Below are positions 1 through 41,437 of a stretch of 41,437 nucleotides of DNA, piece by piece. This DNA comes from a virus. Numbering within the stretch: the stretch's first letter is position 1; the number at the start of each line of letters is the position of its first letter. The notes under the pieces were generated by a model. It was not told the origin of the DNA. It worked only from the letters and a program-made list of their open reading frames with translations, and ran no database searches. The stretch spans positions 1 through 41,437 of the IMG/VR virus record IMGVR_UViG_3300036780_000032. One strand, 5' to 3'. The translations under genes were made by a program, and so were the position numbers.

Positions 1-127
1 CAAAATCAAGCGCACCGGGCGAGAAATTGACTTCACGCGCCGATTCTGGGGACACAACATTGAACGTGTCGGGGATTCCTTTGCCGCATGGTCGGACCCG
101 CGATTAGCTAAGGGTGATGTGATAATC
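1..127. repeat. Direct terminal repeat, left copy (circular contig overlap)
   Basis: These 127 bases are identical to the last 127 bases of the window (41311-41437). An exact overlap of this length is what a de Bruijn assembler with k=127 leaves on a circular or circularly permuted molecule. It most likely marks a complete genome of about 41,310 bp rather than a biological long terminal repeat. One open reading frame continues in phase through the repeat, which supports circular closure. Confidence 0.95.
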
Positions 128-229
128 ACAGAGAAGGGCCGCTTTATAGTGACAGCATCGCGCCCGTGCGGAGAGCCAGAAGATATGACATTCGTTGATT
201 TTATTTCGGAATCAGACTTACGCCCATGA
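2..229 (+). CDS. Hypothetical protein, 3' part of a gene crossing the circle junction
   Basis: This is the continuation of the frame that starts at 41270. Joined across the repeat it encodes about 89 aa, rich in Arg and aromatic residues, ending FISESDLRP. The stop overlaps the next start (ATGA at 226), so the gene belongs to the rightward operon. I recognise no family. The part inside the window lacks its own start codon because the contig was opened within the gene. Confidence 0.7.
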   Translation, partial: KIKRTGREIDFTRRFWGHNIERVGDSFAAWSDPRLAKGDVIITEKGRFIVTASRPCGEPEDMTFVDFISESDLRP

Positions 230-591
230 CCCCTGACGCCAAAGCGCGAGCGGTGCGGAAGCCACGAACTTATCATGCCTGCGCTATTTGTAGCTGGTGG
301 GGCTACACCAAGGCTGAACTTACAAGGCATATCGAACGCGACCATATCCAAAAGGAAAAACGAATGGAAGCGCGAGCGGTAATCGAGAAGCTGGCAAAGA
401 ATTGCGCCGAGCCGTGGGGTGTCTTTGTGATTGCCGAGGATTTAACCGACGACATTGCAGAACACTTCGCTCCTCTCGCGCGTTTGGTTGATGCCGCCGA
501 GAAGCATGAGCATAAATTTATCCGGCGTGCCGTGTGTCCGATTTGTGCAGCCCTGCGAGCGGTCTACGAGGCCGCAGGCGGTGAAAAGTGA
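226..591 (+). CDS. C2H2 zinc-finger protein
   Basis: The 121-aa protein carries a classical C2H2 finger: Cys19-x2-Cys22-x12-His35-x4-His40, with WWGYTKAEL between the pairs. A second CxxC (CPIC) lies near the C-terminus. C2H2 fingers are uncommon in phages and suggest nucleic-acid binding, perhaps Ros-like regulation. The start overlaps the previous stop (ATGA) and the end overlaps the next gene (GTGA), so it sits inside a translationally coupled operon. Target and role are unknown. Confidence 0.75.
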   Translation: MTPDAKARAVRKPRTYHACAICSWWGYTKAELTRHIERDHIQKEKRMEARAVIEKLAKNCAEPWGVFVIAEDLTDDIAEHFAPLARLVDAAEKHEHKFIRRAVCPICAALRAVYEAAGGEK

Positions 592-815
592 GCGCACAAC
601 GAAAAGAAGTGGGCTACCGGAGAGCCTTGGATATGGCCGTAGCTTTTCTGCGCGGAGACCATTTGTACAAATGGGAGAGGATGGCGGCGGCACAAGCGCT
701 AGAAGTGCATCGCTGGAATATCAAAAGGGCCGACCGCACATATAGGCAAAGCCACAAGGCCAGCGCAGTAGAAGTTAGCGAGCGCGAGGCCGCAGGCGAG
801 GGAAAGAAGCCGTGA
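588..815 (+). CDS. Hypothetical protein (75 aa)
   Basis: A short charged helical protein with a GTG start that overlaps the preceding stop (GTGA). It contains an aromatic and basic stretch (YKWERMAAAQALEVHRWNIK) and ends EAAGEGKKP, echoing the EAAGGEK tail of the previous gene; 13 bases (gaggccgcaggcg) are shared near both gene ends. No family is recognised. The coupling on both sides is the main support. Confidence 0.6.
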   Translation: MSAQRKEVGYRRALDMAVAFLRGDHLYKWERMAAAQALEVHRWNIKRADRTYRQSHKASAVEVSEREAAGEGKKP

Positions 816-1036
816 AGCGCAAACCAAAATTTCGCATCGGACGGAGAATTACATTCAAGGGCGATCGTCGTCTGCGCCGCACTATCACCGGACGATATTG
901 GGACGCGTCTGCAAGGGAATGGCGGTACAAAATGGTGATGCCTGGATTGCGCCGCGATTTAGTCGATGCATGGGCTGTTGTTGAAAGCGAACTCTTGCCC
1001 GCAAAGAGCGGCCACAGCAAAGGGGAGCGCGAATGA
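812..1036 (+). CDS. Hypothetical basic protein (74 aa)
   Basis: GTG start overlapping the previous stop. The protein is very basic at the N-terminus (KRKPKFRIGRRITFKGDRR) with predicted beta strands after it (TITGRYWD, REWRYKMVMPG), which looks like a small SH3-like or nucleic-acid-binding fold. That is inference only. The stop overlaps the next ATG. Confidence 0.6.
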   Translation: MKRKPKFRIGRRITFKGDRRLRRTITGRYWDASAREWRYKMVMPGLRRDLVDAWAVVESELLPAKSGHSKGERE

Positions 1037-1323
1037 GAACTAAGCTGAGAACGGAAAAAGAAATTAAGGCAGAAATCGCGGCGCTACTTGCCATTAAGGA
1101 GAATCCAAAGTTCCGACGCTACTCTGGTTTTGGCGATGACCACTTCAAGGCGATAGATATTCAGGTTTCGGTGCTGGAGCGCGGATATGACCAAGATGAC
1201 GTGGACGAGCGGTATGAAAATTCAGACCAGCATTCAATCGCTTCCGATACTGTGCGATGGCGCGAGGGTGAGGAAGTGGACGAAGGGCCGGTCGAGGGCT
1301 GGCAGGTATTGATTTGCAAGTGA
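1033..1323 (+). CDS. Hypothetical acidic protein (96 aa)
   Basis: ATG start overlapping the preceding TGA. The N-terminal half is helical (RTEKEIKAEIAALLAIKEN) and the C-terminal half is strongly acidic. No family is recognised. It is kept as a gene because of the coupling overlap and a continuous frame in an otherwise tightly packed operon. Confidence 0.6.
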   Translation: MRTKLRTEKEIKAEIAALLAIKENPKFRRYSGFGDDHFKAIDIQVSVLERGYDQDDVDERYENSDQHSIASDTVRWREGEEVDEGPVEGWQVLICK

Positions 1324-1349
1324 GGGGAGCAGGCCACGGAGAAGGGTTG

Positions 1350-1712
1350 ATGGCAACGAATCGTAAACTCTACGCGAAAAGCTGGAAGGCAATCAGCCGG
1401 GAGATTCGCGAGCGGGCGAAGAATGCGGATGGGATTTCGCAGTGCGAATGTATGGGCGAGTGCGGCTTGCATCGAACGACCGGAGGGCCGCGACGCTGCG
1501 TAGAGCTTCACAGGCATCCGGCGAAGTGGGCGCGGGGAATCGTAACTCTGACCACGGCGCATCTCTGCCACACGCCGAAGTGCTGCCGCCGCAAACATTT
1601 GAAAGCGATGTGCAACCGTTGCCACCTGCGATACGACGTGAAGATTCACATTCTGCACCGGCGAGAACGGCGCGAGCGAGAAACAGGGCAACTTAGACTT
1701 TTGGCGCGTTGA
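1350..1712 (+). CDS. HNH-like zinc-binding protein
   Basis: Start chosen at the ATG preceded by ggagaaggg; the frame is open from a TTG at 1314, but that has no Shine-Dalgarno sequence. The 120-aa protein has a Cys-rich first half (QCECMGEC) and a C-terminal block with His71, His74, Cys88-x2-Cys91 and His92 (MCNRCHLRYD). This resembles the HNH-like phage family whose core reads AHL-x-H...NL..MC..CHLRYD. HNH proteins nick or cut DNA during packaging, replication or homing. Activity here is unproven, since the usual Asn is replaced by His (RRKHLKAM). Confidence 0.7.
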   Translation: MATNRKLYAKSWKAISREIRERAKNADGISQCECMGECGLHRTTGGPRRCVELHRHPAKWARGIVTLTTAHLCHTPKCCRRKHLKAMCNRCHLRYDVKIHILHRRERRERETGQLRLLAR

Positions 1713-1761
1713 GATGTAGACCCGAGAACCCGGGCAGGCATAGCGAAAGGGAGGATGGGAC

Positions 1762-2352
1762 GTGAAGCCTTCGGTGGAAATATTGATGTGTAGTTCCAAC
1801 CCGCGCCGCAGCGTAGATGGATGGGCGTTCCCTAAAGACGTAAAGGAGCTTCTTCTGCGAGAGATTGGAACCGATTCGGTTTTGCATCTTTTTGGAGGGA
1901 AAGCTGACTTCGGAGTGCGTCTTGATATGGATCCTTCTACCCGTCCGCATGTCATGGGAGATGCTTGGATACCGCCTTTCGCAAAAGATAGCTTCGATGT
2001 CGTGATTATGGATCCTCCCTACCACGGCGACTTTCGCACCATGAGCAATCAGAAAACGCGGGCAATATTCGCAGCGGCAGCATGGATCGCTCGCAAGTAC
2101 GTCGTTTGGTTTCACACCGTCTGGATTGAATCTCCGTCGCGTTGCCGATTAGAAAAGGCATGGCTTGTCCGCGTAGGGCGACACTGCAATGTGCGGTGCC
2201 TCCAATTCTTTGCCACGGCCACCAGCGAGAATAAAGTTCCACCTGTAAAGTTCTTTACTCGTGGTCCGGCTATTCGATACAACCGCTGGCTGAGAGGGGA
2301 AGTGGGATTTGCTTTCCCCGAGCCCGTGCTGCCAACCCGGAGCGACATATGA
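1762..2352 (+). CDS. DPPY-motif DNA methyltransferase (solitary)
   Basis: GTG start with a strong ribosome site (gggagg). The 196-aa protein has a class I SAM-methyltransferase layout: a motif I-like LHLFGG segment with a following acidic strand (about residues 40-58) and the catalytic DPPY tetrad at residues 84-87 in VVIMDPPYHGD, typical of N6-adenine or N4-cytosine methyltransferases. No restriction enzyme is encoded beside it, so protection of phage DNA from host restriction is the likely role. The target-recognition region is short and its specificity cannot be read. Confidence 0.8.
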   Translation: MKPSVEILMCSSNPRRSVDGWAFPKDVKELLLREIGTDSVLHLFGGKADFGVRLDMDPSTRPHVMGDAWIPPFAKDSFDVVIMDPPYHGDFRTMSNQKTRAIFAAAAWIARKYVVWFHTVWIESPSRCRLEKAWLVRVGRHCNVRCLQFFATATSENKVPPVKFFTRGPAIRYNRWLRGEVGFAFPEPVLPTRSDI

Positions 2353-2495
2353 GCACGCGCAAGGGCAACGAAGAAACTAAATGCATCTGCTGCAAGAGGG
2401 ACGCACTCCCTAACTCGAAATATTGTTTCTACTGCGGAGGCCAGCTATCTACTCGCGGAGAATGTGTGCTGTGTCAATGCCGGAGGCAGGGATGA
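2349..2495 (+). CDS. Tiny zinc-ribbon protein, first of three (48 aa)
   Basis: The ATG overlaps the methyltransferase stop region. The protein begins MSTRK and has Cys12, Cys14, Cys15, then Cys26-x2-Cys29, then Cys39-x2-Cys42 and Cys44, so it can bind one or two zinc ions. Its first 15 coding bases (atgagcacgcgcaag) are identical to those of the next two genes. The stop overlaps the next start (ATGA). Function is unknown. Confidence 0.65.
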   Translation: MSTRKGNEETKCICCKRDALPNSKYCFYCGGQLSTRGECVLCQCRRQG

Positions 2496-2632
2496 GCACG
2501 CGCAAGAGGACATGCAGGCGATGCGGCAGGCCAATCCGAACCAGCGAGCACCCGAATGTTATCTACTGCCGGGAGCAGTGTTCGCGACCGACTGTCCAGG
2601 AATTTGAGAATCGCAAAGGAAAGAGTCGATGA
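2492..2632 (+). CDS. Tiny zinc-ribbon protein, second of three (46 aa)
   Basis: Start chosen at the ATGAGCACGCGCAAG element shared with its neighbours; the frame is open further upstream to 2423, but that part overlaps the previous gene. Zinc ligands are Cys8-x2-Cys11 and Cys26-x3-Cys30 around a basic linker, a zinc-ribbon arrangement. It is coupled by ATGA overlaps to the genes on both sides. Confidence 0.65.
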   Translation: MSTRKRTCRRCGRPIRTSEHPNVIYCREQCSRPTVQEFENRKGKSR

Positions 2633-2796
2633 GCACGCGCAAGGCGAAGGGGGAGCGATGCTTAGGCTACGGGGAGTTCACGGGTAAGTGCGAGAATCCG
2701 GCAGGTTGTCCTCATTCACCGCATTGGTGCGTTCGCTGCAACGAGATACGCATGAGCACGATTACCACGAAACTAGAGGAGATGATTAACCGATGA
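2629..2796 (+). CDS. Tiny Cys/His-rich protein, third of three (55 aa)
   Basis: Begins with the same MSTRK start element. Cys11, Cys21, Cys27, His29, His32, Cys34 and Cys37 give a possible zinc site; the pattern GKCENPAGC...HWCVRCNEI differs from the two preceding ribbons. A further ATGAGCACG occurs inside the gene (2753), possibly an eroded fourth start. The stop overlaps the next ATG. Confidence 0.6.
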   Translation: MSTRKAKGERCLGYGEFTGKCENPAGCPHSPHWCVRCNEIRMSTITTKLEEMINR

Positions 2797-3752
2797 GCCA
2801 AGCGGAGCACGAAGGGGCACGCACGCCGCTGCGGGAGCTGGCTACGAAATGGCGCGAACTTTCAGCTAGGCTCACCAGTTCACCTGTGGAGATAGAGCGA
2901 AACGAAGAACGTGCAGAAGCCTTTGACGATGCGGCAGAAGAACTAGAATCTGCGCTGGCTAAGGGGCCGGGGGAAGCGGAGCGGCTGCTGTGCGCGCGGA
3001 TTACTAATTACCTGCAATGTGGTGGGCTGTGGAACCCAGAGTCAATGGAGCACGACAAAGTACGCACTCTGCTGATGGATTGCCGTGAAGTCCTCGCAGG
3101 CGCTCAGGTGCCGCCCGCCACTCGCTACTTACTCAACCCCGATTTTCGCAGGGACGCTCCCAAGGACAAACCCTATTGCGCAAGATGCCAGAAGGAAATT
3201 AAAGACCCATCAAAAGCAGTGCGCGTCACGGCAGATTGGGATACGTGGCAGGTCATTGAAGGTGGACGCGAGCTTGTGGGTGCAGACTGCTGGAAAGTAA
3301 TCAGCGCAACGCAGGTGCCGCCCGCCACGCCCGCCCCCAGCCTCTACGATGATTCGTGCGAGCCTAATTATCCCAAGCCTCCGAAGTTCGACGAACCCGC
3401 TGCCGCCACGCAGCCGCAGGAGGACTACACGCACCCGGAGAACTTCGTAGATGATTCGCGCACATTGGCGCAGCCGCAGGAGGGGCCGCTGGCACGCCAA
3501 GTAATCGAGGATTGGATTAAGGGTGGTGCTGCCGAGCAAGAGGACACGATTGCGCTAGAACGTGGCATCGCCGACGCGCTCCTCGCGGTACGCAAGGAAA
3601 CGATTGAGCGATGCTGTGACTGGCTGGAGGGTAACGCGGCCAATCTGGACGAGTTCAATATACACGAGAAGTGCGAGCAGCAGGCCACGCTCAGAATAGC
3701 AATTCCGGGGCTACGCGCTCTAGCCAGCGCACACACGGGGGAAGGCCAATGA
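2793..3752 (+). CDS. Hypothetical multidomain protein with CxxC motif
   Basis: A 319-aa protein with an ATGA-coupled start. It shows a helical N-terminal third, a CARCQKEI zinc-knuckle-like segment near residue 130, a low-complexity Pro/Gln/Asp linker with imperfect repeats (AQVPPAT twice, QPQE twice) and a helical C-terminal part (LARQVIEDWIKGG...). The repeats are visible in the DNA as caggtgccgcccgcca and cgcagccgcaggagg, each present twice. No family is recognised. Confidence 0.65.
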   Translation: MSQAEHEGARTPLRELATKWRELSARLTSSPVEIERNEERAEAFDDAAEELESALAKGPGEAERLLCARITNYLQCGGLWNPESMEHDKVRTLLMDCREVLAGAQVPPATRYLLNPDFRRDAPKDKPYCARCQKEIKDPSKAVRVTADWDTWQVIEGGRELVGADCWKVISATQVPPATPAPSLYDDSCEPNYPKPPKFDEPAAATQPQEDYTHPENFVDDSRTLAQPQEGPLARQVIEDWIKGGAAEQEDTIALERGIADALLAVRKETIERCCDWLEGNAANLDEFNIHEKCEQQATLRIAIPGLRALASAHTGEGQ

Positions 3753-4156
3753 GAAATTCTTTTTGGTTTGCGCAGTTCTTCGTCCTATCTAGCCTAGCGG
3801 GTCTGCTGCTAAGTGGCTGCGGGAATGTAGCGGCGCAGTCAAAAGACCGGATTACGCTAAATGGTCAATCTCCACCCCGGGGAACGGTAATAACTTGCGT
3901 CGTGCTAGAAACCGGATGGAAGTGTGACGATGGAACCAGCAACGGGCATCCAGACGTTTTTGACGTTGTACCGACAGAATGGGATGGCCCCGATACCACC
4001 TATAAAAGTGAATTAGCTGCATTCGATTGTGGTTACAACAAGACGCCATCGGCCTGCGAAAAGGTTCCAGTACATCACATTGGATGCGCGAGCAAATCTA
4101 GGTTCCTGCTTCAGAGTGAGGACGGCAGGTGGCACTGCCTGAAACTTATGCCATGA
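3749..4156 (+). CDS. Putative phage-encoded lipoprotein
   Basis: Start chosen at the ATG overlapping the previous stop. That gives a lipoprotein signal peptide: short basic start, a hydrophobic core (FFVLSSLAGLL), then the lipobox L-S-G-C with the modified Cys at residue 24. The mature part is about 112 aa with four or more further cysteines, suggesting a disulfide-bonded periplasm-facing domain. Phage lipoproteins such as T5 Llp block receptors and superinfection. That role here is inference. Lipobox confidence is good; function is unknown. Confidence 0.7.
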   Translation: MRNSFWFAQFFVLSSLAGLLLSGCGNVAAQSKDRITLNGQSPPRGTVITCVVLETGWKCDDGTSNGHPDVFDVVPTEWDGPDTTYKSELAAFDCGYNKTPSACEKVPVHHIGCASKSRFLLQSEDGRWHCLKLMP

Positions 4157-4395
4157 AAACTGAAACCTGGAATAAGCCACGTCTCGTGCTGTCGAAGGCA
4201 ATTATTAACGGAAAACCTTGCGGTATGTTTATCTCGGCCACCCATCCCTACCACGGATGGAGAATCTGCTGCCACGTGCGACTTAGAACTGTGGCTGTTA
4301 GTCGGTCGCTAGATTATTTGCTCAAACAAGGAAACGTAACCATGCCTGCCGAAACTGAAGCTACAGAGCAGAAGCGTACTGCTGCAAAACCATAG
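4153..4395 (+). CDS. Hypothetical protein (80 aa)
   Basis: Start chosen at the ATGA overlap with the lipoprotein gene. The protein has a beta-rich first part (RLVLSKAIINGKPCGMFISA) with a WRICCHVRL strand and a polar tail. I recognise no family. Coupling to the lipoprotein suggests co-translation. Confidence 0.55.
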   Translation: MKTETWNKPRLVLSKAIINGKPCGMFISATHPYHGWRICCHVRLRTVAVSRSLDYLLKQGNVTMPAETEATEQKRTAAKP

Positions 4396-4411
4396 CGCGA
4401 GGGAGGATGTA

Positions 4412-4639
4412 GTGAGCGCACCAGAGCAACCAAAGAGATGTGGGAACGTGTTTGTTGAGGATGGTGAAACCCTGCTCTGCCAGTTAGGGATGGGCCATAG
4501 AGGTCCACACGAAAGTGGCAATTGGGAGTGGTGGGTCCGCGACAACCGGGAGTCAGACCAGATTAGCTTGCTTGAGCGTGTCGAAATCTTAGAGCGTGAC
4601 CTTCTCGCCCTACGACGCGCATTTTACGGGGCGCGGTAG
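4412..4639 (+). CDS. Small Cys/His zinc-binding-like protein
   Basis: GTG start with a strong ribosome site (gggagg). The first half has the spacing RCG-x11-C-x5-H-x3-H (GMGHRGPHE), a putative zinc site seen in many small phage and actinobacterial proteins. The second half is a likely coiled coil (LLERVEILERDLLALRRAFY). Function is unknown. Confidence 0.55.
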   Translation: MSAPEQPKRCGNVFVEDGETLLCQLGMGHRGPHESGNWEWWVRDNRESDQISLLERVEILERDLLALRRAFYGAR

Positions 4640-4688
4640 CCGCCATGCCTGCCACGGAGCCAAAGGCCCTGCCAGAAGGGGAGAAGAA

Positions 4689-5240
4689 ATGAGCTGGACA
4701 TGGGAATGCGTTTTATTGCGCCCCTTTCCGTTTCGCTGGAAGATTTTCTACTGGCGCTGGTTGTACAAGCGAAAGTTCCCGCAGGCCAGCCCGCATGACG
4801 CACCGGAGAAGATTGGATTCTTTCGCTACAGGCAGGCTAAGGAGAAACAACATGGAAACACTAGGAACGCAGGGGATAATGGACTTGGTGAAGATGGTGT
4901 GTCTTGCGGCCGGAATCGTTGCGGTACTGTGTTGGGCTATCTGGTTTGCGGTTTCGGTGCGGAACGCGAGGCGGGGCTAGATGTATATCTTAACGAAGCG
5001 AACGGCCCCGAGCGACAAGGGGAGCGTGATGCATTCCATCCATGGTCACACCGCGAACATCCAAACGGCCCGAGCGTGGTTCCGCGCTACGCGGACAACC
5101 GATGTAGTCGAGTGCGTTCAGCCCGACCGGTGGCAGAACATTTCAGCGTTACTGCGACAGACCTTAGAAAGCGAATTAGAAAGCGAAATCGTGAGCGAGC
5201 ATCGCTTCCCATCGTGGCGCGAAGAGCAGCTACGAAATGA
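4689..5240 (+). CDS. Hypothetical protein overlapping the next two genes
   Basis: An ATG (after ggggagaagaa) opens a 183-aa frame beginning with an aromatic and basic stretch (FPFRWKIFYWRWLYKRKF). The first 50 residues look like a natural protein. Beyond 4852 the frame lies over two other genes read in different frames and its composition becomes Arg-rich and shadow-like. Either the overlap is genuine, or the real product is short and a frameshift hides its end. Confidence in the 3' part is low. Confidence 0.35.
   Translation: MSWTWECVLLRPFPFRWKIFYWRWLYKRKFPQASPHDAPEKIGFFRYRQAKEKQHGNTRNAGDNGLGEDGVSCGRNRCGTVLGYLVCGFGAEREAGLDVYLNEANGPERQGERDAFHPWSHREHPNGPSVVPRYADNRCSRVRSARPVAEHFSVTATDLRKRIRKRNRERASLPIVARRAATK
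4852..4980 (+). CDS. Small single-pass membrane protein (42 aa)
   Basis: Strong ribosome site (aaggag) seven bases before the ATG. The product has a short polar N-terminus, one membrane segment (VCLAAGIVAVLCWAIWFAV) and a basic tail (RNARRG), predicting N-out, C-in insertion. Small phage membrane proteins of this size act in lysis timing, exclusion or host takeover; nothing here decides which. The next gene starts directly at the stop. Confidence 0.65.
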   Translation: METLGTQGIMDLVKMVCLAAGIVAVLCWAIWFAVSVRNARRG

Positions 5241-5274
5241 ATTGGGAACGGCGAAAGTTCCCGCGCGCTATTAG
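4981..5274 (+). CDS. Hypothetical protein (97 aa), last confident gene of the rightward operon
   Basis: The ATG follows the previous TAG without a gap. The protein has a mixed N-terminal part and a helical acidic stretch (ISALLRQTLESELESEI). No family is recognised. A 14-base string, gcgaaagttcccgc, occurs near its 3' end and again near 4769, both times coding KFP-like residues in other frames. Confidence 0.6.
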   Translation: MYILTKRTAPSDKGSVMHSIHGHTANIQTARAWFRATRTTDVVECVQPDRWQNISALLRQTLESELESEIVSEHRFPSWREEQLRNELGTAKVPARY

Positions 5275-5305
5275 CGTTGTGCGAGCATGAGGTTTTGACA
5301 GACTA

Positions 5306-5479
5306 ATGATTTCGTTTTTCTCTCTGCTCATCTACTACTGCGCCGTATGTGCGGGCCACGGGCTGCGCCGCGAGCCGCAACCGAAGCGCTGGTGCTTTTT
5401 CTGCATCTTCACTCAGGCTTGGGGGCGTCTCCGATTGCTCCCCCTTTTTGTATCGCAGCAAGACTCGCTGCTGCGTTGA
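5306..5479 (+). CDS. Possible tiny CxxC protein at the operon end (57 aa)
   Basis: An ATG opens a 57-aa frame with a hydrophobic start and two CxxC pairs (YYCAVC and WCFFC) 15 residues apart, a zinc-ribbon-like arrangement. Against it, the frame runs through a likely terminator at 5421-5449 and overlaps the antisense gene 5409-5660. If transcription stops at the terminator the message would lack the stop codon. This is a weak call. Confidence 0.3.
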   Translation: MISFFSLLIYYCAVCAGHGLRREPQPKRWCFFCIFTQAWGRLRLLPLFVSQQDSLLR

Positions 5480-5660
5480 AGATTCCCGTGCCCAATGTTT
5501 TCAGCAGGCTTTGCTTGTCGGGCTCATCCCACGATGCCACGCCCGGAACGTCGATATGCGCCGAGTGCAAGTCGTGGTCTCCAAACGCTCCGATGTCAAG
5601 ATTCACATCATACTGCATGGTGCCATCGAGGTTTGAGTAGTGCAAATCAATCTTCGGCAT
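5409..5660 (-). CDS. Hypothetical protein (83 aa), last gene of the late operon
   Basis: Good ribosome site (aaaggaaa) before the ATG. The N-terminal half is beta-rich with many Asp and His residues (DLHYSNLDGTMQYDVNLDIGAF is its flavour), and the C-terminal half has a Gly/Ala-rich helix (IFNAAASLAAIQKGG). No family is recognised. It follows the 36-aa gene with a one-base gap. Confidence 0.6.
   Translation of the reverse strand: MPKIDLHYSNLDGTMQYDVNLDIGAFGDHDLHSAHIDVPGVASWDEPDKQSLLKTLGTGIFNAAASLAAIQKGGAIGDAPKPE
5421..5449 (+). terminator. Candidate rho-independent terminator of the rightward operon
   Basis: GGGGG at 5421-5425 pairs with CCCCC at 5440-5444 around a 14-base loop and is followed by TTTTT. 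It sits where the rightward and leftward operons converge, at the 3' end of the leftward gene 5409-5660. The stem is only five pairs, but all are G-C. Confidence 0.5.
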
Positions 5661-5661
5661 T

Positions 5662-5772
5662 CTATTTTCCTTTCTGTTGCGCCGGCCACTTTACCCAATA
5701 CCAGTAGACCGCTTTGCCGATGGCCTTCGGAACGATCAAGAGCGCGTGCGCTATGTGGTGCGGGTGAATCAT
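5662..5772 (-). CDS. Tiny hypothetical protein (36 aa)
   Basis: The ATG opens a short frame, MIHPHHIAHALLIVPKAIGK followed by aromatic residues and a basic end, with its stop one base before the next ATG. The weak upstream aagcggaa could be its ribosome site. The hydrophobic middle and tight junction support a real gene, but the length keeps confidence modest. Confidence 0.45.
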   Translation of the reverse strand: MIHPHHIAHALLIVPKAIGKAVYWYWVKWPAQQKGK

Positions 5773-5950
5773 GTTAGTATTCCGCTTAGGCCGAAGTTGC
5801 CAAGAGGGTTGTGTAGGGAGCCGGAAAGGCGAACCTATCATGAAGGCTCTTAATCGAAACCTAAACGTCCGGGCGTGACCATACGCTAATACTGCGGATG
5901 GGTTGTCATCAGGGAAAAATTGCCTAGCACCGGAGAGCCTTCATTCCAAC
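5773..5950. other. Non-coding stretch with an 11-bp inverted repeat
   Basis: No convincing gene is seen between the outer-membrane-protein stop and the 36-aa gene. ATGAAGGCTCT at 5840-5850 is the exact reverse complement of 5934-5944, enclosing 83 bases. No T-tract follows either arm, so it is not a simple terminator. No tRNA-like fold was found. Confidence 0.5.
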
Positions 5951-6550
5951 TTAGAAGCGTAGACCGATTCCCGCCGATAGCTGCGCCGCATTCGACACCA
6001 CCACATTCCCCGTTCCCGGTATCAGCGAAGAGTGAATGAAGTCGAGTTCGAGGATGCGAATGTTCATCGTCGCGTTCACCGGAATATCGAGTCCGCCGCC
6101 AATCTTGAATGCCGCGTGTGTGGTCTGGTCCACACCGGCCGCGCAGTTCTGAGCGGCTACGCATTGATTGCGTGCGATGCCCAGGCCCACATTGGCGAAG
6201 GGCTGAAAGGCTTGTCCGTTCAAGAGGTTCGGCTTCGAGAACTGCAATCGGAATTCAGGTCCGCCCGTCAGCACATAGTCAGCAGGCTTCGACAGAGAGA
6301 AGTAATCGCCGCGCAGCGAAAGCGTCATGTCATATTTCTTCGCAACCACGCTGGAGAAGGTATAGAGCGGAACAGCGACCGAGCCCCAGAATCCGTTGTT
6401 AGTTGCGTTGCCGGACGTCGCCGAATATCCGGCACTGATTGATACGGAGTATCCTGGAAGAGAAGGGGGAGTCGTTTGCGCGAAGCCAGCAGGCACAGCC
6501 ACGCAAAGTAGACAAAAAAGCAGCACCGCGAACAGTAGTTTGAATTTCAT
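5951..6550 (-). CDS. Outer-membrane beta-barrel protein
   Basis: Excellent ribosome site (aaaggagc) before the ATG. The 199-aa precursor starts with a Sec signal peptide (basic KFK, hydrophobic core, probable cleavage after AGFAQ near residue 25). The mature part alternates polar and hydrophobic residues in about eight strands with Gly/aromatic girdle residues and ends in LSAGIGLRF, the C-terminal aromatic beta-signal read by the BAM complex. Size fits the OmpA/OmpX-type 8-stranded barrel. It follows the endolysin by nine bases, so it is expressed late. A role in receptor masking or envelope change is inference. Confidence 0.8.
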   Translation of the reverse strand: MKFKLLFAVLLFCLLCVAVPAGFAQTTPPSLPGYSVSISAGYSATSGNATNNGFWGSVAVPLYTFSSVVAKKYDMTLSLRGDYFSLSKPADYVLTGGPEFRLQFSKPNLLNGQAFQPFANVGLGIARNQCVAAQNCAAGVDQTTHAAFKIGGGLDIPVNATMNIRILELDFIHSSLIPGTGNVVVSNAAQLSAGIGLRF

Positions 6551-6559
6551 GTTGCTCCT

Positions 6560-6976
6560 TTAAGTTGCGAGTTCTTCGTCCGTCAGTATCATCGGTGCGG
6601 CTTGGAAGTGTGAAGGGTCTCCGCGTCCGCCGTTCACGTGAATCCAGTCGCCGCCCCAAATCAGACCTAAGCTGTTTCCGATTTTCCCTATTTCATCCCA
6701 CAGCGGCCCAGTGGGATTCCAGAGCGGCATATCGAGGTATGCGATGGGAGCGACGTCAATGGCCTTCGACTTCCCTTCGGGCGACTGCGGCAGGTGCATG
6801 GAATGTTCCGGGTTTGAAAGCCAAGACCGGCCCTCAGCAAGCTCCATGCGTTCGTCGGCAAGGTCGCGATCCGTGCAAACGATGGCGACAGGAATCCCAG
6901 CAGCAAGGCATTCAGATAGAAGAGATTCAGCGAGCGATTCAAAATGACTGTCGAGAGCATCGAGACTTTTCCCCAT
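6560..6976 (-). CDS. Endolysin, M15-family L,D-/D,D-peptidase
   Basis: The 138-aa protein matches the M15 (VanY/T5-lysin) zinc peptidase pattern: SMH with His61, an AIDVAP block with Asp74, and a WGGDW segment followed by PSHFQ with His123. These are the zinc ligands His, Asp, His of the family, which cuts peptide cross-links of peptidoglycan. An insertion between His61 and Asp74 makes that loop longer than in T5 lysin. No signal peptide is seen, so release depends on the holin candidate just upstream. Confidence 0.85.
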   Translation of the reverse strand: MGKSLDALDSHFESLAESLLSECLAAGIPVAIVCTDRDLADERMELAEGRSWLSNPEHSMHLPQSPEGKSKAIDVAPIAYLDMPLWNPTGPLWDEIGKIGNSLGLIWGGDWIHVNGGRGDPSHFQAAPMILTDEELAT

Positions 6977-6977
6977 T

Positions 6978-7262
6978 TTATTGAGTCGGAGCCAGTGAAT
7001 CCGCCGAACAGTGCTGATTATCTTTCGAACAGAGGTACATCTTGATGGCTCCCACTTCCTGCTGCATACGCCGATTGCGAGTCTCGTTGTCTGATTTCAT
7101 GGTGTCTAGCTTTTGATTCACTTCTTGAATCTGGCCCGTGTGCCCAGAAACTTGGTCCGAAAGTTTCACATAACCGATGATGATTCCAGCGAGCAGAACT
7201 GCGATCTTCACCCAATCAGATATGTCTTTGAATCGTAGCCCATTCAGTGCTGGATCACTCAC
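6978..7262 (-). CDS. Membrane-anchored coiled-coil protein (i-spanin or holin-partner candidate)
   Basis: Start chosen at the GTG overlapping the stop of the upstream holin-like gene; the frame is open to 7358, but that part overlies the other gene. The 94-aa product has one membrane segment (VKIAVLLAGIIIGYV), then a coiled coil (IQEVNQKLDTMKSDNETRNRRMQQEV) and two Cys near the end. This N-in, helical-ectodomain layout fits i-spanins and XhlA-type holin partners. Position between holin candidate and endolysin supports a lysis role. Confidence 0.6.
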   Translation of the reverse strand: MSDPALNGLRFKDISDWVKIAVLLAGIIIGYVKLSDQVSGHTGQIQEVNQKLDTMKSDNETRNRRMQQEVGAIKMYLCSKDNQHCSADSLAPTQ

Positions 7263-7479
7263 TTTGCGACCATTTGAGGATTTTGGGGACGAACACGGCG
7301 GCTTCGCGCGAACCGATGGTAACGGCTGCGAGCTTGACGACGTTCCAGACGGCATCATGGTTCGAGAGGTTGAAGTTCGCTGGCAGGATGAACCATGCTC
7401 CGGTGTTGACGAGCAATGCGTTTACCGCGTTCTTTGCCGCGATAATCCCGAAGTTCCGAAGAGTCAGTTGCCAATTCAT
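7255..7479 (-). CDS. Putative holin (74 aa)
   Basis: Ribosome site aaggggg before the ATG. The small protein has two hydrophobic, Ala-rich segments (about residues 14-33 and 44-62) and short polar ends. It is directly upstream of the membrane coiled-coil protein and the endolysin, as expected for a holin. Assignment rests on size, hydrophobicity and context only. Confidence 0.5.
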   Translation of the reverse strand: MNWQLTLRNFGIIAAKNAVNALLVNTGAWFILPANFNLSNHDAVWNVVKLAAVTIGSREAAVFVPKILKWSQSE

Positions 7480-7488
7480 AGTTCCCCC

Positions 7489-8736
7489 TTAGTTGGACTG
7501 CATGACCTGAAATTGCACGAAGCTTTGCAGCGAGCCTATTTCCGCCGCATTGCGGTCGATCTGCTGCGTCTCTGCCGACTGCGCTTTAACGGTGAAGGTG
7601 AGTGCCGCTCCGTTCGAGTAAGAGCCGGTCGTCTGCGTAGCGCTGTTCCCACCTGGAGTAGATGCGTTCGATGCTGAGCCTTGCGACACGGCCCAATTCG
7701 CTGTGCCATCGGTGACGTAGATGTTTACGGTGTCCGCACCGGAACCTGAGATCGTCTCCCAGAAGTAGGTGTACATGATCATCACGCGGCAGGGACATCC
7801 GCTCGCGGGCATCGTGATGGCCTGCGTATCTACCGTGGTGAGCGAGTGAGCGGTGAGCGAAACGTTGCCGCCCAGCAGTTTCGTAGTAACCGAATTGATA
7901 GCGGGAATATTGCAACCGGCCATCGCCGGCGCAAGCTTTCCGGCCGTTGCTACTACGACGCAACTCCCTACGCTTCCTGATAGCGCTCCGTCCGTGATGT
8001 CGCCCGTAGTTGTGACTGTTGTTGCCGCTACCGTGTTCGGAGTTGTCGAGCCAAGCGGACAGGGAACTTCCCACGTACAGCCTTCGAGCATTCCTACGTT
8101 GAGATTCGGCACTTCCGTCGTGCTGGCTACGACGAAAGGCGGCGTGCCGGTTACGAGCGTCGAAATGATCTGCCCCGAGAAAGTTCCGATCGTTGCGGTG
8201 AATCCTCCCGAGAAGTTGACGAGCCCGGAGAATGTCGGCGTCCCGGTATAAGTGCCATTGATTGTCCCGCCGCCGTTCAGAATGTTCGGCCCCGAGCTGG
8301 TGAAGCCTGCGTTGAATACCGCTTGCACGTCGAAAGTCACGGTGTTCGTGAATTCGTTCGTTCCTGTCCATACGTTGTTGCTCGAAAGCAGCGACAGGTT
8401 GTTGCTTGTGATGTTGTCTTCCGTCCATAGCGTTACGCCGTTGGGCAGAGTGAGAATGAACTTATAGGCCGATGTCCCAAGGAACACATTCATGCGCCCG
8501 GCCGAATCCGCTACCACAGGATTTGCGTTCGGCGTAAGTCCGCTTGAATCGGTGTATGTCGCAAGCGGGGTCGAAGTCCCAGCCACGTCGGTAAACAGCA
8601 TGCAACCCGAGCACACGTGCCCGTTGTTGTCAAAGAATTGCATCTTCAGAAAGGGATACGGGCTCACGTTCTGCGCTTTCGCAGAAGTACCAAACAGCGC
8701 GAGCAGAAATAGAATCAGGATTGCGAATCGCTTCAT
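7489..8736 (-). CDS. Tail fibre-like protein with a Sec signal peptide
   Basis: The 415-aa protein begins with a clear Sec leader (MKRF, hydrophobic LILFLLALF, GTSAKAQ cleavage zone). Immediately after it comes a domain typical of phage fibres that anchor to the virion (FFDNNG...TPLATYTDSSG...NPVVADSAGRMNVFL). A Gly/Thr/Ser-rich shaft-like region follows, and a C-terminal beta domain ends QFQVMQSN. Fibres are normally cytosolic during assembly, so the leader is anomalous. The ATG overlaps the previous stop (ATGA), which fixes the start and argues against a mis-called leader. Confidence 0.8.
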   Translation of the reverse strand: MKRFAILILFLLALFGTSAKAQNVSPYPFLKMQFFDNNGHVCSGCMLFTDVAGTSTPLATYTDSSGLTPNANPVVADSAGRMNVFLGTSAYKFILTLPNGVTLWTEDNITSNNLSLLSSNNVWTGTNEFTNTVTFDVQAVFNAGFTSSGPNILNGGGTINGTYTGTPTFSGLVNFSGGFTATIGTFSGQIISTLVTGTPPFVVASTTEVPNLNVGMLEGCTWEVPCPLGSTTPNTVAATTVTTTGDITDGALSGSVGSCVVVATAGKLAPAMAGCNIPAINSVTTKLLGGNVSLTAHSLTTVDTQAITMPASGCPCRVMIMYTYFWETISGSGADTVNIYVTDGTANWAVSQGSASNASTPGGNSATQTTGSYSNGAALTFTVKAQSAETQQIDRNAAEIGSLQSFVQFQVMQSN

Positions 8737-9809
8737 GGCGTTGGAACCTCTATCGGTGTGTCTGGCACTGCTTCAGCGGCAGGAACGCGTGCGCCGCCGT
8801 ATCCCGCACCCTTCGGAACATAGATGATGGTCTTGCCTTGGCTCTTCAGCACGTCAGCCGCTCCTGCTTTCCCCGCTCGCGCAGCCGCCGCCACTTCTGA
8901 ACGCGGTACGGAATACATGCTGCCCGGAGTCTCGCCCGGAGCCGGTGCGTTCGGTTCGGGAACGTGAATCACATCGGATTCGGGATCGAAGTCCGGAGAG
9001 GTAGGCGCATTCTCGCCGAGCGGCTTCGTGAGATTGCGTACCGCCTCGCGCACTTTCGCAGCTTCGACGCCCTTTGCCACTTTGGAATTGAAAATATCTT
9101 CGGGCGTCAAAGGAGTGCGTTCACCAATCGCAGCGCGTAGCAAGCTCGGGCCTGCCCGGTATCCTTCGAGTGCGCCAATCACAGGATGGCCCGTGGCAAT
9201 TCCCGTCATCGCTCCAGCCGCCCCTCCGCCGAATCGCGCTGCGGCTGCCACGCTAGGCTTCAGAGCGCCTTTCGGAGTGGTCAAAGCATCCGCCGCATTT
9301 AGACGCGCATCCGCCGCTGCATCGAGAACGGTGCTGCCTAATCCTGTCGCCCCTTTCACGAGTGCGGGCGTCGAGAGATTCAGCCCGAGCCCCACCGATT
9401 CACCGACGCCCTTTGCGACTTCGCCCGTGCCAATATCTGTTCCCGCTTCGTTTATCTGCGGGCCGAGAAAAGGGATGATTCCGTACAGCGACCGGGCTAC
9501 ACCTTTCCCGTAGTCGCCATTCTTGAAATCCTTTTCCGCTTGGTCGAGCAGCGCTTGCCGCTGAGTGGCGTCTGTAACGTAGGTGCTCACCGGATGCGCC
9601 GCGAGCGTGGCGGCTCCTACCGCTTGCGTCTTCGGATTGACCTTGCTCCACAATCCCGATGCAAAATCAGCCGCTTGGTCGAGCCAGTCTTTTTTTTGCG
9701 GTGCGGTCGCACCTTGCGGTGTATCGAGTGTGTAGCCCGAAGGAAGGGGCGGCGTTCCTTGGTCGAGTGTGTAGCCTCTCGGAAGCGGAGGAGTAGTGTC
9801 TTGGCCCAT
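8733..9809 (-). CDS. Internal virion / DNA-ejection-type protein (358 aa)
   Basis: Starts with a tandem motif PPLPRGYTLD / PPLPSGYTLD, a short repeat seen in large phage internal proteins. A helical Ala-rich region and a Gly/Ala-rich amphipathic middle (FGGGAAGAMTGIATGHPVIG) follow, with a Pro/Val-rich tail. It is third of three consecutive proteins placed like P22 gp7-gp20-gp16, the proteins ejected to form a channel across the envelope. Sequence identity to gp16 is not visible, so the role comes from position and composition. Confidence 0.5.
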   Translation of the reverse strand: MGQDTTPPLPRGYTLDQGTPPLPSGYTLDTPQGATAPQKKDWLDQAADFASGLWSKVNPKTQAVGAATLAAHPVSTYVTDATQRQALLDQAEKDFKNGDYGKGVARSLYGIIPFLGPQINEAGTDIGTGEVAKGVGESVGLGLNLSTPALVKGATGLGSTVLDAAADARLNAADALTTPKGALKPSVAAAARFGGGAAGAMTGIATGHPVIGALEGYRAGPSLLRAAIGERTPLTPEDIFNSKVAKGVEAAKVREAVRNLTKPLGENAPTSPDFDPESDVIHVPEPNAPAPGETPGSMYSVPRSEVAAAARAGKAGAADVLKSQGKTIIYVPKGAGYGGARVPAAEAVPDTPIEVPTP

Positions 9810-9810
9810 T

Positions 9811-11535
9811 TTACTGAACTGGCTTGCCTGTCACCGAATCAATCCACTGATCGCCCTGCACGAATATTTTGTGTCCGCCCGGTCCTGTCGCTGTCTTTGC
9901 GCCGGCAGGAATCGTCACCCCGCCCCCGCCCGTTGCCGCCGTGGTCTGCGTCCTGCTCTTCTCGCCAAGCCGTCCTTGAATGTCGTTGATCTGCTCTTGA
10001 TAGGACTGATGCCGGTTCGCCATGTCGGTGCGGAGAATGTTCGCAGCCGAGTAGATTTGCGCGAGCGTCGCATCGGGGCCAATGAGTGAGGACACTTCGC
10101 CACGGGCGGAATCGGAGAGCACACCAGAAGCATTGGAACTGTTAAGCACTTTGGCAATTTCGGTTAGTGCGGTGGTGCGCGCCGCGTTGAATGCCGCCAT
10201 GTTCGCCGAGCCTGCTATCTTGTCGCTCACTGCGCGCACGGGCGTATTGATAAGCGGACTTCCTGAGTCCACGATGTTCTTCGCTGTGGAGATGAATTGG
10301 TCGAGGTTCTTTCCCGCCGTGTTTTCGAAAGCGCTCACGTTGTCGAAGTTCTTCTGGATGTTTGTGAGCGATGATTTGTTCGCGCTGTAGATAGCCGAGT
10401 TCTGGGCGATAGACCCTTGCGGGTAGAGTTCGGATGCGCGATTCATAATCACGCGGTTCTGTGCGAGTCCTGCCGCTCCGCGCGCTGTCGGAGGCAGCAC
10501 TCCGGTTGTGGCATAGCGCTCTGCCGCCTGGTCAATCGCGTTCTGGTTCAGTCCACCGCCCGCCTGGTTTTGCAGATTCAAGTTGAGGATGGGAACGATA
10601 GACTTCTGGTAGCGCAGAAATTCGGCAGGCGTCGCCTTGTAACCTTTCGGCGGGTTTTGCATGAAGCTTTGAAGCTCCAGCTTTTCGGTAGGAATCTGCG
10701 CTTGAAGCTTGGCCTGCTCCACGGGGCCGATTGCAGTTTGCTGAAGCTGCTTCGGTGTGTCCGGTGTCCACGTAGCCGGATAGGATTTCAAGTCGTCGCT
10801 GGTGAATCCCTGCTTTCGCAGCGAGTTCAATTGCAACTGATAAATCGGGTCGCTCGATGCGTTGGCGAGTTGCGTTGCACCGGCCTGAATTTTCTTAGCC
10901 TGATTCTCTGCCGCAACGGTCGGGTCTGCCTCTTGCGCTCTTCGCAGTTTGTCCGCTTCGCTGAGCGTGTCCACCATCGCCTTCGATGTGTTGATGATGG
11001 CTTGCCGTTGGTCCGCAGACGGTAGTGTTGGCGAGAATTCTCCCGGCTTCAGAGTTCCGGCTTGCAGGTGCCCGTTGATGAGTTCGTTGTAGCGCTGCTG
11101 TTGCTGGTCTGCCGGGAGAGCATTCACTTCGGCCATATCTTGCGCGTAGGCTTCGTGCTTCGCCTTTTCATTGGCGAGAACCTTTTCGTTCGCCGTCGCC
11201 AAATCCGAAATCATCTTCGTGCGCCCGATTTGCGCTTGCGTGATGAATTGCCCCGATGCCCCGGCTTCCGTTGCTTTCTGAATCGCTTGGTCCCAATTCC
11301 CTCCCGCTTCGGTGAATGCCTGATTGAACTTCTGCATGTCCTGTTGCTGCTGCTGTTTCTGCTGAAGCTGAATCTGCTGCTCTTGCTGCGTGACGGCGTT
11401 CGACTGCTGCTGCTGTTGCTGGAGTTTCGTTTCGTTGATGAGGGCTTGCAGCGACATCCCCGCGCGTGCTTGGTCAAGCGGACCTTGCGGCTGCGGGGGA
11501 GGATTCACCATCAACGGAATCATTGAATTGCCCAT
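9811..11535 (-). CDS. Gln-rich coiled-coil ejection-type protein (574 aa)
   Basis: The start overlaps the previous stop (TAATG). The N-terminal 150 residues are a long Gln-rich coiled coil, including runs of five to six Gln encoded by CAG/CAA. The rest is helical with many Ala, Asn and Gln and ends in a small Gly-containing strand region (GHKIFVQGDQWIDSVTGKPV). Size, composition and position match P22 gp20-type ejection proteins. No enzymatic motif is seen. Confidence 0.55.
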   Translation of the reverse strand: MGNSMIPLMVNPPPQPQGPLDQARAGMSLQALINETKLQQQQQQSNAVTQQEQQIQLQQKQQQQQDMQKFNQAFTEAGGNWDQAIQKATEAGASGQFITQAQIGRTKMISDLATANEKVLANEKAKHEAYAQDMAEVNALPADQQQQRYNELINGHLQAGTLKPGEFSPTLPSADQRQAIINTSKAMVDTLSEADKLRRAQEADPTVAAENQAKKIQAGATQLANASSDPIYQLQLNSLRKQGFTSDDLKSYPATWTPDTPKQLQQTAIGPVEQAKLQAQIPTEKLELQSFMQNPPKGYKATPAEFLRYQKSIVPILNLNLQNQAGGGLNQNAIDQAAERYATTGVLPPTARGAAGLAQNRVIMNRASELYPQGSIAQNSAIYSANKSSLTNIQKNFDNVSAFENTAGKNLDQFISTAKNIVDSGSPLINTPVRAVSDKIAGSANMAAFNAARTTALTEIAKVLNSSNASGVLSDSARGEVSSLIGPDATLAQIYSAANILRTDMANRHQSYQEQINDIQGRLGEKSRTQTTAATGGGGVTIPAGAKTATGPGGHKIFVQGDQWIDSVTGKPVQ

Positions 11536-12467
11536 TAGTAGGCTCCCGCAAGGTTGTTGCTGCCGCCCGTGTTCGTCGCTGTATAGCCAGGGATGTTGTA
11601 CGGACTGATGGGAGCGCCGCCCCCGCCAAAAATCGGTGGTGTTGCTCCGAATCCACCGCCGAATCCGCCATTTTGCAAACCGCTGAGAGTCACGCCCTGC
11701 CCTACCGTGTTGAGAGCGCCGCCGATCCCCGCCGTCAGTGCGTTTGTGCTCCCCACCGTTCCGGCTGCTTGCGCCGCTCCTTGGCCCATGATGTCTTGGC
11801 CGTACTGCTGCGCTCCGCCAAGATTGATGTTCGCGAGATTGTTTGCGCCCGATTGCAGCGTCGAGTTGAGCGAAGAAGCCGAGCTTGCCCCGAGAACCGA
11901 TGGTGCGTAGTTCCAGTTGAAAAGATTGTTCTGCGAAGTGTTATAGACGCCGAAGTTTTCGTTGTATGCATTGAGCGCGTTGTTATAGGTGTTCTGATAG
12001 TTCGAAGCTGCTGTCCCTTCCGCATAGCCCAAAAGATTCTTCGCTGTTCCCGATGAAAGCAGTCCGCCACGAGCAGCCGCAGAATTTTGCAGAGAGTTCA
12101 ATCCTTGCTGGAGTTCGAATTGATAGCCTGGGGTCTGCTGCGCTTGCGCTGCTGTCGGTGCGGTGAACTGTCCATATTGCCCCGCGTAGTTCTGCGTGAG
12201 CTGTCCACCGGGAGCGATAAGCGATGCGAGATTGTTTGACGCTCCTTGTCCGGTTGAAATGAAGGGTTGGGCGTTGGCAGTCTGCGCGGTAGTCGCGGTG
12301 TTCTGAGCTGCCGTCGCTGTGCCGATAGCCTGCTGTTCGTTGTTGGCAGCCGCTTTGTCTGCTGCGGCCTGCTGCTGCGCGGCTTTGTTCGCAGCGTTCG
12401 AGCCGAGAATCCCTCCAACGAGAGACCCTACACCGCTGATTGCGCCTCCGATCAATGCCGATGGCAT
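11535..12467 (-). CDS. Ejection-type internal virion protein (gp7-like, 310 aa)
   Basis: An N-terminal Gly-rich hydrophobic stretch (IGGAISGVGSLVGGILGSNA) leads into an Ala/Gln helix (NKAAQQQAAADKAAANNEQQ). A conserved-looking core then includes LQQGLNSLQNSAAARGGLLSSGT, a pattern common in phage DNA transfer/ejection proteins. The C-terminal part is Gly-rich. It is first in the gp7-gp20-gp16-like trio. The pattern is recognisable, but which P22 protein it matches is uncertain. Confidence 0.6.
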   Translation of the reverse strand: MPSALIGGAISGVGSLVGGILGSNAANKAAQQQAAADKAAANNEQQAIGTATAAQNTATTAQTANAQPFISTGQGASNNLASLIAPGGQLTQNYAGQYGQFTAPTAAQAQQTPGYQFELQQGLNSLQNSAAARGGLLSSGTAKNLLGYAEGTAASNYQNTYNNALNAYNENFGVYNTSQNNLFNWNYAPSVLGASSASSLNSTLQSGANNLANINLGGAQQYGQDIMGQGAAQAAGTVGSTNALTAGIGGALNTVGQGVTLSGLQNGGFGGGFGATPPIFGGGGAPISPYNIPGYTATNTGGSNNLAGAY

Positions 12468-12468
12468 C

Positions 12469-12828
12469 TTAGGTTAACTCCTTGATGGAAACCGTCCACG
12501 GCTGCTTCACATATCCGAGCCGATTGATGTAGTCCGTCATTTCCTCATCTTTGCCGAAAGCCAAGAGTTGCGTGAGTCCGCAGAGCTTGGCCTGTATTTC
12601 GGCTTCTTTCACGAGCCGTTGCATCAGCGTTTTGTCGCGATATTCGCGGCGAATGTAGATGCCTTCAACGTGCGCCGGTGCCACGATGAAAACGCGCCCT
12701 ACAAGCTCTCGCGAATCCGCCTGGGCGACTACGGCGATAGCGTTCTGCGGGTCGGGCATAAAGCCGTCGTGTATGTGCGAAAGCATCTTCCACTGCTCGA
12801 CGGGCAGTCTTCTAACTTGGACAGGCAA
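12469..12828 (-). CDS. GNAT-like acetyltransferase-fold protein
   Basis: TTG start preceded by gaggg. The 119-aa protein shows the GNAT order: strand AIAVVAQ, strand VGRVFIVAPAHVEGIYIRREYR, helix TLMQRLVKEAEIQAKLCGL, strand QLLAFGK and a final DYINRLGYVKQ. The acetyl-CoA loop reads REYRDKTLM rather than R-x-x-G-x-G/A, so cofactor binding may be weak. Similar small proteins sit beside tail genes in other phages. Substrate is unknown. Confidence 0.6.
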   Translation of the reverse strand: MPVQVRRLPVEQWKMLSHIHDGFMPDPQNAIAVVAQADSRELVGRVFIVAPAHVEGIYIRREYRDKTLMQRLVKEAEIQAKLCGLTQLLAFGKDEEMTDYINRLGYVKQPWTVSIKELT

Positions 12829-12843
12829 GACAGCCCTCTAGGG

Positions 12844-12872
12844 TTGAGTCAGAACGCGTTCTACGGTAGAAT
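12844..12872 (+). promoter_or_regulatory. Rightward promoter with an internal palindrome
   Basis: TTGAGT (12844-12849), a 17-base spacer and TAGAAT (12867-12872) form a good sigma70-type promoter. The spacer contains the 12-base perfect palindrome AGAACGCGTTCT (12851-12862), well placed to be a repressor operator. Only eight bases separate the -10 box from the ATG at 12881, so the transcript would be leaderless or nearly so. Confidence 0.65.
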
Positions 12873-12880
12873 TCTGTGCC

Positions 12881-13132
12881 ATGAAAACCAAAAGCCTGTC
12901 TCACGCCCGTATCCGCAACAAAGTTCGCGCACGGCCCTCTAAACGCAAATTCCAGATTCGGCATATTCACATGTCCACGGAGCCGGAAGCGCGCCGAAAG
13001 TGCGCCTATGCACCGTGCGGCAAACGCTTTCACCCTAAGCGCTACTTTCAAAAGTTCCACTCGCAGCGCTGCCGCAAATTGGATTGGGAAGCACGCCATC
13101 CGCGATTCGTTGACCCGGAGGGGTTCAAATGA
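12881..13132 (+). CDS. Treble-clef zinc-finger protein on the opposite strand (moron)
   Basis: The 83-aa protein has a very basic N-terminus and a Cys/His core: RKCAYAPCGKRF, then KFHSQRCRKLDWEARHP. This matches small phage zinc proteins of the CGK-x-F-x-P...F(C/H)S-x-x-CR type. It faces against the surrounding late operon and has its own promoter, the hallmark of a moron. The gene is coupled to the next by ATGA. A DNA- or RNA-binding role is likely but unproven. Confidence 0.7.
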   Translation: MKTKSLSHARIRNKVRARPSKRKFQIRHIHMSTEPEARRKCAYAPCGKRFHPKRYFQKFHSQRCRKLDWEARHPRFVDPEGFK

Positions 13133-13317
13133 TCTGGTATGAAAACAGTTCTCTTGCCGATTTCGATTGCAAAGAGATTGACGGCAAGTGGTGGAGGCGA
13201 AGGCTGGGCGCAGATTCATATCAGTTCGCCGAAGAGATTCTCGTTCTGTCCCTAGAAGAATTGGTTGACCCTGTACGGCTTCTCTCGGGATTCATGGTCA
13301 TAGGTCCGTCACGATGA
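13129..13317 (+). CDS. Hypothetical protein, second gene of the moron (62 aa)
   Basis: The ATG overlaps the zinc-finger gene's stop. The protein is acidic with aromatic residues (MIWYENSSLADFDCKE) and a helical middle (SYQFAEEILVLSLEELV). Its 3' end overlaps the end of the leftward gene 13298-13492 tail-to-tail by 20 bases. I see no terminator after it. No family is recognised. Confidence 0.55.
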   Translation: MIWYENSSLADFDCKEIDGKWWRRRLGADSYQFAEEILVLSLEELVDPVRLLSGFMVIGPSR

Positions 13318-13492
13318 AATACTTCGGCGGTGCACTCGTCGTATATTCGACGTAGGCGACTGGCTTATTCCACACGAGCCCTTTGAGTTTCACGGGCACG
13401 GTGTAGCGCAATCCGTCAAAGCTGGTGCGCTGCCCTTCGAGAAACTTTTGCATCTCCGCTTCGGGCACTTCTTTTTTGACGACGTGTCTCAT
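13298..13492 (-). CDS. Hypothetical protein (64 aa)
   Basis: The ATG overlaps the previous stop (ATGA). A helical N-terminus (EAEMQKFLEGQR) is followed by beta strands (YTVPVKLKGLVW, AYVEYTT). It lies in the position of P22 needle/small tail genes, but no such similarity is visible. Confidence 0.55.
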   Translation of the reverse strand: MRHVVKKEVPEAEMQKFLEGQRTSFDGLRYTVPVKLKGLVWNKPVAYVEYTTSAPPKYFIVTDL

Positions 13493-13758
13493 GTGGTTGT
13501 GATGGTGACGAATCCCGCTCCGGTTCCGGGCGTGCCGAAGAAAAGCTTTCCTGTATCGGTTGCGAAGTACATCTCCCCAAGTTCGAGTGTGGGCCTGTCA
13601 GCCTGTAGTCCCTGCGAAGTCACGTTTATTGCTGGAGGGCCAGAAAGGAATGTACCCGCCGCAATGAACCAGCGCAGCCACGGCCAAGAGACACCGGCAT
13701 TCTGCTTGTCATCGGAAAACTTTGTTCGGAGAGGGAGTGGCCCGCCCGTGAAACTCAA
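13489..13758 (-). CDS. Small fibre-like virion protein (89 aa)
   Basis: Start chosen at a TTG overlapping the gp10-like stop (TTGA) and preceded by ggggac; the frame is open to 13812, but that part overlies gp10. The C-terminal half, LQADRPTLELGEMYFATDTG then KLFFGTPG, resembles the GE-x-Y-x-A-x-D-x-GKL-x-x-G repeats of phage fibre and collar proteins. Likely a minor tail component. Confidence 0.55.
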   Translation of the reverse strand: MSFTGGPLPLRTKFSDDKQNAGVSWPWLRWFIAAGTFLSGPPAINVTSQGLQADRPTLELGEMYFATDTGKLFFGTPGTGAGFVTITTT

Positions 13759-15968
13759 ATGCCTGTCCCCGGAATATATTCCAAGTAGCCGTCGATGATG
13801 CGCGGCCCCCACGCATCGGCGGTGGAGATTTCAAATACCATGTCGCGCGCTCTGCCGAGTCTTGTCCATCGCACGCGCTTTCGGAACTGACCGGACTTTC
13901 CGCAGTCTCGCGCGTATTCGTTTGACCATGTGTGGCCGCCATCGGTTGACCAGCGCAGCACGAGTTCCGGTCCACGTCCGGGGTTTCCCGGCTGCACGAC
14001 ACCGCCGCCCTTGGCAATAGAGATGCCGACGACGCCCCACTCCCCAGGCCCACCTGTTATCGCAAAATCCGTGGGAAACGGGCCGGCTCCAGCGGGAATT
14101 TGATGCGCGGAGTTCACGTCATTGGAAACGTGGTTGATTGCGTCGAGAAATGATTCAGTCCCATCCGATGTGTAGCCGCCTCCCGCGACCGCAATCGTCT
14201 GCCCATTCTGGAGAGCGAAGCCCGCAGCCATGATGAGGTCGCCTGCATTGCCCGCAATCGTTCCAGCGTTCACGGTGCCTGAGCCGCTATTTGCTCCAGT
14301 GTTTTGCGCGATGGCGTTGGTGACGAGTCGACTGAAGGCGTCAACGGCGGTGATGGTTCCCGCAAATTCATAAACGAAGAGAGCGGTGCCGTTGAAGCTC
14401 TGCAAACTTGAAACGGTGAAAGTACACGGGCCGGATGCCGTCTTCGTCGGGTAAGCGTACATCGAGAAGTTGTTCCAGAATCCCGTCATCGTATCGAGGA
14501 TTCCGCCGTAAGCGTTGGGAATGCCTCCCGGACAAATCCCGAGTGTGTCCACTATGCCGAAACCGCCTTGCGAGCCACGCCCGATAGCGACAAGCACGAC
14601 GATGCGCCCCGGTGTTACAGGGATAGTGACTTGCGCTCCGCCGAAAGCCTTCGCCATCCCGAACTGCGTTTGCTGAATGACTTGTGAAGGCGCGATGAAA
14701 TCAATGGGCGGCTCAGGGCCGAGCCCCGCTTCCAAGTAGACTTGCAGTTCCGCAAAGAATTGCCGCTTCTGTGCGTTCGAGATGTGCGGCGCTCGACGCA
14801 CTCTGCGAATCGGGTTGCCGTCATCGGTGACGAAACTCCATGTCGCACCGGTGAGCACCGGGATATTCATCTGGTAGATTTTGCCGCTCTGCCAGTCGCC
14901 TACCAAATGCTTGCCGAAGTTGAAAGTGTGATTCCAGTAGTGCGCGGCGCGGAACTGCCCCACCGTCGTAAGCCAGAATCCGCGCTCGTGCCACATCCCC
15001 GTCAGCGTGTCATACACCCAAGTCTTTGAAGGCGTCGGGAAGTAGAGCACGTAAAATTGGTGCCCTTGGTCTTGATAGGAAAAGCCCACCGCGTCATCAA
15101 TGCGCGTGTAGCCCTGAATCGCAAATTCGATGGCGTGATTCGAGATGCGTTGCGGAGTGTAGCCGTAGCCTTGCCACACCACGCCAGCGCCGCGTGCATC
15201 CGCCCCGAGCCAGAACACGGTGTTATTGAGTTGCACCGGAGTTGACTTCGCTGCGAGTCCCGCCTCAATGAACGCACCGGGAATCACGTCGAAAGGAAAG
15301 ATAGCGCCAGAATCAAAATAAACAACCGATTGCGTGTCGCTCCAGAACCATATTTCACGATGGTCTACCAGCATCCCTACGATGTTGTCGGGGAACACAG
15401 AAACGATGGCATTGCCGTTCGTCACCCAATCGGTCGCATCGAGCGGAGCCGATACGTAAAACTCTTTCGATTCCGCAATGACGGCAATAAAGAAATCATC
15501 GCAGATGCCGACGATAGAAACCGGGCCATCGAAGGTCGCACCGGGAATTGGAGTCAGCGTGTTCAGCCCCAAATCAAATACATAGGCCACGCCGCCTGCT
15601 GCAATCAGAAGTTGTTGAGGACTCGCCGCAAAAGTGACAGGGAGAGAGTCATTCGCGACGTTTCCCTGCACGAGTCCGCTGCCGTCTTTGAATATTTCAA
15701 CGAAGTTCGCGCCCTGCGCGGCGAAAGTGCGACCCACGACAGTAAACGTGCCGCGTACCGAAGTGTGCGCTCCCGGTGCAAGGTCGATGAACGTCTTCGT
15801 CCCCGGCGTGGGATAGAGAACGATAGGCGCATTGCCGCTCTGCGATTCGATGATTTCGGGATACCAGTTTATAGTGCTCTGCGCGTCAGCGTTGACTGAC
15901 TGCGAAGTGTACGATGGCCCGATTAATCCGAACCGCTGCGCCTGTTGCGCTACGGCGCTACTTCCCAC
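13755..15968 (-). CDS. P22 gp10-like tail hub / packaged-DNA stabilisation protein with inserted domain
   Basis: GTG start after ggtgaag. Residues 12-420 match the gp10 family: INWYPEII near residue 35, TPGT, repeated beta-propeller-like strands, WVYDTLTGMWHERG near 317. The protein plugs the portal after packaging and links it to the tail. Residues 424-656 (14001-14699) look like a separate Gly/Ala-rich beta-sandwich domain. The gp10 C-terminus then resumes (ELVLRWSTDGGHTWSNEY...LGRARDMVFEI). Position after the gp4-like gene agrees with P22 order. Confidence 0.8.
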   Translation of the reverse strand: MGSSAVAQQAQRFGLIGPSYTSQSVNADAQSTINWYPEIIESQSGNAPIVLYPTPGTKTFIDLAPGAHTSVRGTFTVVGRTFAAQGANFVEIFKDGSGLVQGNVANDSLPVTFAASPQQLLIAAGGVAYVFDLGLNTLTPIPGATFDGPVSIVGICDDFFIAVIAESKEFYVSAPLDATDWVTNGNAIVSVFPDNIVGMLVDHREIWFWSDTQSVVYFDSGAIFPFDVIPGAFIEAGLAAKSTPVQLNNTVFWLGADARGAGVVWQGYGYTPQRISNHAIEFAIQGYTRIDDAVGFSYQDQGHQFYVLYFPTPSKTWVYDTLTGMWHERGFWLTTVGQFRAAHYWNHTFNFGKHLVGDWQSGKIYQMNIPVLTGATWSFVTDDGNPIRRVRRAPHISNAQKRQFFAELQVYLEAGLGPEPPIDFIAPSQVIQQTQFGMAKAFGGAQVTIPVTPGRIVVLVAIGRGSQGGFGIVDTLGICPGGIPNAYGGILDTMTGFWNNFSMYAYPTKTASGPCTFTVSSLQSFNGTALFVYEFAGTITAVDAFSRLVTNAIAQNTGANSGSGTVNAGTIAGNAGDLIMAAGFALQNGQTIAVAGGGYTSDGTESFLDAINHVSNDVNSAHQIPAGAGPFPTDFAITGGPGEWGVVGISIAKGGGVVQPGNPGRGPELVLRWSTDGGHTWSNEYARDCGKSGQFRKRVRWTRLGRARDMVFEISTADAWGPRIIDGYLEYIPGTGI

Positions 15969-16028
15969 GCTTCACCAATTCCCCGGTCTGCCAGTTGAAA
16001 TAGACATTGCGACAACGCTTCCTGGATT

Positions 16029-16037
16029 TGCTAGAAT
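16029..16037 (+). promoter_or_regulatory. Extended -10 promoter of the Tat gene
   Basis: TGCTAGAAT is an extended -10 element (TGn before TAGAAT). The best upstream -35-like string, TTGCGA at 16007-16012, is 19 bases away. The ATG at 16045 is seven bases beyond the -10 box, implying a leaderless message. Strength is inferred from consensus only. Confidence 0.5.
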
Positions 16038-16044
16038 GCCCGGA

Positions 16045-16332
16045 ATGGAGCGGCGAGACTTCCTCAGAGCGATGCTGGGCGGCGTTGCTGTTGCGGCCGC
16101 TGTGCGAACCTTCCCGTTCCGCGTGTATTCGTTTCCTTCGCAAGTTCAAATCATTCGCCCCGATGAAGCGCAAGAAATCATCAGCGGGCTATTCCGCGAA
16201 TTCCAAGTTGTCGGCTGGAAAGGTGCGGCAGACCGGCTGTACAAAGTGCATCCTGATGTGCCGCTGCCGCTTGATGTAAAAACATTCCCGTCAAAGCGCA
16301 TCATCCTGACAGATTCCCAGTTTTCCAATTAA
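16045..16332 (+). CDS. Twin-arginine (Tat) signal protein on the opposite strand (moron)
   Basis: The 95-aa product begins MERRDFLRAMLGGVAVAAAV, a canonical Tat signal (Arg-Arg-x-Phe-Leu, mild hydrophobic core), continuing RTFPFRVYSFPSQ. The mature part (about 60 aa) has a helix (DEAQEIISGLFREFQ) and a beta C-terminus (FPSKRIILTDSQ). Tat substrates are exported folded, so this should reach the periplasm. An upstream in-frame ATG at 16036 is possible, but promoter spacing favours 16045. It overlaps the leftward gp4-like gene tail-to-tail. Function is unknown. Confidence 0.7.
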   Translation: MERRDFLRAMLGGVAVAAAVRTFPFRVYSFPSQVQIIRPDEAQEIISGLFREFQVVGWKGAADRLYKVHPDVPLPLDVKTFPSKRIILTDSQFSN

Positions 16333-17305
16333 AATCACTTCTTCCGCGTTGGTCGCTCGCTCCCCCCGGCATACCGAAGTCAGAAGTAGTGATTAGCGGA
16401 GTCGCCGAGTTGTTGCTCTGAATCAGCGCACGCGACTGCTGCGCGAAAGCTGCCAGCGTGTTATCGAGTGGACGTCCGAAGGCAGGGCACAGAGATTCAG
16501 CCAGCGTGTAAGTGATTGCATCTTCGTAGCCCTGCGGCAGAACGAATGAATCCGTTTGCAAAAGCTGTGAAAGGCTTGTCCACGTTTCGAGTTCCACCGG
16601 ATAGGCAATCTGCGGCACGGGCCAGAAGAAGAGTTCGCCATTCGGAAAGCTCGCTTGGTAGTACAGCTCTGTGGGCAGCGTGGTTTGAATCGTGGGCACG
16701 CGCTGATTCGCCCACCAGTCCGCATCGACAATCCGCATGGGAACGCGCGTCGGCGTCCCTGTGTTGTTCAGGATTATATTCGCGTTGACGATCTTCACCG
16801 GCCGCGTGGTAGTGATTGGAAAGTCCGGTGCTGCGGTAGCTGGTTGATTGCCCGGAATCAGCACGCCTGTTGCCGCCGCTGCCCCGACATCCGGTTGAGC
16901 AATTAGCGCCGTGATTGTGGTGCCGTCGAGAGATGCGCTTGCTACTACGATATTCGTTGCGTTGAGTGTTCCAGCGCCAATCGAAACATTCACAGAAGAA
17001 ATCACGTCGCCCATTTTGAAGAAGGGATTGGAGGGCACGCCGATGAAGGTTGCGACGCCGCCAGTCAGCGATGCACTCGTGATCTTGAAAGCTTTGCCGA
17101 TGGTCTGCGGATTCTTGCCGGGAATCATAATGTATTGAGCGAAGTTCACGGCGAAGATGTAGAGCTTTTGCGAGTTCCACGTATCGAGCAGGCGGTTGAA
17201 CTTCGAAAGGGCGAACGCCATGTCTTCAGCGGAAGGAGTTTCACCCTGAGCATAAGCTCCGATTTCGTACAGCGCGTTATTGCAAATGCCTGCGGCAGTT
17301 GTCAT
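16301..17305 (-). CDS. P22 gp4-like tail accessory / head-completion protein
   Basis: The 334-aa protein starts MTTAAGICNNALYEIGAYAQ followed by ETPSAEDMAFALSKFNRLLDTW, the helical N-terminal pattern of the gp4 family that binds below the portal and starts tail assembly. Later strands include FPNGELFFWPVPQIAYPVEL and a helical segment GYEDAITYTLAESLCPAFG, also typical. It sits between coat-region genes and the gp10-like gene as in P22. P22 gp4 is about half this length, so an internal extension (residues about 70-150) is present. Confidence 0.75.
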   Translation of the reverse strand: MTTAAGICNNALYEIGAYAQGETPSAEDMAFALSKFNRLLDTWNSQKLYIFAVNFAQYIMIPGKNPQTIGKAFKITSASLTGGVATFIGVPSNPFFKMGDVISSVNVSIGAGTLNATNIVVASASLDGTTITALIAQPDVGAAAATGVLIPGNQPATAAPDFPITTTRPVKIVNANIILNNTGTPTRVPMRIVDADWWANQRVPTIQTTLPTELYYQASFPNGELFFWPVPQIAYPVELETWTSLSQLLQTDSFVLPQGYEDAITYTLAESLCPAFGRPLDNTLAAFAQQSRALIQSNNSATPLITTSDFGMPGGASDQRGRSDFNWKTGNLSG

Positions 17306-17306
17306 G

Positions 17307-17315
17307 TGTTAGAAT
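17307..17315 (+). promoter_or_regulatory. Extended -10 promoter of the zinc-ribbon moron
   Basis: TGTTAGAAT forms an extended -10 element with no good -35 box at 17 bases. The GTG start at 17323 is seven bases downstream of TAGAAT, again implying a leaderless transcript. The same geometry occurs at 12867 and 16032. Confidence 0.5.
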
Positions 17316-17322
17316 CTTTGGA

Positions 17323-17463
17323 GTGTCACGAAAGCCCTACCATCCGAAATGCCCCTTTTGCAAGGAGCCTATGAATTTTCGGGGCTCCGATGGTTCTTGG
17401 GGATGTCACAATCCGAAGTGCGTGAACCATTCCAAGAGGTTAGCCCCCAAGTTGCCAGCTTGA
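17323..17463 (+). CDS. Tiny zinc-ribbon protein on the opposite strand (moron, 46 aa)
   Basis: GTG start. The protein has Cys10-x2-Cys13 (KCPFCKEP) and Cys28-x4-Cys33 (GCHNPKC), a four-Cys zinc ribbon like those of small DNA- or RNA-binding proteins, and a basic tail (HSKRLAPKLPA). It is bracketed by its own -10 element and a strong terminator, forming an autonomous 200-bp unit between late genes that run the other way. Confidence 0.7.
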   Translation: MSRKPYHPKCPFCKEPMNFRGSDGSWGCHNPKCVNHSKRLAPKLPA

Positions 17464-17469
17464 AGGTGA

Positions 17470-17500
17470 GGGAACGCCGGTCCTAGCGCGTTCCCTTTTT
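17470..17500 (+). terminator. Rho-independent terminator of the zinc-ribbon moron
   Basis: GGGAACGC (17470-17477) pairs perfectly with GCGTTCCC (17488-17495) around a ten-base loop, followed by TTTTT. It lies seven bases after the zinc-ribbon stop. Confidence 0.85.
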
Positions 17501-17560
17501 GGTTAAACTATTTTCCCCACCACCACCCGCTGTCGTAACTCACTTTCGCGTCACCCCCTT

Positions 17561-17956
17561 TTAGCTGCCTGTTGCGCCGATTCCGTTTTTCAGATACCAG
17601 CTTCCGTTGTAGGCTTCGAGTTCAAAACCCGCACCCGGATGAGCGGCGAGAGTTACCACGTTTGAATGCCCGTTGCCGTCAATCAAGTGGCCTGTGCAAG
17701 TGACGGTGTGCGCGTGCGCTGTCGTGCTGAGAAATGAAATCTTCTTGCCATCGTCAGCGCCAGCAACCGGAGCAGTCAATACGATTGCTAGTACGCCGCC
17801 GTCGTAAGTGATGAGCCGTTGTCCCGGAACAGAGCCATTTGCCCCGGTGTCGGTTGAAAGCGAGTGATTGCTGAATGGGCCGATAAGCAGTTGATCTTCC
17901 GCAGCAGCCGTGAATGCTCCTTGGCCCGGATCAAACACTGGTAATTTCCCCGGCAT
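17561..17956 (-). CDS. Putative head decoration-type protein (131 aa)
   Basis: Good ribosome site (aaggag). The protein is beta-rich (GGVLAIVLTAPVAG, ITYDGG, HTVTCTGHLIDGNG) and ends WYLKNGIGATGS. The final part resembles small phage surface proteins whose last strand reads N-x-x-W-x-x-x-N-G. It follows the coat and the 257-aa Sec protein. A decoration role is inferred from place and composition. Confidence 0.5.
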   Translation of the reverse strand: MPGKLPVFDPGQGAFTAAAEDQLLIGPFSNHSLSTDTGANGSVPGQRLITYDGGVLAIVLTAPVAGADDGKKISFLSTTAHAHTVTCTGHLIDGNGHSNVVTLAAHPGAGFELEAYNGSWYLKNGIGATGS

Positions 17957-18017
17957 CTTTTATGTCTCCTTAGAAAGTGTGGGCGCTGATACGCTCAGCG
18001 CCCAAAAGCGCCGAGAA

Positions 18018-18791
18018 CTAAACGTAACTCGGAACCCACTTGCTGTTCGTTGCATCCCACGTAAACGTGAGTGCGCGATTCACTACGGCCGTTCCCAAAA
18101 CAGCGATGTTACCAGCCGCAGTCCATGTAAACGTGCCGTCTGGAATCACGGTGAACTGGCACGCCCCCACAGCCGTTGCATTGCAACCAATCGGCGTAGT
18201 GAAGCCGGTGATCGCAAGCGCTCCAGTGATGTGAAAGAGCGGGCCGGAAGGAAGCACAACCCCGGCCGCTGAAGCCACGGCCGTTGTCACGGTCGCGCCT
18301 CCGGGCAGAGATGCGTTGTAGTATCCCGGAACCCAAGACTTCGTGACTGTGGAGCACAACCACTGATTGCCGCTGATGACGTTGACGTAGGGAGTCGAAA
18401 GAACCGAGCCCGGTACGCACGCGCCTTGCGGATCGTGGTTGTAGAAGTAAGTGGGGTTGCCCGCCAGCACCATCGCACCGCTCGCATGTCCTGCTGCGGG
18501 TGTTCCGCCAGCACCGCGCGTAACGTGAATCTGCGTGCCGCTGACGCCCACCACAACCATCTCTTCTCCGTCGATATAGAGAATCGTGGCTGTGGTGTTT
18601 TGCGAAGTGGTGATGCCGGTTGCCGAAGCTACCGGGATGAAGTTCTGGCTCGCATTGATGAGCGCAGTGATTGTGGTTTGGGTCAAAGTATTCTGGGCCG
18701 TTTGCGCCTGTACTGCTTTCGGCGAATTCAGTTCCAGAGCACCAAAGGTTGCAACGAGCGCGAGTAGTGCAACTGCGAGTGTTTTTCTCAT
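18018..18791 (-). CDS. Secreted-type virion-region protein with Sec signal peptide
   Basis: Start chosen at the ATG with upstream taaggtg; an in-frame GTG at 18803 is the alternative. The leader MRKTLAVALLALVATFGALE ends in a VQAQ cleavage zone. The mature part carries a beta domain with ILYIDGEEMVVVGVSGTQIHVTRG followed by GTPAAGHASG, a pattern of phage structural proteins, and a C-terminal domain ending TFTWDATNSKWVPSYV. It lies directly after the coat gene where decoration or fibre genes occur, yet it has an export signal. Confidence 0.65.
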   Translation of the reverse strand: MRKTLAVALLALVATFGALELNSPKAVQAQTAQNTLTQTTITALINASQNFIPVASATGITTSQNTTATILYIDGEEMVVVGVSGTQIHVTRGAGGTPAAGHASGAMVLAGNPTYFYNHDPQGACVPGSVLSTPYVNVISGNQWLCSTVTKSWVPGYYNASLPGGATVTTAVASAAGVVLPSGPLFHITGALAITGFTTPIGCNATAVGACQFTVIPDGTFTWTAAGNIAVLGTAVVNRALTFTWDATNSKWVPSYV

Positions 18792-18804
18792 GTTCGTTTT
18801 CACC

Positions 18805-20214
18805 TTAGCCGCACAAAATACGGACGCCGCAGTTATCGGGATAGAGCGTCCCGAATCCCATCAGCACGTCGAAGCGGTTGACCATGCGGGACTGAATCGG
18901 ATCGAATGCGCGAATGAATCGCACGCTGATTCCGGTTTCGCGGTCCCGCGTCTGGCTCGCCAGTTCAACGGCTTTCGGCATTGCCAGCTTCACGCCCACC
19001 ATCGCGATTGCATCGCGGTGAAGCGCAAGAGCCTGCGTGCCGACTTTGCCCTGCGGAGATGCAGTGCCGGGAAAGAGCGTGATAACTGCGTTCAAAACCG
19101 GCAAAGCATCTACGTTCTGATATTGCGAATACGGGCTCGAAGCAAGAACGCCTCCGGGTCCGACAATCGCAGGTTGGAAGTTCACCACGTCCGCACCACC
19201 GCCCGCCGCTGTCAAATCCTGCGTGACAGTGAATTGCATGGTTCCGAGAGTGGATGCGGGGCCGACGAGACGGCGTGACATCGGGTTGACGAAGTTCACG
19301 TTGGCGATGGAAAAAACGTCTCCCACCTTCAACGTCTCCGTCGCAGTCAAGTTCACATTGATGCTGGAGCCGGAAAACGCTCCCGCCGCAACCGTGAAAG
19401 TGCCGCCCGTGCCGGCCGTTCCCGCCGTGTGCTTGAACAGGTTGACCGATTCGTACCAGTCAAACCCGCTCAGCTTCCCCATGCTCCCCTCTTTATACTG
19501 CTCGGAAATCTCAGAGGTAGGGTTGAAGAAGCTGGCGAGTGCCGGAACGAGAGCCGTTGACACCGAAGGCGGGATAATCATTCCCTTCTCTTCCGGTGGG
19601 CAGGCTTTCTCGATCAAACGCTCACGCGCTTGCTGGAACGTGGTCATGGAGTTGGGGTCTGTTCCCAAAATCCCCACGATGTTGTTGATGTTCTGATACG
19701 CGAAGAGCGCCGCACGAGTGTCGATTTCGTTGGCGATCTGCGCCATAGCAGGCTCGATGTATTCGCGCCGCCATGCGTCACTGCCGCGCTCCATCTTCAG
19801 CGCTTCTTCCACAGAGTCCCACTGGAAGTCGATGCCGAAGATTTGATCGCAGGTGACGGTCGTGAAGTTGCGCGCAATGGCTTGTTCCTGATAGCCCAAA
19901 CCATCGCGGATGATGAAGCGTTGCGGGTTTTTGACGCGGACGGTTTCGCCTACGGCAAACTCCCGTGTGAATTCCTTGTTGTAATCCGTGTTCATGAATT
20001 GGGCGATTTCGAGCTGGTTCAACAGAATCCGCAAGCTCTCCATCGTGACCCAATCCGCGAATACGAACTGGTTGGCTGCCAACAGCACAAGCGAGTGCGC
20101 CGAGTGGTTCGCAAAGAGGGCTACCAGCGCGAACACTACGACGTTAATTGCCAGGCTGAGCCAGGCGATAGCGCGCTTCCCGCGCGCGTTTACGCTGTCC
20201 CACCGATTTCGCAT
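18805..20214 (-). CDS. Major capsid protein (P22 coat-like) with hydrophobic N-terminal leader
   Basis: The 469-aa frame has the coat signature: FVFADWVTMESLRILLNQLE, then FTREFAVGETVRVKNPQRF, RDGLGYQEQAI, IDFQWDSVEEAL, EPAMAQIANEIDT. Placement directly after the scaffold supports this. Unusually, residues 14-41 form a membrane-type helix (IAWLSLAINVVVFALVALFA) before the coat domain. The only good ribosome site (ggag, seven bases upstream) serves the long form. A GTG at 20088 (residue 43) would give a normal coat N-terminus but has no ribosome site. Confidence 0.8.
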   Translation of the reverse strand: MRNRWDSVNARGKRAIAWLSLAINVVVFALVALFANHSAHSLVLLAANQFVFADWVTMESLRILLNQLEIAQFMNTDYNKEFTREFAVGETVRVKNPQRFIIRDGLGYQEQAIARNFTTVTCDQIFGIDFQWDSVEEALKMERGSDAWRREYIEPAMAQIANEIDTRAALFAYQNINNIVGILGTDPNSMTTFQQARERLIEKACPPEEKGMIIPPSVSTALVPALASFFNPTSEISEQYKEGSMGKLSGFDWYESVNLFKHTAGTAGTGGTFTVAAGAFSGSSINVNLTATETLKVGDVFSIANVNFVNPMSRRLVGPASTLGTMQFTVTQDLTAAGGGADVVNFQPAIVGPGGVLASSPYSQYQNVDALPVLNAVITLFPGTASPQGKVGTQALALHRDAIAMVGVKLAMPKAVELASQTRDRETGISVRFIRAFDPIQSRMVNRFDVLMGFGTLYPDNCGVRILCG

Positions 20215-20215
20215 A

Positions 20216-21226
20216 TCATCTCCGTTTGGATTTCAGTTCTTTGGCGTTTTCCGCCTTCCGGTACTTTTCGAAATCGCCTTCAGCCAGTGCTTCGTCTCCG
20301 GGGTCGTAGCCGACAGCTTGGCGAGAACCGACTTCGCGCGCCGGGGGCGGCGCTGTACTCACTGCACGGCGTCCCGACGTATCAGCCTTCTTTTCCGGCT
20401 CGTCGGTTTCCGTTAGTTCTGCTTCCAATACCACTAGCTCTCTATAGGCAGCGGAACGAGTCATCGCGTTGAGCGCTGCAATGTTTTCGGGACTCTTGGC
20501 GAGAAGATACAGAACTTCAGCGGCTTTCGAGCCTTCTACGAGAGAGTTTTCCAAAATCCAGTCATTGACGTGACTCCCGTTCGGAATCACAAGCTTGTCA
20601 TTCAGGGCTACGGCATCGAAGTCGGCGTGAACCTTTCGCGCGGCTTCGATCTTGCCTCTCCACTGTCCGCGCACCGTTTCGAGCGCCGCGTTATCGCGGG
20701 CCTTCTGCGCGTTGTCGGTCTGCTCTTTGACGTAGGCCGCAAGTCTCGCTTCCGCTTTCCAGTCGGCCAAGTCTTCGAGATAGTCCTCGTAAGTCGTGTA
20801 CTTCTTTTTGCCAGCATCATCCACGGCGTCTGGCGTCGGCTTCGGACGCGCTTTCGTTTCGTCTTTCTTGCCTTCTTCCGCTGTCGTGGAAATTGGTTGG
20901 CGCGATTCGATGGGCGGTTCCGTTCGCGAGGTTGACTCTGCGAGCTTAGCTTCAAGCTCTTTCACTTTGTCGCGCAGCGCTTTGTAGCCCATCTGATTCG
21001 GCTTCTCGTCACGTCGAACTTGGAATTTGGTTTGGTCTGCCTCTTCTGCCGCTTTGCCCTTGTCGTCTTCCTTCTCTTCGTCGGGCGGAGGTACTTCTTC
21101 TTTCGGAGCCGGTGCGGGTTTGTCCGATGGTAGCTCGCCGCTCTTGAGCCATTCGGCTCGGTCATCCTGCGTCAAACCTTCCACCTCTGCTGTTGCGGTC
21201 AACGTGGCTTTCTCGTTGTCTGTCAC
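20216..21226 (-). CDS. Capsid scaffolding protein
   Basis: The 336-aa protein is highly charged and mostly helical: an acidic Pro-rich N-terminal third, a coiled coil (ALRDKVKELEAKLAES), a middle helical domain and a very basic C-terminus (AENAKELKSKRR). A basic C-terminal helix is how P22 gp8 binds coat subunits. Location between portal and coat, and lack of catalytic motifs, support scaffolding. The GTG start overlaps the portal's 3' end. Confidence 0.75.
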   Translation of the reverse strand: MTDNEKATLTATAEVEGLTQDDRAEWLKSGELPSDKPAPAPKEEVPPPDEEKEDDKGKAAEEADQTKFQVRRDEKPNQMGYKALRDKVKELEAKLAESTSRTEPPIESRQPISTTAEEGKKDETKARPKPTPDAVDDAGKKKYTTYEDYLEDLADWKAEARLAAYVKEQTDNAQKARDNAALETVRGQWRGKIEAARKVHADFDAVALNDKLVIPNGSHVNDWILENSLVEGSKAAEVLYLLAKSPENIAALNAMTRSAAYRELVVLEAELTETDEPEKKADTSGRRAVSTAPPPAREVGSRQAVGYDPGDEALAEGDFEKYRKAENAKELKSKRR

Positions 21227-23370
21227 TGTGTTTCTCCTTGTCCGCTTTCAGCGGAAGATTGAGCTGCGTCTGCTGCCTGAGATTGTGCGGCGAGTGAAGA
21301 TTGCGCGTCGGCCGCTTGCTTGGCCTGAAATTGCTCGTGCGCGTGCTGAACGGCCTGCATTGCAACGTCGTGAGCTGAGACGTGGAGTTCTCGCAACAAA
21401 TCCGTAGTTAGTTCCTGCCGCGCTTTGGCGTCCTGTGTTGTCGCTCCAATTTCTGCAATGTCGAGCTTCAGCTTGTTGTCCATCTGCTTCGCCTTCAGCA
21501 TGTATTCGTTGTCAACAATCTTTCCGTTCTTTTCCGCGTAGAGCTTTTGCGTCTCAGCCTGCAATGAAGCGATGAGTTGCTGATATTGCTGAAGCTGCGA
21601 TTGCGCTTGCTGAAGTTGCTGCTGCATGTTTGCTTCTGTTTCCGGGGGAGAAACGATGTCGGACATTTCGTCACCGAGCGGCCCGACATCCTTCAGTTTT
21701 ATCGCCATCGCCATCAATTTCGCGATCTGCTGTGGTGACATGAAAGCAGAAAGCGCTTGGATATTAGCGATTAGCGTATCCACAAATTCTGAGGCTTCTT
21801 CGCGCTCGCTCTCATGCGATGGGCCTACGGAAATCGTGATGCTGTGGTCGCCGATGCTCGTATCCGCGCCCTCTTCGGAGTTCGCATGGCCAGCATCGTT
21901 GATGCGAATCGTTTTGTGCTCTTCATTCGCCAACCGCACGCCCACATCGCGCGCCGTGTCATAGATTGGCTTCAGCAAATCGTTGATGACCACTCCGTTG
22001 TAGTGAATCGCTCTGTCGAAGTTGTCGATGAAGTGAAAGCTTCCCTGGTCTGCTTCCGACTGAATGCGCTCGATAGCGACGCCGGACTTCTCGTTCTGGC
22101 GCTGTGCTGCTGTGGGCAGGGGGTTGATGCCGATGGCCGCTTGGATTGCGCGACGTGCGGCTTCTGCGGCGATTTCAAGCTGCTGCAAAGCAGGCTCATA
22201 GGGTTGCCGCGTTGGAGGTGGAAGTGGGGCGTCGCCAGCTTCCTGCGTTTTCGTTTTGTACTGAAGATACGCAGTTGGAACGGTGTTCGCGCTCTGCCAT
22301 TCGCTCTCATGCCCCGCAATCTGTCCTTCCGCTACAATCCAAGGCGTCTTCGGCGTCATCGCAACGAGTTCCATCTGGCAGGTACGGACGTAGCAATAGA
22401 GCATGTAGGGGTCGCGCGCGAGCCGAATCAAACTCATCAGCTTGCGCTTCGAGCCCGAGCCTTCGTCTACCCACATCTCTTTGCCGAACACAGGAATAAT
22501 CGGGATGTAGCGGCCTGCCCACTTGTTCTCTTCGAGGATTTCAATCCCGTTCGTCATCTGCTGAACGACGGTGATGCTTTTGCTCACGCGCTCGGCGAGC
22601 ACTCTAGTTTTGCGCGTATACTTCGGGAGTTCGTCGGCCCACATAGGAATCGGGCCGTGCGGCGTTTGCACCATCAGCAGCTTGCGGTCTTTCTCGATGA
22701 CCTTCCAATATTCGGCGATCTGAATCTCTGATTCTTTAATCCACGATGGCGAAGCCTCTTGCATGTCCATCGAAAAATCGGTGATCTTCGCTTTCGGCCA
22801 GCGCTTCTTGAATTCCGTCTTCGGAATCAGGTCCACGACGAAGGCATCCTTGCCGTCATCGCACGTCGGATTCTTCGCATCTGGGTCCATGAAAACCGTG
22901 TCGGGATTCGGGATCGACTTGATGAGGATTTCTTGGTCGAAGGATTTCTCGCTCACGAAGCCGGTGTTGATGCGCCAGTAGCCATAGCTGCGCTGAAAAG
23001 CGTTCTCTGCTGCGGTAATGTAGGCCGTTTGCCCGTTCGATTGGTACTCAATGCCGCGAATCATGTTCTCGCGGAAGTTGGCTGTCTTGTCGTTCGCTCC
23101 AGCGCCGGTAGGATTCACTTTCACTGCGCGCTTGTTCTGCCGCACGTCATTGATGAGCTGGTTCACATACTGCCCTAGTTCATCTACGACCAGGCAGGGG
23201 CGATTTAGAGCTTGGCGCGCGCGCTTCTCTTTCGGGTCCCATGGGTCGCCCGACACGTAGCGCATATCCTCTTTCGCATCTTCGCGAATGTCGCGCCAAC
23301 GGTCCTGAAAGTAGTCCCAACGGTCTAGCAAATCCTTCACTTCAGGATCAGTGACCTGATATTTTGTCAT
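21223..23370 (-). CDS. Portal protein (P22-like)
   Basis: The 715-aa protein starts with a helical region containing DRWRDIREDAKEDMRYVSGD, then NRPCLVVDELGQYVNQLIND, features of P22-type portals. Central motifs include PDTVFMDPDAKNPT and YIPIIPVFGKE. The C-terminal 130 residues form a Gln-rich coiled coil (QQLQQAQSQLQQYQQLI), like the barrel extension of the P22 portal. It forms the dodecameric DNA channel and docks the terminase. Confidence 0.85.
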   Translation of the reverse strand: MTKYQVTDPEVKDLLDRWDYFQDRWRDIREDAKEDMRYVSGDPWDPKEKRARQALNRPCLVVDELGQYVNQLINDVRQNKRAVKVNPTGAGANDKTANFRENMIRGIEYQSNGQTAYITAAENAFQRSYGYWRINTGFVSEKSFDQEILIKSIPNPDTVFMDPDAKNPTCDDGKDAFVVDLIPKTEFKKRWPKAKITDFSMDMQEASPSWIKESEIQIAEYWKVIEKDRKLLMVQTPHGPIPMWADELPKYTRKTRVLAERVSKSITVVQQMTNGIEILEENKWAGRYIPIIPVFGKEMWVDEGSGSKRKLMSLIRLARDPYMLYCYVRTCQMELVAMTPKTPWIVAEGQIAGHESEWQSANTVPTAYLQYKTKTQEAGDAPLPPPTRQPYEPALQQLEIAAEAARRAIQAAIGINPLPTAAQRQNEKSGVAIERIQSEADQGSFHFIDNFDRAIHYNGVVINDLLKPIYDTARDVGVRLANEEHKTIRINDAGHANSEEGADTSIGDHSITISVGPSHESEREEASEFVDTLIANIQALSAFMSPQQIAKLMAMAIKLKDVGPLGDEMSDIVSPPETEANMQQQLQQAQSQLQQYQQLIASLQAETQKLYAEKNGKIVDNEYMLKAKQMDNKLKLDIAEIGATTQDAKARQELTTDLLRELHVSAHDVAMQAVQHAHEQFQAKQAADAQSSLAAQSQAADAAQSSAESGQGETQ

Positions 23371-23571
23371 TTAGACGATGAGTTTTGGTTTTGGAGAAAA
23401 GCCAGCGGCCGAGAGGACGCCCTTTTCAAATCCCTGCTGATAACCTGCGGTGAATCCGCCCTTGTACGCATCGGAAATTAAGCGGTGAATCTTCGCAAGC
23501 GCTTCTTCTGCCGATGCACCTAAATCCAGAATCTTATCGACGTTCTCTGCGGCCTGCTCTACCTCGCCCAT
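23371..23571 (-). CDS. Hypothetical small head-region protein (66 aa)
   Basis: Start chosen at the ATG after gggaag; the frame is open to 23607, but that part overlies the preceding gene. A helical acidic first half is followed by GGFTAGYQQGFEKGVLSAAG. Its stop directly precedes the portal ATG. No family is recognised. Confidence 0.5.
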   Translation of the reverse strand: MGEVEQAAENVDKILDLGASAEEALAKIHRLISDAYKGGFTAGYQQGFEKGVLSAAGFSPKPKLIV

Positions 23572-23780
23572 CTTCCCTTTTTCGGCCGGCCCATGTGCTT
23601 GCGCCAATCGTAGGTGCTCGATTCGGTGTCCATTTTGCGTTTGTGCTTCGCTTCCATCTCTGCGCCCTTCGCGGTTTCCTTGTTCCCGTGCATCGCGCCG
23701 ATAGCGTTCATCACTTTGTAGGGAGCCTTGCTGTTCTCGCCATACTCTTTTTTAAGTTTCTTCTCAAGGAACTTAGGCAT
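23559..23780 (-). CDS. Hypothetical basic protein (73 aa)
   Basis: Start chosen at the ATG near the previous gene's end. Strongly basic (KFLEKKLKKEYG, KHKRKMD, RPKKGRWAR) with a central helix. It may bind nucleic acid, but no family is recognised. It overlaps both neighbours slightly. Confidence 0.5.
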   Translation of the reverse strand: MPKFLEKKLKKEYGENSKAPYKVMNAIGAMHGNKETAKGAEMEAKHKRKMDTESSTYDWRKHMGRPKKGRWAR

Positions 23781-23961
23781 GGGCGAGCCCCAGGTATCGC
23801 TCTTTGCAAATGACAATGTGGCTGAGCAGCTTCGTCCGATCTTCCGCCGAAGTGTCGGGCTGGTCTGCGATGGTTTGGTAGAGGTCAATCGTCTTGAGCA
23901 TCATTTCCTGCTGCTTCTGGTGTATGGCAACGACTTCACGCCAGGGCATCACGTTCGGCAT
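23773..23961 (-). CDS. Hypothetical helical protein (62 aa)
   Basis: A short helical protein (MPWREVVAIHQKQQEMMLKT) with a two-helix appearance, in the head-gene block between terminase and portal. The gap to the upstream gene is two bases. No family is recognised. Confidence 0.5.
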   Translation of the reverse strand: MPNVMPWREVVAIHQKQQEMMLKTIDLYQTIADQPDTSAEDRTKLLSHIVICKERYLGLAHA

Positions 23962-23963
23962 GG

Positions 23964-24239
23964 CTACTTCTCGCCGGCAGGCATGTCGGTGTTTGTTTCG
24001 CCGTTCGAGTCCATAGGCATTCCAGTATGCGTTGCCACATGTTCGTGAAAGGCCATCGCTTCATCCGCTCCGAAGTTGTGCATTTTGGGCTGATGTTCGT
24101 ATGCTGTGTAGTGGTGCGCTACTGAGACACCGCCGCCCATCTTCGGGTGAATGCGGATGTGCTCCAACACTTTCGGCGGCATCTTCGGCTTCGAAGCGCC
24201 GCCCATTTTCCCCATTGCTGATTGAACGTCCTTAGCCAT
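23964..24239 (-). CDS. Hypothetical Met/His-rich protein (91 aa)
   Basis: Start chosen at the ATG following aaaggag and overlapping the previous stop (TAAAATG). The protein is rich in Met, His and Gly (VLEHIRIHPKMGGGVSVAHH), with a repeated H-x-x-H flavour. Similar short head-region proteins occur in other P22-like phages, but I cannot name the family. Metal binding is possible. Confidence 0.55.
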   Translation of the reverse strand: MAKDVQSAMGKMGGASKPKMPPKVLEHIRIHPKMGGGVSVAHHYTAYEHQPKMHNFGADEAMAFHEHVATHTGMPMDSNGETNTDMPAGEK

Positions 24240-24240
24240 T

Positions 24241-24507
24241 TTACTTTTTCTCCTTTGCTTCGAATCTGTCGCACCACATCCCCGGCGCGATTGGGGATTG
24301 CACTGTCTGGCAGGATGATGGCGGAATGAAATGTCTGCACTTTCCGCAACGGTCTGACTTCGTTCCTTTCGAGTAGTCCACTTCCGCGTGAGTGGCCTTT
24401 CCTTCTTTTGCGACGTGGACAGGCTGCGCTGGCTGCCCCGACTGTCGGCGCGAAGCAATCGCGTTGATCTTGTTCATCGCTCGGTAGTCGTTTAGCGGGA
24501 TTTTCAA
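24241..24507 (-). CDS. Small four-Cys protein, HiPIP-like pattern
   Basis: The C-terminal half reads RCGKCRHF, then a Cys 10 residues on, then IAPGMWCDRF. The pattern C-x2-C-x-x-F...C...I-x-P-x-x-WC-x-x-F resembles high-potential iron-sulfur or zinc mini-domains found in phage head clusters. The start is uncertain: TTG at 24507 or ATG at 24477. Whether it binds Fe-S or zinc cannot be decided. Confidence 0.55.
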   Translation of the reverse strand: MKIPLNDYRAMNKINAIASRRQSGQPAQPVHVAKEGKATHAEVDYSKGTKSDRCGKCRHFIPPSSCQTVQSPIAPGMWCDRFEAKEKK

Positions 24508-24523
24508 GTGTTTTCCGTATTGC

Positions 24524-24626
24524 CGTGCTACTCTGCTTCTGTGCCTAATCGCGCTGCGCGTATTACGAAAGGGCGCGACGGGCTACCTGTGAATTGAGAC
24601 TCTTGCCTGAGTCGCTCGTTGCGCCC
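24524..24626 (+). ncRNA. Candidate structured RNA between late genes
   Basis: The gap between two leftward genes holds an extended -10-like element (TGCTACTCT, 24526-24534) and a 13-pair stem: 24571-24583 with 24614-24626, eleven Watson-Crick and two G-U pairs. Inside it, GACTC-TTGCCT-GAGTC (24598-24613) stacks directly on the outer stem. No T-tract follows, so it is not a standard terminator. An 18-codon GTG frame (24541-24597) exists but is too short to call. This is a weak, structure-based call. Confidence 0.3.
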
Positions 24627-24628
24627 CT

Positions 24629-24865
24629 TCACGGACAAGTCATCACTCCCAAGTTGACCTTCCAGCTTATCTCGACGTTCTGCACGATTTGATAGCAGAC
24701 TTCTGCCGGTGGTGGTGCGGGCTGCGGAACTGTCACGACTTTGCTTCCGCAGCCAATCAACAGGATGCTCCCGAACACTCCCACAAACGCCGACGTTGCC
24801 AGTTTTTTCCTGGGTGTTTTAGTTTGCACTGGTTTTACAGTGACGCTCGGGAACATCCTGATCAT
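24629..24865 (-). CDS. Putative small lipoprotein (78 aa)
   Basis: The ATG overlaps the previous stop (ATGA). A basic N-terminus (KTPRKK), a hydrophobic core (FVGVFGSILL) and the lipobox L-I-G-C (Cys39) are followed by a short Pro-rich mature part (VPQPAPPPAEV) with two Cys. The long n-region is unusual; an internal ATG at residue 4 is possible. A short Pro-rich lipoprotein recalls o-spanins (Rz1), but this gene is far from the lysis block. Confidence 0.5.
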   Translation of the reverse strand: MIRMFPSVTVKPVQTKTPRKKLATSAFVGVFGSILLIGCGSKVVTVPQPAPPPAEVCYQIVQNVEISWKVNLGVMTCP

Positions 24866-25065
24866 TTGCCGAGTTTACGGTTTGCCTTTGCCCGAATCTT
24901 CGCCGCACTCGCCGCCGAAAGCTTTCCTGCTTTCACCATCTGTGTTGCGCGAGCTTTCGCATTAGCGGCGTGCGATTTATCAGGCATTGGGTATTTGCGC
25001 TCGCCCGGAAGTCCAAAAGCAGCGTCAGCCAAAGCATTTCTGCCCTTCGTTTTCAAAACGGCCAT
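24862..25065 (-). CDS. Small basic helical protein (67 aa)
   Basis: The N-terminal half reads RNALADAAFGLPGERKYPMP, followed by a helical Ala/Lys-rich part (ANAKARATQMVKAGKLSAAS). This L-x-x-x-x-F-x-x-P-x-x-R-x-YP pattern is common in small proteins of phage head clusters and genomes. Function is unknown. It directly follows TerL. Confidence 0.6.
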   Translation of the reverse strand: MAVLKTKGRNALADAAFGLPGERKYPMPDKSHAANAKARATQMVKAGKLSAASAAKIRAKANRKLGK

Positions 25066-25066
25066 G

Positions 25067-26584
25067 TTAGCTCCAAGCCGAAGCCGCTCGGGGCATCGGC
25101 GCTTCTCTCTTCGGTGCCAAGGCTACAGGACGCGCAAAGGTGAGCGCAAGAGCATCGGCGTGGTCCGGAGAGCCGAAGTCGGGCAATCGCTTGCGAATGT
25201 CATCTTTCGATTCGAGCCATACGCGCTGCTGTGCGTCATTGCGAATTCCCGGCGTCGCGAGTTCCAGTTCCAATCGGTTTGCCGGGTCGCGCGAAGAATT
25301 CACGTTCGGAGCGTCAATCGCCCCGGTGAGCAGCCATTCTTTCATCAACCCCCACATATAATCGCGCATGTAACGGTAGTGCCGGTCTGGTGCGTCGCCG
25401 CCGAAGTTTATTTCCACGACGTTCTGAAAGCCAAGCTGCTGCAAGCGCGGAGTGATGGCCCCAGAGATTCCAGCCGAATCGAGAAACATGGTGTGCACGC
25501 GCTTGCCGTTGTAGTTGCCGCGCAGCACGTCGGCGAGCTTCACCGTCATCACGGACGCATCGCGCGTGTGCTCTCCCGGTATCACAATCGGTTTGATGGA
25601 GCGTGCATCTTTTCCGCAGCGGAACCGAACGACGTTAAAATCCGAACCTCCCCATGCGAGGTCAACTCCCGCAATTAAGGGCTCATCCGTCAGCGTAAAT
25701 ACCGCGCGCTTCTGAGCGTTCGTAATGCGCTCCAAGTCGATGAATTGTGAATCATCAGCGCGAGGTGGAACGCCACGTACGCGAACACGTACGAAGTCAG
25801 AATCCTCTCCGTAGTCTTCAACCCATTCACGGATTAGCTCCTTGTTCGAGAACGCGCAAGTGCGCGAATCAATGGAACGGGTATTCCATCGGTTGCTGCC
25901 CGCACCGAAAGTGAAGTTATGGAACTTGCCCTGCGAACGTGTCGGGTTGCCGAAGGCGAATATCATGGGCTCGCCGTCAGTCAGTCCACCTTCCGCTACT
26001 TCCCATATTTTGTCGGGAACCGCCGACGCCTCATCGAAGATATAAAAGCTGGTCGAGCGAACGTTGTGCTGCCCCGCGAACGCTTCCGAATTTTCCTCTT
26101 TGCAGGTTTGCGGAGCACAGAACCACGATTCGGAATGTTCCTTTTTGTACATCCGCCCATTCGTCACTTCAAACCAGTGGCCGGTGATGCACATTTTCGT
26201 CCATGCCTGAATCGTCGCCCACGTCTTGTCGCGCAACTGAATGAAGGTGTTTGCGGTGATGGTTCCCTTCGCGTGAGGGCGCGTGGACATCAACCAATCC
26301 ACGATGAAGGCGACGAGGACAGTCTTACCGATTCCGTGCCCAGACGCCGTTGTTTCTCGAATTGGCATTACGGAATGAAAGCCATCGAATTGGCGCTTGA
26401 GAACCGCTGCTCCGAGTTCGATGAGGAAGTCTCTCTGCCATTTATCGGGACCTTTGAAGCATTCAAGCGGTCCCGGCATTCCCCACGGGTAGGCGAACTT
26501 CACGAAGCCGTAAGGGTCGGCATAGAAGCGTGAAACCTGTTCGGCCAAGAGCGATTCAGCGCTGATGGTGAGTTGCGCGTTCAT
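25067..26584 (-). CDS. terL: Terminase large subunit
   Basis: The ATPase domain has a Walker A-type GHGIGKT (residues 82-88) and Walker B FYIFDEA (about 180-186). The nuclease domain has GVDLAWGGSDF (Asp near 308), FLDSAG (Asp near 369) and a late HADALAL, the three acidic metal-binding sites of the RNase H-like fold. The enzyme pumps DNA into the prohead and cuts it. Start set at the ATG at 26584; a TTG at 26596 is in frame. It overlaps no upstream ribosome site and may be coupled to the preceding stop (TAAAATG). Confidence 0.9.
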   Translation of the reverse strand: MNAQLTISAESLLAEQVSRFYADPYGFVKFAYPWGMPGPLECFKGPDKWQRDFLIELGAAVLKRQFDGFHSVMPIRETTASGHGIGKTVLVAFIVDWLMSTRPHAKGTITANTFIQLRDKTWATIQAWTKMCITGHWFEVTNGRMYKKEHSESWFCAPQTCKEENSEAFAGQHNVRSTSFYIFDEASAVPDKIWEVAEGGLTDGEPMIFAFGNPTRSQGKFHNFTFGAGSNRWNTRSIDSRTCAFSNKELIREWVEDYGEDSDFVRVRVRGVPPRADDSQFIDLERITNAQKRAVFTLTDEPLIAGVDLAWGGSDFNVVRFRCGKDARSIKPIVIPGEHTRDASVMTVKLADVLRGNYNGKRVHTMFLDSAGISGAITPRLQQLGFQNVVEINFGGDAPDRHYRYMRDYMWGLMKEWLLTGAIDAPNVNSSRDPANRLELELATPGIRNDAQQRVWLESKDDIRKRLPDFGSPDHADALALTFARPVALAPKREAPMPRAASAWS

Positions 26585-26585
26585 T

Positions 26586-29500
26586 TTAGAATCCAAACAC
26601 TTGCGGGGCCGGCGCTCCGGGCGGCGTCGTGATTCCCGTTCCCGTCAGACTTACGTTGTTCGGGCTCGATGCCGCATTCGTATTGACGCTGAAGGTTGCC
26701 GCGCGCGCTCCCCCAGTTGTGGGCGAGAACATCAGCGAGTAGGTGCAAGAGGCATTCACCGCAAGCGATGCCGAGCAGGTCGTAGAGAATCCGAAGTCAC
26801 CGGGATTCGCGCCACCCATTGTTCCCGTGCTGATTGTCAGCGCCGCCGTTCCCGTGTTCATCACAATCACTACTTGCGGATTTGATTGTGTGCTTACGGT
26901 CTGATTGCCGAATGCGATAGCGGACGTGCTCAGAGTCACCGCTGGTGTCGGCGTAAACCCGACCCCTTGAAGAGACACCGATTGTGGGCTTCCCGGCGCT
27001 GAATCGGTGAAGGTTATAGCCGCAGTGCGCGATCCGTTTGCCGATGGCGTGAACTTTACGGATACCGTGCAACTTCCGCCCGCTGCGAGACTCGCACCGC
27101 AGTTATTGGTCTGCGCGAAGTTCGATGCATTCGTTCCAGTGACGGCAATCGAAGAAATAGAAATCGGGCTTCCCCCGCTATTCGTCGCGGTGAAGTTCAT
27201 TGCGGCCGAAGTCGTCGTTACTGCCTGATTCGGGAAGGTGAGAGATGCCGGATTGAATCCGATGTTCCCGATGGCCGCGCCCGTGCCGCTTACGTTGAAG
27301 CACTGCGGCGAAGCTGGCGCATTGTCCGTAACGCAAATCTGCGAAGCAAGCGCACCAGCCGCTTGCGGCGTGAACGTCACGTTGATGGTGCAAGTCCCTG
27401 AAGCCGCCACGGTGCCGCAGTTGTTCGTCTGCGAAAAGCTGGTGAAGTTCCCGCCTGTAGGAGCGATGCCGGTTACCACGAGATTACCGCTTCCTGTATT
27501 CGTCACTGTCACAGATTGCGGGGCCGAGCTAGTTCCCACAGTCTGCGATGCGAATGTCAGACTCGTCGGCGAAAAGCTGATTCCGGCCGTTGCGGTAATA
27601 CCCGTTCCACTCAAGGCCGCTGTGTGCGGCGATCCTGCCGCATTGTCTGTAACCGTGATGTTGGCCGAAAATGCTGCTGCTGAAAGTGGCGTGAACTTCA
27701 CCGCAATGACGCAGCTTCCCCCGACGTTCACCGATCCACTGCAATTATTGGTTTGCGAAAAGTCGGCAGAATTCGTGCCTCCCGGAGCGATGGAAGAAAT
27801 CGTGAGGGTAGCCGTTCCAGTATTGGAAAGAGTGATGTTCTGTGCGGCGCTAGAACTACCGACAAGAATGTTGCCGAAGGCCAGCGAAGAAGGCGAGAGA
27901 CTCACAATCGGCGCTGTTGCTGCTCCAGAACAGGGCGAGCCGGTTATAAGGGCGCTCGGATAGCAAGCCGGTGTGTAGTCAAGACTCCATGTATTCGTTG
28001 AAGAGCACCGATACATCAGCCCTTTGTTGCCGCCACCGCTCATGTCCCAAGTGCCTTGATCTGTCGCCCAATAACCCACGCCCGTTGTGCAGGTCGTCGG
28101 GCGATTCGCCAGCGTGCCGTGGCCCATGCCCGGAGTGCTCGCTGCTCCCCCGAGTCCTGCGTTATCTGTGAACGGACCGGGAATCGTCAGCGTGAGTGAG
28201 GTATTTGCGACCAGTGATGCGATAGGGAATGTGCCAGTGGGGTTGTAGCTGTGAAGCGTCCCGAGCGCCACGCCGCCGATCTGTGCATAGCTTCCACGCT
28301 GAAATCCGGTGGTGTCCGCTACGTTGTAGGTGCAAGAGTTCAAGCTAAAATTGCATGACCATCCGGAAATCGCGATGGTGTTGGCGGCTCCGTTGAAGGG
28401 AGCGGTCGCACTCGTTTGCGCCATTTGGTTAGGCGCTTCTGTATAGAAGTCGCGATTGGGGATGATCGAAAAAGTATTCGATGAAAGAGTGTGATTCATC
28501 GAAGCCGGACCCGCATCGTTTGCTTCGTAGCTCGGTGTGAGAGCTTGATTGACCGGAGCGACGGGCGTCGGGTTGTGGTAGCCAGAAAGAAGCGCACCCT
28601 GAAATCTAGTCGGTTGGTCTATGCAAACTGTCGAGCGGCGAATCTGGTACGTGTCACCCATCGCCGGAAGTCCGCTCGGCGGCCCGCTGCCGCTGCAACT
28701 CGTTCCTTGGCATCCCACATAAACAGTTAGAGTATTTGCCGTGAAGTGCTGAATTTCAAAGCCGAATTGTCCGGTAACATCGAAGAAGGTATAAGGCGAG
28801 CCATACACCAGCGGCGTAAATCCGCCGCCCCACGCACCCGAGGTGGTTATCGTATAGGTTTCAGGACCGAGATTGTTCACTGAGGGAGCGGTTACAGTTC
28901 CAGAAGCGTATATCGTAGGCGTTGCGCCCCCGTCGTTCGTATCGTAGGGACTGAGCGTGTTACATCCGCCGAACACAAGCACGGATTGCGGACGCCATCG
29001 TCGCTGCGCGTCCATGTTGTTTAGACCGCTGAAAAATCCGCCGCCGCTGTTGCTGAAAGTATTCGAGAACGAACGTCCTGAACCAGAACGCCCCGGCCAT
29101 GCGGAACCGCATCCTTGCGCTGTGTTCGTGCAAACTCCAGTGTTGAAATATGCTTCCCACTGCGCTACGCCTCGCGGTCTGCCGGTTGTCTCCGTCCCAT
29201 GACCCGTGCAGTATCCGTTGATGTTCATCGGGTTGGAATGATTGAACCGGCAACCGAAGCGTGCCCCACCACCGAGCGGGCTCGGGTCTGGAATGTCGGT
29301 ATCAGTCGGCAGAGAGTAAGCAAAAGAATTATTCTCTAGCATCATCATCTGCGTTGAGCCAAGACTCGGAGCGGTCGCAAAAGAATTGTCGCCAAATCCG
29401 CCGATGCCCTGCCATTCGCCATGCCCCACATTCATAAAATTAACGTAGTTCACTGTGGGAGCGACATCTCCTACCGTGTTGTGGTCGGCAACACCGAACA

Positions 29501-30677
29501 TATTTGAAATGATTGTGACTGAGCCATCTGAAAGACCGAGGTTCGACCAACTTGTGGGAAAGATGAGATTGTCGAGACGAAGATTCGGACAGCCTGCCGC
29601 CGTGCAGGTTCCATTAACGCTTATCGGTGCACCAGCTCCGGAAGAGGGCAAGAGATTCAAACAAGAAATTCTTGATAGGCTGTTGCCGAACGTCGGACTC
29701 ATCGAGAAGCCGCCGTGCGTAATACTTGTTGTTACTGTTCCGGCTCCGAATTGGCTTGGCAGAGTGTTGGGCGTGCAGGCCCCGACGATCTGAATTCCGA
29801 TATTCGAATTTACCGGAATTGTTCCCGTCCACGTACAGCCCCCGGCTGGAATGTTGATCGTGTCGCCATCTACTGCGTTGTGTGGGCTGATGGGAGGCGT
29901 CGTTCCGCCAGTGCCATTGATGACTTCGTTCACGTCTCCCTGATTGCAGGATGAAGCGGTAAAGGTGCCACTAGCTGTTTGTGGCGTCCTGAAACTGGAA
30001 AAACCGTAGAGGCTGTTTTCCGCTGAGAGTCCGCCTCCATTGTAAAAACCGATCCCCGGCGAACCGCTCGTATAGGTCGAATCCGATGCCGTAAACGAAT
30101 AGAGCACGGTGCCCGCACGGGTTGCCGTCCCCGTTATGGCACTGCCAACAATGGTTGCACAGAATATATCCCCAGTCTGAAGCGCGGTAAGCGAACCGGC
30201 CGTCGGAGTCGCCGCGAGTCCTGTAAAGTTGTTGAGTGCGCCGTTCCACCGAACGATTCCAGCGTATAGATGGCCGCTCCCCGCGTTGTTCCCCATCGAA
30301 TAGTTGATTTCATACCCGGTGATGCTGTGGGATGCAATCGTGACGCGAAGCCGGATTTCTACTTCGGGAAAGAAACTGTTTCTCTGCGCTGTGCTCAAAT
30401 TCTGCGTGACAACCCCGCAAGCGGATTGATTCGAGGGCCAGCTACCGGTCAATACGGCCGTTGAATCGGTGTACGGCGGTCCGCCCGAAACGGTGGTGCC
30501 AAAAGCAAGCCCCGGCGTCGTCTGCACGTCGCCCCAATCGAGGCCGTTGGTGTGCCCATTGAGCCAGTTGCCGCTCTGATTTATCGGGTTTTCCGTCGCG
30601 GGGAAATTCGTAGTATATGACTGCGCGTGCGTCGAGATGGCCGCGAGGATGAATAGAAGTGCGAGCTTTCGCGTCAC
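26586..30677 (-). CDS. Giant secreted-type spike/adhesin with four HYDIN/Ig-like repeats
   Basis: The 1,363-aa protein has a GTG start overlapping the previous stop. Order: Sec leader (MTRKLALLFILAAISTHAQ); a LamG/concanavalin-like domain (about 20-230, with GDIFCATIVG and PGIGFYNGGG); a beta-helix-like region starting DGDTINIPAGGCTW; a long Gly/Asn-rich middle; and four repeats of about 106 aa from residue 925 (26589-27905), each with L-x-F-x-x-Q/I-x-V...NNCG...SC-x-x-x-V-x-F-P. Such repeats are abundant in secreted Acidobacteriota proteins. Placed among phage fibres, it is likely a tailspike or adhesin; the leader suggests host origin. Confidence 0.7.
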   Translation of the reverse strand: MTRKLALLFILAAISTHAQSYTTNFPATENPINQSGNWLNGHTNGLDWGDVQTTPGLAFGTTVSGGPPYTDSTAVLTGSWPSNQSACGVVTQNLSTAQRNSFFPEVEIRLRVTIASHSITGYEINYSMGNNAGSGHLYAGIVRWNGALNNFTGLAATPTAGSLTALQTGDIFCATIVGSAITGTATRAGTVLYSFTASDSTYTSGSPGIGFYNGGGLSAENSLYGFSSFRTPQTASGTFTASSCNQGDVNEVINGTGGTTPPISPHNAVDGDTINIPAGGCTWTGTIPVNSNIGIQIVGACTPNTLPSQFGAGTVTTSITHGGFSMSPTFGNSLSRISCLNLLPSSGAGAPISVNGTCTAAGCPNLRLDNLIFPTSWSNLGLSDGSVTIISNMFGVADHNTVGDVAPTVNYVNFMNVGHGEWQGIGGFGDNSFATAPSLGSTQMMMLENNSFAYSLPTDTDIPDPSPLGGGARFGCRFNHSNPMNINGYCTGHGTETTGRPRGVAQWEAYFNTGVCTNTAQGCGSAWPGRSGSGRSFSNTFSNSGGGFFSGLNNMDAQRRWRPQSVLVFGGCNTLSPYDTNDGGATPTIYASGTVTAPSVNNLGPETYTITTSGAWGGGFTPLVYGSPYTFFDVTGQFGFEIQHFTANTLTVYVGCQGTSCSGSGPPSGLPAMGDTYQIRRSTVCIDQPTRFQGALLSGYHNPTPVAPVNQALTPSYEANDAGPASMNHTLSSNTFSIIPNRDFYTEAPNQMAQTSATAPFNGAANTIAISGWSCNFSLNSCTYNVADTTGFQRGSYAQIGGVALGTLHSYNPTGTFPIASLVANTSLTLTIPGPFTDNAGLGGAASTPGMGHGTLANRPTTCTTGVGYWATDQGTWDMSGGGNKGLMYRCSSTNTWSLDYTPACYPSALITGSPCSGAATAPIVSLSPSSLAFGNILVGSSSAAQNITLSNTGTATLTISSIAPGGTNSADFSQTNNCSGSVNVGGSCVIAVKFTPLSAAAFSANITVTDNAAGSPHTAALSGTGITATAGISFSPTSLTFASQTVGTSSAPQSVTVTNTGSGNLVVTGIAPTGGNFTSFSQTNNCGTVAASGTCTINVTFTPQAAGALASQICVTDNAPASPQCFNVSGTGAAIGNIGFNPASLTFPNQAVTTTSAAMNFTATNSGGSPISISSIAVTGTNASNFAQTNNCGASLAAGGSCTVSVKFTPSANGSRTAAITFTDSAPGSPQSVSLQGVGFTPTPAVTLSTSAIAFGNQTVSTQSNPQVVIVMNTGTAALTISTGTMGGANPGDFGFSTTCSASLAVNASCTYSLMFSPTTGGARAATFSVNTNAASSPNNVSLTGTGITTPPGAPAPQVFGF

Positions 30678-31522
30678 AGAATCTTACCTTTCGGGCCACG
30701 ACCTGATGCCGGGGGCGGACTGGATAGGAATGTAGCGCCTACGATGTTCTGAGCTGTCGCTGCGGGGCTTTGGTTGAATGCGAAGGTACTGGCGGTTGTG
30801 GCCGTCACCGCTACAGATTCGATGCCGGTTGAGGTCGTGGATTGGTTGTCGCTGCCTTGCGCTGGAATCGCGTCGAATCCGAGATTAAAGCACGAACTTG
30901 CACAAGCTCCGCCGCTGCCCGCAGAAACAACTGGCAGTGTCCCCGTCTCCGTCATAATTGTGGCGAAGGCATATTCAGACGAACTGGTCAGAGTCGCAGT
31001 CATCCCTGTAGCTACTTGCGCTCCCGAACAGCACGCGCTGATTGTTTGGGTTGTATCTAAGCACGAGGTCTGGTTGATGTTTGAGACTTCTTGCGCGTAA
31101 AGAGCAGTCCATCCGGCTTGCGAGCTGCCCATGTCCATCGTTATCTGGATAGAATTGGTCGGGCTTGTTATATCTCCACCGCAGGCATACATGATTCCAG
31201 TCCAGTGCCCTGGTGGCCCGAAAATTCCGTTCTGAAGCGAAGTAGCCTTGTGCCAAGTGATTGTCGCGCCCGTGACGGACATGTTTCCGGTTACACGATC
31301 CGTTGCACCCGTCTGTTGCTGGTAAGCAATGATGATGGCGTTGAAAGTCGTGTAGTTCGATGTGCAGCCAGTCGAACCGCCTGAACTACCAATCGTGATG
31401 ATGTAGTTCTGCTTTGCGCTTCCGCCATTGACCGATTTGCAGGTCTGAATATTGGCCGGCGTGACGGCGCGTGCAGGAAGCGCACAGAACAGCAGGGCGA
31501 GAACGGCCAAAATATATTTCAC
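30674..31522 (-). CDS. Secreted-type virion-region protein with Sec leader (282 aa)
   Basis: Start chosen at the GTG overlapping the upstream stop (GTGA); a GTG nine bases further up is in frame. The leader MKYILAVLALLFCALPARA is a textbook Sec signal. The mature part is a Ser/Thr/Gly-rich beta-sandwich with a central W-x-G-I-M-Y-A...W-x-A-L-Y-A-Q-E-V segment and several Cys. The same layout appears in the domain inserted in the gp10-like protein (14001-14699). Likely a fibre-associated or cell-surface protein. Confidence 0.6.
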   Translation of the reverse strand: MKYILAVLALLFCALPARAVTPANIQTCKSVNGGSAKQNYIITIGSSGGSTGCTSNYTTFNAIIIAYQQQTGATDRVTGNMSVTGATITWHKATSLQNGIFGPPGHWTGIMYACGGDITSPTNSIQITMDMGSSQAGWTALYAQEVSNINQTSCLDTTQTISACCSGAQVATGMTATLTSSSEYAFATIMTETGTLPVVSAGSGGACASSCFNLGFDAIPAQGSDNQSTTSTGIESVAVTATTASTFAFNQSPAATAQNIVGATFLSSPPPASGRGPKGKIL

Positions 31523-34107
31523 TGGTCGCACTCCAGCGAAGCCGAAACGAATTTGGCAGTTGCTACCGTACTGACATTCATTGCCAAAATGTCATTGGCC
31601 GAAACTGCCGTAGTGGTGAAGTCTGTCACCGTGGTCGAATGAATTGCTGTGCCGGTGGAAATGGCTACGCCGCTCGTGCTGATGGAATTGCCGGATGTCG
31701 GGATTGCCGTGCCCGTCGCCACTTTCCAAAACTTAATTGTAACCGTCCCTGCATCAATCAGGATGTTGTAGGCCGAAATGGTGCAGGCGAAGGGCACCGT
31801 CATGTAATCCGTAGCTGTTGAGCCTGCCGTGATTGCCGAAGAGTTCCCCGGATCGCCATAAGAGAACACGAGGCCGCGCGTTCGAATCGGCGCAGTGACC
31901 GTTGGCGTGATCGTAGTCGTGTTGCCGCTGTTCACCGCTGCATAAGTCAGACCTGTGCCATTCACGAGGTTGGCGACTATTTGAGTCGATGTACCGTTGA
32001 CCTGAAGCGTGAGCGGCTTTCCTCCTGCTGCGGCTGAGACCGTATCGGGAGAAAGTATCGTCGTTTGTACTTGCGTCGGCGCCGTGACGCTGGTTTCCGC
32101 AAGAAATGTCTGCGTGCCGGTGGGCTGTACCGTTGATCCTGTATCGTCCACGTCGCCTGCCACAGTCGTGCTTGGAATCAGCCAATGGCCCGCCGTGGTG
32201 TTGTTTGACGGGATGACGGTGCAATGCGCGGCCCAGCAAATGATGACGGTTTGTCCTGAAGTTCCAGTTGACAGCGCGACGCCTAAGACTCCCTGCGTGG
32301 TGCTCGTCGGGCAGGTGATGGCTTTATTGTTCGAGCTACGGCACGCCAGCTTGTTTGCCGTCACTCCCGCAGTGTCAATAATCCACTCATCGTAATTCCC
32401 AACTGTTGCGGTGTTGCTGCCGTTCGGTGTGCGCGTCGGCGTTGAGCCGTCATCGGTGACGCTGGAATTGCCGATGACGGTTGTGTTCGTCCACTTCGTC
32501 ATCGTGTTCGAAGTGCCGCTTCCGGTGACGCCTCCAGCGCCCGAAGTTGTTCCGCAGTTCGCAAAGTAATTCGAGTTGTCCGAGTAGATGAAGCAGTAAT
32601 TGCCAGCAATGATGGCGAGAGTTGCCGCCCCGTTGATGGTGCTCGTTGCCGGCGTGACGGTGACGGTTCCTGAGCCTTGCGCGTTCGTCAGAACAGCCGT
32701 GAAGTTGTTAGTGAATCCGCCGGTGCCTGCTTGCGCGATGGTGACTGCGGTTGCGCCCGATGCTGCTGTATAGCGCACCATGCTCACGCGGTCTGTCGCC
32801 ACAATCGGGTCAGAATTGCTTGAGACAGTGCGAATCGGTACGCCCTGCTTGCAGTTAGCGAGTGTCGAAGAAGTCGGAAAGCAGATTACATCGTTTGCTG
32901 CGGGGCTCGTGAAGGTGACTGGAATCGTCTGTACGCCAGTGACTGTTGGCGCTGCATCCGTTCCGCCGTTCAAGTCTCCAGCCAACTGCATGAATCCGGG
33001 TTGAGCTGCGGTTGCGAGAGGGCATTCAAGCGAGAAGTTCGATGTGGGCGAGCCGTTGTCAGTCTGCGCGAAACAATTCAGGAAATTGGCTTGCGCTGCG
33101 GGAGTTGTGTTGTTGAAATTGTCAAGCGTTCCCGCCATCGTCACGCCATTTACCTGAAGTGTTTGCTGCGGACCTACCGGGCCTGGTGCAATATCGGAAA
33201 TGAAGACATCTACAATCGCCGATGTGCCGGTGCCAGCGTTCACGGTTTGCGCGATGCCAAGCTGTTGCACGCCGGTAGGACAAGACGGGCCTGCGTCGTG
33301 CCCTTCTGAGCCGCTGGACGCCGCCACAATACAATCGTCAATCACTGAAGTATTGTCGAGGGTAATTGGGCAGCTTCCGATTTTGCAGATGAGCGCTGTG
33401 CCGCTCGAACCTCCTCCGGTATAGACGACGCCGACGATACTCGTCAGTTGCGCGGCCGGCAGATTGATGCAGTTTCCCGAAGCATCGCGCGTCACGAGTA
33501 AGCCGTTTGTCGTTCCGCTCGCGCTGTTCACGCAGTTGTAAAGGCTTGAAGGCTGCGAAACAGGGTCCGCGTTCTGAATTACGCCTGCCGCGAGAACCGT
33601 CGGCGAGTTCCCAATGTCGGACGAGTCAGTCCATATCGCGTAGGTATTGGCTGTTCCCGAGCCGCCCACAGCGCCCGTTCCGCCGCCTGCTCCCGTTGCG
33701 TTCGGGCTGCCGACTGAAGATGTGATCGTAGATCCTACAGCTCCGCTGCTGTATGTAGAGACGCGCAAACGCACGGCACTGAATCCTGAAACGCCAGCGC
33801 GCCACGCGCCCGGTGCTGTTGCTGCTGTAACTGACGTGGTTGCACCGGTGGGCTGAGCATTCACCGCTACCCACGATGCCCCATTATTCGCTGTCCCTTC
33901 GAACTGCACCGTGCCAGAGAATGTGCCGGTGAGTTGAAAGACTGCACTCGCTGAGTTCGAGTTCAGGTTCAGCACGAGACAAGCTCCAGCAGTCGAGCAC
34001 GCCCCGGAATCCTGAGCCGTCAGACTGCCACTAATGCTTTGATTCTGTGCGCGCGCCGCCACGCTCAACAGCAACGCACACATCAACGCTAAGATTGTTC
34101 GTTTCGT
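31519..34107 (-). CDS. Long tail fibre with Sec leader and possible ACG start
   Basis: Translation from an ACG at 34107 gives KRTILALMCALLLSVAARAQ after the initiator, a perfect Sec signal, and aaggagg lies six bases upstream. Alternatives are a GTG at 34206 (coupled to the upstream gene) or ATG at 34083. The mature protein (about 840 aa) has a FSGTVQFEGTANNGASW N-terminal domain, repeated shaft motifs (NTMTKWTNTTVIGNSSVTDD, NTYAIWTDSSDIGNS) and a C-terminal receptor-type domain (VPFACTISAYNILI...VTIKFWKVATG). These are hallmarks of tail fibres. Confidence 0.7.
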   Translation of the reverse strand, partial: TKRTILALMCALLLSVAARAQNQSISGSLTAQDSGACSTAGACLVLNLNSNSASAVFQLTGTFSGTVQFEGTANNGASWVAVNAQPTGATTSVTAATAPGAWRAGVSGFSAVRLRVSTYSSGAVGSTITSSVGSPNATGAGGGTGAVGGSGTANTYAIWTDSSDIGNSPTVLAAGVIQNADPVSQPSSLYNCVNSASGTTNGLLVTRDASGNCINLPAAQLTSIVGVVYTGGGSSGTALICKIGSCPITLDNTSVIDDCIVAASSGSEGHDAGPSCPTGVQQLGIAQTVNAGTGTSAIVDVFISDIAPGPVGPQQTLQVNGVTMAGTLDNFNNTTPAAQANFLNCFAQTDNGSPTSNFSLECPLATAAQPGFMQLAGDLNGGTDAAPTVTGVQTIPVTFTSPAANDVICFPTSSTLANCKQGVPIRTVSSNSDPIVATDRVSMVRYTAASGATAVTIAQAGTGGFTNNFTAVLTNAQGSGTVTVTPATSTINGAATLAIIAGNYCFIYSDNSNYFANCGTTSGAGGVTGSGTSNTMTKWTNTTVIGNSSVTDDGSTPTRTPNGSNTATVGNYDEWIIDTAGVTANKLACRSSNNKAITCPTSTTQGVLGVALSTGTSGQTVIICWAAHCTVIPSNNTTAGHWLIPSTTVAGDVDDTGSTVQPTGTQTFLAETSVTAPTQVQTTILSPDTVSAAAGGKPLTLQVNGTSTQIVANLVNGTGLTYAAVNSGNTTTITPTVTAPIRTRGLVFSYGDPGNSSAITAGSTATDYMTVPFACTISAYNILIDAGTVTIKFWKVATGTAIPTSGNSISTSGVAISTGTAIHSTTVTDFTTTAVSANDILAMNVSTVATAKFVSASLECDQ

Positions 34108-34120
34108 ATCGAGCCTCCTT

Positions 34121-34222
34121 TCAGTAGGGAATGAACGACATGATGATAATCGTGAGGATTGCGCCAACGATGCAGCCGCAAACGAAGAAGCAGAAATTCT
34201 CTTCACTTCGGCTCAGGTTCAA
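34121..34222 (-). CDS. Tiny membrane protein (33 aa)
   Basis: A TTG opens MNLSRSEENF followed by a membrane segment (CFFVCGCIVGAILTIIIMSF) and a stop immediately before the fibre's ribosome site. It overlaps the end of the TerS-candidate gene. The clean hydrophobic helix and position support a real gene, but the start codon is weak and it lacks a strong ribosome site. Confidence 0.4.
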   Translation of the reverse strand: MNLSRSEENFCFFVCGCIVGAILTIIIMSFIPY

Positions 34223-34601
34223 GGAGTCTTTTGCGTCCCGCTTCAAGCTTAGCAATTAGTTCTGCATCTCCGGTGACTTGCACTTTGTCGGTGAGCTTGC
34301 CGAAGCCACGTTCTGCGAGTTCTTTGAAAACGTAAGCATTGCCAGAAAGTAGCGACTTTGCGAGCGCTCCGTAAATTGCTTCTTCGTTCTGCTGGAAAAT
34401 GAGCCGCGCAATCTTAGCCGCAGTATCAACAGGACGGCCGGCGCTTTTTGGTGCCTCACCTTTCCCCCAAGGAGCAACAAGGTTCTTGAGTGAGTTGGGA
34501 TGTACCGTATGTTTCTTGTGCTTCTTACCCACCCGAGAGATTCTCGGCATTTTTGCCGATTTAGACTCTTCAATTTCATCAGCGGTACGCCTTCGGGACA
34601 T
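34203..34601 (-). CDS. DUF5681-like protein, candidate terminase small subunit
   Basis: Ribosome site ggag nine bases before the ATG. The 132-aa protein has a basic N-terminus, then SLKNLVAPWGKGEAPKSAGR, similar to the NL-x-P(W/F)-x-x-G-x-S-x-NPGGRP motif of DUF5681. Helical segments follow (AAKIARLIFQQNEEAIYGAL, VFKELAERGFGKL) with a charged tail. Such proteins often sit near terminase genes and may recognise DNA. Here TerL lies 7.6 kb downstream, so the TerS role is tentative. Confidence 0.55.
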   Translation of the reverse strand: MSRRRTADEIEESKSAKMPRISRVGKKHKKHTVHPNSLKNLVAPWGKGEAPKSAGRPVDTAAKIARLIFQQNEEAIYGALAKSLLSGNAYVFKELAERGFGKLTDKVQVTGDAELIAKLEAGRKRLLEPEPK

Positions 34602-34641
34602 GGTGCATTATCTCCAGCCGTTCTGACATCGAACGCAGGGT

Positions 34642-34878
34642 TTATTTGCATCGGGCAATTCTTTGCAGCTCTTGCGAACGAAAGCGTTGATAGCGGGGGC
34701 CGTGGGACTTCGCGTGTTTCTGCGGGAAGGTCTGTTGCGAGAGAGGGCGTTCTGTGGCGCGAGCGATGCGGCGTTCTTCCGCGACAGCATCGAGGTCTGC
34801 GGCTGAAGGCAATTCGTGGGCGAGTAGTTCTTTGCGGATACCTAGCAGGATATTGACTTGCTTCGCTGGGAGGTTCAA
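34642..34878 (-). CDS. Hypothetical protein (78 aa)
   Basis: The ATG overlaps the previous stop (ATGA). A helical N-terminus (AKQVNILLGIRKELLAHELP), an acidic middle and a basic C-terminus (PQKHAKSHGPRYQRFRSQEL). No family is recognised; DNA binding is possible from the charge. Confidence 0.55.
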   Translation of the reverse strand: MNLPAKQVNILLGIRKELLAHELPSAADLDAVAEERRIARATERPLSQQTFPQKHAKSHGPRYQRFRSQELQRIARCK

Positions 34879-35168
34879 GGGCTTGCGTGCGAAAGTCTCA
34901 GGGCCATTGCTTCTGGCGTTTCCAGCAGTTCGCGCTTACGTTCCCCACGCAATTCAAATACAAAACTGCCTGCAAGGAATCGGCGCAATAGGCTGAAATC
35001 CCCGGAGAAATTGAAATCGCTCAGCTCTCGGAAACTATGCAATGTGCGAGTCTTGCCGATGAACAAATAACGCTCTGGAGCGGTCTGGCGTGCGGATTGT
35101 GACAGCACTAGCGAATCGCGCTCTTCGCGATTGATGTGCTTTCTGCTGCCATCGGGATAAGTGAGCAA
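34875..35168 (-). CDS. First gene of the late operon, hypothetical (about 97 aa)
   Basis: The frame is open from 35351, but a terminator (35304-35330) and promoter (35263-35291) lie inside that stretch. The true start must therefore be below about 35257. The TTG at 35168 is the first usual start codon; no strong ribosome site is seen, and the reading frame looks coding slightly upstream (KRYLLTYPDG). The product has basic and aromatic strands (ERYLFIGKTRTLHSF, GSFVFELRG). It is coupled to the next gene by ATGA. As first late gene it could be a regulator; that is inference. Confidence 0.5.
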   Translation of the reverse strand: MLTYPDGSRKHINREERDSLVLSQSARQTAPERYLFIGKTRTLHSFRELSDFNFSGDFSLLRRFLAGSFVFELRGERKRELLETPEAMALRLSHASP

Positions 35169-35262
35169 ATACCGCTTTTGAGAGATGGGAAGACCTTCAG
35201 GCTGAGGCGTTGCCGCAAATATCCAAACTGGCGCGCAGCGGTTACGCGGTCGATGCGAGGGC

Positions 35263-35291
35263 AATATAGGGGAATTGCTGTAGCCCGTCAA
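35263..35291 (-). promoter_or_regulatory. Strong late promoter (sigma70 type)
   Basis: On the minus strand TTGACG (35286-35291), exactly 17 bases, then TATATT (35263-35268). It lies just downstream of the terminator that closes the recombination block and upstream of the whole leftward structural operon, so it is the best candidate for the late promoter. Confidence 0.75.
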
Positions 35292-35296
35292 GCAGA

Positions 35297-35330
35297 ATAA
35301 AAATCGGGGGCAAGTTGGGCCTGCCCCCGA
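35297..35330 (-). terminator. Rho-independent terminator of the early leftward block
   Basis: TCGGGGGCA (35304-35312) and TGCCCCCGA (35322-35330) pair over nine bases with a nine-base loop. Reading leftward, the stem is followed by TTTTTATT. It ends transcription after the Ig-like gene 35378-35899. Confidence 0.85.
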
Positions 35331-35377
35331 AGTGGGTTGTCTACCTTTCAAGCGGCCCTTCGTTGCGCCGCTTTATA

Positions 35378-35899
35378 CTACTTCTTGGCCGACGCTGCAA
35401 GCTTCGCAGCAGCAGCCGATGCAGCCGTGCCGGGGTTCGGTGTTACGGTGAGCACGAGCGATTGATTGGCGAGCGAGACAGTCACAGCGACGGAATCGCT
35501 TAGACCGTTCACGCTGTCTGTTGCCGAGATGTTACAGCTTCCGGTTGCGACTGATGTAATCGCGCCGGTCGCGGGGTCTACGGTTGCTACTGATGTGTTG
35601 TCCGATGCGTACTGAATTGGTCCGCCGTTCGGTTCAGGTGCGCCAGTTCCACCCGGTCCTGAGAATTCTTGAACTGATGCCAAACCGCCTGCGGAGCCTA
35701 GAGTTGCCGGTGAGCCCAATGGATTTCCCTCCTTGTCGCTAATCGTGAGGACTAGCGATTGTGGTTTTATAACATTTGCACGAAGAATGCGAATGATTTC
35801 CTCGATGCGGTTGAGTATCGCGCGTTGTATGTGGATTTGCTCAAGCTGTTCGATGTCCTGCCTTCTCTCTTCCGGCGTTCGCTGGTCCCACCTGCTCAC
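35378..35899 (-). CDS. Coiled-coil protein with a BIG2 (bacterial Ig-like) domain
   Basis: GTG start overlapping the previous stop, ribosome site ggaggg. The N-terminal 45 residues are a charged helix (EERRQDIEQLEQIHIQRAIL). Residues about 95-145 read YASDNTSVATVDPATGAITS, then GSCNISATDS, the BIG2 signature, and an Ala-rich tail follows. Ig-like domains decorate phage capsids and tails and bind surface sugars weakly. It is the last gene before the early-block terminator, so its expression time may differ from the other virion genes. Confidence 0.7.
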   Translation of the reverse strand: MSRWDQRTPEERRQDIEQLEQIHIQRAILNRIEEIIRILRANVIKPQSLVLTISDKEGNPLGSPATLGSAGGLASVQEFSGPGGTGAPEPNGGPIQYASDNTSVATVDPATGAITSVATGSCNISATDSVNGLSDSVAVTVSLANQSLVLTVTPNPGTAASAAAAKLAASAKK

Positions 35900-36096
35900 T
35901 GTTCCCTCCTGATAATGTTACGAATCGAAGCCATCGGAAAAATGAACAAATCATCGTAAGTTGAAACCCCCGCTCTGTGTCCCTGAATACAAAGGCATCC
36001 CGGTATAAGACCAAAACACTCCGCTATGGTGCGAGGGGGAGATTCTATAAAAAGGGAAACTCCATCCGCAAAAAATATCTCCCATCGTACAGTCAC
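35896..36096 (-). CDS. Hypothetical protein (66 aa)
   Basis: Start chosen at the GTG with a strong ribosome site (aaggagag); the frame is open to 36177, but that part overlies the zinc-ribbon gene. The protein has beta strands (VRWEIFFADGVSLFIE) and a C-terminal basic helix (MASIRNIIRREQ). It overlaps both neighbours by GTGA. Confidence 0.6.
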   Translation of the reverse strand: MTVRWEIFFADGVSLFIESPPRTIAECFGLIPGCLCIQGHRAGVSTYDDLFIFPMASIRNIIRREQ

Positions 36097-36272
36097 GCTT
36101 CTCTCCTTCCGCTGATTTCCATCTCCGAAGCGAGCTTTCCGTTCGGCTCCGTCCACCATCCGCCACAATCGCTGCATTGCCAGTGCTGCTCAGTGTCATA
36201 GAAGCTAACAGACTTTCGCAGGCGAACTGACGTGCTTTTGCAGTGCGGAAACTTCTTGGTTGTTAGGCTCAC
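36093..36272 (-). CDS. Tiny zinc-ribbon-like protein (59 aa)
   Basis: GTG start overlapping the RusA-like stop, and end overlapping the next GTG. It has PHC near residue 10, then HWQCSDCGGWW (Cys33-x2-Cys36-Gly-Gly), the typical second knuckle of a zinc ribbon. The first knuckle has His10/Cys11 only. The perfect coupling at both ends makes it a confident small gene. Confidence 0.65.
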   Translation of the reverse strand: MSLTTKKFPHCKSTSVRLRKSVSFYDTEQHWQCSDCGGWWTEPNGKLASEMEISGRREA

Positions 36273-36688
36273 GATAGAGCTACCACACTGATCTGCGCGT
36301 GCGGTCGCGGCGCGAATTCTTTTACCAGCGAAAGCGAAACCACCTGCGAATCGTCCTCAAAAACAATTCCCGTGAGAGCATCAAGAATCGCACGCACCAG
36401 CTTATCCAAATCCGGCTTCGTTGTTTTGTGCGTAACCGATTTCTTTGTGCTCTTCGGCTTTACGAAGTAAAAGCTGCACGCAACTGCGACGCCGACGCCG
36501 CGAGTCATTAGCGGAAGTTTTGCTTTCTCCATGGCAGCGACGGCAGAGCCGGATACTTCTTGACGCCAAGGCTTCGTGCGTTTGTTCGCTGCGGTAATGA
36601 TCGGCCGGTTCCATCCCTTCGGAATGAAGGCGCGAGTTGAACCTTGCGGAATCGGTTCGCCATAGACGATGAAACTAATGGTTTCCAT
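36269..36688 (-). CDS. rusA: RusA-family Holliday-junction resolvase
   Basis: The 139-aa protein begins ISFIVYGEPIPQGSTRAF, the RusA opening motif, and contains KPDLDKLVRAILDALTG then EDDSQVV, with Asp93, Asp95 and Asp112/113 as the catalytic acidic residues and Lys123 following. RusA dimers cut Holliday junctions and branched DNA before packaging. It pairs functionally with the RecT-like annealase in the same block. Confidence 0.9.
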   Translation of the reverse strand: METISFIVYGEPIPQGSTRAFIPKGWNRPIITAANKRTKPWRQEVSGSAVAAMEKAKLPLMTRGVGVAVACSFYFVKPKSTKKSVTHKTTKPDLDKLVRAILDALTGIVFEDDSQVVSLSLVKEFAPRPHAQISVVALS

Positions 36689-36941
36689 TCTTTCTCCGTC
36701 GCCACTCCCGCATGTATTCGCGATTGTACTTCATCCGCGCTTCGTGCTCTTCGGCGGTCATCACGGAAACCGGCATGTTTTTAGAACGCATCCGCGCGCG
36801 AGCCCTTTGCAGTTCATTAACCGCATCACGAGGCCGCATTCCCTCAGAGATGAGAGCCCGCGTTATCTCGCTAAATGGCCTACCATGATTGCGCGAGCGA
36901 ACCATCTTGCCTTTGATTTTGTATGTGACGTGTCGTGGCAT
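36675..36941 (-). CDS. Hypothetical basic protein (88 aa)
   Basis: A strongly basic helical protein with PFSEITRALISEGMRPRDAV, reminiscent of a small helix-turn-helix, and an Arg-rich tail (YNREYMREWRRRKNGNH). It overlaps the RusA-like start by 14 bases and directly follows the candidate origin region. DNA binding is plausible from charge and place, but no family is named. Confidence 0.55.
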   Translation of the reverse strand: MPRHVTYKIKGKMVRSRNHGRPFSEITRALISEGMRPRDAVNELQRARARMRSKNMPVSVMTAEEHEARMKYNREYMREWRRRKNGNH

Positions 36942-36969
36942 CTACGCCGTCGCTCCGTTAATCTCTGAA

Positions 36970-37127
36970 GGGGTTGGGGTGAGGAAAGAATGGGGGATCA
37001 TAAGGGGGAAAGGAAACCTAGGGGAAGGGGATACTCTCTGTGGAAAACTCGGCCATCCTGTGCAAAACTTATATATGCCTAATGTTTCTACCACTTAGCA
37101 CCTCTAGTTTTCCACAGGTCGCTGTGG
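36970..37127. other. Candidate replication origin: DnaA-box-like sites and G-runs
   Basis: This is the core of a 277-base gene-free gap. Six runs of four or five G fall within 36970-37030 on the plus strand. TGTGGAAAA (37039-37047) and TTTTCCACA (37108-37116) are each one mismatch from the DnaA box TTATCCACA or its complement; TGTGCAAAA (37059-37067) differs by two. An A/T-rich stretch (TTATATAT and neighbours) lies between them. With no phage replication initiator recognised, host DnaA-driven initiation is a reasonable inference. Confidence 0.45.
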
Positions 37128-37192
37128 GTATCGTGAGAATTGCTCGGAGCGGCAGTTTGCGGTTTGGGTCAAGATACCGCTCTTCACTCTGA

Positions 37193-37206
37193 GGGGCCGC
37201 CGCCCC
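37193..37206 (-). other. Short G-C hairpin after gene 37219-37527
   Basis: GGGGC-CGCC-GCCCC forms a five-pair hairpin 13 bases past the stop of the leftward gene. It lacks a T-tract, so it may pause transcription or protect the message end rather than terminate. Confidence 0.3.
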
Positions 37207-37218
37207 GAACCTTGGTTG

Positions 37219-37527
37219 TCAATCAGGATATTCGTCGGCCTTTTTGACTTTGACCTTCACGTTTTCTTTCTCGTTGACGATGCGGATTTCAATTCCGTTG
37301 CGTTTGTAGTGGTCGCGCTTTTGCGATTTCATTAGGTTCAGCAAGTTCTGTTTGAGTGGGCCTTCCTGTGCGGTGAGGGCTTGTCGCTGGTCGCGTATGG
37401 AAGCATAGTCTTGCGCGAGGCTTTCGAGTTCTTCGATCTTCGGATCGTCCATCTCGGGTAGCCGCGCCTGCCGAGCGCGCTTTACGGGCGGACCCACTGC
37501 CTTTGACAACTTCTTCTTTTTCGCCAT
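37219..37527 (-). CDS. Coiled-coil protein of the recombination block (102 aa)
   Basis: Basic N-terminus (AKKKKLSKAVG), a coiled coil (IEELESLAQDYASIRDQRQA) and a beta-rich C-terminus (YKRNGIEIRIVNEKENVKVK). The last segment resembles phage proteins beside recombination genes, but its activity is unknown. Good coding appearance; the next upstream gene is 78 bases away. Confidence 0.6.
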   Translation of the reverse strand: MAKKKKLSKAVGPPVKRARQARLPEMDDPKIEELESLAQDYASIRDQRQALTAQEGPLKQNLLNLMKSQKRDHYKRNGIEIRIVNEKENVKVKVKKADEYPD

Positions 37528-37605
37528 AGCTCTCCTTGTGATTTATTTTGTTGCGATTGCTGCGTGATAGACCTATTTCGTTGTATTCGTCAAATAAGGA
37601 GCGCG

Positions 37606-37938
37606 TCAGTCCTTCGCCCATTCCGGTACCTCTTCCGCTTCGCCTTCCGTCAACCATCTCCGAATCGTTTCATCCGTCGTTTCGCGCAGAGCCCGAATCA
37701 ACAGGTGTAAAGCGATATGCGGGTCCACTGCGATGTCAAAAAATCTTTCTTTCTCGCGATTGAATTCCTTATACGTTTCCGGGTTTCGCAGATTGAGTAC
37801 CACTCGCGTTGACTGCTGCGGATTCTCCAGCTTCCGCTTGCGCTCTTTGTCGTGGTAGATGATGTGAATCTGCTCATGTGATTTGCCTGCCAGAATCTTG
37901 GCCTTCAGGAGTTCGAATTCTTCTTTGACTGTCGCCAT
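37606..37938 (-). CDS. Hypothetical protein (110 aa)
   Basis: Mixed helix and strand protein (EEFELLKAKILAGKSHEQIH at the N-terminus) with an acidic C-terminus (EGEAEEVPEWAKD). It follows the RecT-like gene by three bases, so co-translation is likely. No family is recognised. Confidence 0.6.
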   Translation of the reverse strand: MATVKEEFELLKAKILAGKSHEQIHIIYHDKERKRKLENPQQSTRVVLNLRNPETYKEFNREKERFFDIAVDPHIALHLLIRALRETTDETIRRWLTEGEAEEVPEWAKD

Positions 37939-37941
37939 CGG

Positions 37942-39033
37942 CTATTCTCCGGGTTGACGGTCTAGCGCCTTGAACGGAACTTTTATACGCTCGAAATGGG
38001 AAATTAGCTTGCCCAACTGTTCCGGTGTGGCAAGGATGGCGTCCGCGTTCTTCATGTAGAGCGGCACCAGCACGGTGCGGTGCTCATGCTTCAGTTGTTG
38101 AGAGCCGTCGATTTCATACAGTTCCTTGCCCGGAATCTCTTTGTAGAAGAGACATGGAACGGGATTCTGTTCCGGCTGCTTTGAAGTTGTTGATGCCATT
38201 CTACGCTCCACCACTTCACGCTGCGGCTGGGTCAGTTTCTTCAGCCCTTCCTGTTCGCGCTGTTCGTAGGCGGATAGGTGCGGATTTACTTCGATGACTT
38301 CGGCCGGTGAGACAATGCGGCCTTCGGGCGTGAACTGCGTAAACTCGCGGCTCTGCGTTTCTTCCGGTATCAGCAAGCCGCCTGTCTTCGGGTAGGACGT
38401 TCGCGTAGCTTGAGCCTTCGCGCACTTTGCCAGCATCAAGCGCGGCATTCTACGCACCAGCGGAGCGCGGTCAATGTCCGGGTAGATTTCACTCCACCAG
38501 ACTTTTGCCACTGTCGGCAGAGCAGAGCCTTTCTTGTGTGCTTCGATGCGTGCCCATTCCGGCACCTGCAACGGATGTGCTTTGCCCTGCTTGTCGTTCC
38601 AATGCACGGTTATCATCGGGCCGTATTCCGGCTCTGAGTAAGTTCCAAAGTCTGCGTGGTCGCGCGCAGCGATATGCAGCATCCCGTTGATTCCTACAAC
38701 CGGCACGTAAAGCCGCGCACCCTTCTTTCCGTCCGAACGCTCCGCTTCCGAATCCCAACGGGGAACGAACCACACTTGCTGCTGGAAAGGGTCAAGCTCA
38801 TAGCGGCGCGCAACAGTAAGGCAGTACTTCAGTTCTTCATCCGATGCGCCCTTGCAAATGGCGTTTTTGAGTATCGCTACCTCATCAGGGCTTAAGAGCC
38901 ACGGCTTAGGCTCCGGGGCGCGCACAACTATCGCTTTATTGTCCGTCAGAACGCGTTCTGGCCGATGTTTGCGGTGCGCGTTTCGCGTTTTGCTGGTATG
39001 TGCCTTAACTCGCCTGCTGGATGCCTGTTTCAC
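37942..39033 (-). CDS. recT: RecT/Bet-family single-strand annealing protein
   Basis: GTG start with ribosome site agaggag. The 363-aa protein has a basic tail of about 35 residues, then the annealase core: VARRYELDPFQQQVWFVPRW (about 74-93) and LYVPVVGINGMLHIAARD (about 108-125), the RecT/Red-beta signature. It anneals complementary strands in phage recombination and replication. No RecE/Exo partner nuclease is recognised beside it, which is unusual; the RusA-like resolvase is nearby. Confidence 0.85.
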   Translation of the reverse strand: MKQASSRRVKAHTSKTRNAHRKHRPERVLTDNKAIVVRAPEPKPWLLSPDEVAILKNAICKGASDEELKYCLTVARRYELDPFQQQVWFVPRWDSEAERSDGKKGARLYVPVVGINGMLHIAARDHADFGTYSEPEYGPMITVHWNDKQGKAHPLQVPEWARIEAHKKGSALPTVAKVWWSEIYPDIDRAPLVRRMPRLMLAKCAKAQATRTSYPKTGGLLIPEETQSREFTQFTPEGRIVSPAEVIEVNPHLSAYEQREQEGLKKLTQPQREVVERRMASTTSKQPEQNPVPCLFYKEIPGKELYEIDGSQQLKHEHRTVLVPLYMKNADAILATPEQLGKLISHFERIKVPFKALDRQPGE

Positions 39034-39066
39034 GGTTTCGCTCCTCTGGAATTATGGCCTACAGCG

Positions 39067-39699
39067 CTACTCAATTCTGACGCGAATCCCGCCGATTTCC
39101 CGCTCTGACTTCGCCGCGTCTTTATCCGTTCGCAGCTTCATGTTCACCTTCGTTTCGTTGAGGCACAGGAATTCGCGCTTCACTTTTGAAAGGTCGAGCA
39201 ATTCAAAGCGATAGCGCTCTATGATGCGCTTGCCCGGAACGGTGGGGATATTCGGCGCGACGTTTACTACCACAGGTTCCACGCGATTCGCGGCACGCTT
39301 CCCAAAGTTCGCTTTCTCTGCCGCTTTGCGCGCTTCCTCGTTGATGCGGTCCTGCTCGCGCTTCGCGGCCGCTTTCTCGTTGAGGTTCCAAGTCCGCGCG
39401 GTCTGTTCCAGTTGGGCTACTTGCGATTGAATCGCCACGATGACCTTATCGCGCTGCGAGAGCAGTTCATCAAGCCGCCGCCGCAGTTCCAAGCGTTCAG
39501 GCTCTGCGGCCAGCATGACCTGTTTGCAAGCGTCGCCGGCTCTTTTGCAGATTTCGAGAGCATCGGAGTACGTGGTCTGGTCGCTCACTACGATGCCCTT
39601 CGCCTGCTTCGATAGTTCGGATAGAAAGATGTGAAGCTCTTCGCCCTGCACAATCTGGCCGTCAATAACCTTCACGATGGAGATTGCATCCGTAGACAT
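39067..39699 (-). CDS. Coiled-coil protein upstream of the annealase (210 aa)
   Basis: Start chosen at the ATG after gggagg; the frame is open to 39840, but that part overlies the HNH fragment. A long coiled coil occupies residues about 70-150 (LRRRLDELLSQRDKVIVAIQ, KREQDRINEEARKAAEKAN). The C-terminal domain YRFELLDLSKVKREFLCLNE ends in EIGGIRVRIE. This coil-plus-(P/G)GIRV-tail layout is typical of phage proteins next to recT-like genes. Its molecular function is not established. Confidence 0.65.
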   Translation of the reverse strand: MSTDAISIVKVIDGQIVQGEELHIFLSELSKQAKGIVVSDQTTYSDALEICKRAGDACKQVMLAAEPERLELRRRLDELLSQRDKVIVAIQSQVAQLEQTARTWNLNEKAAAKREQDRINEEARKAAEKANFGKRAANRVEPVVVNVAPNIPTVPGKRIIERYRFELLDLSKVKREFLCLNETKVNMKLRTDKDAAKSEREIGGIRVRIE

Positions 39700-39700
39700 T

Positions 39701-39844
39701 TCAAGCCTCCCTTGAGAATTGACCTTTACTGTTTCGTGGCGGGTAGATTCGCCGGGGCCGTTGATTATTGTTTTGCACCGTCCTAGTAACCCATCGACAG
39801 TTCGTCGGTTCATAGTTCCCGTCATTGTTGATACGATCAATCAT
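39701..39844 (-). CDS. Fragment-like HNH C-terminal protein (47 aa)
   Basis: The ATG overlaps the HNH gene's stop. [20 protein letters not shown], then RTVQNNNQR, is the second half of the common homing-type HNH motif (LDRI-x-NDGNYEP-x-NCRW). Only the metal-binding helix region is present and the first His/zinc part is missing. It may be the remnant of an HNH homing gene, or it may complement another protein. The short basic tail ends GQFSREA. Confidence 0.6.
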
Positions 39845-40218
39845 GTGCTTGGGTAAAGTTTGTTGAAGTCTTTGACCGCTTGGAATTTCACTTGAACGTG
39901 CTTCTCGCGATGGCAAGGAATGTGCACTGCGTCTAAATTATGAAGGCAGTCACACCGCCCGAAACTGGCGCCCTTCTTGTGATCCATTTCGAAAGTGAGC
40001 ACTCCGAAGACAGTATCTAGCGGGCGTTTGCACTTCCCGCATTTGCCCTTTGATTTGTGCGCGACTCTCTCCCGCTGCACGACAACATCGTCGCCCTTCA
40101 ACAGCAGGTGCGGAATCATCTGCGGGTCATAGCCTACGAAAGAACGACGGTCGAGAAGCAGGCCATTAGCTCGCAGCATCTTCGTGATTGGTTCGTCGCG
40201 TTTGAATCCCCGGCTCAT
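39841..40218 (-). CDS. HNH endonuclease (125 aa)
   Basis: Start chosen at the ATG overlapping the previous stop (ATGA). Zinc pair GKCGKC (Cys60, Cys63), catalytic region FEMDH (His80), then [19 protein letters not shown], which gives the Asn and final His of the ββα-metal fold. HNH nucleases in phages help packaging or recombination. It stands two genes after the regulator in the early leftward operon. Confidence 0.8.
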
Positions 40219-40370
40219 GGCAGCGGCATCAATCCGATGATGAGCACCGCGATGATCCCGGCCACTACCGCCGCAAAGCAGCACAGGGTTATAGGATCGG
40301 GCTTATACCCGCCGTAGATGCGCGCTTTGCGCTTCCCATCTGGGCCTGCATCGACCTGAATCAGTCTCAT
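40215..40370 (-). CDS. Small membrane protein (51 aa)
   Basis: Start chosen at the ATG overlapping the regulator's stop (ATGA). A basic N-terminus (DGKRKARIYGGYKPD) is followed by one strong membrane helix (CCFAAVVAGIIAVLIIGLM). Early expressed small membrane proteins may affect the host envelope or superinfection; nothing more can be read. Confidence 0.65.
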   Translation of the reverse strand: MRLIQVDAGPDGKRKARIYGGYKPDPITLCCFAAVVAGIIAVLIIGLMPLP

Positions 40371-40522
40371 GCCGAAACCGCCTTGAAGTACTCGCGGAAG
40401 ATGACACGCAACTGGTGGGCCATTGAGCGCGTATTCGCTTCGGCCTCCTGTGCAATGCGGTCGTAATCTTCGCGGTCGATTTTGATGCTTGCCTGCTTTG
40501 GTTTGGACTTCACGGCCATCAT
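40367..40522 (-). CDS. Ribbon-helix-helix (Arc/CopG-type) regulator
   Basis: Ribosome site gggagga before a double ATG. The 51-aa protein shows the RHH fold: a basic N-terminus, strand ASIKI, helix DREDYDRIAQEAEAN, turn, helix TRSMAHQLRVIFREYFKA. It is the first gene of the leftward operon, next to the divergent promoter region. That is the classical place for an autoregulator or a switch between the two operons. Confidence 0.75.
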   Translation of the reverse strand: MMAVKSKPKQASIKIDREDYDRIAQEAEANTRSMAHQLRVIFREYFKAVSA

Positions 40523-40641
40523 GCGTTTTCCTCCCACGCAAAGAGCCTACCACTACCAAAGTGGGAAAGCTAGTAACATTCTCGCCTTAGTACTACGATT
40601 TTCCTTGCTTCTCTACTACACGGTATGCGAATATTCTGGAC
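40523..40641. promoter_or_regulatory. Divergent control region with ACTAC repeats
   Basis: This gap separates the leftward and rightward operons. ACTAC occurs at 40552, 40592 and 40615, within CTACCACTAC, AGTACTAC and CTACTAC. The second is part of the 8-base palindrome TAGTACTA, and CCACT...AGTGG makes a small inverted repeat at 40550-40565. Short direct and inverted repeats like these fit ribbon-helix-helix operators. A weak rightward promoter may be TTCCTT-N17-TATGCG (40601-40629). I cannot identify the leftward promoter. Confidence 0.45.
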
Positions 40642-40761
40642 ATGGAACGACACCCAATCTTCAAAGGATGCTGCGACGCCCCGGAGCCGGTGAAAGAGCA
40701 GAACCTACTGGCGGCTTTGCGGGAATCGTTGCGGCAAGCCAAAAAGGGGAAGAAGCGATGA
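40642..40761 (+). CDS. Tiny hypothetical protein, first gene of the rightward operon (39 aa)
   Basis: MERHPIFKGCCDAPEPVKEQ is followed by a basic helix (LLAALRESLRQAKKGKKR). The stop overlaps the next ATG (ATGA). No ribosome site is seen before it, in keeping with a short 5' leader. An alternative frame starting at 40624 codes only 22 aa. Confidence 0.5.
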   Translation: MERHPIFKGCCDAPEPVKEQNLLAALRESLRQAKKGKKR

Positions 40762-41270
40762 CGAGAGCAGACGCGGAACGCATCTACGGGCCAATCACTG
40801 TACACAGGACAGATAATCCGACGCCCGAACACGGTTGGGACTATCGCGCTTTTTTCGACCGCTACTACGACATTGATATGCCGTCGTGGTTGGAGGCATT
40901 GGGCGCAACGGAAACTGAAGCGCTTGTCGCCCTGCTCGAACAGACCGAAGAGCATCTCGCCGAAGAAAATCTGACACTTGTTGCGCCGGGAGGATGTATC
41001 TGCGGGCATTCTAGCGCCAGCCACGCATCCGATGATTACGATTTAACCGAAACACTCGGCCATTGTCTGACGGATCATTGCGCTTGTGCAGCGTTTGAAT
41101 CGCCCACGCTGGCAAAGGGCATCAGCGACCTGACGAGCGTAATCGACAGGATTCTCGGGCTAGACCGCATCGAACGCGAGACAGAAGCCGTGCTGAGCGC
41201 AGAGCAGAAAGAGCGCCGCCACAATGACGAGATGTACCAGAATGATTTGCAGCGAAGGAGTGGGTGCTGA
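40758..41270 (+). CDS. Hypothetical Cys-containing protein (170 aa)
   Basis: Start chosen at the ATG preceded by ggggaag; the frame is open far upstream, but those codons overlie the control region. A helical middle (EALVALLEQTEEHLAEENL) precedes a Cys/His cluster (CICGHSSASH...GHCLTDHCACAAF), a likely zinc site, and then a coiled C-terminus. It is coupled to the next gene (TGATG). No family is recognised. Confidence 0.6.
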   Translation: MTRADAERIYGPITVHRTDNPTPEHGWDYRAFFDRYYDIDMPSWLEALGATETEALVALLEQTEEHLAEENLTLVAPGGCICGHSSASHASDDYDLTETLGHCLTDHCACAAFESPTLAKGISDLTSVIDRILGLDRIERETEAVLSAEQKERRHNDEMYQNDLQRRSGC

Positions 41271-41437
41271 TGGGCATCTGGACGCGATTTCTTCGCAATC
41301 GTTTTCGCAGCAAAATCAAGCGCACCGGGCGAGAAATTGACTTCACGCGCCGATTCTGGGGACACAACATTGAACGTGTCGGGGATTCCTTTGCCGCATG
41401 GTCGGACCCGCGATTAGCTAAGGGTGATGTGATAATC
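41270..41437 (+). CDS. Hypothetical protein, 5' part of a gene crossing the circle junction
   Basis: An ATG overlapping the previous stop (TGATG) opens a frame beginning MGIWTRFLRNRFRSKIKRTG and running off the window end. In the closed circle it continues at base 128 and ends at 229 (about 89 aa). The basic, aromatic N-terminus suggests nucleic-acid or membrane contact, but no family is recognised. Confidence 0.7.
   Translation, partial: MGIWTRFLRNRFRSKIKRTGREIDFTRRFWGHNIERVGDSFAAWSDPRLAKGDVII
41311..41437. repeat. Direct terminal repeat, right copy
   Basis: Exact copy of bases 1-127. Removing one copy gives a closed circle in which the reading frame from 41270 continues without interruption. 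Confidence 0.95.

Follow-up and report, generated by a model that had tools for sequence, protein, structure and literature searches.

In the textbook account, tailed phages assemble the entire particle in the cytosol, and the spikes of P22 are the last part to be added. P22-type tailspikes, among them those of the structures 7eeq and 9vyg/9vyh and of Xanthomonas phage PBR31, share a homologous N-terminal virion-attachment domain and a gene slot after the ejection genes. Phage proteins that leave the cytoplasm are known from elsewhere. The receptor-binding protein pIII of filamentous phage M13 is made as a Sec preprotein (PMC8310372), and Lom of phage lambda is a phage-encoded, exported outer-membrane barrel (PMC12309495). 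In bacteria, exported disulfide-forming proteins are biased towards an even number of cysteines (PMC7678975). Here, we describe a virus record in which a predicted tailspike, SP1, has the attachment domain and gene slot of the P22-type spikes and begins with a Sec leader.

The window, that is the whole virus record of 41,437 bases, carries a P22-like late block on the minus strand (Table 1). The block encodes terminase, portal, scaffold, a P22-fold capsid protein, a gp10/gp4-type tail hub comprising a gp4-like head-tail adaptor and gp10-type head closure, and an ejection protein (PF11651 E 8e-26; phrog_156, 578, 637, 598), and two further genes after the ejection protein occupy internal-protein slots. 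On this gene content we assign the record to the P22-like podoviruses. The host is probably an acidobacterium, since MAG contigs of Acidobacteria and Candidatus Acidiferrales encode capsid relatives at 90% and 57% identity; a third, at 49% identity, lies in a contig binned as Betaproteobacteria. The likely host genomes encode DsbA-like thioredoxins in 5/5 cases and VKOR in 2/5.

Table 1. Leader-bearing genes and reference genes of the window. The arrow marks the predicted cleavage site.
Feature	Position	Strand	Leader and predicted cleavage	Characteristics
Sixth leader protein	5951..6550	-	tripartite Sec leader	outer-membrane-beta-barrel-like; C-terminal Phe (...SAGIGLRF); 2 mature Cys
M15-type endolysin	6560..6976	-	no leader	
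SP1, predicted tailspike	7489..8736	-	MKRFAILILFLLALFGTSAKA↓QNVS	head-binding domain ~residues 22-110, CxxC (Cys42/Cys45); 8 mature Cys
Three ejection/internal virion genes	8733..12467	-	no leader	no Cys; upstream of SP1; gene order shared with Xanthomonas phage PBR31
P22 gp10-type head closure protein (Hc3)	13755..15968	-	no leader	core virion control
SP2	18018..18791	-	MRKTLAVALLALVATFGALELNSPKAVQA↓QTAQ	directly downstream of major capsid gene; predicted phage structural beta-domain; 4 mature Cys; leader in 38/38 orthologs of relatives by major capsid protein
P22-type major capsid protein	18805..20214	-		unusual ~45-aa hydrophobic N-terminal extension
Portal protein	21223..23370	-		
Terminase large subunit	25067..26596	-		
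SP3, 1363 aa	26586..30677	-	MTRKLALLFILAAISTHA↓QSYT	four C-terminal ASH/HYDIN-type Ig repeats, Cys pair in each; 32 mature Cys
SP4, 282 aa	30674..31522	-	MKYILAVLALLFCALPARA↓VTPA	8 mature Cys
SP5, large	31519..34107	-	TKRTILALMCALLLSVAARA↓QNQS (from ACG)	probable ACG start at 34107, perfect AGGAGG 6 nt upstream; alternative GTG start 34206; 20 mature Cys

A sequence-only reading of this DNA had listed five late genes with Sec leaders, here SP1-SP5. All five are real open reading frames on the minus strand, and the plus-strand frames are full of stops. Each leader has a positive n-region, a hydrophobic core and a small-x-small cleavage motif, and the motif mostly precedes Gln. A home-made rule for Sec/signal peptidase I leaders, which asks for these first two parts and for small residues at positions -3 and -1, accepted the leaders here and hit 3/174 core controls. 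The start of SP5 at ACG, also proposed there, is plausible given its ribosome site and an ortholog (G002) in which an ATG directly precedes the equivalent leader; the alternative GTG start would give the same leader with a long n-region. A sixth leader gene, at 5951-6550, was absent from the earlier list. Its product is likely to be a Lom-like moron by position, and an analogue of lambda Lom. The neighboring endolysin lacks a leader and so would need a holin.

The leaders recur in relatives. We called genes in 20 related virus records, two genome loci and the window, and applied the leader rule with freedom to try any start. Leaders were found in 17/18 SP1, 18/21 SP2, 6/7 SP3, 2/2 SP4 and 13/14 SP5 family members by this rule (22 related loci plus the window). 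Together, 56/62 genes of the five families carry a leader, compared with 3/174 core virion genes of the related records, and recurrence therefore exceeds chance. In a larger, overlapping set, a leader is present in each of the 38 SP2 orthologs located beside the capsid gene, and in two of these its sequence is unrelated. Within a 6.4-Mb acidobacterial contig (G272), a prophage encodes a leader-bearing spike, then two further proteins with leaders, then a putative lysozyme; its upstream gene set differs. Single-protein searches of viral contigs returned two weak loci for P0001 and none for P0005, and neither SP2 nor SP5 had a match in the annotated phage collection. Bordetella phage BPP-1, inspected since the annotation of Burkholderia phage BcepC6B gp18 points to similarity with Bbp9 of BPP-1, showed no leader in the 12 genes tested.

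SP1 provides the closest connection to a known virion part. Over its first 90 mature residues, SP1 matches the tailspike head-binding domain of the solved structure 7eeq (profile E 1e-15; single sequence 5e-6), and the domain also matches the tail spikes 9vyg/9vyh. The start of SP1 is 50% identical to that of the PBR31 tailspike, a leaderless protein encoded in the same gene slot, and the gene order g11535-g9811-g8733-SP1 is that of PBR31, which places SP1 in the tailspike slot after the ejection genes. From the domain match and the slot, we identify SP1 as a predicted tailspike. A standard P22-type tailspike would be made and folded in the cytosol without a leader, whereas SP1 and its close relatives carry one, and SP1 would thus be a variant, rather than a standard member, of the head-binding-domain tailspikes. 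For the C-terminal part of SP1, where such a spike would have a trimeric receptor-binding or beta-helix region, no family match was obtained, and the AlphaFold model of SP1 had a pLDDT of 31.

Next, we surveyed cysteines in 115 proteins that contain the head-binding domain, with leaders called by the rule. Exactly two domain cysteines were present in 21 of 22 called leader proteins and none in 90 of 93 leaderless calls. The sole leaderless call with two domain cysteines (G023) has a visible leader that the rule missed, and after this correction the pair is found in 22/23 leader proteins and 0/92 leaderless ones. It occupies columns 74 and 140 in 15 sequences, or a CxxC at columns 70 and 73 in the window and G002; half a pair was never seen. 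On a tree of the domain, which is short and gives weak resolution, the leader state changes three times, and the two larger leader clades have different disulfide solutions.

The same signature extends over the whole proteins. Leader proteins have a median cysteine content of 1.77%, core virion proteins one of 0.40% (MWU 5e-30). Cysteine counts are even in 78 of 85 leader proteins and odd in seven, with zeros counted as even; with relatives and zeros removed, leader proteins number 31 even/5 odd against 50 even/67 odd for leaderless proteins (Fisher 3e-6). High, even mature counts relative to leaderless proteins are those of disulfide-bonded exported proteins. Within the SP1 family the counts are 6, 8, 10, 12 or 14, with ~10 changes by parsimony and one odd member (7) among 22; the count of 9 in G023 includes one leader cysteine, leaving 8 in the mature protein. 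Typical exported proteins from 800 kb of one acidobacterial genome (G272) are low in cysteine and divide into 19 even/16 odd. This weak bias is non-significant, which indicates that oxidative folding is not a general rule there, and we do not claim that the host secretome shares the even-cysteine signature. The leaders look functional, and export and disulfide formation are well supported by these sequence patterns.

We therefore favor, as probable, a model in which the virion spikes and fibres are exported by Sec, oxidized in the periplasm and joined to particles at lysis. The leader proteins would be made as precursors and cross the inner membrane via the host Sec machinery, signal peptidase would cut the leader, and the mature proteins would fold with structural disulfides in the oxidizing periplasm. 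Since the virion-attachment domain would carry a disulfide, the spike would have to finish folding outside the cytoplasm. Spikes may then be held in the periplasm or envelope until lysis, when they would attach to the tail of DNA-filled, spikeless cytoplasmic particles; an oxidized head-binding domain outside the membrane could not reach the inside capsid earlier. The gain may be disulfide-hardened spikes for extracellular life in soil. Among the options offered by the sequence-only reading, attachment of virion parts outside the cytoplasm is the best supported, as the leaders directly precede virion-type domains. We lean narrowly towards the wider proposal of a tailed-phage lineage that finishes its virions outside the cytoplasm with exported, disulfide-locked spikes and fibres that dock after lysis, the trait having arisen more than once with different disulfide solutions. 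If spikes are indeed exported and oxidized, tailed-phage assembly would involve a second compartment, phage infectivity would be tied to the host Sec and disulfide machinery, and a leader with paired cysteines would be a simple genomic marker for such phages.

By homology, SP1 is a receptor-binding or fibre component and SP2 is likely to be one; for SP3-SP5 we infer the same role. The SP2 model (pLDDT 71) has phage tailspike, capsid, tail-tube and viral fibre proteins as its best structural matches, at low TM-scores, and on these matches SP2 is a predicted phage structural protein, possibly at a head-proximal site. Presence of the leader proteins in the virion is what we infer from one domain, that of SP1. 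The main rival accepts export and disulfide bonds but denies these proteins a place, or at least their main place, in the virion; with recycled fibre domains, they would instead be secreted and act in free form as depolymerases, receptor blockers or adhesins on the infected cell. Leaders and disulfides would fit any secreted protein, and this reading, unlikely overall, is most likely for SP3-SP5. None of the three matches a named virion family, SP4 and SP5 have no Pfam match or informative family, and all lie outside the tail block, between the small-terminase candidate g34203 and terL. The ASH/HYDIN repeats of SP3 are of a type common in cellular secreted proteins, so SP3 could be a host-derived secreted protein. 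However, SP1 retains a head-binding domain, for which a free protein would have no use, and sits in the tailspike slot, with no leaderless fibre-sized gene among the identified late genes of the window to substitute for it, and SP2 is fixed beside the capsid gene in 38 relatives. The sequence-only reading holds, and more strongly than it was put, in that the leaders are real, genome-wide and directly precede virion-type domains; SP3-SP5 may not all be virion parts, and the receptor-blocking and secreted-depolymerase roles it offered are not established.

A second alternative, which we consider improbable, is that the leaders are membrane-targeting devices, with the inner membrane as the site where spikes are tethered or translocated and where virions are assembled before lysis. 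The hydrophobic N-terminal extension of the capsid protein could bring capsids to the membrane, and several SP1 relatives have long n-regions, but the extension is confined to the window and only four of its 47 capsid relatives. The mature SP proteins of the window also lack the second hydrophobic anchor of filamentous-phage-type adsorption proteins (maximum 19-residue hydropathy 1.05-1.47 in SP1-SP5); by a crude test, another TM-like stretch occurs in 8/48 orthologs. Moreover, a disulfide in the head-binding domain would put that domain across the membrane from the capsid.

Export for docking at lysis is also preferred over the proposal that the leaders came along when host secreted genes were acquired and go unused, ignored by proteins that stay cytosolic. 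The (A/V/S/G)-x-(A/G/S)↓Q cleavage motif, found in 62/96 phage leaders and 68/484 phage non-leader proteins, is also common in host leaders (31/76). Yet the even-cysteine bias, the domain cysteine pair that appears with the leader by two different solutions, and the retention of a leader in all 38 capsid-adjoining SP2 orthologs, even where its sequence was replaced, contradict an ignored leader and make this reading highly improbable. That the true starts lie downstream of the hydrophobic stretches, the case that the sequence-only reading had named as its refutation, is scarcely credible: SP3, SP4 and SP5 use GTG or ACG and the ribosome sites of SP2 and SP3 are weak, but the head-binding domain starts immediately after the leader throughout the leader-bearing SP1 family, most SP1 relatives have no start codon between the two, many orthologs have a ribosome site at the leader ATG, and in SP1 of the window a start at Met32, with no other in-frame ATG close to the domain, would delete the first part of the domain.

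We know of no tailed phage that completes its particle outside the cytoplasm. Our search of the open literature (subscription papers being outside its scope) yielded exported lysins, spanins, Lom and coat proteins of filamentous phages, and not one leader-bearing spike from a tailed phage. M13 pIII belongs to an unrelated virus, is membrane-anchored and is assembled during extrusion, whereas the window spikes are without a second anchor. Lambda Lom, the likely counterpart of the 5951-6550 protein, is exported and encoded in the tail region but is not a virion part. The parity test is the same as that used for exported bacterial proteins (PMC7678975), with the signature here residing in tailed-phage virion-type proteins. 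Comparable P22-type spikes have neither a leader nor domain cysteines, and SP1 has both. The nearest parallels are BcepC6B gp19 and PBR31 orf035, annotated as tail fibre or structural proteins and encoded directly after the tailspike or fibre gene. Both begin with MKKLIA..., a Sec-type leader, and have 2 to 4 mature cysteines; in the PBR31 paper, the esterase gp40 is the sole protein credited with a signal peptide (PMC10975493). They differ from SP1 in belonging to another fibre family without a head-binding domain, and, as cultured phages with leader-bearing fibres, BcepC6B and PBR31 make the general idea testable now.

Leader-bearing proteins also occur in series at related loci. In L152, a 49.8-kb virus record, the head-binding-domain protein carries a leader, a CSGC motif and 10 Cys, and is followed by a 767-aa leader protein. 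A prophage-like block of the acidobacterial chromosome G272 (L148/L232) encodes three leader-bearing fibre-type proteins in a row, adjoined by a lysozyme-like gene, and might serve as an inducible system in the laboratory. A further relative of the window phage, L060 (contig JAHFRL010000053.1), lies within a MAG labelled Betaproteobacteria, a label that may reflect a binning error.

The major capsid protein of the window and of 4 of 47 relatives bears a hydrophobic N-terminal extension of about 30–45 aa, and these extensions fall into two unrelated types. The window gene retains a TTG at the usual capsid N-terminus. Since any standard start codon is gone from this position in L003 and L019, the fused form seems obligatory there.

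Two further window genes encode a Lom-like outer-membrane barrel candidate and a likely lipoprotein. The gene for the barrel candidate, which recalls the exported, non-virion Lom of lambda, is placed at the late operon end, and searches for Pfam and PHROG matches to its product gave none. The early-side product is likely a lipoprotein, contains six more cysteines besides MRNSFWFAQFFVLSSLAGLLLSGC, and is possibly a superinfection-exclusion or moron protein.

Features of the window and related loci
Feature	Position or loci	Strand	Remarks
Lipoprotein candidate	3749-4156	+	MRNSFWFAQFFVLSSLAGLLLSGC; early side
Lom-like outer-membrane barrel candidate	5951-6550	-	Leader and C-terminal Phe
Capsid protein with N-terminal extension	18805-20214	-	Also L003, L007, L018, L019
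Orthologs of the tailspike SP1 with long n-regions	L098, L102, L103, L105, L108, L109, L111, L123, L126, L130		

In many SP1 ortholog leaders, an n-region of 15–25 residues stands ahead of the hydrophobic core, the choice of start being uncertain. These long n-regions recall extended signal peptides.
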